64,000 bases of DNA from NCBI RefSeq assembly GCF_026151205.1, contig NC_087075.1, forward strand, positions 14,893,628 to 14,957,627. The letters run 5' to 3'. Of the stretch, positions 1-64,000 are shown piece after piece. Numbering within the stretch: the stretch's first letter is position 1; every line of letters begins with the position of its first letter. Under the pieces are notes generated by a model. That model saw nothing but the letters and a program-made list of their open reading frames with translations, ran no database searches and had not been told where the DNA came from. A program made the translations under genes and the position numbers. The stretch is from Bolinopsis microptera (Eukaryota; Ctenophora; Tentaculata; Lobata; Bolinopsidae).

Positions 1-3000
1 TTGACTGCTTTTATCAGAGCAATGTGAATATGCTTTTCGATGTTAAATTGGAAGTGTGGCACAAAATAAGCTTTGATTAGGACTAGTTAAGATAAAATAT
101 TTTGATAACAAATTAAGTGCAATGTTAAATGCATACCGAATGAAAAATGAAATGACGAAACTAGATGTAGAAAGTAATTTATATCAATAGTTGAATTCTT
201 GTGTTGAGCCCTATCTAAATTATTATCATAATATGCTAGGTACTGATATCAGCGAGGAATTTTAACATGTATCGAGAACACAACGCTGAGGTGACGGAGA
301 AGCAAAGTGAAGCGGTTTAGTTTTTTCCTCTGTTGTAGATTGAAGAAGAGAAATGTACTTACAGAACGGTGGGCCGTGAGAGTTCACACAACTGTTCTAT
401 ACTCAAACTCAGAGATTCGATACAACTTAATAATAACAATTTCCTAACAGCCTTCATTTGAACTCAATTTTAATTGTAAGCACCTATAACATAGTAAGCT
501 CTATCTTTTAAGCTGCCTGTAAAGTTCCACTTAATTTCAGAGAACTAGACCTCTGTGACTTTGTATCAGTGGACAGTTTCTTATCCAGCTCGGTTGTTGA
601 ATGAGTACTGTTGACAAGACACGCAAACTCAAGCTCTCACCACCAAACCGGATATAGTGAACGGTGTTCTGTCAATTCTACAGGATATCAACAAGAATAT
701 GGTAGGTGATTTTCATTCGATTTAAAGACTAGTGACCACCATTACCTCTCATACAGAATATCTTTTTAGTATGAAATGTTTCAATGTGCTTTATTACCGA
801 ACTTATTTCCGTAGGTTTTCATCATAAAAAATACTTTAAATGATTGTGCCACTATTTTTAAACAAAAATACAGTTTTAAGGATTATCTGATAGTTTGATG
901 TTGTAACATTAAAAACAGGTGCCACAAGGAGTCATCCAGAGTGTTGAAAGAGTACGGTACATGGTGAAAGCGTGGGAGTCAAGGAGTAAACGCCTCCTCA
1001 TCAAGAGTGCAGTGCCTCCTGAAGAAGTGTGATATTGTCCGGGTGGTGGTCATACGGTTAACGAGGCAACCTTATTTTTAGGTGAGGTGGGTTATAAATT
1101 GTGCAGCCACGGGATTTTTAATGGTTTTTATTCTCTCATCCAGAGTTTTTGAGATTGAATAATACAATAATAAGTTTGCTCATAGCATAATCTCTGAAAA
1201 TCTTCTGTGCAATTCTAAGAAGAATTACGTGAGTTATTAAAGGTCGCGTATGGCAGTTACTTCTGGGCCACTCTGTATAATTGGGTAGCTCTGCAGTGTA
1301 GTCAGGGTCATACATTATAATTAAAAATATATTTAATTTAGCAGGGAGATAAATTATTAATCATCTCTTATTAACTGTCTAATTAACACAGTCTAATTAA
1401 AACACAGGACTGTACGCCGGTAGGGATGAAACACTTTCGGGAAACAGTAACCACGTACTCTTATTCCTCTGGACGCCAGGTCCACCTGTTAATATCCACC
1501 GATTAAGAAACAGGCTGCTAACGACTGAGATACCTTCCTTGGGGTATCCTGGTAGGGTACTCTTCCACTTAGGGACTGTTTTGGCTGGGGTGATGCAACG
1601 ACAATTAAGTCAGTATTCCATAAAAACCCCAAACTGACATTGACATTAATTGACATTAATTGACATTAAATTGACATTAATTGACATTAAATGACATTAA
1701 TTGACATTAATTGACATAATTCGATAAATTATTTCAAGATATTCACGTCTATGGTAAAGTTAGATCGGTTCAAAAAAACAAATATGTCCTTAAAAATTTA
1801 TATTATTTCTTATCTGTTGATCCTTAGTGTTTCAAAGACCAACCAAAAAAATTTTTCAGCTCCAACTCCTTCCATCTTCGGTCCCCACCCCCACCGCACC
1901 ATAGTTTATTGGTTTCTTATACAGGTAAAATATCTAGGAATCGGCTTTTTTTAGTAGAAGGAGTAAAGGTTAGCTGTTTTAAAATTCGTTATTACAAAAA
2001 TAAATGTCATGAAGGCATTTCGTTTACATGTGGGTTTAGTTCTGATGATGTTGAGAACCACGCCCCTTGGGATGGCCCAAGCCCATTTAAGAAAATTAAA
2101 TTTCGAAACCGTATTATTTTAGTTTTTATGTTTAATGATCTGAATTTTTTCACATTTCACATTTCAATGTGATAGGATGAATAAAATTGATGATATAAAC
2201 GTCTAAAGTTGCTAAAAATAGGAGAACTACATAATCTCTGTGCGATAAATAACAGTCAATTTAATGTCAGTAGTCCAAAATTTTGTCAAAACTGACATAA
2301 TTGACATTAATGGACATAGTTGACATTAATTGACATTAGATTGTACATTAATTGACGTGGCTTCCCCCTTTTGCTAGATAGGAACCGACCGGTCTAAGGT
2401 TCTTTGGCTGCCGGACCAGAAAAGACCGGATATTCCCGGTTTGTCCGCATTTTTCCGGCCGAACCGGGTAATAAGAAGAAGAATTAAGCTCACGGAAATT
2501 GAGAATTAATCCTTGATTGATGGGTTTTATCAATTATAATATTAAAAGCCATGTGGACACAATGGAGAAAAGTGCTTACAGTCCGACTAACATGTTCACG
2601 CCTCTTATTTCAAAATTTCAACCAAACTCTGCTCTGTGAGCAGCAGTCACTTGATGATATTTTGTGGCGAGCAGTGCATAGGTCACTGATTGATCTGCTG
2701 TATGAGCAGAGCTAGAAACGAGTTGGAATAAATCAAAACATTGCAAGAATTCACTGCGCCTGCTATCACAAATGTAACAAATTGCTCAGTAGTAAAAGCC
2801 CAAGATCCAGCAGCCAGTGCAGCTCTATAAGTTCGTGGCGTCAATATAACGCGAGGATAATGGTCCAAAAAGATTTAATGGCATGATGGCCTTTGTTTAT
2901 CCTTGACATGTAAGGGGATTATCAACGGTTTGTTTACACAATAAAGCAGGGACCCTCTGGGGCTCTGCTTTGAAAGCTCATAAGTAAAGCATAAATGGTA

Positions 3001-3972
3001 GCTGTTTTGACTCTAACGCCACGTCAAAATCTCCGATCATCAACGGTCTTGAACATTCGCTGACAGATTACAGGCGACCGTGAGGCGTGGGAATTTACCG
3101 GTCACGAGAGCAATGGACTGGATGCCCCTTAGTAAGAATTTTGACAGAAATTTATACGATTTTAGGAACACGTCAAAAAAGAAATGGTCCTGTTGAATAG
3201 CCGGCAATTTTGAACCGGACCGAAAACCGGAACCGGAACGGAATTAAAGCCGAATATCCGGCTGAACCGGATTCTAGCCGATATCCGGTCAGTTCCCTCC
3301 GATGGCTAGAAGGAGCTTTAATTCTACTAGTCCATGGAGATATTTCTTCTTCTTCTGGCTATTAAATAAAATTATACTTTTTTACTTAAAAACTTACTAT
3401 GTGTTATTTATCGCGATGTTTCTTTATTCACTACTAAATAAATCCCCGTTTGGAGACCCTGAATATCCTAACGAAAGGGCTCCGGTACACCTAATACATC
3501 TGAAGGACAATTGTACAACATTAAGAGTGTACTGGAGGTGGAGTACCCTCTAAACGCAAGTTAGCCGCCAGAGTCCTCCTCATTAACCCGAAACAAGGTG
3601 ATTTTTGTACCCTTTCCATGATGATGCGATAGGTTCAATTTTAGTAGATAAATTAAGGATTTACTGTGTGATAAGGTACACAATTCTCTACGGTAGCTAC
3701 TCACTAGAATATTGGTTAGAAGTTGTAAACATAATGTAACAGTGTAAATCATTGTAAATGTAATCAGTGTTACATGTCACGCAGTGTAAATCAATGCAAA
3801 TGTAACAGTGTTAATGTAACAGTGTTACAACTCTCCGACCGTGCTGTTGAGTACATTGAACTGCCATTAACCATGAGACACCCTGCTACCAACTAAAGAG
3901 GGGTGGATGTGGTGGAGGTTGTGGAAGGTGGTCATGGATACTATACGTGGGGTGTATGGTCTCCTTGAGACG
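1..3972 (+). pseudogene. RRP5/PDCD11-like partial gene copy, unit A (5' cut by window edge)
   Basis: This is the first, partial unit. Visible exons are: end of E2 1-21, E3 240-314, E4 541-701, E5 919-1081, E6 1144-1228, E7 about 1408-1551, E8 3477-3597, E9 3838-3972. E1 and most of E2 lie left of the window. The usual donor after E2 reads gagcaatg instead of gaggtaatg, and E9 ends gacgtcag rather than gacggtcag. Both are one- or two-base changes of the kind that break every copy here. The reading is taken from comparison with the other units, since no exon except E4 is open over its full length in this copy. See the unit-B exon entries for the protein content. Confidence 0.7.
2379..3302. mobile_element. 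hAT-type miniature element, unit A
   Basis: Terminal inverted repeats are taggaaccgaccgg on the left and ccg(g)tcagttcc(c)t on the right. Both are followed by CCGG-rich subterminal repeats (ccggaaccggaacc types). The flanking 8-bp duplication is worn here (tgctagat / tggctaga). It lies in the E7-E8 intron. Confidence 0.75.
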
Positions 3973-5420
3973 TCAGTAGTCTGTACTTCAGTCAGTAGTC
4001 TGTAGTTTAGTCAGTAGCATGTAGTTCAGTCAGAAGTCTGTAGTTCCGTCAGTAGTCTGTAGTTCAGTCAGTAGCTTAGTTTCAGTCCGTAGTCTGTAGT
4101 TCAGTCATAGTCTGGTACTTCAGTCAGTAGTCTGTACTTCAAGTCAGTAGTTCTGGTAGTTCCAGTCATAGTCTGTATGTTCAGTCAGTATCCCCTGTAC
4201 TTCAGTCAGTATCTGTACTTCAGTCATAGTCCCCCCCCCCCCCTGTAGTTCAGTCAGTATCTGTAGTTCAGTCAGTAGTCTGTACTTCAGTTCAGTAGTC
4301 TGTACTTCAGTCAAGTAGTCTGTACAGCAGTCAGTAGTCTGAGGTTCATTCAGTAGTCGGTAGTTCGTCAGTAAGTCTGTACTCCATCAGTTGTCTGTAC
4401 ATCAGTCCAGTAGTCTGTAGTTCAGTCTGTAGTCTGAGTCAGTCAGTAGTCTGTTCTTCAGTCAGGTAGTCTGTACTTCAGTCAGTATCTGTATTCAGTC
4501 AGTAGTCTGTAGTTCAGTCAGTAGTCTCTGAGTTTAGTCAGTAGTCCTGTAGTTCAGTCAGTGTCTGTACTTCAAGTCATAGTCTGTACTTTCAGTCAGT
4601 AGTCTGTAGCTTCGAGTCAGTATCTGTACTTCAGGTCAGTAGTCGGAGTTCAGTCAGTAGTCTGTAATGTCATCAGTAGTCCTGTACTTCAGTCAGTAGT
4701 CGTACCTCAGTCAGTAGTCTGTAGTTCCAGAGTCAGTAGTCTGTACTTCAGTCCAGTAGTCTGTAGTTTGTCAGTACATGTCGTTCAGTCATAGTCTGTA
4801 GTTCAGTCAGTACTGTAGTTTCAGTCAGTAGTCTGTAGTTCATCAGTAGTTTGTAGTTCAGTCCCGTAGTCTGTACTTCAGTCAGAGTCTGTCTTCAGTC
4901 AGTATCTGTACTTCAGTCAGTAGCGCTGTCACTTCAGTCAGTAGTCTGATACGTCAGTCAGTAGCCTGTAAGTTCAGCTCCAGTAGTCTGGTACTTCAGT
5001 CAGTAGTTCCCGTAGTTTAGTCAGTAGCATGTAGTTCAGGCAGTAGTCTGTAGGTTCAGTCAGTAGTCTGTAGTTCAGTCAGTAGTCTGTAGTTCAGTCA
5101 GTATCTGTATTCAGTACAGTAGTCTGTACTTTTCAGTCAGTAGTCTGTACTCATCAGTAGTCTGTACTTCAGTCAGTAGTCTTGAGTTCAGTCAGTAGTC
5201 TGTAGTTCAGTCAGATAGTCTGTACTTCAGTCAGTATCTTACTTCAGTTCAGTAGTCTGTAGTTCAGTCAGTAGTCTAGTATCTTCGGTCCAGTAGTCTG
5301 TACTTCAGTCAGAGTCCTGTAGTTCAGTCAGTTAGTCAGAGTTCAGTCAGTAGTCCTGTAGTTAAGTCAGTAGTCTGGTAGTGTTTCAGGCAGTAGTCTG
5401 TACTTCAGTCTAGTCAGTCT
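3973..5420 (+). repeat. 19-bp minisatellite, unit A
   Basis: About 75 imperfect copies of CAGTCAGTAGTCTGTACTT, with TT/GTT variation at the end. A marker variant, gtagcatgtagtt, appears near 4015 and again near 5025. A run of 13 C at 4231-4243 interrupts it. It follows E9 directly. Confidence 0.95.
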
Positions 5421-6214
5421 TTGATATATCACTTTATTACTTAATGCCGTGTATGAACTCGATACCTCATGCATGGTCAATATGAATGATAATGAACAAA
5501 AATGATATGTTTATCTCGTATAAATGATAGTGAATACGAAAGTTTTAGTTATTGATTGATTGCACGACCCCGAGGCAGTACTCTGCATTCACCCTTAAAA
5601 TGTTAATTACAAAATCAATTAAAGATATACACACATACATAAATATAGATAACACTATTAGGGAAATGAAAATAGTTCTTATCTCTACAATTACTTTAGA
5701 ACAGTAATACAGAGTCAGAAAGAATCTCACCGATATCTTATTCAGGAAAATGGCAGTGAAAATTGTTGGATGGCTGTGTAGCATTAGTAAAATACCTCGA
5801 AGATAGTCATATTCTTCTGCGATAAGAGATTGTGTTTCGTTGCTGTACTTGTCCCGCAACTTTTAATCACCCTGTTTATCACACTCCTAAACCTGGGCAA
5901 CGATAGCGACTGTGGATGTGGGTATTCGATTACCAAATATGTCACGTGAACATCTAAACAGTTTGTAATTAGTTTATGCACGAATATACAACACCGAAAT
6001 CACTCCTGAGTATGCCTCAGATAGACTCTTTTGTAATTTTTGGCCTCGTCGATATCTGCTGTTGATTTTCATTCAGCATCGGTGTATTTTTCTTCACAAA
6101 TTTACACATAGTAGAACCAATTTGTCCGCGCCCAAATTTACCCTGAAAGCTGGCCGTGGTTTCGAGTGTGGATATTGATTAAATAACTGAATTCTTTAAA
6201 AATTGTATTTTCAG
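5421..6214. other. Lead-in between minisatellite and E1; possible LINE tail
   Basis: This is the non-exonic start of a unit; equivalents begin at 12621, 19758, 26936, 34099 and 41270. Read on the minus strand, it shows a frame fragment around GSVIKGVIKVAGSTATKH and then, further along, gagtactgcctcggg ending in CAATCAATCAA-like repeats near 5545-5570. That resembles the 3' tail of a non-LTR element. The match is from pattern only; no reverse transcriptase motif is present. No initiator exon for the RRP5-like gene was found here, although one would be expected upstream of E1. Confidence 0.3.
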
Positions 6215-6317
6215 AAAGAAAAAGTAGAGCATATATCTCGGAAAATTCCATAGCCAAAAAGTCTAAAGATGATTCTATTCTGATCCTGGGAAAACCATTG
6301 AAGATCTTACATACAAG
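6215..6317 (+). CDS. RRP5-like exon E1 (charged linker before S1 domain 1)
   Basis: The acceptor is ttttcag|AAAG; the donor is AAG|gaaac here and AAG|gtaaac in other units. The consensus of units encodes about 35 residues beginning KEKVEHIFSEK, then a Lys/Ser/Asp-rich stretch, then DLGKPLEDLTYK. In RRP5 proteins a charged linker leads into a short leucine-containing segment directly before the first S1 domain, which is the position here. The phase at both ends is 0. Equivalent exons in other units: 13427-13529, 20556-20662, 27732-27835, 34898-35003 and 42069-42175. No upstream exon carrying an initiator methionine was identified. Confidence 0.65.
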
Positions 6318-6359
6318 GAAACGATAAACACATTATTTGTTAGATTAGTAATATATTAC

Positions 6360-6992
6360 TAGTGTAAACCCGGCCTACGGCCGGAATTTCACTTTCCGCA
6401 GTTAAAAAGGGTAGGAGTAATTACCCCGCTGAGTCAAAACCCCGGATAGGCGGCAAGTCAATTCGGAGTGCCCTCACGTATCCCAATATATTGCTTAAAA
6501 GATGAGTAATTCTTAATGAATAATCAATAGAATTAACCCTTAACCACACCATGCACCACACCAGCCTATCATATTTGTGACATGCATTACATTGTCGTAT
6601 GAAAGTATGAACTCTCTCTACAGAGTCCAAACAGACCGTTGAGCACGTCCCTCCCCTAATAAGTTTTTATAGTTGATATGACCCATGTAATATAAACCCA
6701 TGTAATATATACGCTACATATGCAGAGAGAGAGCTAGCCCCGTAAACTCTTGCCGTTCTTCTCAAGCCATTTTATTTAAAATATTTGGTGGTACAAAACA
6801 TCAATTTAAACCAAACCACTTACCACCGGCCGATTTTTATAAAATTGGCTTATTGGCTCGTCAGAGTTTTGTCGGCACTAAACCGGAAAAACCCGGGGGG
6901 AGTCCCGTAACTATTACCGTTTTTTTTGTATAACCGTTCGGTTCGAATTACACACAGACACACACACAGACACACACACAGACACACACACC
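6360..6992 (+). mobile_element. Possible retroposon in the E1-E2 intron: palindromic head, ACACACAGAC tail
   Basis: The segment starts near an inverted repeat CCCGGCCTACGGCCGG(G) (6369-6384) and ends in a microsatellite of ACACACAGAC units (6950-6992), a layout common to SINE-like or LINE-derived retroposons. The same head and tail recur at 13579 and 14130-14172, 20714 and 21285-21330, 27887 and 28438-28482, 35051 and 35611-35655, and 42222 and 42791-42834. No target duplication or RNA polymerase III box was identified, so the class is uncertain. Confidence 0.35.
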
Positions 6993-7113
6993 TTCTGGTG
7001 TTATTAAGTTGATAATACACTTGCTATGAACCTGACCTTTGATCGTCTCATTGGCACAAATCCAAAATATCACTCTCTAGACATCATATTAATTGTGGAT
7101 ATTCTGTTTTTAG

Positions 7114-7212
7114 AAACTTCCCCTGGTAGCTGCATGCTCGTGTTTGTTTCTGAAGTTGTTGAGGTTGATGTGGTAGTGAACCTGCCCAACGGATTGACTG
7201 GCTTTATCAGAG
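7114..7212 (+). CDS. RRP5-like exon E2 (S1 domain 1, first part)
   Basis: The acceptor is tttttag|AAACT and the donor AGAG|gtaatg. The consensus encodes KLSPGMLMLVFVSEVGEVDV followed by IVNLPNGLTGFIRG. The G-M-x-L-x-x-V-x-E-V ... LPNGLTGF pattern is the hallmark of S1 repeat 1 of RRP5. In this copy the frame is open from SEV through GFIRG, with VVEVDVVVNLPNGLTGF visible directly. It joins E3 in phase 1. Equivalents: 14297-14394, 21455-21551, 28598-28693, 35781-35875, 42957-43053, and the end only at 1-21. This is the strongest single piece of evidence for the family call. Confidence 0.8.
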
Positions 7213-7428
7213 GTAATGTAATATGCATTCTAATGTAAATTGTATTGTGGCACCGAAATAAGCTTGGAATTAGATCTAGCTAAGATAAAATATTTTGTTA
7301 ACAAATAAGTGCAATGTTAAATGCATAACGAATGAAAAATGAAATGAAAAAGAAACTAGATGTAGAAGTAATTTATTACAATATTGAATTCTTGTGTTGA
7401 GCCATACTAAAATTATCATATATGCTAG

Positions 7429-7505
7429 GTACTGATATCAGCGAGGAATTTTAACATGTTATCGAGACAACGCTGAAAGGTGACGAGAAGCCAGAAGGTG
7501 TAGAG
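7429..7505 (+). CDS. RRP5-like exon E3 (end of S1 domain 1, acidic loop)
   Basis: The acceptor is gctag|GTACTG and the donor GAG|gttag. The consensus continues S1 domain 1 as GTDISEEFNSVIENN, then an acidic AEGDEEAEGEE run. In RRP5 the LPNGL..GF strand is followed by a T-[ED]-I-S helix and then a poorly conserved acidic linker, as seen here. The reading frame requires the acceptor at gctag rather than at the nearer gatatcag. Equivalents: 240-314, 14610-14682, 21778-21860, 28914-28991, 36100-36174 and 43271-43348. Confidence 0.7.
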
Positions 7506-7729
7506 GTTAGTTTCCTCTGTTTGAGAAGTTGAAGAAGAGAAATGTAAACGTACAGAACGTGGGCGTGAGGAGTTCACCACACTGTTCTATACTCAAACAC
7601 AGAGATCGATACTAAATTAATCATAACAATTTCCTAAACACCTTCTTTTGAACATCAATTTATAATGTAAGCCGACCTTTAACTTAGTATCTCTATTCTT
7701 TAAGCCCTGTAAGTTCCACTTAATTTCAG

Positions 7730-7885
7730 GAACGAGACCGCTGTGACGTTGTAATCAGTGGTACAGTTCTATCCTGCTCGGTGTTCGATTGTAGTTACTG
7801 TTGACAAGACACGCAAACTCAACCTCACCACCAAACCGGAGATAGTGAACGTTCTGTCAAGCAACAGGATAGACAACAGAATATG
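7730..7885 (+). CDS. RRP5-like exon E4 (S1 domain 1 to 2 connector)
   Basis: The acceptor is atttcag|GAAC and the donor is AATATG|gtagg(t), in phase 0 at both ends. The consensus encodes ELDLCDVVSVGQFLILLVVD, then VVTVDKTRKLNLTTKPEIVN, then VSVKQQDINKNM. This has the layout of the RRP5 segment between S1 repeats 1 and 2: a V-G-Q-[FL] strand, a K-x-x-[KR]-L-x-L-[ST] strand, and a helix leading to the next domain's G-M. Equivalents: 541-701, 14910-15071, 22087-22247, 29214-29382, 36403-36557 and 43568-43716. Confidence 0.7.
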
Positions 7886-8116
7886 GTAGTGATTTCATTC
7901 GATTTAAAGACCTAGTGACCACACCTTACCTTCTTCATAAGAATATCTTTTTTTATGTATGAAATGTTTTTCAATGTTGCTTTATTAGCCTGGAAACCGT
8001 ATTTTCCCGGTAGGTTTTCATCTTAAAAATACATTACATGATTGTGCCACTATTTTAAAAACAAAAATACAGTTTTAGGATTAACTGATAGTTGAAGTTG
8101 TAAACATTAAAAACAG

Positions 8117-8275
8117 GTGGCTACAAGGAAGTCCTCCAGGTGTTGAAGATTACGGGTACATGTGAATCGTGAGCAAGGAGTAACAGCCTTCTCAACAAAG
8201 TGCAAGTGCCTCCTGCAGAAGGTGATATTGTCCGGGTGGTGGTCAGTAACGTAACGATGGGCAACCGTATTTTAG
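8117..8275 (+). CDS. RRP5-like exon E5 (S1 domain 2)
   Basis: The acceptor is aaacag|GTGCTAC and the donor TTTTAG|gtgag. The consensus encodes VLQGVIQSVEEYGYMVNVGV, then KGVTAFLNKSAVLLKKCDIV, then RVVVNTVNDGNLIL. V-x-G-x-[IV]-x-[SV]-[VL]-E-x-[YH]-G-Y-[ML]-V followed by G-V-x-[AG]-F-L is a canonical S1 five-stranded barrel and resembles RRP5 repeat 2. The exon leaves phase 1 as read, which does not fit E6 (see findings). Equivalents: 919-1081, 15301-15455, 22467-22622, 29602-29775 (contains a run of 10 A), 36779-36938 and 43938-44118 (contains a T-rich insertion). Confidence 0.75.
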
Positions 8276-8339
8276 TGAGTGTGTTATAAATTGTGCAGCC
8301 CCGGGGGATTATTAAAGTGTTTTTTATTTCTCTATCCAG

Positions 8340-8420
8340 AGTTTGAGATTGAATAATACAATAATAAGTTGACTCATATCTATAATCTCTGAAATTTTGT
8401 GCAATTCTAAGAAGAATTAC
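8340..8420 (+). CDS. RRP5-like exon E6 (S1 domain 2 to 3 connector)
   Basis: The acceptor is tctcyccag|AGTTTG and the donor AATTAC|gtgagt. In the phase-0 frame the consensus reads SLRLNNTIISLTHIYNLLKF, then LCNSKKNY. SLRL is what an RRP5 repeat 2 should show right after the NDGNLIL strand. In the frame dictated by E5 as written, translation stops after five codons, so the E5-E6 junction or the consensus carries an unresolved base. Equivalents: 1144-1228, 15520-15601, 22686-22766, 29840-29927, about 37014-37087 (acceptor damaged) and 44185-44269. Confidence 0.5.
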
Positions 8421-8600
8421 GTGAGTTTATTAAAGGGTCGCGTATGGGCAGTTACTTTCTGGCCACTCGTATAATTGGGTAGGCTCTGGCAGTGTAGTCA
8501 GGGTCATACCTTTATATTTAAAATAGTTTTAATTTTAGCAGAATAAATTATTAATCATCACTTATTAACTGTCTAGATTAACACCGTCTAATTAACACAG

Positions 8601-8742
8601 GACTGTACGCGGTTAGGGATGAAAGCACTTTCGGAGAAAACATAGACCACGGTCTCATCTCTGACGCCAGGCACCTTGTTAATATCACCGTTAAGAAACA
8701 GGCTGCTAACGGACTGAGATGTACCTTCTTGGGGGTATCCTG
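8601..8742 (+). CDS. RRP5-like exon E7 (S1 domain 3, first part)
   Basis: The donor is TATCCTG|gtagg. The second half of the consensus encodes TVTTFSSLTPGHLVNITVKK, then QAANGLRCTFLGVS, with the W of E8 completed across the intron. The L-x-P-G-x-[LV]-V ... G-L-x-x-x-F-L string is S1 repeat 3 of RRP5. The acceptor is less certain. Taking cacag|GACTG keeps one frame open only if the G run in ttcggg has four G, so the first 12 codons are tentative. Equivalents: 1408-1551, 15788-15936, 22946-23092, 30107-30258, 37270-37412 and 44448-44592. Confidence 0.6.
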
Positions 8743-8825
8743 GTAGGTACTCTTCCACTTAGGACGGTTTGCTGTGGGTGATGCAACGTCAATTAAGGTC
8801 AGTAATTCCCTTAAAAACCCAAACG

Positions 8826-9557
8826 ACATTGACATTAATTGACATTAAGTGACATTTAATTGACATAAATTGACATTAATTGGACATTAATTGACATAAT
8901 TGACATTAATTCGATAAATATTCCAAGATATTCACGTCTATGTAAGTTAGATCGGGTTCAACAAAAAACAAAATGTCCTTATATAATTATGAGTATGTTC
9001 TATCTGTTAATTCCTTAGTTCAAAGAACGACCAAAAAAATTTCAGCTTCCAACTCGTCCACCTTCGTCCCCACCGGCCACGCCGCATTATTTTTATTGGT
9101 TTCTTATACAGGTACAATATCTAGGAATCGGCCTTATTTTTAGTAATGAATGGTGAGTAATGTTACTGTTAAAATTCGTTTATTCAAAATAAATGTCCTG
9201 AAGGCATTTCGTTTAATGTGGGTTTTTTTAAGTTCTGATGATGTGAGGAACCACCCCATGGATGCCAAGCCCATTTAAAGAAAATTAAATTTCGGGGAAC
9301 CGTATAATTTTAGTTTTATTGTTTATTGATCAGAATCTTTTCACATTTCACATTTCCATATGTGATAAGTATGAATAAATTGAGATATAAACGTTCTACA
9401 ACTAGAAGGCTAAAAAAAAATGGTAGAATCTACATATCTCTGTCGAAAATATCATGTCAATGTAATGTCAGTATTCAAAATTTTGCAAAACTGACATTAT
9501 TGACCCATTAATTTGACATTAATTACATTAATTGACATAATTGACATTAATTGACGT
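8826..9557. repeat. Block bounded by (TTGACATTAA)n decamer repeats
   Basis: Two short arrays of the decamer TTGACATTAA (8826-8911 and 9490-9557) bound about 580 bp of AT-rich DNA. Both arrays are preceded by a related string (aatgtcagtattcca then aaactgacatt), so each end of the block looks like a direct repeat. The right array touches the hAT target site. Equivalent blocks start near 1637, 16015, 23176, 30343, 37499 and 44689 and end near 2356, 16728, 23905, 31046, 38210 and 45405. No ORF of note lies inside. Confidence 0.7.
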
Positions 9558-9581
9558 TGCATTCCCCCCCGTTTGCTAGAG

Positions 9582-10504
9582 TAGGAACGAACCGTCTTAA
9601 AGGTTTTTGGCTGCCGGACCAGAAAAGCCGGATATTCCGGTTGTCGTCATTTTCCGGGCCTGAACCCGTAATCAGTAAGAAGATATTAAGGCTGCCGAAA
9701 TTGAGATAATCCTTGATTGTGGGTTTTATCAATTATAATATTGAAAAGCCATGTGGAACACAATGAGAGAAAGAAAGTCTTTACAGTCCGACAACTTGTC
9801 ACGGCCTATTCAAAATTTCAACCAACTTCTGCGCTGTAGCAGCATCACTTGTTGATAGTTTGTGCGAGCATGCAGAGGTCACTCACTGATTGGATCTGCT
9901 GTATGAGCAGCGCTAGAAACGAGGTTGAATAAAAATCAAAACATTGCAAGAATTCACTGCGCCTTGCCTAGAACAATGACAAATTGCTTCGTAGTAAGCC
10001 CAAGATCCCAGCAGGCCAGTGCAGCTCTTATTAAGTTCGTGGCGTCAATATATCCGAGGATAATTCCAACGTTTTTAATGGCGATATGGCCTTTGTTTTT
10101 TATCCTTGACATGTAAGGGGAGTTAGCAAGGTTTGTTTACCACAATAAAGCGGACCCTCTGGCTCTGCTTGAAATGCTCATAAGAAAAGCATAAAATGGT
10201 ACTAGTTTTGACTCTAACCCACTCAAAAATCTCACAACAACGGGTCTTGAACATTCGCTGACAGATAACAGGCGACGTGGAGGCGTGGAATTACCGGTCA
10301 CTGGTAGGCAAGGGCGACTGGATGCCCCTTAGTAAGAATTTTGACATAATATCAACATTTTAGGAAAACTAAAAAAGAAATGTCCTGTTGAATATCCGCC
10401 AAATTTTTGGAAACCGGACCGAAACCGGAACAGAACCGGAGATTAAAGCCGAATATCCGCTGGGAAGAAAACCGGGATTCAGCCGGTAATCGGTCAGTTC
10501 CCTA
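9582..10504. mobile_element. hAT-type miniature element, unit B
   Basis: The left end TAGGAAC follows TTGCTAGAG and the right end CAGTTCCCTA precedes TGCTAGAG, giving the 8-bp target duplication TGCTAGAG typical of hAT elements. The element is 923 bp with CCGG-rich subterminal regions. No open transposase is present. The middle has minus-strand open stretches, but no hAT catalytic or dimerisation motif was recognised. Confidence 0.8.
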
Positions 10505-10670
10505 TGCTAGAGAGCTTTATTTTCTACGATGGTCCATGGAGATATTTCTCTTCTGGCTATTAAATATATTTACCTTGTTGTACTTAAAACTTACTATGTG
10601 TTTATTTTAATCGCGATGTTCTTTTTATTCACAACTAATTAATCCCCGTTGCCTGAATATCCCTAAGCAG

Positions 10671-10782
10671 TCCCGTACACCTAATACATTCTAAGGACAT
10701 GTACAACAGTAAGATGTACTGAGGTGACACTGCTCACGCAAGTTTAGCCGCCAGAGTCCTCCTCATAAACCCTGGAAAACAG
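10671..10782 (+). CDS. RRP5-like exon E8 (S1 domain 3, second part)
   Basis: The consensus acceptor is cctaacag|GGGCTCC and the donor AACAAG|gtgag. It encodes WGSVHLIHLKDMYNSKSVLE, then VYPAKRKLAARVLLINPENK. FLGVSW-GSVHLIHL spans the E7-E8 junction and lines up without gaps with the [F]-L-x-x-x-x-G-x-V-x-x-x-H-L segment of RRP5 repeat 3. K-L-x-A-R-V-L-x-[IV]-[ND]-P is the usual fourth strand. The splice needs four G at the acceptor, seen only at 32171; the other units show two or three. Equivalents: 3477-3597, 17824-17946, 25021-25137, 32171-32292, 39341-39460 and 46537-46649. Confidence 0.75.
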
Positions 10783-10914
10783 GTGGAGTTGTACCCTGTC
10801 TGATGATGCTATAGTTCCTTTTAGTAGATAAATTAAGGATTTAACTGTGTGATAAGGAACACCAATTTCTACTGTAGCTACTCCACTAAATATTTGGTAG
10901 AAGTTGTAAACATA

Positions 10915-11005
10915 ATGTAACAGTGTAAATCTTTGTAAATGTAACAGTGTAAATGTAAACATGTAAATCATTGCAAATGTAACAGTGTTTATGTAACCAG
11001 TGTTA
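10915..11005 (+). repeat. TAACAGTGTAAATCATTGTAAATG-type intronic repeat
   Basis: Degenerate repeats of TAACAGTG and TAAATCATTG(T/C)AAATG motifs end one splice acceptor short of E9. The same block lies at about 3735-3830, 18072-18170, 25272-25362, 32425-32518, 39588-39680 and 46784-46876. Confidence 0.75.
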
Positions 11006-11015
11006 CCACTCTCAG

Positions 11016-11147
11016 ACAGTGCTGTGAGTACATTGAACTGCCATGTAACCATGAGACACCCTGCTACCAACTAAAGAAGGTGATTGTGGTGGAGAGTTAG
11101 GTTCAGGGTTACTAAGCGTGGGGTGTAGTCCTCAACTTGTGATGACG
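11016..11147 (+). CDS. RRP5-like exon E9 (end of S1 domain 3, start of domain 4)
   Basis: The acceptor is ctcag|ACAGTG and the donor GATGACG|gtcagt. It encodes TVLLSTLNCHVTMETPCYQL, then KKGDVVEDVEVVRVTKRGVY, then VSLDDG. [TV]-V-x-L-S-T-L closes repeat 3, and K-K-G-D-V-V-x-x-V-x-V-V-R-V-T-K-R-G-V-Y opens repeat 4. The frame requires the gga in ccatggagac seen in several units; where one g is lost a stop follows. The donor GT is itself the first bases of the 19-bp minisatellite. Equivalents: 3838-3972, 18181-18318, 25373-25501, 32529-32667, 39692-39825 and 46890-47034. Confidence 0.75.
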
Positions 11148-11984
11148 GTCAGTAGTCCTGTACTTCATCAGTATTCTGTAGTTTAGTCAGTAGCATGTAG
11201 TTCATCAGTAGTCTGTAGTTCAGTCAGTAGTCCTGTAGTTCAGTCAGTAGTCTGTAGTTCAGTCCCAGTAGTCTGTAGTCCAGTCGTAATCTGTACTTCA
11301 GTCCAGTAGTCTGTACTTCAGTCAGTAGTCCTGTAGTTCAGTCAGATAGTCTGTAGTTCAGTCAGTAGTCTGTACTTCAGTCAGTAGTCTGTACGTCAGT
11401 CCAGTAGTCCTGATAGTTCTGTCAGTAGTCTGTAGTTCAGTCAGTAGTCTGTACGTCAGTCATAGACTGTATTCAGTCCCAGTATGTCTGACTTCAGTCA
11501 GTAGTCTGTAGTTCAGTCAGTAGTCTGAGTTCAGTCCAGTAGTCTGTACTCCAGTCAGTAGTCTGTAGTCAGTCAGTAGTCTGTAGTTCAGTCAGTAGTC
11601 CTGTAGTTCAGGTCAGTAGTCTGTACTTCAGTCAGTAGTCTGTACTTCAGGTCAGGTAGTCTGTAGTTTCAGTCAGGATCTGTTTTAGTTCAGTCAGTAG
11701 TCTTAGTTTAGTCAGTATCTGTATTTCAGGTCAGAGTCTGTACTTCAGTCAGTAGTCTGTACTTCAGTTCGAGTAGTCTGTGACTTCAGTCAGTAGTCTG
11801 TACTCAGTCAGTAGTCGTGAAGGTTCAGTCAGTAGTCCTGTACTTCAGTCAGTAGTCTGTACTTCAGTCAGTCTAGTCTGTACTCAGTCAAGTCTGTAGT
11901 TCAGTCAGTATCTGAACTTCAGTCAGTAGTCTGTAGTTTAGTCAGTAGTCTGGATTCTGGTCAGTAGTCTGTAGTTCAGTCAGT

Positions 11985-12021
<37 letters not shown>

Positions 12022-12620
12022 ATGTAGTTCAGTCAGTAGTCTGTATTCGTCAGTAGTCTGTTAGTTCAGTTCAGTAGTCTGTACTTCAGTCAGTAGTCCT
12101 TACTTCAGTCAGAGTCTGTACTCAGTCAGTAGTCTGTACGTTTCAGTCAGTAGTCTGTACTCATCAGTAGTCTGTAGTTCAGTCAGTAGTCTGTACTTCA
12201 GTCAGTAGTCTGTAGTTTAGTCAGTAGCATGTAGTTCAGTCAGTAGTCTGAGTTCAGTCAGGAGTCTGTAGTTCAGTCAATCTGTAGTTATCAGTCAGTG
12301 AGTCTGTAGTTCATTCAGTAGTCTGTACTTCAGTCAAGTATCCTGTACTCTTCGGTTCAGTAGTCTGTACTTCAGTCAGTAGTCTGTAGTTTCAGTCAGT
12401 AGTCTGTATTCAGTCATAGTCTGTACTTCTTCAGTAGTCGTACTTCAGGTCCGTAGTCTGTAGTTCATCATAGTCGGTGTACTTCAGTCCGTAGTTCTGT
12501 ACTTCAGTCAGTAGTCTGTAGTTCAGTTTTCAGTCAGGAGTCTGCAGTTCCCAGTCAGTTAGTCTGTAGTTAGTCAGTAGTCTGTATTCATCATATAGTC
12601 TGTACGTCAGTCTAGTCAGT
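11148..12620 (+). repeat. 19-bp minisatellite, unit B
   Basis: Same 19-bp unit. The gtagcatgtagtt marker is at about 11190 and 12220. A run of 35 C (11987-12021) replaces part of one repeat and occurs in no other unit, which suggests a read artefact. Confidence 0.95.
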
Positions 12621-13426
12621 CTTTATATCACCTTGTATTAATACTGCCGTGTATGAACCCTCGAGACCTCATGCTATGGGGCAATAGAATGATAATGAAC
12701 TAAACTGAATAGGATTATATCGTATAACTGATAGTGAATACGAAAGTTTTTAGTTATTGATGTTGCCACTACCCCCCCCCCCCCGAGGCAGTACTCTGCA
12801 TTCACGCCTAAAATGTTTAATTACAATCAATTTAAAGATATACACACAACATAAATATAATAACACTATTAGGGAATAAAATAGTGCTTATCTCTTACAT
12901 GATTTAGAACAGTAATACAGAGTCTGAAAGAATGTCACAGATTATCTTATCAGGAAAATGGCAGTGAAATTGTTGGATGGCGTGTAGCATGACAAATACC
13001 TCGAAGATAGTCATATTTCGTTCTGCTATAAAAGTTTGTGTTTCGTTGCTGTACTTCCCGCAACTTTCTAATCACACCTTTTATCACACTTCCTAAACCT
13101 GGGCAACGTAGGCGACTGTGGAGGGTGGGTATTCTGATTATACGCAAATATGTCACGTGAACATTCTAAACAGTTGTAATTAATTTTAGCACGAATATTA
13201 AACAACCGAAATCAACTCCTGAGTATGGCCTCAGATAGACTCTTTGTAATTTTTGGCTCGTCGATATCAGGCTGGTGATTTTCATTCAGCATCGTGGTAT
13301 TTTTCTTCAAATTTACACATGAGTAGAACGCAATTTGTCCGCCCAAAATTTCCCTGATAACTGCCGTGGATTTCCTGAGTGTGGATATTGATTAAATACA
13401 GATTCTTTTAAAAATTGTATTTTCAG

Positions 13427-16400
13427 AAAGAAAAAGTAGAGCATATTCTCGGAAAAATCCATGAGCCAAAAAGTCTTAAAGATGATCTATTTCTGATCTG
13501 GGAAAACCATGGAAGATCTTACATACAAGGTAAACGAAAACACATTTATGTGTTAATTATATAATTGATTACAGTTAACCCGGCCTCCGGCCGGGATATC
13601 ACTGCCGCAGTTCAAAAGGGTAGATTAATTACCCGCTGAGTCAAAACCCGGATAGGCGAGCAATCTATTCGGAGTGCCCTCACGTATCCAATAGTAATGC
13701 TTAAAAGATAGTAATTCTTAATGAATAATCAATAGAATTTAACCCTTAACACATGCACCACCACCAGGCCTATCATATTTGTGAACAGGCATTACATTGT
13801 CGTATGAAAGTAAGAAACTCTCTCTACAGTCCAAACAGACCGTTTGAGCACTCCCTCCCCAATAAGTTTAATAGTATTATATGACCCATGTAATCTATAC
13901 GCCATTAATATATACCTACATATCAGAGAGGAGAGCTAGCCCCGTAACTCTTGCAGTCTCGTCAAGCCTTTATGTAACATATTTTGGGTACAAACCATCA
14001 ATAACCCACATTACCACCGGCCCGATTTTTATAAAATTTGCTTATTGCTTCGGTCAGAGTTTTGTCGCACCTATACCGAAAAACCAGTCCGTACTATTAC
14101 CGTTTTTTTTGTATAACCGTTTCGAAATTACACACAGACACACACACAGACACACACACAGACACACACACATTCTGGTGTTTGATTAAGTTGAAAAATA
14201 CAACTTGCTAGACCTGGACCTTTGTATCGTCTACATTTGGCACTAATCAAAATATCACTCTCTAACAACATTTTAATGTGGATATACTGTTTTTAGAAAC
14301 GGTCCCCTGTAATGCTGATGCTCGTGTTGTTTCTGAAGTTGTGAGGTTGAATGTGATGAACGCTGCCCAATTGGCTTGACTGGCTTTATCATAGGTAATG
14401 TGTATATGCATTTCTATGTTAAATTGTATGTGTGGCACCAAATAGCTGTGAAATAGATCTAGCTAAAGATAAAATTTTGATAACAAATTAAGTGCAATGT
14501 TAAATGCATACCTAATGAAAAAGGAAATGAAGAAACAGATGTAAAGTAATTTATATCAATATTGAATACTTGTGTTGAGCCATATCTAATTATTACATAA
14601 TATGTCGAGGTACTGATATCAGCGAGGATTAACAGTGTTACGATAACAAACGCTAAGGTGACGAGAAGCAGAAGGTGAAGAGGATAGTTTTCCTCTGTTT
14701 GTAAATTTGGAAGAAGAGAAATGTACATACAGAACGGTGGGGCGTGAGAGTTCACCACCTGTTCTATACTCAAGACTCATAGATTCGAACTAAATTAATC
14801 ATTAACAATTTCCTAAACAGCCTTCTTTTGAACATCAATTTAGTAATTAAGCCACCTATAACATAGTATCTCTACTCTTAAGCACCTGTAAGTTCCACTT
14901 CATTTCGAGGAACTGAGACCTTGTGACGTGTATCAGTGGGAAACAGTCTTATCCTCCTGCTCGTTGTTAGATGTATTACTGTTGACAAGACACGCAAACT
15001 CAACCTCACCACCAAACCGGAGATAGTGAACGTTTTCTGTCAAGCAAGCAGACGATATCAACCAGAATATGGTAGGTGATTTCATTCGTTTTAAAGGACT
15101 AGTACCACCTTTACTTCTTCATAAGAATATCTTTGTGTAGTATGAAAATGTGTTCAATGTTGCTTTATTAGCCGAACCCTTATTTCCGGTAGGTTTTTCA
15201 TCTTAAAAAATACTTAATGATTGGTGGGCCCACCCTATTTTAAAACCAAAAATCAGTTTTAGGATTATCCTGATAGTTGAAGTTGTAACATTAAATACAG
15301 TGCTACAAGGAGTCATCCGATGTTGAAGAGTACGGTACATGGTGAACGGGGAGTCAAGGAGTAACAGCCTTCCGCAACAAAGAGTGCAGTGCTCCCTGAA
15401 GAAGTGTGCTATTGTCCGGGTGGTGGCAATACGGTTACGATGCAACCTTATTTAGGTGAGTGTGTTATTAAATTGTGCAGCCCCGGGGATATTAAATTGT
15501 TTTTATTTCCTCTCTCCAGATTGAGATTGAGAATAATACAATAATAAGTTTGACTCATATCATAATCTCTGAAATTTCTGTGCAATTCTAAGAAGAATTA
15601 CGTGAGTTATGTAAAGGTCGCGTATGGCACTTTACTTCTGGGCCACTCTGTTATAAATTGGGTACTCTGGCGAGTGGTTAGTCAGGGTCATACATTATAA
15701 TTAAAAATTTTAATTTTAGCAGTGAGATAAATTATTAATCATCTTCTTATTAACTTGTCCTAATTTACACAGTCTAATTAACACAAGGACTGTAACGCGG
15801 TAAGGGATAAAGCACCATTTCGGAGAAAACAGTAACCACGTTTTCTCTTCTCTGACGCAGTTCCCTTGTTAATATCACCGTTTTTAAGAAAACGGCTGCT
15901 AACTGACTGAGATGTACCTTCCTTGGGGTATCCCTGGAGGTACTCTTCCACTTAGGCTGTTATTTGCTGTGGGTGATGCAACGTCAATTAATGTAATATC
16001 ATAAAGAACCCCAACTGACATTGACATTAATTGACATTAATTGACATTAATTGACATTAATGACATAAATGACATAATTGACATTAATTGACATTATCGA
16101 ATAAATATTCAAGATATTCACGTCTATTTAAGTTAGATCGGTTCAAAAAAACAAATGTCCTTAAATAATTATGAGTAGATTCTTATCTGTTGATCCTTAG
16201 TTCAAAGACCACCAAAAAAATTTCAGCTCCAATCTCGTCCATCTTCGTCCCACCGGGCCACGCCCATATTTTTATTGTTTCTTATACCGGTAAAAAATCT
16301 AGAAATCGGCTTTTTTTAGTATGAAGGAGTATGTTAGCTGTTAAAAAATTCGTTATTCAAAATAAATTCAATGAAGGCATTTCGTTGAATGTGGGTTTTA

Positions 16401-18318
16401 AGTTCTGATGATGTGGAGGAACCACGGCCCTTGGATGGCCAAGAGCCCATTTAAAAAGAAAATTAAAATTTCCGGAACGTATTATTTTTAGTTTTATTGT
16501 TTAATGATCTGAATTTTTTCACATTTCACATTCCATATGTGATAGTAAGTGAATAAATTGAGATGATATAAACAGTTCTAAAGTGCTAAAATCTGGTAGA
16601 ACACATAAATCTCTGGTCGAAAAAATTCATGTCAATTAATGTCAGTATTCCAAACTTTTGGCAAACTGACATTAATTACTTAATTGACATTATTGACATA
16701 ATTGACATTAATTGACATTAATTGACGTTGCATCCCCGTTTTGGCTAGAGTAGGAAACCGACCGGTCTAAGGTTTTGCTGCCGGACAGAAAAGACCGATA
16801 GTTCGGTTTGTCGTCATTTTTCCGGGCGGAACCGGGGTAATAGAAGAAGTAATTAAGGCTGCCGGAAAATTGAGATTAATCCTTGTTGTGGGTTTTATCA
16901 ATTATAATATTAAAAGCCATGTGGACACAATGAGAAAGTGCTTACAGTCCGACTAACTGTGTTCACGGCCCTATTTTCAAATTTCAACCAAACTTCTGCG
17001 CTGTGAGCAGCAGTCACTTGTATGATTATGTTGGCGAGCTGCGCAGAGGTCACTGATTGATCTGCTGTATAGCGAAGCTAGAAACGAGTTGGAATAAAAA
17101 TCAAAACATTGCAAGAATTCACTGCGCCTTCCTAGCACGAAATGTACAAATTATGGCTCAGTAGTAAAGCCCAAGATCCAGCAGCCAGGCAGCTCTTATA
17201 AGTTCGGGGCGTCAATATAACCGAGGATAATGTCCAAAGTTTTTAATGGCATGATGGCCTTTGTTTTAATCCTTGAACATGTAAGGGAGTTAGCAACGGT
17301 TTTGTTTACCACAATATAGCAGGGACCCTCTGGGCTCTGCTTGAAATGCTCATGAAGTAAAGCATAAATGGTAGCTGTTTTGACTCTAACCCACTCAAAA
17401 ATCTCACATCAACGGTCTTGAAACATTCGCTGACAGATAACAGCGACCGGGAGGCGTGGAATTTACGGTCACTGAGAGCAATGGACTGGATCCCCTTATA
17501 AGATTTTGACAGAAATATTATACATTTAGGAACACTAAAAAGAAATGTCCTGTTGAATATCCGGCCAAATTTGAACCGACCGCACCGACCGGGACGGAGA
17601 ATTAAAGGCCGAATATCCGGCTGAACCGATTCAGCAGCCGGATATTCGGTCAGTTCCAATGCTAGAGGAGCTTTATTCTACTATGGCCATGGAATATTTC
17701 TTCTTCTGGCTATTAAATATATACTGTTTACTTAAAAACTTACTATGTGTTATTTTTATCGCGATGTTTTCTTTTATTCACAACTAACTAATCCCCGTTT
17801 GAAACCCTGAATATCCCTAACAGGGCTCCGTACACCTAATACATCTGAAGGACATGTACAACAGTAAGAGTGTACTGAGGGTGTACCCTGCTAAACGCGA
17901 AGTTAGCCGGCCAGAGTCCATCCTCTCTTTAACCCTGAAAACAAAGGTGAGTTGTACCCTGTCTTGATGATGCTATGTTCATTTTAGTAGATAAATTTAA
18001 GGATTTACTGTGTGATAAGTACCATTCTCTACTGTAGCTACTCACTAGAATAATTTTGAGTTAGAAAGTTGTAACATAATGTAACAGTGTAAATCATTGT
18101 AACATGTAACAGTGTAAATGTAACATTGGTAAATCATTTCAAATGTACAAGTGTTAATGTAACAGTGTTACAACTCACAGACAGTGCTGTTTGAGAACAT
18201 TGAACGCCATGTAACCATGGAGACACCCTGCTACCACTAAGAAAGGGTGATGTGGTGAGGATGTGGAGGTGTGGTCAGGTTACGAACCGTGGGGGGTATG
18301 TCTCGTTCATTGATGACG
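13427..18318 (+). pseudogene. RRP5/PDCD11-like partial gene copy, unit C
   Basis: Exons: E1 13427-13529, E2 14297-14394, E3 14610-14682, E4 14910-15071, E5 15301-15455, E6 15520-15601, E7 15788-15936, E8 17824-17946, E9 18181-18318. Copy-specific damage: the E3 and E4 acceptors read cgag|g instead of tag|g or cag|g, the first G of E5 is missing, and the E7 donor reads ctg|gagg. Exon order, exon sizes and intron sizes match unit B, so this copy is complete in structure although no exon pair joins in frame as written. Confidence 0.72.
16751..17659. mobile_element. hAT-type miniature element, unit C
   Basis: The same element as in unit B in the same intron. The left end is preceded by ggctagag and the right end followed by tgctagag. 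It is about 909 bp after small deletions. Confidence 0.78.
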
Positions 18319-19757
18319 TTCAGTAGTCTGGACTTCAGCAGTAGTCTGTAGTTAGTCAGTAGCATGTAGTTTCAGTCCAGTAGTCCTGTAGTGTCAGTCC
18401 ATAGTCTGTAGTTCCATTCAGTAGTCGGTAGTTCAGTCGTAGTCTGTAGTTGCAGTCAGTAGTCCGGTACTTCAGTCAGTAGTCTGTACTTCAGTCAGTA
18501 GCTGTAGTTCGAGTCAGTATCTGTAGTTCAGTCAGTAGTCTTGTACTTCAGTCAGAGTCTGTACTTCAGTCAAGCGGTAGTTCAGTCAGTAGTCTGTATG
18601 CATAAGTCATTAGTCTGTACTTAGTCCTAGTCTGTACTTTCTGTCAGTAGTCTGGTACTTCAGTCAGTATCAGTATGTTCAGTCAGTAGTCGTAGTTAGT
18701 CAGTAGTCTGTACTTCCAGTCAGTAGTCTGTACTTCAGTCAGTAGCTGTAGTTCAGTCAGTAGTCCTGTAGTTCAGTCCAGTAGTCTGTACTTCAGTCAG
18801 TAGTCTGACTTCAGTCAGTAGTCTGTAGTTCAGTCAGTAGTCTGTAGTTTCAGTCAGTAGTCCTGTAGTTAGTCAGTAGTCTGTAGTTCAGTCAGTAGTC
18901 TGGTACTTCAGTCAGTATCTGTACTTCAGTCAGTAGTCCTGTACTTCAGCAGTAGTCTGTAACTTCAGTCAGTAGTCTGTAGTTCAGCTCAGGAGTCTGT
19001 ACTTCATCAGTAGTCTGTACTCCAGTCAGGAGTCTGTACTTCAGTCAGTAGTCAGGTAGTTCAGTCAGTAGTCCTGTACTATCAGTCAGTAGTGCGTATG
19101 GTTTAGTCAGTAGCAGTAGTTCAGTCAGTAGTGGTAGTTCAGTCAGTATCTGTAGTTCATCAGTAGTCCTGTAGTTTCAGGTCAGTGTCCTGTAGTTCAG
19201 TCAGTAGTCTGTACTTCAGTCCAGTAGTCTGTACTTCTGTCAGTAGTCCCTGTACTGCTCAGTCAGTATCTGTACTTCAGTCATTCTGGTACTTCAGTCA
19301 GTAGTCTTAGTTCAGGTCATAAAGTCTGACTTCAGGTCAGTAGTCTGTAGTTTAGTCGGGGGAGTAGCATGTAGTTCAAGTCAGTAGTCTGAAGTTCAGT
19401 CAGTAGTCGTAGTTCAGGAGTCCAGTAATCCTGTAGTTCAGGTCAGTGTCTGTAGTTCAGTCAGTGATCGTACTTCAGTCCAGTATCTGAGTACTTCAGT
19501 CAGAAGTCAGTAACTTCAGTCAGTAGTCTGTAGTTCAGTCAGTAGTCGTAGTTCATCCCGTCGTCAGTACTTCAGTCAGTAGTCTGTACTTCATCAGTAG
19601 TCCTTTAGTTCAGTCATAGTCTTAACTTTCAGTCAGTAGTCTGTACTTCAGTCAGTAGTCTGTAGTTTCAGTCAGATATCCTGAAGTCAGTCGTAGTCTG
19701 TAGTTTAGTCAGTATCTGTAGTTCAGTCAGTAGTTGTACTTCAGTCTAGTCACAGTC
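18319..19757 (+). repeat. 19-bp minisatellite, unit C
   Basis: Same 19-bp unit and the same early position of the gcatgtagtt marker (about 18360). The later marker near 19100 and 19365 is slightly disturbed. Length is within 35 bp of the neighbouring copies. Confidence 0.95.
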
Positions 19758-20555
19758 TTTATATAACTTGTATTAATACTGCCGTGTATGAACCTCGAGA
19801 CCTCATGCTATGGTCAATATGAATGATCTGAACAAAAATGAATTTGATTAATATCGTATAAATGATAGTGAATACGAAAGTTTTTTAGTTTATTGATGGA
19901 TTGCACTACCCCGAGGCAGTACTCTCATGAACGCCTTAAAATGTTAATTACAATCAATTTAAAAAGATATAGCACACATACATAAATATTATAACACTAT
20001 TAGGGAATGAAAATAGTTCTTATCTCTTACATTAATTTAAACATTAATACAGAGGTCTGAAAGTATGTCACAGATATCTTTACAGGCAATGGCAGTGAAA
20101 TTGTTGATGGCGTGTAGCATTTTAAAATACCTCGAAGATAGTCCATATTTCTTTCTGGCGATAAAAGTTTTGTGTTTCGATGCTGTACTTCCCGCAACTT
20201 TAATCACACCTTTATCACACTTCCTAAACCTGGGCAACGTAGCGAACTGTGGAGTGTGGTATTCCGATTACCAAATATGCACGTGAACATCTAACAGTTT
20301 GTAATTAGTTAAGCACGATATTAAAACACCGACATCAACTCCTGAGTATGCCGTCAGATAGACTCTTGTGTAATTTGTGGCTCGTCGATATCTGCTGTTG
20401 ATTTTCATGCCAGCATCGGTGACGATTTTTCTGGTCAAATTTACACATGAGTAGAACCACTTTGTTCCGCGCCAAAAATTTTCCTGAAACTGGCCGTGGT
20501 TTCTGAGTGTGGATATTGATTAAATACAGAATTCTTTAAAAAATTGTATTTTCAT

Positions 20556-23500
20556 AAAAGAAAAAGTAAGCATATAGTCTCGGAAAAATCCATAGCCAAA
20601 AAGTCTAAAGATGATTCGATTTCTGATCTGGGAAAACCATGTGGGAAGATCTTACATACAAGGTAAACGATCTAGAACACATTATTGTTTATTATATAAT
20701 ATTACTAGTGTAACCACGGCCTACGGCCGGGATTTTTCACTGCCGCAGTTAAAAAGGTAGGAGTAATACCCTGAGGTCAAAACCCGGATTAGTCGAGCAA
20801 TTCTATTCGGAGTGCCCTCACGTAATCCAATAGTATGCTTAAAAGATAGTATTTCTTAATATAATAATCCAATAGAAATTAACCCTTAACACATCACAAC
20901 AAGCCATGCCTATCATATTTGTGAACCAGCATTACATTGTCGTATGAAAGTATGAACTCTCCTCTACAGTCCTAACAGCCCGTTTGAGCACTCCCATCCC
21001 CTAATAAGTTTATAGTATTTATATGACCATGTAATATATACGCCATGTAATAGATAACGGCTACATAATGCAGAGAGAGAGCTAGCCGCCGTTACTCTGT
21101 CCGTTCTTCTCAACCATTTTTTATGTAACATATTTTGTGGTACCAAAACCGAATCAATAAAACCACTTAACCACCGGCCGAGTTTATAAAAGTTTCTTAT
21201 GGCTTCGCAGAGTTTTTTCGCACGGAGTTACCGAAAAAACCAGTCCCGTAACATTACCGTAGTTTTTTGTATCACCGTCGGAATTACACCCAGACACACA
21301 CACAGACATCACTCACAGACACACACACATTCTGGTGTTATGAAGTTGAAAATTACACGTTGCTATGACCTGACCTATTGTATCGTCTCATTGGCACAAA
21401 TCCAAATATCACACTCTAACAACATATTAATGTGGATATTCTGGTTTTTTTAAGAAACCTGTCCCCTGGTATGCTGATGCTCGTGTGTTTCTGAAGTTGT
21501 GAGGTTTGATGTGTATGAACTGCCCAATGGATTTGACTGGCTTTATCAGAGTTAAATGTGAATATTATGCATTTTCTATTTTAAATTGTATGTGTGGGCA
21601 CCAAATAAGCTTGAAATTAGATCTAGCTAAGCTTAAAATATTTTGATAACAAATAAGTGCAATGTTTAAATGCATACCGTATGAAAAATGAAATGAAAAA
21701 CTAGATGAAGAAGTAATTTATATCAATATTTGAATTCTTGTGTTGAGCCATATCTAATTATTATCATAATAGGCTAGGGTACTGATATCGAGCGAGGAAT
21801 TTAACAGTGTTAGCGAGAACAAGGGAACGCTGAAGGTGACGAGGAAGCAGAACGTGAGAGGTTAGTTTTTCCCTGGTTGTAGATTTGAAGAAGGAAAATG
21901 TACTTACAGACGGTGGGCGTGAGAGTTTCACCACACTGTTCTATACTCAAACTCAGAGATTCGATACTAAATTAATCATAACAATTTCCTAACAGCCTTC
22001 TGTTGAACATCAATTTATAATGTAAGCCACCTATAACAAAGTATCTCTATTCTTTAAGCTCCTGTAAGTTCCCACTTAATTTACAGGAACTAGACCTCTG
22101 TGACGTTGTATCAGTGGGACAGGTTTCTTATCCTGCTCGGTTTGTTGATGAGTTTACTGTTGACAAGACAACGCAAACTCAACCTCACATCCAAACCGGA
22201 GATAGTGAACGTTTCTGTCTAAGCAACAGGATATCAACAAGAATATGGTAGGTGATTTCATTCGCTGTATAGGACTAGTGACCACCTTACCTTCTTCATA
22301 AAATATCTTTTTTAGTATGAAATGTTTCAATGTTGCTTTATTAGCCGAACCTTATTTCCGGAGGTTTTTTTCATCTTAAAAAATACTTTAAATGATTGTG
22401 CCACTATTTAAAACAAAAATACAGTTTTAGGATTATCTGATAGTTGAAGTGTAACATTAAAAACAGGTGCTACAAGGATCAATCCAGATGTTGAAGAGTA
22501 CGGGTACATGTGAACGTGGGAGTCAAGGGAGTAACAGCCTTCCTCAACAAGAGTGCAGTGCTCCTGAAAGTGGGATATTGTCCGGTGGTGGTCAATACGT
22601 TTAACATGGCAACCTTATTTAGGTGAGGTGTGTTATAAATTGGTGCAGCCGGGGAATAATTACATTGTTTTTATTTCTCCTCCAGAGTTTGAGAATGAAG
22701 ATACACTAATAAGGTTGACTCATATCGATAATCTCGTGAAATTTCGTGCAATTCTAAAAGAATTACGTGAGTTTATTAAAGGGTCGCGTATGGGCAGTTA
22801 CTTCTGGCAATCTGTATAATTGGTAGCTCTGAGCAGTGTAGTCAGGGTCATACCTTTATAATTAAAAATTTTTAATTTTAGCAGGGAGATAAATTATTAA
22901 TCTTCCTCTTATTACTGTCTAATAACGACAGTCTAATTAACACAGACTTACTCGGTATGGATGAAAGCACTTTCGGGAGAAACAGTAACCACGTTCTCAT
23001 TCTCTGAGACGCCAGTCACCATTGTTAATATCAACCGTTAAGAAACAGGCTGCTGAACGGAGCCTGAGATGTAGCATTCCTTGGGTTATCCGGTAGTACT
23101 CTTTCCACTTAGGGGACTGTTTTGCTTGGGGGTGATGCAACGGCAATTAATGGTCAGTATTCCTAAAAACCCCCAAACTGACATTGACTAATTGACATTA
23201 ATTGACATTAATTGACATTAATTGACATTAATTTGGAAAAAAAAAAAACAATAATTGACATTAATTGACATGTATTCGATAAAATATCAAGATATTCACG
23301 TCCTATGTAAGTTAGAATCGGTCCAAAAAACAAAATGTCCTTAAATAATTATGAGTAATGTTCGTATCTGTTTGATCCTTAGGTTCAAAGACCACCAAAA
23401 AAATTTCAGCTTCCAAATCTTCCATCGTTCGTCCCACCGCCACGCCCCTATTATATTGTTTCTTATACCGGTAAATATCTAGAAATCGGCTTTTATTAGT

Positions 23501-25501
23501 ATGAAAGGAGTAAGTGTTACTGTTTAAAAATTCGTTATTCAAAAATAAATGTCATTAAGGCATTTCGTTTAATGTGGGTTTTAAAGTTCTGATGATGTTG
23601 AGAACCACGCCTTGGATGGCCAAGCCCATTTTAAGAAAATAAATTTCCGGAAACCGTATTATTTTAGTTTATTGTTTAAATATGATCTGAATTTTTTCAC
23701 ATTTCACATTTCCATATGTGATAGTAGTGAATAAATTGATAATATACCAACGTTCTAAAGTGCTAAAAATATGGTAGAACCACATAATCTCTGTCGAAAA
23801 ATATCAGTCAATTAAATGACAGTATTCCAAAATTTTGCAAAACTGACATTAATTTGACATTAATTGACATTAAATTGACATTAAGGCATTAATTGGACAT
23901 TATTGAATTTTGCCATTCCCCCCCGTTTTGCTAGAGTAGGAACCGACCGTCTAAGTTTTGCTGCCGGACCAGAAAAGACCGGATATTCCGGTTTTGTTCC
24001 GCATTTGTCCGGGCCGGAACCGGGTAAAAGAAGAAGATATTTAAGGGCTGCCGGAAAAATTGAGATTAATCCTTGATTGTGGGTTTTTCAATATAATATT
24101 AACAGCCATGTGGACACAATGAGAAAGTCTTACAGTCCGACTAACTGTGTTCACAGGCCCTATTTCAAATTTCAACCAAACTTCTCCTGATGACAGCTCA
24201 CTTGTTGATATTTTTCGAGCGGGAGGTGCAGAGTCACTGATTGCTCTGCTGTATGAGCAGAGCTAGAAAGCCGAGTTTGAATAAAAACAAACATTGCAAG
24301 GAATTTCACTGCGCTTGCCTAGCACAAATGTACCAAATTTGCTTCAGGTAGTAAAGCCCAAGATCCAGCAGCCAGTGCAGGCTCATTATAAGTTCGTGGC
24401 GTCAACATATAACCGAGGATAATGTCCAAAGTTTTAATGGCAATATGGGGCCTTTGTTTTAATCCTGACATGTAAGGGGAGTTACAACGGGTTGTTTACC
24501 ACAATAAAGCAGGGACCCTCCTGGCTCGGCTTGAAATGCTCATACGTAAAGCATAAATGGTAGCTGTTTTGACCTCTAACCCACACAAAAATCGCACATC
24601 AACGGTCTTGAACATTCGCTGGACAGTAACAGCGACCGTGAGGCGTGAATTTACCGTCACTGAGAGTCAGTTGACTGGATGCCCTTAGTAAAATTTTGAC
24701 AGAAATATTATACAATTTAGAATACTTAAAAAAGAAATGTCATGTCTGAATATCCGGCCAAAGTTTTGGAAACCGTACCGAAACCGAACCGGAACCGGAG
24801 ATTAAAGCCGAATATCCGCTGGAACCGATTCAGCCGGAGATCCGGTCAGTTCCTATGCTAGAGGACTTTATTTCTTACTATGGTCCATGAGATATTTCTT
24901 CTTCTGGCTATTAATATATTTACTTGTTTTACTTAAAAACTTACTATGTGTTATTTTATCGCGATGTTTCTTTTATTCAAACTAAATAATCCCCGTATGA
25001 CCCTGAGATATCCCTAACAGGGCTCCGTACTCCTAATACATCTGAAGGACATGTACAACATTAAGAGTGTAACTGGAGGTGTATACCCTTCTAAACGCAG
25101 GTTAGCGCCGAGACCTCCCATTAAACCTGAAAACAAGTGAGTTGTGACTCCTGTCTTGAAGATGCTATAGGTTTCATTTTATAAGATAAATTAAGGATTT
25201 ACTGTGTTGATAAGGAACCAATTCTCTACTGTAGCTACTCACTAAGAATAGTTGGTTAGAAGTTGTAAACAAAGTAACAGCGTGTAAATCATTGTAAATG
25301 TAACAGTGTAAATGTAACAGTGAAATCATTGCAAATGTAACAGTGTTAATTTAACAGTTTTACAAACTCCAGACAGTGCTGATGAGTCATTGAACTCCAT
25401 TTAACCCTGGAGACACCCTGCTACCACAAAAGAAGGTGATGTGGTGAGGATGTGGAGTGTCAAGGGTTACTAAACGTGGGGTTGTAGTCTCACTTGATGC
25501 G
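20556..25501 (+). pseudogene. RRP5/PDCD11-like partial gene copy, unit D
   Basis: Exons: E1 20556-20662, E2 21455-21551, E3 21778-21860, E4 22087-22247, E5 22467-22622, E6 22686-22766, E7 22946-23092, E8 25021-25137, E9 25373-25501. The E1 acceptor reads ttcat instead of ttcag, and the E2 acceptor reads taag. A run of 12 A at 23237-23248 interrupts the TTGACATTAA repeat after E7 and is absent from all other units. The structure is otherwise the same as unit B. Confidence 0.72.
23937..24855. mobile_element. hAT-type miniature element, unit D
   Basis: Left flank ttttgctagag, right flank TGCTAGAG: an intact 8-bp duplication around TAGGAACCGACCG ... CGGTCAGTTCCTA. Length 919 bp. Confidence 0.8.
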
Positions 25502-26935
25502 GTCATAGTCGTACTTCAGTCAGTAGTCTGGAGTTTATCAGTAGCATGTTAGTTCCAGTCAGTAGTCTGGTAGTTTCAGTCAGTAGTCTGTAGTTCATCA
25601 GTAAATCTGTAGTTCAGTCAGTAGTCTGTAGTCAGTCAGGTAGTCTGTACTTCAGTCAGTAGTCTGTACTCAGTCAGTATCTGTAGTTCATCAGTAGTCC
25701 TGTAGTTCAGGTCAGTAGTCTGTACTTCAGTCAGTAAGTCTGTACTTCAGTCAGTATTCTGTAGTTCAATCAGTAGTCTGTAGTTCATCAGTAGTCCTGT
25801 AAACATCAGTCAGTAAGTCTGTACTTCAGTCAGTTAGTCTGTACTTCAGTCAGTAGTCTGTAGTTCAGTCAGTAGTCTGTAGTTCAGTCATGTAGTCTGT
25901 ACTCCAGCAGTATCTGTACTTCCAGTCAGTAGTCCTGTAGTTCAGTCAGTAGTCTGTATTCATCAGTAGTCTGTACTTCAGTCAGTAGTCTGTACGTCAT
26001 CAGTAGTCTTAGTTTCATTCAGGAGTCTGTAGTAGTCAGTAGTCTGTAGTTAGTCATAGTCCTGTAGTTTCAGTCAGTAGTCTGTACTTCAGTCAGTAGT
26101 CTGTAACTCAGTCAGTAGTCTGTTACTTCAGTCAGTAGTCTGTACTTCAGTCAGTAGTCTGTAGTCAGTCAGTATCTGTACTTCAGTCAGTAGTCGTACT
26201 GTCAGTCAGTAGTCTGGACTTCGAAGTCAGTAGTCTGTAAGGTCAGTACAGTAGTCTGTACTTCATCAGTAGTCTGTAGTTTAGTCAGTAGCAAGAGGTG
26301 TAGTTCCCAGGTCCAGTAGTCTGTAATTCCAGTCCAGTAGTCTGTAGTTCAGTCATAGTCTGTAGTCCAGTCATAGCCTGTAGTTCAGTCATAGTCTGTA
26401 CTCAGTCCGTAGTCTGACTTCATCAGTAGTCTGTACTTCAGTCAGTAGTCTGTACTTCCAGTCAGTAGTCTGTACTTTCATCAGAAGTCTGTAGTTCATC
26501 AGTAGTCTGTACTTCAGTCCGTAGTCTGTAAGTTTAGTCAGTAGCATGTAGTTCAGTCAGTAGTCTGTAGTTTCAGTCAGTAGTCTGTAGTTCAGTCAGT
26601 AGTCTTTAGTTCAGTCATAGTCTGTAGTTCAGTCAGTAGTCTGTACGTTCAAGTCATATTCTGTACTCAGTCAGTAGTCCTTACTTCAGTCTTAGTCAGT
26701 AGTTCAGTCCGTAGTCTGAGTTCAGTCAGTAAGTCTGTACTTCAGTCATTAGTCTGTACTTCAGTCAGTAGTCTGTAGTTCAGTCAGTAGTCTGTACTTC
26801 AGTCAGTAGTTCTGGTACTGTCATGCCAGTAGTCTGTAGTTCATCAGTAGTCCTGTAGTTCAGTCCAGTAGTCTGTAAGTTTTATCATGTAGTCCTGTAG
26901 CTCAGTCCATAGGTCCGTACTTCAGTCTAAGTCTT
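25502..26935 (+). repeat. 19-bp minisatellite, unit D
   Basis: Same 19-bp unit, about 75 copies. The marker variant is near 25540, 26285 and 26528. It ends in the same tcagtctaagtc/tcagtctagtc sequence as the other copies. Confidence 0.95.
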
Positions 26936-27731
26936 CCTTTATATCACTTGTATTAATACTGCCCGGTGTATGAACCTCGAGACCTCATGCTATGGTCAAT
27001 ATGATATAATGAAAACAAAATGAATATGAGTATATCGTATAAATTGATAGTGAATACGAAAGTTTTAGTTATTGATGGATGCACTACCCCGAGGCATACT
27101 CTGCATAACGCCTTAAAATGTTTAATACAATCCAATTTAAAGATATACACACATACATAATTAATTACACTAATTAGGAATGAAAACAGTTCTATCTCTT
27201 ACATAATTAGAACAGTATTACAGAGTCTGAAAGAATGTCCAGACAGATATCTTATCAGGAAAATGGCAGTGAAATTGTTGGATGGCGTGTAGCAATTGTA
27301 AAAAAATACCTCGAAGATATCATATTTTCGTTCTGCGATAAAAGTGTGTGTTTCGTTCTGTACTTCCCGCAACTTTAAATCACACCTTTTAATCACACTT
27401 CCTAAACCTGGCAACGTAGCGACTGTGGAGTATGGGTATCTGATTACCAAAATATGTCAAGTGAACATCTAAACATTTTGTAATTAGTTTTAAGCACGTA
27501 TTAAACACCGAAATCAACTCCTGAGTATGCCTATCAGATAGACTCTTTGTAATTTTTGGCTCGTCGATATCTGGGCGTTGATTTTCATTCAGCATCGGTG
27601 TAATTTTCTTAAATTTACACATGAGTAAACCAATTGTCCCGCGCCAAAATTGACCTGAAAAATGGCCGTGGTTTCTGAGTGGTGGATATTGATTAAATAC
27701 AGAATTCGTTAAAAGAAATTGGTATATTCAG

Positions 27732-30700
27732 AAAGAAAAAGTAGAGCAATAAATTCTCGGATAATCCATAGCCAAAAAGTCTAAAGATGATTCTATTTCT
27801 GATCTGGAAAACCATTGGAAGATCTTACATACAAGGTAAACGATAAACCACATTTATTGTTAATTATATAATATTACTAGTGGTAACCCGGCCTACGGCC
27901 GGATTTCGACTGCCGGCAGTTAAAAAGGGTAGGGAGTAATTACCCGCTGAGCTTCAAAACCCGGATTAGGCGAGCAATTCTATCGAGTGCCCTCACGTAT
28001 CCAATATAATGCTTAAAGATATAATTCTAATGAATAATCAATAGAAATTAACCCTAACACCATGCACCACACCACCTATCATATTTTGTGAACATGGCAT
28101 TACATTGTCGTATGAAAGTTGAACTCTCTCTACAGCCCAACAGACCGTTTGAGCACTCCCCTCCCCTAAAAGTTTATAGTATTATTTGACCAGTATAATA
28201 ACGCCATGTAATATATACGCTACAATGGCAGAGAAGAGCTAGCCCCGTACCTCTTGCGTTCTCCAAGCCATTTATGTAAACATATTTTGTGGTACAAAAC
28301 CATCAATTAAACCACTTACCACCGGCCGATCTTTTATAAAATTTGGCTTATTGGCTTCGTCAGAGTTTTGTCGGCACTATATCCGAAAAAACCAGTCCCG
28401 TAACTGATTACCGTTTTTTGTGTATAACCTTCGGAAATTACACACGACCACACACCAGACACACACCAGATACACAACACACATCTGGTGTTATAAGTTG
28501 ATAATACACTGCTATGACCTGACTTTGTACGTCTCATTGGCACAAAATCCATAAATATCACTCTCTACAACATGTAATGTGGATATTCGTTTTTTAGAAA
28601 CTGGACCCCTGGTATGCTGATGCTCGTGTTTGTTTCTGAAGTTGGTGAGGTATGTGATAGTGAACCTCCCAATGAGTTGACTGCTTTATCAAGGTAATGT
28701 GAATATGCAGTTCTATGTTAAATGTATGTGTGGCACATGTAAGCTTTGATTAGATCTAGCTAAGAAAACATAATTGATAACAAATTAAGTGCAATGTTTA
28801 AATGCATACCGAAATTGAAAATGAAATGAAGAAACAAGATGTAGAAGTAATTATATCAATATTGAATTCTTGTTGTTGAGGCCGCTATCTAATTATTATC
28901 ATAATATGCCTAGGTACTGATTATCATCGAGGAATTTAACAGTGTTATCCGAGACAACGCTGAAGTGAACGTGGAAGCAGAAGGTGAAGAGGTTAGTTTC
29001 CTCTGGGAGTAGATTTGAAGAAGAGAAATGTAGTTACAGAACGTGGGCGTGAGAGTTCACCACACTGTTCTAACTCAAACTCAGGAGATTCGATACTAAA
29101 TTTAATCATAACAATTTCCTAAACAGCTTCTTTTGAACATCAATTTATAATGTAAGCCACCATAACAAAGTATCCTCTATTCTTAAGCTCCTGTAAGTTC
29201 CACTTAATTTCAGGAACTAGACCTCTAGTGACGTTGTAGTCAGTGGGACAGTTCGTTACTTAATCCTGCCTCACGTTGTTGATGTAGTGTACTGTGACAA
29301 GACACGCAAACGCAACCTCGACCACCAAACCCGGAGTATCAGTGAAGCGTTTCTGTCAACAACAGGCTATCAACAAGAATAGGAAGGTGATTCTTCGATA
29401 TAAAGGACTATTGACCACCTTACCTCTTCTAAGAATATCTTATTTTAGTATAACTGTTTCAATTTGCTTTATTAGCCGGAACCTTATTTCCGGTATGTTT
29501 TCATCTTAAAATAGTTTAAAAATGTTGTGCCCACTATTTAAAACAAAAATACAGTTTTAGATTATCTGATAGTTTTGAAGTTGTAACATTACAAAAACCA
29601 GGTGCTACAAGAGTCCATCCAGAGTGTTGAAGATAACGGGTACATTGGTGAAAAAAAAAACGTGGGAGTCAAGGGAGTAACAGCCTTCCTCAACAAGAGT
29701 GCAGTAGCTCCTGAAGAAGTGTGATATTGTCCCGGGTGGTGGTCAATACGGTTAACGGAAGGGAACCTTATTTAGTGAGTGTTATAGAATTGTGCAGCCC
29801 CGGGGGGATTATTAAAATTGTTTTTATTTCTCTCTCCAGAGTTTTTGAGATTGATAATACTATAATAAGTTGACACATTTCTATAATCTCTTGAAATTTC
29901 ATTCTGTGCAATTCTAAGAAGAATTACGTGAGTTAGAAAAGGGTCGCGTATGGCAGTTACATCTGGCCACTCTGTATAATTGGGTAGCTCTGCAGTGTAA
30001 GTCAGGGTCATACATTTATAATTAAAATATTTTAATTTTAAGGCAGGGACATAAGTTATTATCATCTCTTATTAACTGTCTAATTAACACAGTCTAATTA
30101 ACACAGGACTGTAACGCGGTAAGGGGATGAAAGCACTTTCGGATAAAACAGTAACCACGTTCTCGATTCTCCTGACGCCAGGTCATCCTGTTATATCACC
30201 GTTAAGAAACAGCTGCTAATCGTACTGAGCTTGTTATGTACCTGCCTTGGGTATCCTGTAGGTACTCTTCCACTTAGGGACCGTTTTTTTGCTGGTGATG
30301 CAACGTCAATATAATGTCAGTATCCATAAAAACCCCAAACTGCATGACATTATTGACATTAATTTACATTAATTGACATTAATTGACATTAATTGACATT
30401 ATGTGACATAATTGACATTATTCGATAAATATTCAAGATATTCACGTCTATGTAAAGTTAATCGGTTCAAAAAAACAAAATGTCTAAAATAATTATGAGT
30501 ATGTTTCTTATCAGTTGATCCTTAGGTTCAAAGACCACCAAAAAAATTTCAGCTTCCAACGCTTCCATCTTCGGTCCCCCACCGGCCACTTCCCATAATT
30601 TTATTGTTTCTTATACAGGTAAAATATCTAGAATCGGCTTTTTTTAGTATGAAGGATAATTTTAGCTGTTTAAAATTCGTTAGTCAAAAATAAATGTCAT

Positions 30701-32667
30701 GAAGGCCATTTCGTTTAATGTGGGTTTTAAGTCTGAGATTGTTGAGAACCACGCCCTTGGATGGCCAAGCCCATTTAAAAAAATTAAATTTCGGAAACCG
30801 TATTATTTTAGTTTAATTGTTAATGATCTGAATTTTTTCACATTCCACATTTCCATATGTGATAGTAGTAATAAATTGATATAAAACGTTCTAAGTGGCG
30901 GTAAAAATATGGTAGAACTACTAATCCTCTGTCGAAAAATATCAATGTCAAGTTAATGTCAGTATTCCAAAATTTGCAAACCTACATTAATTGACATTAA
31001 TTGACATTAATAGACCTTAATTTGGACAGTAATTGACATTAATGGGACGTGCATTCCGCCGTTTTGCTAAGTAGAGAACCGACCGGTCTAGAAGGTTTGG
31101 CTGCCGGACCAGAAAAGGACCGGATATTCCGGTTGTCGCATTTTCCGGCCGGACCTGGTAATAAAGAAGTAGATATTGTAGAGCTGCCGGAAAATTGAGA
31201 TGAATCCTTGATTGTGGGTTTTAATCAATAAATATTAAAAGCCAGTGTGGACACAATGAAAAGTGCTTACAGGTCGACATAACTGTGTTCCAACAGAATG
31301 CCCTATTAAATTTCAACCACAAACTTCTAGCGCTGTGATCAGCAGTCACTTGTTGATATTTTGTGCAGCATTGCAGAGGTCAACTGATTGAACTGCGGTA
31401 TTAGCAGGAGCTAGAAACGAGGTTGGAATGAAAATCAAAACATTGCTAAGAATTCACTGCGCCTGCCTACACGAAAATGTACAAATTGCTTCATATTAAA
31501 GCCCAAGATCCCAGCACCAGTGCAGCTCTTATAAGTTCGTGGCTCAATATAACGAGGATAATGTCCCAAGGTTTTAATGGCATGATGGCCTTTGTTTTAC
31601 ATCCGTGACATGTAAGGGGAGTTAGCAACGGGTTGTTTACCACAATAAGCAGGGACTCCTCTGGCCTGCTTGAATGCTCATAAGTAAAGGCATAAATTGG
31701 TAGCTTTTTGACTCTAACCCCCCAAAATCTCACACACCGTCTTGAACATTTCGCCTGACAGATAACAGGCGACCGTGGAGCGGTGGAATTTACCGGTCCC
31801 TGAGAAGCAAATGGACTGGATGCCCCTTAGTAAGAATTTTTGACAGAATATTAAAACATTTAGAACACTTAAAAAAGAAATGTCCTGTTGAATAATCCGG
31901 CCAAATTTTTTGAAACCGGACCCGAAAACGGAACCGGAACCGGAGATTAAAGCGAATATCCGGCTGGGAACCGGATTCCACCGATAATCCGGTCTGTTCC
32001 TATGCTAGAGAGCATTATTTCTACTATGGTCCATGGAGAATAGTTCTCGTCGTGGCTATTAAATATATTAACTGTGTTTACTTAAAAAACTTACTATTGT
32101 TATTTATCGCGATGTTTACTTTTATTCACAACTAAATAATCCCCGTTTGACCCTGATATCCCTAAAACAGGGGCTCCGTACACCTAATACATCTGAAGGA
32201 AATGTAACAACAGTAAGAATGTAACTGGAGGTGTAAACCCTGCTAAACGCAAGTTATCCGCCAGAGTCCTCCTCATTAACCCTGAATACAAGGTGAGTTG
32301 TTACACCGTCTTTGCTGATTGCAATATCATTTTAGTAGATAAATTAGAAGGATTTACTGTGGATAAGAGTACACAATTCTCTACTGTTAGCTCTCACTAG
32401 AATATTTGGTTAGGAAGTTGTAAACATAATGTAACAGTGTAAATCATTGTAAATGTAACAGTGTCAATGTAACAGTGTAAATCATTGCAAATGTACAGTG
32501 TTAATGTATACAGTGTTACAACTCTCAGACAGTGCTGTTGAGTATCATTGAACTGCCATGGTCCAAGTGGAGAACACCCTGCTACAACTAAAGAAGGGTG
32601 ATGTGGTGAGATGTGGAGGTGGGTCAGGGTTACTCAAACGGTGGGGTGTACGTCTCACTTGATGACG
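27732..32667 (+). pseudogene. RRP5/PDCD11-like partial gene copy, unit E
   Basis: Exons: E1 27732-27835, E2 28598-28693, E3 28914-28991, E4 29214-29382, E5 29602-29775, E6 29840-29927, E7 30107-30258, E8 32171-32292, E9 32529-32667. E5 contains ten A at 29651-29660 where every other unit has two, which would destroy S1 domain 2. E8 is the only copy with the four G needed for the E7-E8 splice. E9 and its donor are intact. Confidence 0.72.
31072..32002. mobile_element. hAT-type miniature element, unit E
   Basis: The left end reads tagagaaccgaccgg after ttgctaag. The right end ccggtctgttccta is followed by TGCTAGAG. Length 931 bp. Same insertion point as in the other units, so it was present before the tandem duplication. 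Confidence 0.78.
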
Positions 32668-34098
32668 GTCAGTAAGTCTTACTTTCAGTCAGTATCTGTA
32701 GTTTAGTCAGGTAGCATGTAGTTCATCAGGTAGTCAGTAGTTCAGTCAGTAGTCTGTAGGTCAGTCAGTAGTCGTAGTCAGTCAGTAGAGCTGTATTCAT
32801 TCAGTATCCTGTACTTCAGTCAAGTAGTCCTGGTACTTCAGTCAGTAGACTGTAGTTCATCAGTAGTCTGTATTCAGTCAGTAAGTCGTGTACTTCAGTC
32901 ATTAGTCTGTACTTCAGTCAGTAAGTCTGTAGTTCAGTCAGTAGTCTTTGTTCATCAGTAGTCTGGTACTTTTCATCCAGATATCTGTACTTCAGTCAGT
33001 AGTCTGTACTTCAGTCAGTAGTCCGGAGTTCAGTCAGTAGTCTGTATTCAGAGTCAGTAGTCTGTACTCAGTCAGTAGTCTGTACATCAGTCGAGTAGGC
33101 CTGTAAGTTCTGTTCAGTAGTTCTGATTCAGTCAGTAGTCTTACTCAGTCAGTAGTCTGTAACTTCAGTCAGTAGTCTGTTTTCAGTCAGTAGTCTGTAG
33201 TTTCAGGCAGTGTCTGTAGTTTAGTCAGTAGTCTGTAGTTCGTCAGTAGTCTGTAACTTCAGTCCAGTAGTCTGTACTTCAGTCAGTAGTCCTGTACTTC
33301 AGTCAGTAGTCTGTACTCGTCAGTAGTCTGTAGTTTCATCAGTAGTCTGTTACTTCATCAGTAGTGCTGTGACTTCAGTCCAGTAGTTCTGTATCAGTCA
33401 AGTAGCCTGTAGTTCAGTCAGTAGTCTGTACTTCAGTCATAGTCTGTAGTTTCGTCAGTAGCATGTAGTTCAGGTCAGTGTCTGTAGTTCAGTCAGTATC
33501 TGTAGTTCAGTCGTCGTCTTATTTCAGTCAGTAGTCTGTAGTTCAGTCCCGTAGTCTGTACTGTGTGTCAGTCAGTAGTCTGTACTACATCCAGTAGTCT
33601 GTACTTCAGTCATAGTCTGTACTTCATCAGTTAGTCTGTACTTCAGTCAGTATCTGAAAGTTCAGTCAGTAGTCTGTAACTTCAGTCAGTAGTCTGTAGT
33701 TTAGTCAGTTAGCATGTTAGTTAGTCAGTATCTGTAGTCAGTCCAGTATCCTGTAGTTCAGTCAGTTAGTCTGTGTTCAGTCAGTAGTCCGTAGCTTCAG
33801 TCAGTAGTCTGTACTTCAGTCAGTAGTCGTACTTCAGTCAGTAGTTCTGTACTCAGTCAGTAGTCTGTAGTTCAGGTCAGTAGTCTGTGTTCAGTCAGAG
33901 TCTGTACTTCAGTCAGTAGTCTGTACTTCAGTCAGTAGTCTGTAGTTCAGTCGAGTAGTCTGTACTTCAGTCATAGTCTGTACTCAGTCAGTAGTCTGAG
34001 TTCAGTCAGTAGTCCTGTAGTGTCAGGTCAGTAGTACAGTAGTTTAGTCAGTAGTCCTGTAGTTCAGTCAGTAGTCTGTACTTCAGTCTAGTCAGTCT
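32668..34098 (+). repeat. 19-bp minisatellite, unit E
   Basis: Same 19-bp unit, about 75 copies. The marker variant is near 32705, 33455 and 33705. It begins at the GTCAGT donor of E9. Confidence 0.95.
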
Positions 34099-34897
34099 TT
34101 TATATCACCTGATAATACTGGCCAGTAGTATGAACCTCGGAGACCTCATGCTTGTCAATATGAATGATAATGAACAAAAAATGAAATATGATTATATCGT
34201 ATAAATGAATGAATACGAAAGTTTTAGTTAAGATGGATTGCCCTTACCCCGAGGCAGTACTCTGCATTTAGCGCCTTAAAATGTTTAATTACAATCATTT
34301 AAGATATACACCATACATAAATATAATAACACTATAGGGAATGAAAAATATTTCTTATCTCTTCCATTAATTTAGAACAGTAATGACAGATCTGAAAGAA
34401 TGTCCCAGATATCTTTATCAGGAAAATGGCAGTGAAATTGTTTGATGGCGTGTAGCAATTGTTAAATTCCTCGAAGATAGTCATATATCGTTCTGCGATA
34501 AAAGTTTTTGTGTTTCGTTTGCTGTACTTCCCGCAACTTTAATCACACCTTTTATACACACTTTCCTAAACCTGGGCACCGTAAGCGACTGTGGAGTCGT
34601 GGGTAGTCTTCTGATTACCAAATATGTCACGTGAACATCTAAACAGTTTGTAATTTGTTTAAGCACGATATTAAACACCGAAATCAACTCCTGAGTATGC
34701 CCAGTTAGACTCTTTGTAATTTTTTGGCGCGTCCGATATCTGCTGTATGATTTTCATTCAGCTCGGTGTATTTTCTCAAATTTACACATGAGTAGAAACC
34801 AATATTTGTCTCGCCAAAATTTACCTGAAACGTGGCCGTGGTTTTCTGATGTGGATAATGATTAAATACAGAATTCTTTAAAAATTGTATATTTCAG

Positions 34898-37800
34898 AAA
34901 AAAAAGTAGAGCATATATTCTGTCTGGAAAAATCCATGTAGCCAAAAGTCTAAAGATGATTCTATTTCTGATCTGGAAAACCATTGGAAGATCTTACATA
35001 CAGGTAAACGATAAACACATTTATTTTAATTATATCATATTACTAGTGTAACCGCCTACGCCGGGATTCATCCACTGCGCAGTTAAAAGGTAGGAGTAAA
35101 TACCCGCTGAGTCTAAACCCGATTAGGCGAAGCAAATTCTATCGGAGTGCCCTCACGCGATCCAATAGTAAGCTTAAAAGATAGAAATTCTTAATGAATA
35201 ATCAATAGAATTTAAACCCTTAACACCATGCACCACACCAGCCTACATATTGTGAACCATGCATTACATTGTCGTATGAAAAGGATGAACTCCTCTATCA
35301 GTCAAACAGACCGATTGAGCACACCCTCCCCTAATAAGTTTTATAGTATTATAGTGACCATGTAATAATACGCCATGTAATATAACCTACATAGGCAGAG
35401 AGAGAGCTAGAGCCCCGTAACTCTGCCGTCCTTCTCAAGCCATTTTTAATGTAACATATTTTTGTACAAAACCATCATTAAACCACTTACCAACCGGGGC
35501 CGATTATTTATAAAATTTGCGTATTGGCTTCGTCATAGTTTTGTCGGCACTATATCCGAAAAAACCATCCCGTAACCTATTACCGTTTTTTTTGTATAAC
35601 CGTCGGAAATTACACACAGACACACACACAGAACACACACACAACACACACAAACATTCTGGTGTTTATACGTTTTGATAATACACTTGCTATGACCTGA
35701 CCTTTGTATCGTCTCATTGGCACAAACCAAAATATCACTCTCTAACAACATATTAAATGTGGATATTCCTTTTTTTTTAGAACTGTCCCCTGGTATGCGG
35801 ATGGCTCGGTGTTGTTCTGAAGTTGGTGAGTGATGTGTAGCGAACCTGCCCAAAGGATTGACTGGCTTTATCAGAGGTAATGTGAATATGCTTTTCAATG
35901 TTAAATTGTAAATTTGTGGCACCAAATAAGCTTTAAATTAGATCTAGCTAAGATAAATATTTTGATAACAAATAAGTGCAAATGTTAAATTGCAATACCG
36001 AATGAAAAATGAAATGAAGAAACTATATTTAGAAGTAATTTATATCAATAATGAATTCTTGGTTGAGCCATTATCTAATTATTATCATTAATATGCTAGG
36101 TACTGATATCAGCGAGGATTCAACAGTGTTATCGAGAACAACGCTGAAGGTGACGAGGAAGCAGAAGGTGAAAGGTTAGTATCCTCTTTTGTAGATTTGA
36201 AAAGAGAAATGTACTTACAGAACGGTGGGCGTGAGAGTTCACCACACTGTTTCAATACTCAAAACTCAGAAGATTCGATACTTAAATTAATCATAACAAT
36301 TCCCTAAACTCCTCTTTTGAACATCAATTTAATAATGTAAGCCACCTATAACCTATATCTCTAAATTCCTTTTAAGCTCCTGTAAGTTCCACTTATTTCA
36401 AGGAACTAACCTCTGTGACGTTGTACAGTGGGACAGTCTTATCCCTGCTCGGTGTTGATTAGTTACGTTGACAAGACACGTCAAACTCAACCTCACCACC
36501 AAACTCGGAGATAAGTGAACGTTTTCTGTCAAGCAACAGGATATCAACAAGAATATGTAGGTGAATTTCATTCGATATTATAAGGGACTAGTGGACCACC
36601 TAACCTTCTTCATAAGATATCTTTTTTAGTATGAACTGTTTCAATGTTGCTTTATCGCCGAACCTATTTCCGGTAGGTTTTCATCTTAAAATACTTTTTA
36701 AATGATTTGTGCCCACTAGTTTAACCTAAAATACAGTTTTAGGATTAACTGATAGTTGAAGTTGTAACATTAAAACAGTGCTACAAGGAGTCATCCAGAG
36801 TGTTGAGAGTACTGGTACCTGGTGAACGTGGGGAGTCAAGGGAGTAACAGCCTTTCCTCACAAGAGTGCAGTGCTACCTGAAGAAGTGTGATATTGTCCG
36901 GGGTGTCAATACGGTTAAGCGATGGCAACCTATTTTAGGTGAGGTGTGTTATAAATTGTTGCAGCCCCGGGGATTAAAAAGTGTTTTTATTTCTCTCTTC
37001 TCAATTGAGATTTGAATAATACAATAATAAGTTTTTTGGACTCAATCCATAATCTCCTGAAATTTTCTGGCAATTCTAAAAGAATACGGTTGCAGTTATT
37101 AAGGTCGCGTAATGGGCAGTTACTTCTGGGCCACTCTGTTAATTGGGATAGCTGCTGGCAGTGTAGTCAGGGTCATACATTATAATTAAAATATGTTAAT
37201 CTACAGGGAGATAAATTATTAGTCATCTCTTATGTAACTGTCTAATCTAACACAGTCTAATTAACACAAGACTGGTACGCGGTAGGGATGAAAGCACTTT
37301 CGGGAGAAAACAGTAAGCCAACGTTCTCTTCTCTGACGCCAGGTCACTTGTTAATATCACCGTTAAGAAACAGCGCTAACGGACTGAGATGTACCTTCCT
37401 TGGGGGTATCTGGTAGGTACTCTTCCACTTAGGGACTGATTTGGCTGGGGTGATGCAAACGTCAATTAATGTCATATTTCCATAAAAACTCAACCCCAAA
37501 CTGACATTGACATTAATTGACAATTAATTGACATTAATGACTTAATTGACATTAATTGACATTAATTGACATTAATTGAACATATATTCGATAAATATTC
37601 AAGATATTCACTCTATGTAAGTTAGATCGGTTCAAAAAAACAAAATGTCCTTAAATAATTATGAGTATGTTCTTATCTGTTTGAACCCTCTTAGGTTCAA
37701 AGACCACCAAAAAAATTTCAGCTTCCAACTCTTTCCAATCTCGTCCCCACCGGGCCACGCCCCATATTTTATTGGTTTCTTATACTTAAAATATCTAGAA

Positions 37801-39825
37801 TCGATCGGCTTTTTTAGTATGAAGAGTAATTTTAGGCTGTTTAAAATTCGTTTTCACAAATAAATGTCTGAGGGCATTTCTTTTAATGTGGGTTTTAAGT
37901 TCTGATGATGTTGAGAACACGCCCTTGGATGCCAACCCATTTAAGAAATTAAATTTCGGAAAACGTATTATTTAGTTTATTGTTTTAATGATCTGAATTT
38001 TTTTACATTTCACATTTCCATATGTGATAGAGTGAATATATTGATGATATAAACGTTCTAACTGCTAAAAATATGTAGAACTACATAATCTCTGGTCGGA
38101 AAAATATCATGTCAATTAATGTCATATTCCAAAAATTTTGCAAAACTGAACATTAATTGACATTAAGTTGACTAATGACATTAATTACATTAATGTGACA
38201 TTAATTGACGTTGCATGTCCCCCCGTTTTGCTAGAGCGGAGGAACCGACTCGGTCTAAGGTTTTTGGCTGCCGGACCAGAAAAGACCGGATATTCCGGTT
38301 TGTCGCATTTTTCCGGGCCGGAACCGGTAATAAAGAAATTTTTATAAGGCTGCCGGAAAATTGAGATTAATCCTTGATTGTGGGTTTTATTCAATTATAA
38401 TTTAAAAGCCATGTGAACACAAATGAGAAAGTGCTTACCAGTCCGATCGACTAACTGAGTCACGCCTATTTTCAAATTTCAACCAAACTTCTGCGCTGTG
38501 AGCAGCAGGTCACTTGTGATATGTTGTGCGAGCAGTGCAGAGGTCACTGAATTGATCTGCTGTATGAGCAGAGCAAGAAACGAGTTTGGAATAAAATCAA
38601 ACATTGCAAGGAATTCAATGCGCCTTGCCCTACGGACAAAGTGTACAAAGTGCTTCAGTAGTAAAGCCAAGATCCAGCAGCCGTGGCAGCACTTATAAGT
38701 TCGTGCGTCATATAACCGAGGAAATGGTCCAAAGTTTTTAATGGCATGATGGGCCTTTGTTTAATCCTGACATGTAAGGGGAGTTAGCCACGGTTCTGTT
38801 TACCAACAATAAAGCAGGACCCTCTCGGCTCTGCTTGAAATGCTCATGAAGTAAAGCATAAATGGTAGCTGTTTTGACTCTAACACCCACGTCGAAAAAA
38901 TCTCACATCACGGTCTTGACATTCGCTGACAGAATAACAGCGAACCTGTGGAGGCGTGGAATTTACCGTCACTGAGAGCAATGGACCTGGATGCCCCTTA
39001 GTAAGAATTTCTGACAGAAATATTAACATTTTATGAACACTTAAAAAAGAAATGTCCTGTTGAATATCCGGCCAAATTTTTGAAACTGCCGGACCGAAAC
39101 CGAACCGGAACCGGAGATTTAAAGCCGAAATATCCGGCTGGAACCGGATTCAGCCGAATATCCGGTCAGTTCCTATGCTAGAGGGAGCTTTATTTCTACT
39201 ATGTCCATGAGAATATTTCTTCTTCGGCATTAAATTATATTAACTGGTTTACTAAAAACTTACTATGTTATTTTTAATCGCGATGTTTCTTTTGCACAAC
39301 TAAGTAATCCCCGTTTGAGTCCCTGAATATATCCCTACAGGGCTCCGTACAATCTAATACATCTGAAGGACATGTACAACAGTAAGAGTGTTACTGGAGG
39401 TGTACCCGCTAAACGCAAGTTAAGCTCGCCAGAGTCCTCCTCATTAACCCTGAAACCAAGGTGAGTTGTACCCTGTCTTGATGATGCTATAGTGCATTTT
39501 AGTAGATAAATTAAGGATTTACTGTGTGATAAGGTACACAATTTCTCTACTGAGCTACTTCACGAGAATATTGGTTAGTATTGTAAACAATGTAACAGTG
39601 TAAATCATGTTAAATGTATACAGTGTAAATGTAACATGTAAACATTGCAAATGTAACAGTTGTTTAATGTAACAGTGTTACAACTCGTCAGACAGTGTTT
39701 TGAGTACAATGAACTGCCAATGTAACCATGAGCAAACCCTGCAACCAACTAAAGAAGGTGATGTGGTGGAGGATGTGGAGTGGGTCAGGGTTACTAAAGC
39801 GTGGTGTATGTCTCACTGATGAACG
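34898..39825 (+). pseudogene. RRP5/PDCD11-like partial gene copy, unit F
   Basis: Exons: E1 34898-35003, E2 35781-35875, E3 36100-36174, E4 36403-36557, E5 36779-36938, E6 about 37014-37087, E7 37270-37412, E8 39341-39460, E9 39692-39825. The E6 acceptor is lost (tctcaattgag where other units have tccagagtttgag), and the E6 donor reads tacggttg. E8 here keeps the whole KRKLAARVLL segment apart from small indels. Confidence 0.72.
38237..39175. mobile_element. hAT-type miniature element, unit F
   Basis: The left flank is tgctagag followed by a damaged first base (cggaggaaccgac). The right end ccggtcagttccta is followed by TGCTAGAG. Length about 939 bp. Confidence 0.78.
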
Positions 39826-41269
39826 GTCAGTAGTCTGAACTTCAGTCAGTAGTCTGTAGTTTAAGTCAGTAGCATGTAGTCAGTCCAGTAGTCCTGTATT
39901 TCAAGTCAGTAGTCTGTAGTTCAGTCAGTATTCTGTAGGTCAGTCAGTAGTCTGTAGTTCAGGTCAGTAGTCTTGGATACTTCAGTCAGTATCCTGTACT
40001 TCAGTCATGTAGTCTGTAGTTGTCAGTCAGTAGTCTGTAGTTCAGTCAGTAGTCTGTACTTCAGTCAGTAGTTCCCGGTACTTCAGGTCAGTAGTCTGTA
40101 GTTTCAGTCAGTAGTCTGTAGTTCAGTCAGTAAGCTGTACTTCAGTCAGTAGTCTGTACTTTCAGTCAGTAGTCTGTACTCCGTCAGTATCTGTAGTTCA
40201 GTCATAGTCTGTAGTTCAGTCAGTTGTCAGTACTCCAGTCAGTAGTCTGTACTGTCAGTCATTATCTGTAGTTCAGTCAGTAGTCTTGTAGTTTCAGTCA
40301 GTAGTCTTACTTCAGTCAGTAGTCTGTACTTCAGTCAGTAGTCTGTAGTTCAGTCAGAAGTCTGTAGTTCAGTCAGTAGTCCTGTAGTTTAGTCAGTAGT
40401 CTGTAGTTCATCAGTAGTCTTACTTCAGTCAGAGTCTGTACTTCGTCAGTATCCGGTACTTCAGTCAGTAGTCGTACTTCAGTCAGTAAGTCTGTAGTTC
40501 AGTCAGTAGTCTGTACTTCAGTCAGGGAGCTGAACTTCATTCAGTATCTGTACTTCATCGTAGTCTGGTAGTTCAGTCATAGTCTGTACTTCAGTCAGTA
40601 GTCTGTAGTTTATCAGTAGCATGAGTTCAGTCAGTATCTGTAGATCAGTCAGTAGTCTGTAGTTCATCAGTAGTCTGTAGTTCAGGTCAGTAGTCTGGCA
40701 GTTCCAGTCAGGTAGTCAGTACTTCTCAGTCAGTAGTCTGTACTTCAGCAGTAGTCTGGACTTCAGTCAGTATCTGTACTTCATCAGTATCTGTACTTCA
40801 GTCAGTAGTTCCCCCCACTGTTAGTTCCAGTCAGTAGTCTGTCTTCAGTCAGTAGTCCTGTAGTTTATCAGTAGCATGTAGTTCCGTCAGAAGTCTGTAG
40901 TTCATCCAGTAGTCCAGAGTTCAGTCCAGTAGTCTGTAGTTCAGTCAGTAGTCTGTAGTTCAGGTCAAGTAGTCTGTACTTCAGTCAGTAGTCTGTACTT
41001 CAGTCAGTATGTCTGTACTTCAGTCCAGTAGTCTGTAGTTCAGGTCATTATCTGTATTCAGTCAGTAGGTCTGTACTCAGGCAGTAGTCTGTACTTCAGT
41101 CATAGGACTGTAGTTCATCAGTAGTCTGTAACTTTCAGTCAGTAGTCCCTGTACTTCAGTCAGTAGTCCTGAGTTTCAGCAGTAGTTCTGTAGTTTCCAG
41201 TCAGTATCTGTAGTTTAGTCCCATTAGTCTTAGTTCATCAGTAGTCTGTAACTTCAGTCCTAGTCTGTC
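39826..41269 (+). repeat. 19-bp minisatellite, unit F
   Basis: Same 19-bp unit, about 76 copies. The marker variant is near 39870, 40610 and 40870. A short C run sits at about 40811-40816. Confidence 0.95.
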
Positions 41270-42068
41270 TTTATATCACTTGTATTACTACTGCCGTGTA
41301 TGACCTCGAGACCTCATTCTATGGGTCTAGATGAAAGATAATGAACAAAAACGTGAATATGATTATATCGTAACATGATAGTGAATACGAAAGTTTTAGT
41401 TAATGATGGATTGCACGACCCGAGGCAGTACTCCGGCATAACGCCTATAAAAAATGTTTAATTACAATCAATTTAAAAGATATACACAACATACATACAT
41501 ATAGATAACACACTTAGGGGAATGCAAAAGGTTTCTTATCTCTTACATAATTTGAACGTAATACAGATCTGAAAGAATGTCACAGATACTTATCAGGAAA
41601 ATGGCAGTGAAATTGTGGATGCGTGTAGCATTGTAAAATACCTCGAAAATAGTCATATTTCGTTTCTGGCGATAAAAGTTTTGTGTTTCGTTGCTGTACT
41701 TCCCGCAAACTTTAATCACACCTTTTAACACACTTCCTAAACCTCTGGCAACGTAGCGACTGTGGAGTGTGGGTATTCTGATTACCAAATATGTCACTGA
41801 ACATCTAAAACAGTTTGAAAGTAGTATAGCACGATATTAAACACCGAAATCAACTCCTGAGTAATGCCTCAGAATAGACTCTTTGTAATTTTTTGGCTCG
41901 GTCGATATCTGGTCTGTGATTTTCATCATTCAGCATCGGTGTAGTTTTCTGCAAATTTACACATGATAGAACCAATTTGTCCGCGCTCAAAATTTACCTG
42001 AAAACTGGCCGAGTTCTGAGTGTGGATATTGATTAAATAAAGGAATTCTTTAAAAATTAGTATTTCAG

Positions 42069-45000
42069 AAAGAAAAAGTAGAGCAAATATTCTCGGAAAA
42101 ATCCATAGCCAAAAAGTCGAAAGATGATTCTATTACCTGAATCTGGGAAGAACCATTGGAAGATCTACACACAAGGTAAACATAAACAATTTATTGTTAA
42201 TTATATAATAATTATAGTGTAGACCCGGCTACGCCGGGATTTCACTGCCGCATTAAAAAGGGTAGGAGTAATTACCCGCTGAGTCAAAACCCGGATTAGG
42301 CGAGCAATTCTTTCGGAGTGCCCTCAACGTATCCAATAGTTAGCTTAAAAGATAGTAACTTTCTTAATGAATAATCAATAAAATTACACCTTAACACCAT
42401 GCACCACACCAGCCCTATCATATTTTGTGAACATGCTTTACATTGTCGTATGAAAGAATGAACTCTCTCTACAGTCCAAACAGAACCGTTTTTGAGCACT
42501 GCCCGGTCCCTACTAAGTTTATAGTATTATATGACCATGTAATATATACGGCCCATTAATATATACGCTACATATGCAGAGAGAGAGCTACCCCGTTAAC
42601 TCTTGCCGTTCTTCATCAAGGCATTTTATGTAACATTATTTTGTGGTACAAAACCATCAATTAAACCACTTACCACCGCCGATTTTTTATAAAAATTTGC
42701 TTATTGGCTTCGTCAGAGTTTTGTCGCAACTAAACCGAAAAAACCAGTCCCGTACTATTACCGTTTTTTTTGTATAACCGTTCGGAAATTACACACAGAC
42801 ACACACATACATACACACACACCGACACAAACCACATTCTGGTGTTATTAAGTTGATTAATACACTTGCAGACCGGACCTTTGTATCGTCCATGGCACAA
42901 ATCCAAAATATCACTCCACTCTAACAACATATTAATGTGGATATTCTGTTTTTTAGAAACTGCCCCTGGTATGCTGAAGCTCGGTGTTGTTTCTGAAGTT
43001 GGTGAGGTTGGATGTGTATGAACCTGCCAAGGGATTACTGGCTTTTATCAGAGGTAATGTGAATATGCATGTTCTATGTTTAAATTGTATGAGTGGCACC
43101 AAATAAGCTTTTGAATAGATCTAGCTAAGATAAAAATAGTTTGATAACAAATTAAGTGCAATGTTAAATGCAACCGAATGAAAAATGAAATGTAGACACT
43201 AATGTAGAAGTAATTTATATCAATTTTGATTCTGTGTTGAGCCCATATCTAATTATTACATAATATGCTAGTACTGAAATCCCGAGAATTTAAACAGTGT
43301 TACGAGAACTAACGCTGGAAAGTGACGAGGAAGCAGAAAGGGTGAAGGGTTAGTTTCCCTCTGTTGTAGATTTGAAGAAGAGAAATGTACTTACAGAACG
43401 TGGCGTGAGAGTTCACCACACTGTTCTATACTCAAACTCAGAGATTCGAACTAAAATTAATCATAACAATTTCCTAAACAGCCTCCATTTGAACATCAAT
43501 TTATAATGTAACCACTATAACATAGTATCTCTATGCTTTAAGCTCCTGTAAGTTCCACTAATTCTAGGACTAGACTCTGTACGTTGTATAAGTGGGCAGT
43601 TTCTTATCCTGCTCGTTGTTGATGTAGTTACTTGTTGACAAGACACGCAACTCCAACCTCACCACCAAACCGAATAGTGAACGTTTCTGTAAGCAAACAG
43701 ATATCAACAAGATATGGTAGGTGATTCATTCGATAAGGACTAGTGACCACCTTACCTCTTCATAAGAATATCTTTTTTAGTATGAAATGTTCAATGTTGC
43801 TTATATTAGCCCGAACCCTTAAAATTCCGGTAGGTTTTCCGTCATCTTAAAATCTTTTAAATGATTGTGCCACTATTTTTTAAACAAAAATACAGTTTTT
43901 AGGATTATCTGATATTGAGTTGAAACATTAAAAACAGGTGCTACAAGGAGTCATATCCAGAGTGTTTGAAGAGTACGGGTACATGGTGAACGTGGGTCAA
44001 GGGAGTAACGGCCTTCTCAACAAGAGTGCTGTGCTCTGAAGAAGTGTGATATGTCCGGGTGGGTGGTCAATACGGTTACTATGGGCAACCTTTTTTTTTT
44101 TGTTTTTTTTTATTTTAGTGAGAGTGTGTTATAAATTGTGGCAGGCCCGGGGATTGATTAAATTGTTTTATTTCTCTCTCCCAGAGTTTGAGATTAATAA
44201 TTACAATAATAAGTTTGACTCATATCTATAATCTCCTGAACGTTCTGTGCAAGTCTGAAGAAGAATTACGTGAGTTATTAAAGGGTCGCGTAATGGGCAG
44301 ATAACTTCTGGGCCACTGTATAATTGGGTAGCTCTGGCAGTGTATCAGGGTCAAACATTTATTAATAAAATATTTAATTTTAGCAGGGAGATATATTATT
44401 AATCATTCTTATTAACCTGTCTAATTAACACAGTCTAATTAACACAGGACTGTACGAGCGGTAGGGAAATGAAAGCCTTTCGAGAAAACAGTAACCACTT
44501 CTCTTCTCTGACGCCAGTCACCTTGTTAATAATCACCGTTTAAAAACAAGGCTGCTAACGGACGAGATGTACCTTCCTTGGGGTTAGTCCAGGTAGGGTA
44601 CTCTTACCACTTAGGGACTGTTTTGCTGGGGTGATGCAACGCCAATTTTAATGTCAGTATTCCAATAAAAACCCCAAATCTGACATTGACATTAATTGAC
44701 ATTTAATTGACATTAATTGACATTAAATTGACATTAATTGACATTAAGTGACATTAATTACATTATTCGATAAATATTCAAGAATGCACGTCTATGTAAG
44801 TTAGATCTGTTCAAAAAACAAAAATGTCCTTAAATAATTAGAGGTATGTTTCTTTATCTGTTGAGTCCTTAGTCAAAGACCACCAAAAAAAAATTTTCAG
44901 CATCCAAATCCAACTCTTCCGATCTTCGTCCCCGACCGGCCACGCCCATATTTATTGTTTTCTTATACAGTAAAATATCTAGAATCGGCTTTTTTGTAGT

Positions 45001-47034
45001 ATGAAGGAGTACTGTTAGCTGTTTAAAATTCGTTATTCAAAATAAATGTCAATGAAGGCATTTCGTTTAATGTGGTTTTTAAGTTCTGAATGATGTTAGA
45101 ACCACGCCCTTGGATGGCCAAGCCCATTTAAGGAAAATTAAATTTCGGGAAACCGTATTATTTTATTTATTGTTTAATGATCTGATTTTTCCCACATTTC
45201 ACATTCACAAATGTGATAGGTAGTGAATAAATTGATGACACAAAACGTTCTAAAGTGCTAAAATATGGTGTAAACTACTAATCTCTGGTCAAAAATATCA
45301 TGTCAATATATGTCAGTATTCCAAAAATTTTGCAAAACTGACATTAATTGACATTAAATGTCATTAATTGACATTAAATTGCATTCATTGACATGTAATT
45401 GACGTGCATTCCCCCCGTTTTTTGCAAAGAGAAGGTAACCGACTCGGTCAAAGGTTTTGCGGCTGCCGGACCAAAAAGACCCGATATATTCCCGGTTGTC
45501 GCATTTTTCCGGGGCCGGAACCGGGGTACTAAGACGAAGATATATAAGGCTGCCGAAAAGATTGAGATATCCCTTGATTGTTGGGGTTTTATCAATTAGT
45601 AATATTAAAAGCTGTGGACACAAGAGAAAGTGCTTAACAGTCCGACTAACTGTGTTCACGCCCTATTTCAAATTTCAACCAAACTTGCTGCTCTGGAGAG
45701 CAGCAGTCACATGTTGAATATGTTGTGGCGAGCAGTGCAAGAGGTCACTGATTGATCTCTGTATGAGCAGAGCTCGAAACGAGTTGGAATAAAATTCAAA
45801 CTTTGCAGAATCACTGCGGCCTTGCCTAGGCACAATGTACAAATTGCTTCAGTAGTAAAGCCCAAGATCCAGCAGCCAGTGCAAGCTCTTATAAGTCGTG
45901 CGCGTCAATATAACCGAGTATATGTCCAAAGTTTTTAATGGCCATGATGGACTTTGTTTATAATCCTTGACATTAAGGGGAGTTAGCACGGGTTTTGTTT
46001 TACCAAAAGAAAGCAGGGACCCTCTGGGCTCTGCTTGAAATGCTCATAAGTAAAGCATCAATGGTAGCTGTTTTGACTCTCACCCACTCAAAAATCTCAC
46101 ATCCAACGGGTCTGAACATTCGCTGAAGATAACAGGCGACCGTGGAGGCGTGGAATTTACCGTCACTGAGAGCAATGGACTGGATGCCCCTTAGTAAGAA
46201 TTTGACAGAAATATTATACATATTTAGGAACACTTAAAAAAGAAATGTCCCTGTTGAATATCCGTCCCAAATTTTTGAAACCGTACCGAAACCGGAACCG
46301 GAACCGGAGATTAAAGCCGAATTTCCGCATGGAAGGATTCAAGCGGAATATCCGGTCAGTTCCTATGCTAGAAGGGCTGCTTTATTTCTACTATGGTCCA
46401 TGGAGATATTTCTTCTTCTGTGGCTATTAAATATATTTCCTTTTTACTTTAAAAACTGTACTATGTGTTATTCAATCGCGATGTTTCTTTTATTCACAAC
46501 TAAATAATCCCCGTTTGACCCTGATATCCCTAACAGGCCCGTACACCTAATACATCTAAGGACATGTACAACAGAAGAGTGTACTGGAGGTGTACCCTGC
46601 TAACGCAAGTTAGCCGCCAGAGTCCCTCCTCATAAACCCTGAAAACAATGTTGGCGTTGGTAACCTTCTTGAATGATGCTATAGGTTCATTTTAGGAGAT
46701 AAATAAGGATTTACTGTGTGATAAGGTTCAACAATTCTCTACTGTAGCTACTCACTAGAATATTTGCTAGAATTTGTAAACCATAATGTAACAGTGTAAA
46801 TCATGGTAACAGTGTAACAGTGTAATATGTAAGACAGGTAAATCATTGCAAAATGTAACAGTGTAATGTAACAGTGATACAACGCTCAGACATTGCTGTT
46901 GATTAAATTGAACTGCCATGTAACCATGGAAGACACCCTGCTAGCCAACTAAAGAAGTGGTGATGTTGTGGAGGATAGTGGGGAGGTGGTCAGGGTTTAC
47001 TAAACGGGGTGCATATTTCTCACTTGAGAAAACG
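42069..47034 (+). pseudogene. RRP5/PDCD11-like partial gene copy, unit G (last copy)
   Basis: Exons: E1 42069-42175, E2 42957-43053, E3 43271-43348, E4 43568-43716, E5 43938-44118, E6 44185-44269, E7 44448-44592, E8 46537-46649, E9 46890-47034. The end of E5 carries a T-rich insertion at 44091-44112. The E8 donor reads aacaatg instead of aacaaggtg. This is the copy closest to the unique sequence. No further RRP5 exon, for example the rest of S1 domain 4, was found between its minisatellite and the end of the window. Confidence 0.72.
45433..46365. mobile_element. hAT-type miniature element, unit G
   Basis: The left end is damaged (gcaaagagaaggtaaccgac). The right end ccggtcagttccta is followed by tgctagaa. 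Length about 933 bp. The CCGG-rich subterminal blocks are retained. Confidence 0.75.
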
Positions 47035-48472
47035 GTCAGTAGTCCCTTACTTCAGGTCAGTAGTCGTAGTTTAGTCAGTAGCATTAGTTCAGGTCAGTAG
47101 TCTGTAGTTCAGTCATAGTCTGTAGTTCAGTCAGTAAGTCTGTAGTTTCTTTCAGGTAGTCCTGTAGTCAGTCAGTATCCTGTACTTCAGTCCCAGTTAT
47201 CTGTACTCAGTCAGTAGTCTGTAGTTCATCAGTAGTCTGTAGTCAGTCAGTAGCGTACTGTATTCAGGTCAGTAGTGCTGTACTTCAGTCATAGTCTGTA
47301 TTTTCAGTCAGTAGTCCTGAGTTCAGTCAGTAGTCTGTACTTCAGTCAGTATCCTGTACTTCATTCAGTAAGTCTGTAAATTCAGTCAGTAGTCGTAGTT
47401 CAGTCAGTAGTCCGTGTAGTTCAGTCAGTAGTCTGTAACCAGTCAGTAGTCCTGTACAGCAGTCAGTAGTCTGTAGTGTCAGTCAGGATCTGTAGTTCAG
47501 TCAGTAGTCTGTACTCAGGCCGTAGTCTGTACTTCAGCAGTTAGTCGTAGTGCAGTCAGTAGTCTGTAGTATCAGTCAGTAGTCTGTAGTTTAGTCAGTA
47601 GTCTGTAGTTCAGTCATAGGCTGTCCCTTCAGTCAGTAGTCTGTACTTCAGTCAGTAGTCTGTACTCAGTCAGTATCCTGTACTTCAGGTCATGGTAGTC
47701 TGTAGTTCAGTCAGTATCGTACTTCCAGTCAGTAGTGTCTTATCACATCATAGTCTTGTACTTCATCAGTAGTCTGTAGTTCAGTCAGTAGTCTGTACTT
47801 CAGTCCGTAAGTCCGTAGTTTAGTCAGTAGCATGTAGTTCATCCATAGTCTGTAGTTGCAGTCAGTAGTCTGTAGTTCAGTCAGATAGTCCTGTAGTACA
47901 GTCAGTAGTCTGTATTCAGTCAGCAGTCTGTACTTCAGTCAGTATCTGTCAACTTCATCAGTAGTCTGACTTCCAGTCAGTAGTCAGTACTTCAGTCAGT
48001 AGTCTGTACTTCCAGTCAGTAGTCTGTTAGTTTCAGTCGTAGTCCCTGTACTTCAGTCATAGTCTGTAGTTTAGTCAGTACATGTATTGCAGTCAGTAGT
48101 CTGTAGTTCAGTCAGTAGTCTGAGTTCAGTCAGTAGTCTGTAGTTCAGTCAGTAGTCTGTAGTCAGTCAGTAGTCTGTACTTCAGGCAGTAGTTCTGTAC
48201 TTCAGTCAGTAGTCTGTACTTCAGTCAGTAGTCTGTATTCAGTCAGTAGTCTGTTAGATTTCGTCAGTAGTCTGTACTTCAGTCAGTAGTCTGCACTTCA
48301 GTCAAGAAGTCCTGTAGTCAGTCATAAGGTCTGTACTTCAGTCAGTAGTCTGTACTTCCGTCAGTAGTCTGTAGTTCAGTCAGTAGTCTGTAGTTCAGTC
48401 AAGGAGTCTGTAGTTTAGTCAGTAGTCCCTGGTAGTTCAGTCAGTAGTCTGTTACTTCAGTCTAGTCCAGTC
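47035..48472 (+). repeat. 19-bp minisatellite, unit G (array end)
   Basis: Same 19-bp unit, about 75 copies, with the marker near 47080, 47825 and 48080. The final tcagtctagtccagtcctttatatca matches the other units only up to the last ten or so bases. Unique sequence follows. Confidence 0.95.
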
Positions 48473-48490
48473 CTTTATATCAATTTATTA

Positions 48491-49016
48491 CTAATGTAGT
48501 CACAACTGATGACAAAAACTTCAGTGTTGAAAGTCATCTTCAGACTAAGAGTGCTTCTCGGCTTCTGTGTGGTTTTGTTGTTTACCTGACGAATGATAAA
48601 CCTAATAATGAGTCCCCACGTACTGCAAAGTAGTGGCAGTCATCCTGTCTCTTTAACATCGCCTTTCTTTATCAAGTTTGTTAGGTTATTGTTATCAATT
48701 TGTTTAACTTACATTACATTAATTAACGTGCTACAATGTACAGCCTCGTTGAACCATGGACAGTGTTTTGTTTTATTTAATCGTTAAACGGATAGGAAGC
48801 TTATAATTATATATAACATATATATATAATTATATAACATATATATTACATTATTACTATGCCGTGTCTTTCTTCCGTAGCGTTTGTACGTTATAACTTA
48901 GTTATCATATAGACAAGCTTTATATTTGTAGCCTTGCTGTCTGTAAGCATTCCCTTTGAGGCGAGGTTTTAGGCTATAAAGTTATCTGTGTATGCTCGTT
49001 AAGGGGGCGTATATTG
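48491..49016. other. Unique AT-rich DNA after the array; no gene seen
   Basis: This is the first sequence outside the tandem array. It has no indel-type noise. A TATA-rich palindromic stretch sits at about 48800-48850 (repeats of tatataattatat and ataacatatata). Small open frames (for example 64 codons from 48593) have no recognisable motif. No continuation of S1 domain 4 was found. Confidence 0.6.
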
Positions 49017-49110
49017 TACACTGTATAGCGTATATCGTATAGCGTATATCGTATATCGTATTATAGCGTATATCGTATAGCGTAAAGCGTATATCGTATA
49101 GCGTATAACT
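49017..49110. repeat. GTATATC / GTATAGC simple repeat
   Basis: Alternating gtatatc, gtatagc and gtaaagc heptamers in about twelve steps (tatagcgtatatcgtatagc). It is self-similar, but not a perfect array. Confidence 0.8.
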
Positions 49111-50252
49111 TACAGCTAATAACTAACCTATATAGCTCTGATAAAGTTATCTCTGTATCCCTGCAATGTCTGCAATGATATTGATAACTACTGTTTTAGG
49201 TTTTAAAGGACTCGTTTGTTCGTAGTAACTAAACTTGCTGTGTAGGCTCGTTAGGCTTTATAATTGGCTAGTGATCTGTGATATGCCTGGTTAGCGCTGA
49301 ACGTTTGCGGAGGTTAGTGCTGAACGCTTGCGGAGTGACCTTTTATCATTCTCAACAAGTTTTTCGGAAGCTACGTCGTGCCTTTTGGGTCTATTTTATC
49401 TCCTCTTATATTATAATGTATACACTTTCATTAGAATTGCTTTATAAAGTTGTCAGAATGCATCTTTGCCTTTGGAAGAGATGTATTTACAGCGTGTTTA
49501 CATCTTTAAGTAGGCCGTGCGACCAGTTTCCAAGTTTTAATGAATTATACACATTACTTTGGTTCCCCTAGATGGTTATCTTAATAATTTGAAGACGATG
49601 CTATTGTGAAATTTGCAGTGTCTGGTGATAGTTGGATTATTTTACTTTTAGTTGTTATATTATATATAATCAAGAGGCTTGCATATGAACATATTGACAT
49701 GGGTGTAGAGTTGAGCCTGTACGGAACCTAGTAGTTTCAGTTCCTTGTTTAACTTGCCGTACAGCAAGGACATCCACTACTTTAGCCCGGCGAGGCACAT
49801 AGCTCATTATATTGCATTCTAATAAACCTGTTTTAAAGCCCTTATTGGTGGCCCTCGTGGCCTTTCAATCAATCAATCAAATAATGCAAAGTGGTAATGT
49901 ATAGCCTCTCGGACAATCGACCTATAAATAAACCTCATTGAGTCCGACGATCCGAAAATAATACACCTGAAAGTTTAGGGTGGGATAATCAATCGTTGTC
50001 GTGGAAACAGATCCGATCTACTGTTTACTATGTCACTTGTCAGGCATGTAGGTTGAGGTAGCAAGATTAGCTCCCCCTCTCCTTCTCCTATCTCTCTCTA
50101 CCTCTTCCCTTTGATGTTACCAGCTCGTACTCAATCGATTGTGCGTGATCATGAACCAATTACCAGTCAGTGGTTGACGGCAGGTAATTGATAACTTTGT
50201 CACAACCGCGAGTTTCGCTTCTGTCTTCTAAGAACTTTGTCTCTGTCGCGTC
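49111..50252 (+). other. AT-rich segment with a possible LINE 3' end
   Basis: Two adjacent 22-bp copies (gttagcgctgaacgtttgcg / gttagtgctgaacgcttgcg) lie at about 49290-49335. Near 49820 an AATAAA-type signal is followed, 45 bp later, by TCAATCAATCAATCAA (about 49867-49882) after a GC-rich ggccctcgtggcc string. A 3' end with a four-base repeat tail is typical of some non-LTR families. A 97-codon frame (49278-49571) has no known motif and is likely chance. The rest, up to the E-box array, shows nothing recognisable. Confidence 0.35.
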
Positions 50253-50648
50253 GTCACGTGACTGGTAAATGTCACGTGACTGGTGAATGTCACGTGACTG
50301 GTAAATGTCACGTGACTGGTAAATGTCACGTGACTGGTGAATGTCACGTGACTGGTAAATGTCACGTGACTGGTAAATGTCACGTGACTGGTAAATGTCA
50401 CGTGACTGGTAAATGTCACGTGACTGGTGAATGTCACGTGACTGGTAAATGTCACGTGACTGGTAAATGTCACGTGACTGGTGAATGTCACGTGACTGGT
50501 AAATGTCACGTGACTGGTAAATGTCACGTGACTGGTAAATGTCACGTGACTGGTAAATGTCACGTGACTGGTAAATGTCACGTGACTGGTAAATGTCACG
50601 TGGCTGGTAAATGTCACGTGACTGGTAAATGTCACGTGACTGGTAAAT
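50253..50648. repeat. 22 x 18-bp array of palindromic E-boxes (GTCACGTGAC)
   Basis: Exactly 22 units of GTCACGTGACTGGTAAAT fill 396 bp with no length variation. Units 2, 5, 10 and 13 read TGGTGAAT, and unit 20 reads GTGGCTGG. Every unit except number 20 holds the 10-bp palindrome GTCACGTGAC, the core of the sites bound by USF and MITF/TFE-type bHLH-zip factors (the vertebrate CLEAR motif). Because 18 is a multiple of 3, both strands give long open frames (VTFTSH and HVTGKC repeats), which are a by-product and not genes. Confidence 0.95.
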
Positions 50649-51346
50649 GGACGCTCTAACATCGGGTGCCGGCAGTATAGTAACCGGGCAATGTAGCCTG
50701 ATACCCTGAAATAGGGGCCCAGAGATCCCTGAAGTAGGGAGCCAGCAGCCACCTCTAAATCCTACAATAAGGTCTCACTTCTCTCACTTCTCTCCTCTGT
50801 GTCTCACTTTGGCCGCTTAAAGTCGTTGTGATTTAGCTGTTGTGAGCAGCCTTGTTGCATACCCTTGCTTTCTTCGTTGTAGCTGTCAGATTTGTCTCCC
50901 CCTGCTACTAGGGGCCTGGTCTATTTACTGGTCTATTTCCTCCCATATTTGCTTGTATGACTTGGTCATTAACTTTTGTTTTCACGCTCCCGATCGCTCC
51001 ACTAGACTCCTTTACCCTCACTTAGGCTGCTGTAAGTTGTGGTTACAGGCCCCTGAGACCTCCCTTAATTTTACTTACCCCTCTCTCCTTTCTGTAATCA
51101 GGAGTTCTGAAGAAAGGTTTGTTTGGTGTATTAATCCCCCCCTAGTCTCCACTACTGGTCAGAACAACTGTTACAATACTGGTTACCTTCACACTGCCCT
51201 ATTCTCGTATACTCTACTTTCTTGTGTTTTCATGCTCTATTGGTTTGTTCTTCTCTACTCTCCGCCAAGAGGAGCCAAGTATCTCAGGTACATTACACGT
51301 TAGTACACAATAACACGTTAGTACACATAACCGTGATACAGAGATC
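50649..51346. other. Pyrimidine-rich segment, no supported gene
   Basis: Pyrimidine-rich on the + strand (repeated tctcacttctc near 50775). An open frame of 153 codons at 50842-51303 is rich in Cys, Leu and Ser, has no recognisable domain, and has the composition expected of translated pyrimidine-rich DNA. It could be the leader of a retroelement, but nothing shows this. Confidence 0.4.
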
Positions 51347-51406
51347 CTCTGTGTCCGCGTCCGCATGTCCGTGTGTCCGCGTGTCCGTGTGTCCGCATGT
51401 CCGTGA
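51347..51406. repeat. GTGTCCGC / ATGTCCGT octamer repeat
   Basis: Seven or so octamers (gtgtccgc, gtccgcat, gtccgtgt) in tandem. Confidence 0.8.
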
Positions 51407-52294
51407 CCTGGTCTACAGAGTCACAACGTGACCATAACTCACGTTATATTTACCTCTGAGTCAGTGGGTTGACGAGCTTGTTTTGAGCTTGTTTGACTGC
51501 CCCGTGCGTATTGTAGTGTAAAAGAATAGAGTATAGTTGTTAAGTTAGCTCAAGCTTTTATACACTTCTCATAAGTGTTGTTTTGAGAGACTGAAGTAAG
51601 TTGAACATACTGTGTAAAAACGCAAATGTAACTTTTCTTAATTTCAGTGTTAGTTTCAGCTGGCAATCTCCATGAGGCTGTAGGAACGCAGAAATACTCT
51701 CAATGTTTTTAACCACGTGCTATTTCTGACATTTTGAAATACGTTCAGATTCAGGCAAGATTATGGTCGCTATTTACAACAATCTGAATGACTTTGAGAG
51801 TAGGCATAGAATAATTCAATGGCTACTCTCAAACTACGAAGTGTAAAAATGTTGTGGTGTAAAAAATTACGACGACCACTAATTTACCACTAATTGGTTG
51901 TTATGTAAAAGAAGTGTTAACTGGAACGCTCCGAAGCAGAACATAATCGTTTAGCCTAATGACTTTTTGTGATCCACTACACATATCACGTGACTTTTTG
52001 TCACTCGTTTAGGAAAATGAGTTTAAGTTCTGTTTAAAACTGTGGAGCTAGATATATTTAAATGAAACTCTTTCAAATGAAGAACTTTAAAGAAGCTTTC
52101 TTTGTGTAGCACCACGCACGAACTTGCTTTCCACTAAGAAAGAACCTCTGATCTTATTCGAGACTTGCATCGCTCGTTTCATTGGAGCAGAAAATAGAGT
52201 ATATATACTTTGGGTGCACTTATTTGGAAATAAGTAATAACAGCGCTGAAATATAGCGTTCCTTATAAGCTCTCTGAGAAATTGCAACGATCAG
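51407..52294. other. Intergenic DNA, no gene seen
   Basis: AT-rich, with no ORF or repeat of note. A single CACGTGAC E-box lies at about 51988, outside the array. Confidence 0.5.
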
Positions 52295-52358
52295 TCGCAC
52301 TTCAATACCCACTATCTGTCGCATTGTCGCACTTCAATACCCACTATCTGTCGCATTG
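52295..52358. repeat. Perfect 32-bp tandem duplication
   Basis: Two identical 32-bp copies starting tcgcacttcaataccc and ending gtcgcattg, back to back. Confidence 0.95.
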
Positions 52359-52577
52359 TTTCGCGTGGTCGGCAATGGGATGGTCCTCTAATTAATATCA
52401 TCACCATGGTGACGCCACAAAAACTCATAGCATTGTGAAAATGTTTTACATCACTGTTTTTTATAATGAGTAATTTGTGACATTTTATTTTTCAAGTTGT
52501 ATTACGTGTGACCCCATAGTGGCACTGCATTTCAGTACTTTGATATATTGCATGTAATAAAGTAAATTATACCATTG

Positions 52578-52724
52578 CACGTGCAACTCTCAACCTGAAC
52601 CCATTGGCTGGATCCCCTCACGTGACCTATCACGTGACCTATCATCTCTCTCCTGCCTACAGTCCGGCTGATTAATCAGACACACCTCAGCTATCCAATC
52701 AAGACCCTTCATTTCCATCACGTG
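52578..52724. promoter_or_regulatory. E-box and CCAAT cluster
   Basis: Within 150 bp there are four CACGTG hexamers (52579-52584, 52619-52624, 52631-52636, 52719-52724), two of them in CACGTGACCTAT repeats, plus a reverse CCAAT box (52603-52607) and a forward one (52695-52699). Another CCAAT and E-box follow inside the adjoining repeat. The cluster looks like promoter DNA, but no transcript start or gene was placed. Confidence 0.4.
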
Positions 52725-52795
52725 CCATTTGCTGTGATGGAGATCCAATCAAATTGTGCAATTGTTCGCACGTGTATTGAGCGATATAGTGGTTT

Positions 52796-52921
52796 ATGTT
52801 TGGACTGGTTTGGAGGAGATCCTTGTTAGCCAGATCTACCCCTTATATTCTGCTTTTATCTGGTTTTCTGGACGTGCAGATAAAAGATTATAATTCAGAT
52901 ATTCTGTGGTGTTTCGTGTAA
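52796..52921 (+). CDS. Small ORF in the 0.6-kb repeat, 41 aa, unknown
   Basis: Starts MFGLVWRRSLLARSTPYILL and continues LSGFLDVQIKDYNSDILWC. A basic N-terminus followed by a hydrophobic stretch makes it signal-anchor-like. The same ORF is intact in copies B (53409-53534) and C (57449-57574), with no visible difference. The copies are so similar overall that this proves little about selection. It lies just downstream of an E-box/CCAAT cluster. It has no recognised family and may be untranslated. Confidence 0.2.
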   Translation: MFGLVWRRSLLARSTPYILLLSGFLDVQIKDYNSDILWCFV

Positions 52922-53044
52922 TGTGCTGCTGATGGAAGAAGTTTTTCATTTCACGATTTGTAAGGTCTGTTTGCTTGTGTTTGCTTGTGTTTGCTTTAGT
53001 GTATTAGTATAAGTGCTTGTGGTACGGATAGCGTTTTATCATTC

Positions 53045-53173
53045 ATGGATATCGGCAACTTATCATCTTCAGACCACTATGTTAAATATCTGGGTAGAGA
53101 TAACCCCTGTTGTACTTTACCTGCTAAAGCTAGTAGTAGTACTTTACCTGCTAAAGCTAAAGTAGTACTGTAG
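53045..53173 (+). CDS. Small ORF in the 0.6-kb repeat, 42 aa, unknown
   Basis: Starts MDIGNLSSSDHYVKYLGRDN and then PCCTLPAK. Copies B (53658-53771) and C (57699-57812; one Asn to Ser change) share the first 28 residues and then differ, because the following segment was replaced. The shared part ends at AAAGTAGTA, which could be a splice donor (AAA|GTAGTA), so this could be a first coding exon. No family was recognised. Confidence 0.2.
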   Translation: MDIGNLSSSDHYVKYLGRDNPCCTLPAKASSSTLPAKAKVVL

Positions 53174-53334
53174 TACTTTACCTAGTATCTCACATCAAAT
53201 GAGAGTCACTGATTGAAGATAAATATTTGTGGGCATAAACTGAAGTGCTAATGCGAATAAGGGATGTATCAAGAGTGAACAGTATGCAATAGATAATATT
53301 GTTCCCTAAGGGACTAGAACCTTTGTGTACAGGA

Positions 53335-53956
53335 GTGCCATTTGCTGTGATGGAGATCCAATCAAATTGTGCAATTGTTCGCACGTGCATTGAGCGATAT
53401 AGTGGTTTATGTTTGGACTGGTTTGGAGGAGATCCTTGTTAGCCAGATCTACCCCTTATATTCTGCTTTTATCTGGTTTTCTGGACGTGCAGATAAAAGA
53501 TTATAATTCAGATATTCTGTGGTGTTTCGTGTAATGTGCTGCTGATGGAAGAAGTTTTTCATTTCACGATTTGTAAGGTCTGTTTGCTTGTGTTTGCTTG
53601 TGTTTGCTTTAGTGTATTAGTATAAGTGCTTGTGGTACGGATAGCGTTTTATCATTCATGGATATCGGCAACTTATCATCTTCAGACCACTATGTTAAAT
53701 ATCTGGGTAGAGATAACCCCTGTTGTACTTTACCTGCTAAAGTAGTAGTAATAACAAGAGTGTTACTGTAGTAACCATTGTGTTGCTATAGTAACCATAT
53801 ATTGAACTTGTTGTACTTTACCTGGTATCTCACATCATATAAGAGTCACTGATTGAAGATAAATATTTGTGGGCATAAACTGAAGTGCTAATGCGAATAA
53901 GGGATGTATCAAGAGTGAACAGTATGCAATAGATAATATTGTTCCCTAAGGGACTA
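53335..53956 (+). repeat. 0.6-kb direct repeat, copy B (first part, split by RTE)
   Basis: Nearly identical to copy A except for the ataacaagagtgttactg... segment at 53746-53811, which has replaced the equivalent part of copy A. It is cut after gggacta at 53956. The remaining 18 bp (gaacctttgtgtacaggag) resume at 57357, so the unit would be about 640 bp without the insertion. The two small ORFs recur at 53409-53534 (identical length) and 53658-53771 (37 codons, same first 28 residues). Confidence 0.95.
53953..53956. repeat. Target-site duplication ACTA (left), RTE element
   Basis: ACTA occurs here and at 57353-57356. Removing the element and one ACTA restores gggactagaacc, the sequence of the intact site in copy A (53311-53322) and copy C. 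Confidence 0.85.
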
Positions 53957-53963
53957 CTTACTT

Positions 53964-56900
53964 TTACTTTGGGCGATCCTCAATCGAAATCCCATTCACT
54001 GTCTGCCTCCACACGTCTCGATCGCACATAACAGTTCGAAGGTCGTCTAACTGGAGCCCAGTGTCACGAGCTACTACGTCCAGGAAGGTGAGTGGTCTCC
54101 TTCCACGGCCCGATTGGGCAAGTCGCCAGGGGAGGATAGTGGAGATAACTTGGTCAGAAGCTCTCATGCAATGCCCAGCAAATCTGGAACGCCTCGACGC
54201 AACCACTGAGGCAATAGATGGAAGGTTGCCATAGATCTGCTTGAGAGTTGGATGCTTCTTCCACGAGATGTTCTTGGCCTTCATTAAAAGACGGGTGTAG
54301 CATCCGTTGAGGCGTTTCTCAAGCTGCTTGTTTATGGTCCATGTCTCTGATCCATAGAGCAATACTGGTTCGACACAGGCTCTAAAGAACTTGACTTTCA
54401 GTTGTTCGGAAATGCCAGAGGACCAGACTTTTTGCAGTTTAATACAGGCTGACCAGGCCATTCCTTTCCTTGTGTTGAAATCCTTTCTACTGTCCGCAAT
54501 GAAAGAGCCGAGGTATTTAAAGTCATCAACCTGTTTAATCTGGCGGCCTGAGATAGAATGTAAGTCGACAGTGTCAGGGATATTGATGGTCATGAACTCG
54601 GTCTTAGAAGCATTCATAGCAAGACCAACTTGTGCGGCTGCATTTTCAAGGTCTGTCAGCAGAAGTTGGACTTGCTCTATGGTGTCTGAAATTAAGGCCA
54701 AATCATCAGCAAAGTCAAGGTCTGTGATTTTGACCGCAGGCACTCTTCGGCTTTTCCTAGGCACGATGGTAAGACCGAATTCGTCACCCATGCAGCTTCT
54801 GAGGACATAGTCAAGGACGATGATGAAGAGAAAGGGTGCTAGAGTGTCCCCTTGAAGAACTCCAATAAGTGTCCTAAAAAAGTCAGTAAGGCCGTCGATG
54901 GTCTGGACACGAGAGAACGATGAGTCATAAAGAAGCCTGATAGCATCTACAAGTGGAGTAGGGATACCGTAGAGGGAGAGGATGTGGAAAAGGGCATCCC
55001 GGTTAATGCTGTCGAACGCTTTCGAAAAATCGACAAACACAATTGCGGCTGAACGATTTCCGATCTTGCATTCCTCGAGTATACGACGTAGGGCAAGGAC
55101 CTGTGGGAGTGTGGATCTTCCTCTACGGAAACCATTTTGGTTTGGCCGCAAGAGGGGATCAATGAATGGGTAGATCCGGTTGAGGATGAGCTTGTTAAAA
55201 ACTTTCGCTGCAACCGGTGCCAGTGAAATGCCACGGTAGTTTCCTGGATTAGTAAGATCACCCTTTTTGGGGATAGGAATAATAGAGGCCGTTTTCCAGG
55301 CTTGGGGGATCACACCATCCATGAGTGCTTTATTACAGAATCCGAGGAGGTTTTCACGTAGCTGGGGAAGCTTCCAGACTGAGGGAGGGATGCTATCTAG
55401 ACCGGGTGACTTGGAGGACTTGGCGGACTTCAGAACCGTGTCGAGTTCTGACATGCTGAAGGATGAGCAGCTGATGGGCAGGGTGTCAGAGACTCGCTGG
55501 TTGAAGAAGGGGAGGGTGAGGTCCGGCGGAGGCTGTTCTGTGCCTAGAAGGGACTTGAAGTGCTCGAACCAGATGTTGAGCCGTTCTTCGGTAGTGCCTC
55601 CTGGCACTTTGCAGTATGGCACAGTGTCGGAAGATGTTAGTTGCCTGATGATGTGCCAGGAACTGCGATGCCTGTGCTCAGGGTTAGTTTTCTCCAGCAG
55701 GTCAGTCTGTTGTCGAATGTGCTGTGAAGTAGCAGCATTATAGGCTTCGTCCAGTTGCTTCTTTGCGTCTTCAAGCTTTTCCTTGGACGAAAAAGAGGGG
55801 GAAATCCTGTGACTCAGGGACGCATCCTTTAGGATATTGCGATGGTGTGCAATATTAGGATCGTTGTAAGGATTTTCCCGTTTCCTCTTCCTCTTTTTTG
55901 GCAACACCTTAAGTGCTGTGCTTGTAACGCTTTTAACGAGCAGGTCGTAGTCGGACTCGAGCTCTGCTTCCTCTAGGAGTGCACTGTACCTGTTTTTCAC
56001 TTCCACTGCATACTGGTGTTTCATGTTGGAATCATGGATCAGTGGAGTCCAGTCAATGCTCCTAAGAGGGTCCCGTGCTGGAGTTTTGTTGACTCTGTAG
56101 CTGGCTTGAACAAAACATGTTACAATCCGGTGATCTGAACCGACAGTTTGCATGATGTTGTACGCTTGACAGTTCTTCACACTATTTGCCCACTTCTTCC
56201 GCCAGAGTACAAAGTCAATTTGATGCTTTGCTCTTTTGGGGTCTTCATAGGTCCAAATTTTATTAGCCGGTTTCTGGAAACAGCGGTTAGCAACTATCAG
56301 CTGGTGTTGGTCTACCAGATCCAGTAGTCGTTCACCGTTATCGTTGGTTGACATATGGTATGTGAAACCGTAGCTATTACTGAGCTTCGCGTTGAAATCA
56401 CCGCACACTGCTAGCATGTTGTGAGGAGGTACCTTAGAGATGATCCTGGTTAGAGCGTTGTAGAATGCAGTTTTTTCTTCAATATCACTGCAGTTAGTAG
56501 GAGCATAACATGAGAGGACTGTGAGGCGAGGATTCCCGTTTACATGGAGCAAGATGATTCTGCTATTAACTTTCTCTACAGATAGGAGAGATTTCTGAAT
56601 TCTAGGAGATAAAAGAAACCCAACACCACCAACCGATGCATTAACTGAATTCTTCGTAGCAGAAGCAGTGATGAGCTGATATGATAAGATGTTTTCAATT
56701 CTTAGGGATTCTTTGTGGTGTTGGCGATGCTCTTGCAAGGAGATAACATCATTATGATGCAGGAAGGCTGAGTGAGCTAACTCCTGTTTACGTGATACAG
56801 GGTTGAGAGTCCTACAGTTGAAGGTGCTAACCTGAAAAGGGGTTTTCCTACGAACTAAAAGGGTAGTAACAGGGTTGCTGCAACTATCAGGACCCACCCC

Positions 56901-56996
56901 TCCCGGGGGTTTTAGGGAGGGCCCGTCATACAGGGAGCTAGCTGCCACTGAGTAGTTAGGGGCTTGAACCCTAGTGCTGTTATCGTGTGTCATCAT
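53964..56996 (-). CDS. RTE-type endonuclease-reverse transcriptase polyprotein, 1,010 aa
   Basis: It nicks DNA and reverse-transcribes its own RNA at the nick. Residues about 52-295 are an APE-type endonuclease: Asn60 in TFNCRTLN, Glu89 in LQEH, Tyr164 in SCYAPTN, GDFN at 199-202, and SDHR at 287-290. A basic stretch, KKRKRKRE (367-374), follows. Reverse transcriptase spans about 500-810: NYRGISL (587), VDFSKAFDSI (655-664), GVLQGDTLAPFLF (712-724), the catalytic FADD (762-765) and GLAMNASKTEF (791-801). FKYLGS (827-832), VLLYGSETW (878-886) and a C-terminal FAGHCMR region follow, as in RTE proteins. No RNase H, zinc knuckle or ORF1 is present. The start is the first of two adjacent ATGs. The stop codon TAA lies inside the AAGTAA 3' tail repeat. 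There are no internal stops or frameshifts. Confidence 0.93.
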   Translation of the reverse strand: MMTHDNSTRVQAPNYSVAASSLYDGPSLKPPGGVGPDSCSNPVTTLLVRRKTPFQVSTFNCRTLNPVSRKQELAHSAFLHHNDVISLQEHRQHHKESLRIENILSYQLITASATKNSVNASVGGVGFLLSPRIQKSLLSVEKVNSRIILLHVNGNPRLTVLSCYAPTNCSDIEEKTAFYNALTRIISKVPPHNMLAVCGDFNAKLSNSYGFTYHMSTNDNGERLLDLVDQHQLIVANRCFQKPANKIWTYEDPKRAKHQIDFVLWRKKWANSVKNCQAYNIMQTVGSDHRIVTCFVQASYRVNKTPARDPLRSIDWTPLIHDSNMKHQYAVEVKNRYSALLEEAELESDYDLLVKSVTSTALKVLPKKRKRKRENPYNDPNIAHHRNILKDASLSHRISPSFSSKEKLEDAKKQLDEAYNAATSQHIRQQTDLLEKTNPEHRHRSSWHIIRQLTSSDTVPYCKVPGGTTEERLNIWFEHFKSLLGTEQPPPDLTLPFFNQRVSDTLPISCSSFSMSELDTVLKSAKSSKSPGLDSIPPSVWKLPQLRENLLGFCNKALMDGVIPQAWKTASIIPIPKKGDLTNPGNYRGISLAPVAAKVFNKLILNRIYPFIDPLLRPNQNGFRRGRSTLPQVLALRRILEECKIGNRSAAIVFVDFSKAFDSINRDALFHILSLYGIPTPLVDAIRLLYDSSFSRVQTIDGLTDFFRTLIGVLQGDTLAPFLFIIVLDYVLRSCMGDEFGLTIVPRKSRRVPAVKITDLDFADDLALISDTIEQVQLLLTDLENAAAQVGLAMNASKTEFMTINIPDTVDLHSISGRQIKQVDDFKYLGSFIADSRKDFNTRKGMAWSACIKLQKVWSSGISEQLKVKFFRACVEPVLLYGSETWTINKQLEKRLNGCYTRLLMKAKNISWKKHPTLKQIYGNLPSIASVVASRRSRFAGHCMRASDQVISTILPWRLAQSGRGRRPLTFLDVVARDTGLQLDDLRTVMCDRDVWRQTVNGISIEDRPK

Positions 56997-57352
56997 AAAA
57001 GTGAGGGGGGATTTTGTCTAATGGCTAGACATTGTTCCAGGCACGGCGCCACTGCAACCTGGATGTGACACTATAATCCAATACCCTCATCAGTAGGTAC
57101 AATCACGGGTGCAGGTCTTCATAAACCCGGCTTGTTATTCGAGGTATGTGCTCCTCTAGATCCGCCGTGTTTAGTTGACCCAGACAGTCGGATTCTTCAA
57201 TGACATGCCGGTCTAGCAGGGTCACCTCGTGCAGGATGTGGCTCTTCACCACGCACGGACGGTCTAAGCTCGATCTAGAGTCTAGACCGAGCCCTGGCCC
57301 ATATTACAGGACCTTGAAACGGATCAGTTCAAAATGAAACAGAACATGACCC
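56997..57352 (-). other. 5' leader of the RTE element
   Basis: 356 bp between the element boundary and the first ATG, more GC-rich than the surroundings. It would carry the internal promoter expected of an autonomous element. Near 57260-57295 tagactctagatcgagctta-type inverted strings can form a hairpin. No ORF. Confidence 0.6.
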
Positions 57353-57374
57353 ACTAGAACCTTTGTGTACAGGA
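57353..57374 (+). repeat. Right ACTA duplication and end of repeat copy B
   Basis: ACTA (57353-57356), followed by the last 18 bp of copy B (gaacctttgtgtacaggag). Confidence 0.85.
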
Positions 57375-57939
57375 GTGCCATTTGCTGTGATGGAGATCCA
57401 ATCAAATTGTGCAATTGTTCGCACGTGCATTGAGCGATATAGTGGTTTATGTTTGGACTGGTTTGGAGGAGATCCTTGTTAGCCAGATCTACCCCTTATA
57501 TTCTGCTTTTATCTGGTTTTCTGGACGTGCAGATAAAAGATTATAATTCAGATATTCTGTGGTGTTTCGTGTAATGTGCTGCTGATGGAAGAAGTTTGTT
57601 CATTTCACGATTTGTTAGGTCTGTTTGCTTGTGTGTGCTTGTGTATGCTTTAGTGTATTAGTATTAGTGCTTGTGGAACGGATAGTGTTTTATCATTCAT
57701 GGATATCGGCAGCTTATCATCTTCAGACCACTATGTTAAATATCTGGGTAGAGATAACCCCTGTTGTACTTTACCTGCTAAAGTAGTAGTAATAACAAGA
57801 GTGTTACTGTAGTAACCATTGTGTTGCTATAGTAACCATATATTGAATTTGTTGTACTTTACCTGGTATCTCACATCATATAAGAGTCACTGATTGAAGA
57901 TAAATATTTGTGGGCATAAACTGAAGTGCTAATGCAAAT

Positions 57940-59020
57940 AAGGGATGTATCAAGAGTGAACAGTACAGTATGCAATAAGTGATCATATCAAGAGTGAACA
58001 GTACAGTATGCAATAAGTGATCATATCAAGAGTGAACAGTACAGTATGCAATAAGTGATCATATCAAGAGTGAACAGTACAGTATGCAATAAGTGATCAT
58101 ATCAAGAGTGAACAGTACAGTATGCAATAAGGGATGTATCAAGAGTGAACAGTACAGTATGCAATAAGGGATGTATCAAGAGTGAACAGTACATTATGCA
58201 ATAAGGGATGTATCAAGAGTGAACAGTACAGTATGCAATAAGGGATGTATCAAGAGTGAACAGTACAGTATGCAATAAGAGATGTATCAAGAGTGAACAG
58301 TACAGTATGCAATAAGGGATGTATCAAGAGTGAACAGTACAGTATGCAATAAGGGATGTATCAAGAGTGAACAGTACAGTATGCAATAAGGGATGTATCA
58401 AGAGTGTACAGTACAGTATGCAATAAGTGATCATATCAAGAGTGAACAGTACAGTATGCAATAAGTGATCATATCAAGAGTGAACAGTACAGTATGCAAT
58501 AAGTGATGTATCAAGAGTGAACAGTACAGTATGCAATAAGGGATGTATCAAGAGTGAACAGTACAGTATGCAATAAGTGATCGTATCAAGAGTGAACAGT
58601 ACAGTATGCAATAAGGGATGTATCAAGAGTGAACAGTACAGTATGCAATAAGGGATGTATCAAGAGTGTACAGTACAGTATGCAATAAGGGATGTATCAA
58701 GAGTGAACAGTACAGTATGCAATAAGGGATGTATCAAGAGTGAACAGTACAGTATGCAATAAGGGATGTATCAAGAGTGAACAGTACAGTATGCAATAAG
58801 GGATGTATCAAGAGTGAACAGTACAGTATGCAATAAGGGATGTATCAAGAGTGAACAGTACAGTATGCAATAAGGGATGTATCAAGAGTGAACAGTACAT
58901 TATGCAATAAGGGATGTATCAAGAGTGAACAGTACAGTATGCAATAAGTGATCATATCAAGAGTGAACAGTACAGTATGCAATAAGTGATCATATCAAGA
59001 GTGAACAGTACAGTATGCAA
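57940..59020 (+). repeat. 37/38-bp minisatellite inside copy C (~29 units)
   Basis: The unit is ggatgtatcaagagtgaac followed by agtacagtatgcaataag (37 bp). A 38-bp variant starts tgatcatatcaagag. The 38-bp form is found in two blocks near the start, around 58420-58510, and at the end. The founder is visible in copies A and B as a single gggatgtatcaagagtgaac...agtatgcaata (for example 53903-53935), so the array grew from the repeat's own tail. Confidence 0.95.
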
Positions 59021-59168
59021 TATATATAATAATATTCCTTATCATATAACCAGTATCTGCGATAAGTTGTAGGAATTTCCTGTTTCTATTTGAGCAGTGG
59101 TTAACCTGGCAGCTAGCCAACAAACGTTTCAGTGTCTATACAGTTATCTACACGCCCTTATAATTTAT
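59021..59168. other. AT-rich insertion between minisatellite and end of copy C
   Basis: Absent from copies A and B. It begins tatataataatattcc and contains aacctggcagctagcc. No terminal repeats or duplication are clear. Confidence 0.55.
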
Positions 59169-59216
59169 AATAGATAATATTGTTCCCTAAGGGACTAGAA
59201 CCTTTGTGTACAGGAG

Positions 59217-59795
59217 TTTATCTGAGAAATTTGGTTTACATCTTAATTAATAAATCATGATAAATACAAGTTACAAGTTACAAGAAAATCTAAACAGTTT
59301 TAGAAAGTTTGGGCACGAGTCTTGTAAAACCCTGTTTACTCACTAGAGTTGCAAGAGTTACAAATTATAATTTTTGAATTATAATCATAATAGTCAAAAA
59401 AGTATCATTTCTCATACCTTATTTAATAATGATATTATAATTATATTAATTATATATATGATATTATAATTCAATAGAACAGAATTTAAAAAAGGGTTAC
59501 ATGGTTGTTACGTATTCTAGAATTAGATGAGAATTTGTAAACAACGGAAATGACGTCCTCGATAATAATCTTCCGAAATATCAGCTGATAATGAGATGTT
59601 CTGCTCCTTATCCTGCTCTACTCCTCATATATTAGTTTAATCAAGTGAACCGACCGTTCTTTAGATAACATACCTATTTCGTTTTTCTTGTTTTTCTTGT
59701 TTTGAATAAACTCAATCTAGAAAAACCTGTGGTTGACAAATAATCTCAACTCTCAGAAAATACGTATATAATTATACAATAATAACTTATTATCA
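59217..59795. other. AT-rich intergenic DNA, no gene seen
   Basis: Contains tacaagttacaagttacaag direct repeats near 59267 and TATA/ATTATA-rich text near 59430-59470. No ORF of note. Confidence 0.5.
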
Positions 59796-59816
59796 TGACG
59801 TCAACCGGATATAAAA
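59796..59816 (+). promoter_or_regulatory. CRE (TGACGTCA) plus TATA box (TATAAAA)
   Basis: A perfect palindromic cAMP-response element at 59796-59803 is followed six bases later by TATAAAA at 59810-59816, with an ETS-like CCGGAT between. In animals a TATA box sits about 30 bp upstream of the start of transcription, which would put the start near 59840, 35 bp before the ATG of the next small ORF. This is inferred from motifs only. Confidence 0.5.
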
Positions 59817-59874
59817 GTTGTTTAACTTTTAATTTTGAGTAAAATAACGGACAACGGTGAATTGAAGAGCTAAA

Positions 59875-60006
59875 ATGGCTCTTCAATATGAGAATAAGCA
59901 CTCACCAGGTATTGAGAACCTTGCATTTTCAACTTTGATCAAATATGGGCCGAATGAGTTGAAGCATAGAAATATCCCTAAAATATCTTCAGTAACACTG
60001 AAATAA
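59875..60006 (+). CDS. Small ORF or first coding exon, unknown product
   Basis: The ATG sits in a good animal context (aaaATGG), 59 bp downstream of a CRE/TATA pair. The frame starts MALQYENKHSPGIENLAFST and runs 43 codons to TAA at 60004. Alternatively CACCAG|gtattg at about 59905-59910 is a fair splice donor, giving a short first exon coding for MALQYENKHSP. No downstream exon was identified and no family was recognised. An overlapping minus-strand frame (59883-60080) lacks an ATG start. The call rests on promoter spacing and start context alone. Confidence 0.3.
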   Translation: MALQYENKHSPGIENLAFSTLIKYGPNELKHRNIPKISSVTLK

Positions 60007-60270
60007 CCCACATACCCATGCTCCGAATCACCCGAATTGATCTCTGGGGAATGTCGTCTCACTCGAGGAGTTTGTAACAATCACGTACCGTAATGCTTGC
60101 GGAGTAGAGATACTTGTTTGATGCTACAATAACAAGTTTTGCTCGTTAAGCTATTGGGATGTTGATCAGATGACCGGTGATGTTGATTGCAGCTATCTTA
60201 TCATGGTTATTATTATTATTTACACATAAATATGGTACGTTATTTTACCTCTGTTCTTGTTGGCACGAAG

Positions 60271-61460
60271 TCTTCAGTGCCGCGCCGCTACAACACATTT
60301 CCCAATATCTTCAGTGCCACGCCGCTACAAAACATTTCCCAATATCTTCAGTACCACGCCGCTACAACACATTTCCCAATATCTTCAGTGCCACGCCTCT
60401 ACAACACATCTCCCAATATCTTAAGTGCCACGCCGCTAAAACACATTTCCCAATATCTTCAGTGCCACGCCTCTACAACACATTTCCCAATATCTTCAGT
60501 GCCACGCCGCTAAAACACATTTCCCAATATCTTCAGTGCCACGCCTCTTCAACACATTTCCCAATATCTTAAGTGCCACGCCGCTAAAACACATTTCCCA
60601 ATATCTTCAGTGCCACGCCTCTACAACACATTTCCCAATATCTTCAGTACCACGCCGCTACAACACATTTCCCAATATCTTCAGTGCCACGCCTCTACAA
60701 CACATCTCCCAATATCTTAAGTGCCACGCCGCTAAAACACATTTCCCAATATCTTCAGTGCCACGCCTCTACAACACATTTCCCAATATCTTCAGTGCCA
60801 CGCCGCTAAAACACATTTCCCAATATCTTCAGTGCCACGCCGCTACAACACATCTCCCAATATCTTCAGTGCCACGCCTCTTCAACACATTTCCCAATAT
60901 CTTCAGTGCCACGCCTCTACAACACATCTCCCAATATCTTAAGTGCCACGCCGCTAAAACACATTTCCCAATATCTTCAGTGCCACGCCTCTACAACACA
61001 TTTCCCAATATCTTCAGTGCCACGCCGCTAAAACACATTTCCCAATATCTTCAGTGCCACGCCGCTACAACACATCTCCCAATATCTTCAGTGCCACGCC
61101 TCTTCAACACATTTCCCAATATCTTCAGTGCCGCGCCGCTACAACACATTTCCCAATATCTTCAGTGCCGCGCCGCTACAACACATTTCCCAATATCTTC
61201 AGTGCCACGCCGCTAAAACACATTTCCCAATATCTTCAGTGCCGCGCCGCTACAACACATCTCCCAATATCTTCAGTGCCACGCCTCTTCAACACATTTC
61301 CCAATATCTTCAGTGCCGCGCCGCTACAACACATTTCCCAATATCTTCAGTGCCGCGCCGCTACAACACATTTCCCAATACCTTCAGTGCCGCGCCGCTA
61401 CAACACATCTCCCAATATCTTCAGTGCCACGCCGCTACAACACATTTCCCAATATCTTCA
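60271..61460. repeat. 37-bp minisatellite, 32 units, with higher-order structure
   Basis: The unit is cttcagtgccacgccgcta followed by caacacatttcccaatat. Variants at five sites (gcg/acg, gcc/cct, taca/taaa/ttca, tttc/tctc, ttca/ttaa) mark the units. Units 12-17 (60679-60900) are repeated identically as units 18-23 (60901-61122), a 222-bp block duplication. Units 24-31 share the gcgccgc variant. The frames of up to 226 codons across this block arise from the repeat and carry no known domain. Confidence 0.95.
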
Positions 61461-62399
61461 AGCCATATTTCTACAACCAAGAATGCTTTAATTATAATAG
61501 TGGTTAATGAGAGTTCTAGCAAGGCAATCATGGAGGTTCTACTCATAGTCAAGGTTCACTGCGACTATAATCTTTAGAAGACAGTGGAGGAAGTGGAGAG
61601 GGCGATATTTTAACCATTTCAACTACTTCCTGACATTCGTGGGAGCACTTCAGCAACATGAAACATTTAGCTGTAATGTAATGTAGTAACGTAGTAATAT
61701 TAAGCTTATATTTCAAGGCCCTTTCAAGGCTAACAGACAGATTTACAAGCGAACACGCTAATTGGGATGCAAGAATGTTAATCAACAAGTTCAATATATA
61801 TGGTTACTATAGCAACACTATGGTTATTACAGTAACACTCTAGTTATTATAGCAACATATTCTAGTCAACAAGTTCAATATATTATATTCTGGGAAAATA
61901 TAAGCCGATTATAGATAGACTACTACTTACAGATACAATATAGTGCTTTTGGACACGAAGGGAAACACACAACGTAAGGCTTGAAATCTTCGTAAAACTA
62001 CATCATTAGAGCCTGTAAAAACATTTAACTTTAAGATTTAAGCACTCTATCAAGTAACATTTATATATAATCACCATAGTTTATTAACTCAAACGTAAAA
62101 ATTGGCAGGCAAAATTTTATCAGTCAAAATTCGTAGCATGTAAGTAATTATGAACATTCTTTAGTAAGGCTGATAAGCAGTGACTAGCACTACTTATCAA
62201 ACAAAACTTACAGATACAATGTTTACGGGCGAAGAAGTAGTGCCAACTCCAAATACTAATAATTTAGGGCTACCCGATGGATTAGTAACTTTAAGTAGCT
62301 GCAATTAACTTTAAGCAACTTTGATAACTATGAAACTACTGAACATCTTGCTGGTTTTTATGAGAAACCCTCAGAATTATGGAATAACCTAACACAGGT
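61461..62399. other. AT-rich intergenic DNA with an inverted match to repeat copies B/C
   Basis: At 61785-61852 the text caacaagttcaatatat...ggttactatagcaacac is the reverse complement, with few differences, of the segment that distinguishes copies B (53746-53811) and C (57790-57855). A second caacaagttcaatatat follows at about 61865. The rest shows no gene. Confidence 0.6.
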
Positions 62400-62436
62400 C
62401 CAATAACCTGGTAACCTGGTAACCTGGCAACCTCGT
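62400..62436. repeat. AACCTGGT octamer repeat
   Basis: About four octamers (aacctggtaacctggtaacc). The same motif returns in larger form at 63515-63850. Confidence 0.8.
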
Positions 62437-63514
62437 GCAGCCTAATCTATAGTTATAGCGAACTGTTCCCCGATATTTGAGTTGCGAGGGTCTTTTAATG
62501 TTGGGGCTACTCCTTTACTCGTTTCTGTCTGGTTCTAATATACCGTTACAATAATGACTTTAATATAATATTTAATTTGTTCCTTTACTCGTATTATATA
62601 ATATTGAATTTGTTCCTTTACTCCTTTATAATATTGAATTTGTTCTGACCTCATTATTAGCACTATTTCATTCTGCAGAACATCTGTTGAACTAGATATA
62701 GTAAAATTCTTGCATTTTATTAATTTTCTAGCGTGTGAACCTGTCAAGTGTCAAACTTGAATTATTTTGTTGCCCATCCCTTCCAGTTGTTTAGTTTTTG
62801 TAGTTGGTCGCTATACATGCCACTATTATACTAGGAGCAGCCTCTTCCTTGGAGTTATCAAATTCTCTCGGAGTTATTTCTTTCTAGAATATTTTACCTT
62901 CTAATCTCTCTGATCCAAAATCGTTAGAAATCCTTAAACCTCGGCCTCCTTAGAATACCGATGGCTGGTTAAACTTAGATTAATATACAATTTATAAGGT
63001 AACCTTAGGTCCACTTAACAATTCTCTATTACCATGGTGCCGCTATTACCATGGTGCCGCTGTGGCATCCAGGTAATAGTTAACATGTTATAAATATTAA
63101 TATGTCACAATCCCTGTGTACTGCACTATCACCAATAATATTAATATTCCTGCAATCATTAATTAAGTTATAATAACTGGTAATTATATTGGGTACGATA
63201 ACATATTATTAAAGGTATCGTATCAACCCGGCCCCGGTCCCTTGGTTTAACGTCCCGTACCCAGACGGTCCTATTACTACCCCTTATATCGATATTAATT
63301 ACTATTCCCTAATAATGCCTGTCACGTTTGTTAGGAGGCTAGCTGCCAAGTTGGCCAATAGTTACCCAGCTTACTACTAGTACGATTAGTTCTCCTTGGT
63401 ATCTAACATCTGATTATTATTAATATGGGTCCTTGTTTCAAGTAATTTGCCGCCAGTTAAACGTCCCCCGGCCCCAACCTCCATTTTAAATCAACTACCA
63501 GCCTGTAAGACTGC
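62437..63514. other. AT-rich DNA with small tandem repeats; no gene seen
   Basis: Three repeats of aatattgaatttgttccttt lie at about 62565-62650. Two 18-bp copies of attaccatggtgccgct occupy about 63030-63062. Polyadenylation-like and AT-rich strings occur, but no ORF with recognisable content. Confidence 0.5.
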
Positions 63515-63850
63515 CAGGTTACCAGGTTACCAGGTTGTAAGACTGCAAACCACTCAACCAGGTGTTGTGACAAGAATATTTACACATCTAGTGCGTCACC
63601 GTCAACTCCCGGGTTGTTACCGTGTCACATTAATAAACTTAATGTCATTTTAAACTTCTGGAATCTTCCTCTTCTCATTGAGACCAGACTAGGCTTGTTT
63701 GAATGTTTGATCAGTATACCTGGTTACCAGGTTACCAGGTTACCAGGCCAAGTTACCAGGTTACCAAGTTACCAGGTTACCAGGTTGAAACCTGACAACC
63801 TGACAACCTGGTAACCTGGTAACCTGGTAACCTGGTAACCTGGCAACAAG
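63515..63850. repeat. GGTTACCA / GGTAACCT octamer arrays in inverted orientation
   Basis: Arrays of ccaggtta octamers (about 63515-63540 and 63718-63785) face an array of aacctggt octamers (about 63787-63846). Each octamer is also close to its own reverse complement, so the two arms at 63718-63785 and 63787-63846 can pair as a hairpin. Confidence 0.85.
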
Positions 63851-64000
63851 GTTAATCGTGATTCATATTAGAATTTTGATGCTTAAGTGCTTTGATTGAG
63901 CTACCCTATTTGTCGTCAAGCTCATGATTTCGGTGTTATTTTCATTTCCAAGTATCCGTTAGATCTGTCATCTGCACCTCGAGGAATAAAGATTAATTTG
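63851..64000. other. End of window, no feature seen
   Basis: Ordinary AT-rich sequence with no ORF or repeat. Confidence 0.5.

Follow-up and report, generated by a model that had tools for sequence, protein, structure and literature searches.

A tandem array of RRP5 gene fragments in the Bolinopsis microptera assembly is very probably a concatemer of raw long reads

Extrachromosomal circles that are copied by a rolling circle give direct head-to-tail copies of one slice, joined at a single microhomology junction. The 64,000-bp stretch of the Bolinopsis microptera genome that we analysed (hereafter the window) resembles this system in both respects. It differs in that no enrichment for circles is known here, and ligation of a fragment in the tube would give the same appearance. 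A second point of comparison is the RRP5 (PDCD11) ribosome-biogenesis gene, which the exons of an intact copy on chromosome C11 (the clean gene) resemble, whereas the copies in the window are noisy images of its first part and not genes. The third comparison is with segments of raw long reads that gap-closing programs insert into scaffolds. According to its description, TGS-GapCloser fills gaps with segments cut out of long reads, a single read being able to supply several, and normally corrects its candidates (PMC7476103). Here, as in such insertions, noise stands between ordinary flanks and one read may supply several gaps; unlike in them, the filler is tandem and more than 100 kb long, has no visible anchor in the flanks and would have escaped correction.

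We conclude, with a probability of roughly 0.94, that the stretch is an assembly artefact, a raw-read concatemer of an RRP5 slice, and not a new gene family. The RRP5 “gene array” is not a real feature. The initial annotation of this DNA had itself named an assembly artefact as the outcome opposed to its own reading, and this is the best answer given the noise profile, the single template and the sharing among five chromosomes described below.

Self-comparison of the window reveals direct repeat units of ~7.2 kb coding for the start of RRP5, with 6.7 copies in positions 1-48,496. On this comparison the units start at 1, 7194, 14376, 21533, 28677, 35858 and 43041, and the direct offsets between copies are ~7.14-7.19 kb. 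The initial annotation was right about this tandem repeat; base 1 is not where the array starts, however, as it runs 69 kb further upstream. The unit start is an arbitrary choice, and the physical joint lies at the first base of the second to seventh copies in Table 1. Every pair of copies is 81.6-83.4% identical, in a star-like pattern. A nested 19-bp minisatellite is nearly constant in size (74.1-76.6 copies in all seven units), and there is a run of 35 C at window positions 11987-12021. The star-like pattern, the steady minisatellite and the long C run suggested read noise and not age.

Table 1. Copies of the RRP5 slice in the window (first eight rows, window positions) and arrays of the slice in the assembly (last five rows, chromosome positions)
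Feature	Coordinates	Strand	Remarks
Partial copy, unit position 1282 to 7114	1..5886	+	image of C11:3064451-3070283, 90.3% to clean gene
Full noisy copy of the 7,114-bp RRP5 slice	5887..13092	+	90.2% to clean gene; insertions 4.6%, deletions 3.3%, substitutions 2.0%
Full noisy copy	13093..20223	+	91.0% to clean gene
Full noisy copy	20224..27401	+	90.9% to clean gene
Full noisy copy	27402..34565	+	90.3% to clean gene
Full noisy copy	34566..41736	+	90.7% to clean gene
Final incomplete noisy copy, unit position 1 to 6672	41737..48496	+	90.3% to clean gene
Flank beyond array	48497..64000		no unit match in first 2.5 kb; carries reverse-transcriptase ORF
Array	C4:14824569-14942123	+	~117.6 kb; contains the window copies
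Array	C5:11556926-11639826	+	edges read
Array	C11:14292376-14337163	-	edges read
Array	C3:1050678-1074024	-	edges read
Array	C1:4985785-5019402	-	interrupted by a 520-bp break; edges read

Where do the copies come from? We searched the whole genome (264.65 Mb, 232 contigs) with two pieces of the consensus, and each gave a single high match, at 98% and 96%, which is the clean gene near 3.07 Mb on C11, in the same genome as the window. The remaining 39 of 40 scored matches per search, all within the five arrays of Table 1, lie at 88-93% for the first piece (43 candidates) and at 85-91% for the second; for the latter 40 of 815 candidates were scored, so that its counts are lower bounds. All seven window copies are 90.2-91.0% images of one 7,114-bp slice, C11:3063170-3070283, and their consensus is the present-day clean gene at 96-98%, introns included. 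The joint from slice end to slice start is identical in six of six window joints, noise around it aside, as would be expected of a circular template, which would join two positions of the source gene in every copy. Both breakpoints share a 3-bp microhomology, CTA, and in the edge pieces of the other arrays the joints deviate from these positions by a few bases at most. The clean gene continues uninterrupted across both breakpoints, and its next exon begins four bases past the slice end, as judged from the AG acceptor. The earlier question of splicing from E9 of one unit to E1 of the next therefore lapses, because in the clean gene E9 is followed by that exon.

The exons of the clean gene were joined by hand into a 369-amino-acid query, of which the last 42 residues come from the exon after the slice. 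In the PDB, all four matches at E-values up to 0.01 are Rrp5 chains (best E-value 2.4e-23). In Pfam, S1_RRP5 (4.1e-13), S1 (4e-13) and OB_RRP5_4th (6e-11) score above the cut-off and Spt6_S1 under its own. Judged by sequence, the clean gene is RRP5, its S1 repeats matching RRP5 above other S1 proteins, and the assignment of the exons to RRP5 made in the initial annotation holds for this source. The motif strings that it listed for the units are broken in single copies: four motifs, with at most four edits allowed, give nine plus-strand matches, of which one is exact. A genome-wide Pfam S1 search recovered no window copies, but since it missed the first S1 domains of the clean gene too, this carries no weight.

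We are interested in whether the copies descend from one template or from several. Thirteen pieces were aligned to the slice, giving ~11.6 copies per site; the window supplied seven of them, the C4 and C11 arrays two more, and the C5, C3 and C1 arrays four. Among 5,669 sites outside the minisatellite, four bear one substitution in most copies (9/12, 9/12, 11/12 and 10/13), and these occur in both of the noisy sources distinguished below. Two sites carry one substitution in three copies and 70 in two, where independent noise would give ~1 and ~43, respectively. No substitution at these sites is common to four to eight copies. Apart from the joint itself, the remaining changes found in at least 40% of copies are deletions in short runs or repeats. 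This pattern of sharing indicates a single template for the copies, with a haplotype that differs slightly from the clean assembly.

The window copies belong to the largest of five arrays on five chromosomes (Table 1), whose edges we read and whose interiors are mostly known only as genome-search matches. With the first consensus piece, the copies among the 40 scored matches number 16 on C4, 10 on C5, five on C1, five in the C11 array and three on C3. The noisy letters themselves are shared. In a base-for-base comparison of three sampled stretches, the C11 and C4 arrays agree over 7,433 bp at 100%, reaching the edge of the C4 array, and the C5 array agrees at 100%, errors included, with the C3 array over 4,323 bp and with the C1 array over 2,997 bp. 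Further copies can be paired between arrays by equal bit scores in the searches with consensus pieces. Recurrence of the same errors is expected where one read was used twice, and it is seen in three pairs of arrays. Between the window and seven other pieces read, three of them from C5, there is no shared stretch of at least 300 bp at 97% or more, so the window portion of C4 and these C5 pieces have independent noise. Since the C11 array extends 12.6 kb past the C4 edge, the source common to these two is at least ~130 kb long. Two noise sources, of ~130 kb and ~83 kb, carry the same junction, and the presence of the same noise on several chromosomes suggests that the assembly took in one or two raw reads repeatedly.

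The arrays stop at differing unit positions, and none of the ten edges has a unit match in its flank (2.5 kb each; 2.2 kb at the C5 right edge). A search for anchors by common words found 0-7 shared 13-mers per flank, and none in 6 kb of the right flank of the window. Flank sequence able to anchor a read, which an inserted raw read should have, was not seen at these ten edges, which speaks against the account given next and leaves its software step an inference.

We propose that a circle of the slice, closed at the CTA microhomology, was part of the sequencing library, having arisen either naturally or by the action of ligase while the library was prepared. An ordinary hairpin template yields alternating strands, so direct copies lacking inverted partners point to a circle that was read repeatedly. 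The polymerase would have rounded this circle many times, producing long raw PacBio reads of direct copies with ~9% of bases wrong at each pass. Uncorrected pieces of one or two such reads would then have been placed at no fewer than five places in the assembly, most likely during the closing of scaffold gaps. Later polishing with short reads would leave the noisy copies unmended, since such reads come from the clean gene. The published account of the Bolinopsis microptera assembly describes PacBio CLR reads, wtdbg2, HiRise, gap closing by TGS-GapCloser and polishing by pilon, with 13 chromosome-scale scaffolds and an estimated genome of 254 Mb (PMC10232365). These methods fit an artefact of this kind. 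The gene content likewise indicates a ctenophore, probably other than Mnemiopsis leidyi: in the PDB, a glutamate-receptor gene of this genome matches best the M. leidyi protein ML032222a (407 bits, with 243 for the next protein), and the best copies that ML032222a finds in return are at 68-74%, although a second receptor ORF matches kainate receptors better (195 against 182 bits). As TGS-GapCloser is described as correcting its candidates, the artefact account must assume an uncorrected run.

It is possible, and we suggest it tentatively, that the reads come from a genuine multi-copy extrachromosomal circle of 7,114 bp, or else from a tandem array that is homogeneous but rare, cut from the RRP5 gene of this ctenophore, closed at the 3-bp microhomology and present as more than one molecule. 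Two independent noise sources with one junction favour several template molecules over one, unless both come from a read longer than 210 kb, and several such molecules would favour a circle or an array that really existed. Might such an array lie in the genome itself, real, very young and homogeneous, with only its letters noisy because raw reads served as filler? That every copy examined fits one template, and that the same junction occurs in two sources with independent noise, would be natural for such an array. However, the five arrays seem traceable to only those two sources, which suggests that few such reads existed, while a germline array of at least 18 copies should, we infer, have yielded many at the published coverage; a tool that favoured certain reads would weaken this argument. 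The uninterrupted course of the clean gene through both breakpoints and the flanks free of unit matches also speak against a genomic array, and we consider it unlikely.

The differences between the copies bear on their age. Compared with the clean slice, in an alignment scored with cheap gaps on which these figures depend, the five full copies carry 4.1% insertions, 3.3% deletions and 1.9% substitutions, the last comprising 82 transitions and 607 transversions (ts/tv 0.14). Inserted bases equal a neighbour in 1,033 of 1,456 cases, CpG sites do not change faster (1.4% versus 2.0% elsewhere), and substitutions plus deletions are fairly even along the slice (3.9-6.6% in each 500-bp bin). Six further pieces (from C4, C11, C5, C3 and C1) have the same edit profile, with ts/tv of 0.12-0.27. 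As a control, a natural partial duplicate of RRP5 (95%; 3.28 Mb on C11) was put through an identical alignment and scoring; it has 59 transitions to 38 transversions (ts/tv 1.55), with 1.4% insertions, 1.5% deletions and 1.8% substitutions, so that its indel bases (2.9%) likewise exceed its substitutions. A second control stretch of 493 bp gives a ts/tv of 0.81 (13:16), below the main control. An earlier count from a MAFFT multiple alignment (ts/tv 0.55, substitutions 8.9-10.0% per copy) was set aside, because alignment shifts inflate it and the clean reference gave better figures.

These differences look like single-pass long-read noise by their sequence profile: against the clean copy they are indel-rich, fairly even and poor in context, as expected of an inserted raw read, and they have neither the transition excess nor the variants common to some copies that an evolved array should carry. 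In newer PacBio CLR data, insertions lead among the errors. The published raw CLR profile of NPBSS has more deletions than insertions and more substitutions, unlike the window copies; because NPBSS orders the error types differently, our case rests on the broad character of the noise, rich in indels and transversions, and not on error figures for a given platform.

The same evidence bears on a tandem array of considerable age, with RRP5 5' fragments that are ~18% diverged between copies, which the tandem order and the pairwise identity of 82-83% would at first suggest. An old array should not have a consensus equal to the clean gene, introns included, nor a ts/tv so far below that of the natural duplicate; it should have substitutions common to four to eight copies, and its private differences should not recur base for base on other chromosomes, as they do in the compared stretches. 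We therefore regard it as very improbable, and the evolved 5' fragments of the initial annotation, perhaps giving S1-only or multi-unit proteins, become noisy reads of one slice. The majority of the copies agrees with the clean gene, so that nearly all change sits on single copies, and this might suit genomic copies in which repeat-induced mutation, deaminase editing or another mutator process had been at work, but such processes yield transitions in set contexts, while here indel bases outnumber substitutions by ~4:1 and transversions dominate, which leaves that reading a negligible chance. A diverged mobile macrosatellite was considered as well and is rejected in view of the edit profile, the absence of shared variants and the base-for-base sharing.

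If the stretch is a raw-read concatemer, ~300 kb of a chromosome-scale assembly in five places (summed spans) is a noisy echo of one gene, and counts of gene copies, repeats, pseudogenes or segmental duplications there would mislead. A simple test for such artefacts is to ask whether arrays on different chromosomes have their private differences in common, and to take the ts/tv against a clean copy.

Short tandem repeats, with units different from that of the arrays, lie near several of the array edges. Among open reading frames at the edges of two arrays, read by eye, a stretch adjoining the C11 array resembles part of a transporter gene, which does not decide between the explanations. The right flank in the window contains a 1,010-amino-acid reverse-transcriptase ORF (53964-56996, minus strand) with RVT_1 and endonuclease domains (Pfam), which is intact, in contrast to the noisy copies of the array.

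A partial copy of the later part of RRP5 lies inverted on C11, about 0.2 Mb from the clean gene on the same chromosome. By sequence comparison, it is 92-95% identical to the gene, and we used it as the natural control for the noisy copies. This copy may be a real duplicate or a leftover haplotype.

The intron that follows the exon with the GTCAGT splice donor carries a 19-bp minisatellite, both in the clean gene and in every unit of the window. The minisatellite begins at that very donor, and this is why the RRP5 intron contains dozens of donor-like repeats.

Within the array on C1, a stretch of about 520 bp does not align to the unit, and it falls inside the segment that is exactly common to the C1 and C5 arrays. 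A poor section of the read may account for it. Repeats also lie outside the arrays, on both sides of the one on C1 and to the left of the one on C4.

Locations of the features (L numbers are extracted genome pieces)
Feature	Location	Orientation	Remarks
Partial RRP5 duplicate	C11:3282348-3288283 and 3290975-3291198 (L014)	inverted	compared with C11:3071707-3078413
19-bp minisatellite	window 3972-5420 and corresponding position in every unit; clean gene from ~C11:3068400		~75 copies
Non-aligning stretch	C1:4989333-4989854 (L010:7333-7854)		
Repeat flanking C1 array	L010:1-641 and L011:9357-10000	direct	97.7%
Repeat left of C4 array	L004:8943-9548 and L005:1970-1365	inverted	99%
Endonuclease/reverse-transcriptase ORF	within window 52722-57965	(-)	1,010 aa, intact
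Repeats bordering this ORF	window 53313-53924 and 57353-57965	direct	~610 bp, 98.4%
Further copy of ~610-bp repeat	window 52722-53316		
Three tandem arrays	window 50253-50649, 57932-59022, 60271-61460		18-bp and 37-bp units, 92-97% matches

The part of the window to the right of the RRP5 array contains tandem arrays of short units and an intact reverse-transcriptase ORF bordered by direct repeats, with one more repeat copy beside it. Glutamate-receptor-like genes are numerous in the genome (32 matches, on C1, C3, C6, C7, C8, C9, C12 and others), and several of them are single open frames of at least 900 amino acids.
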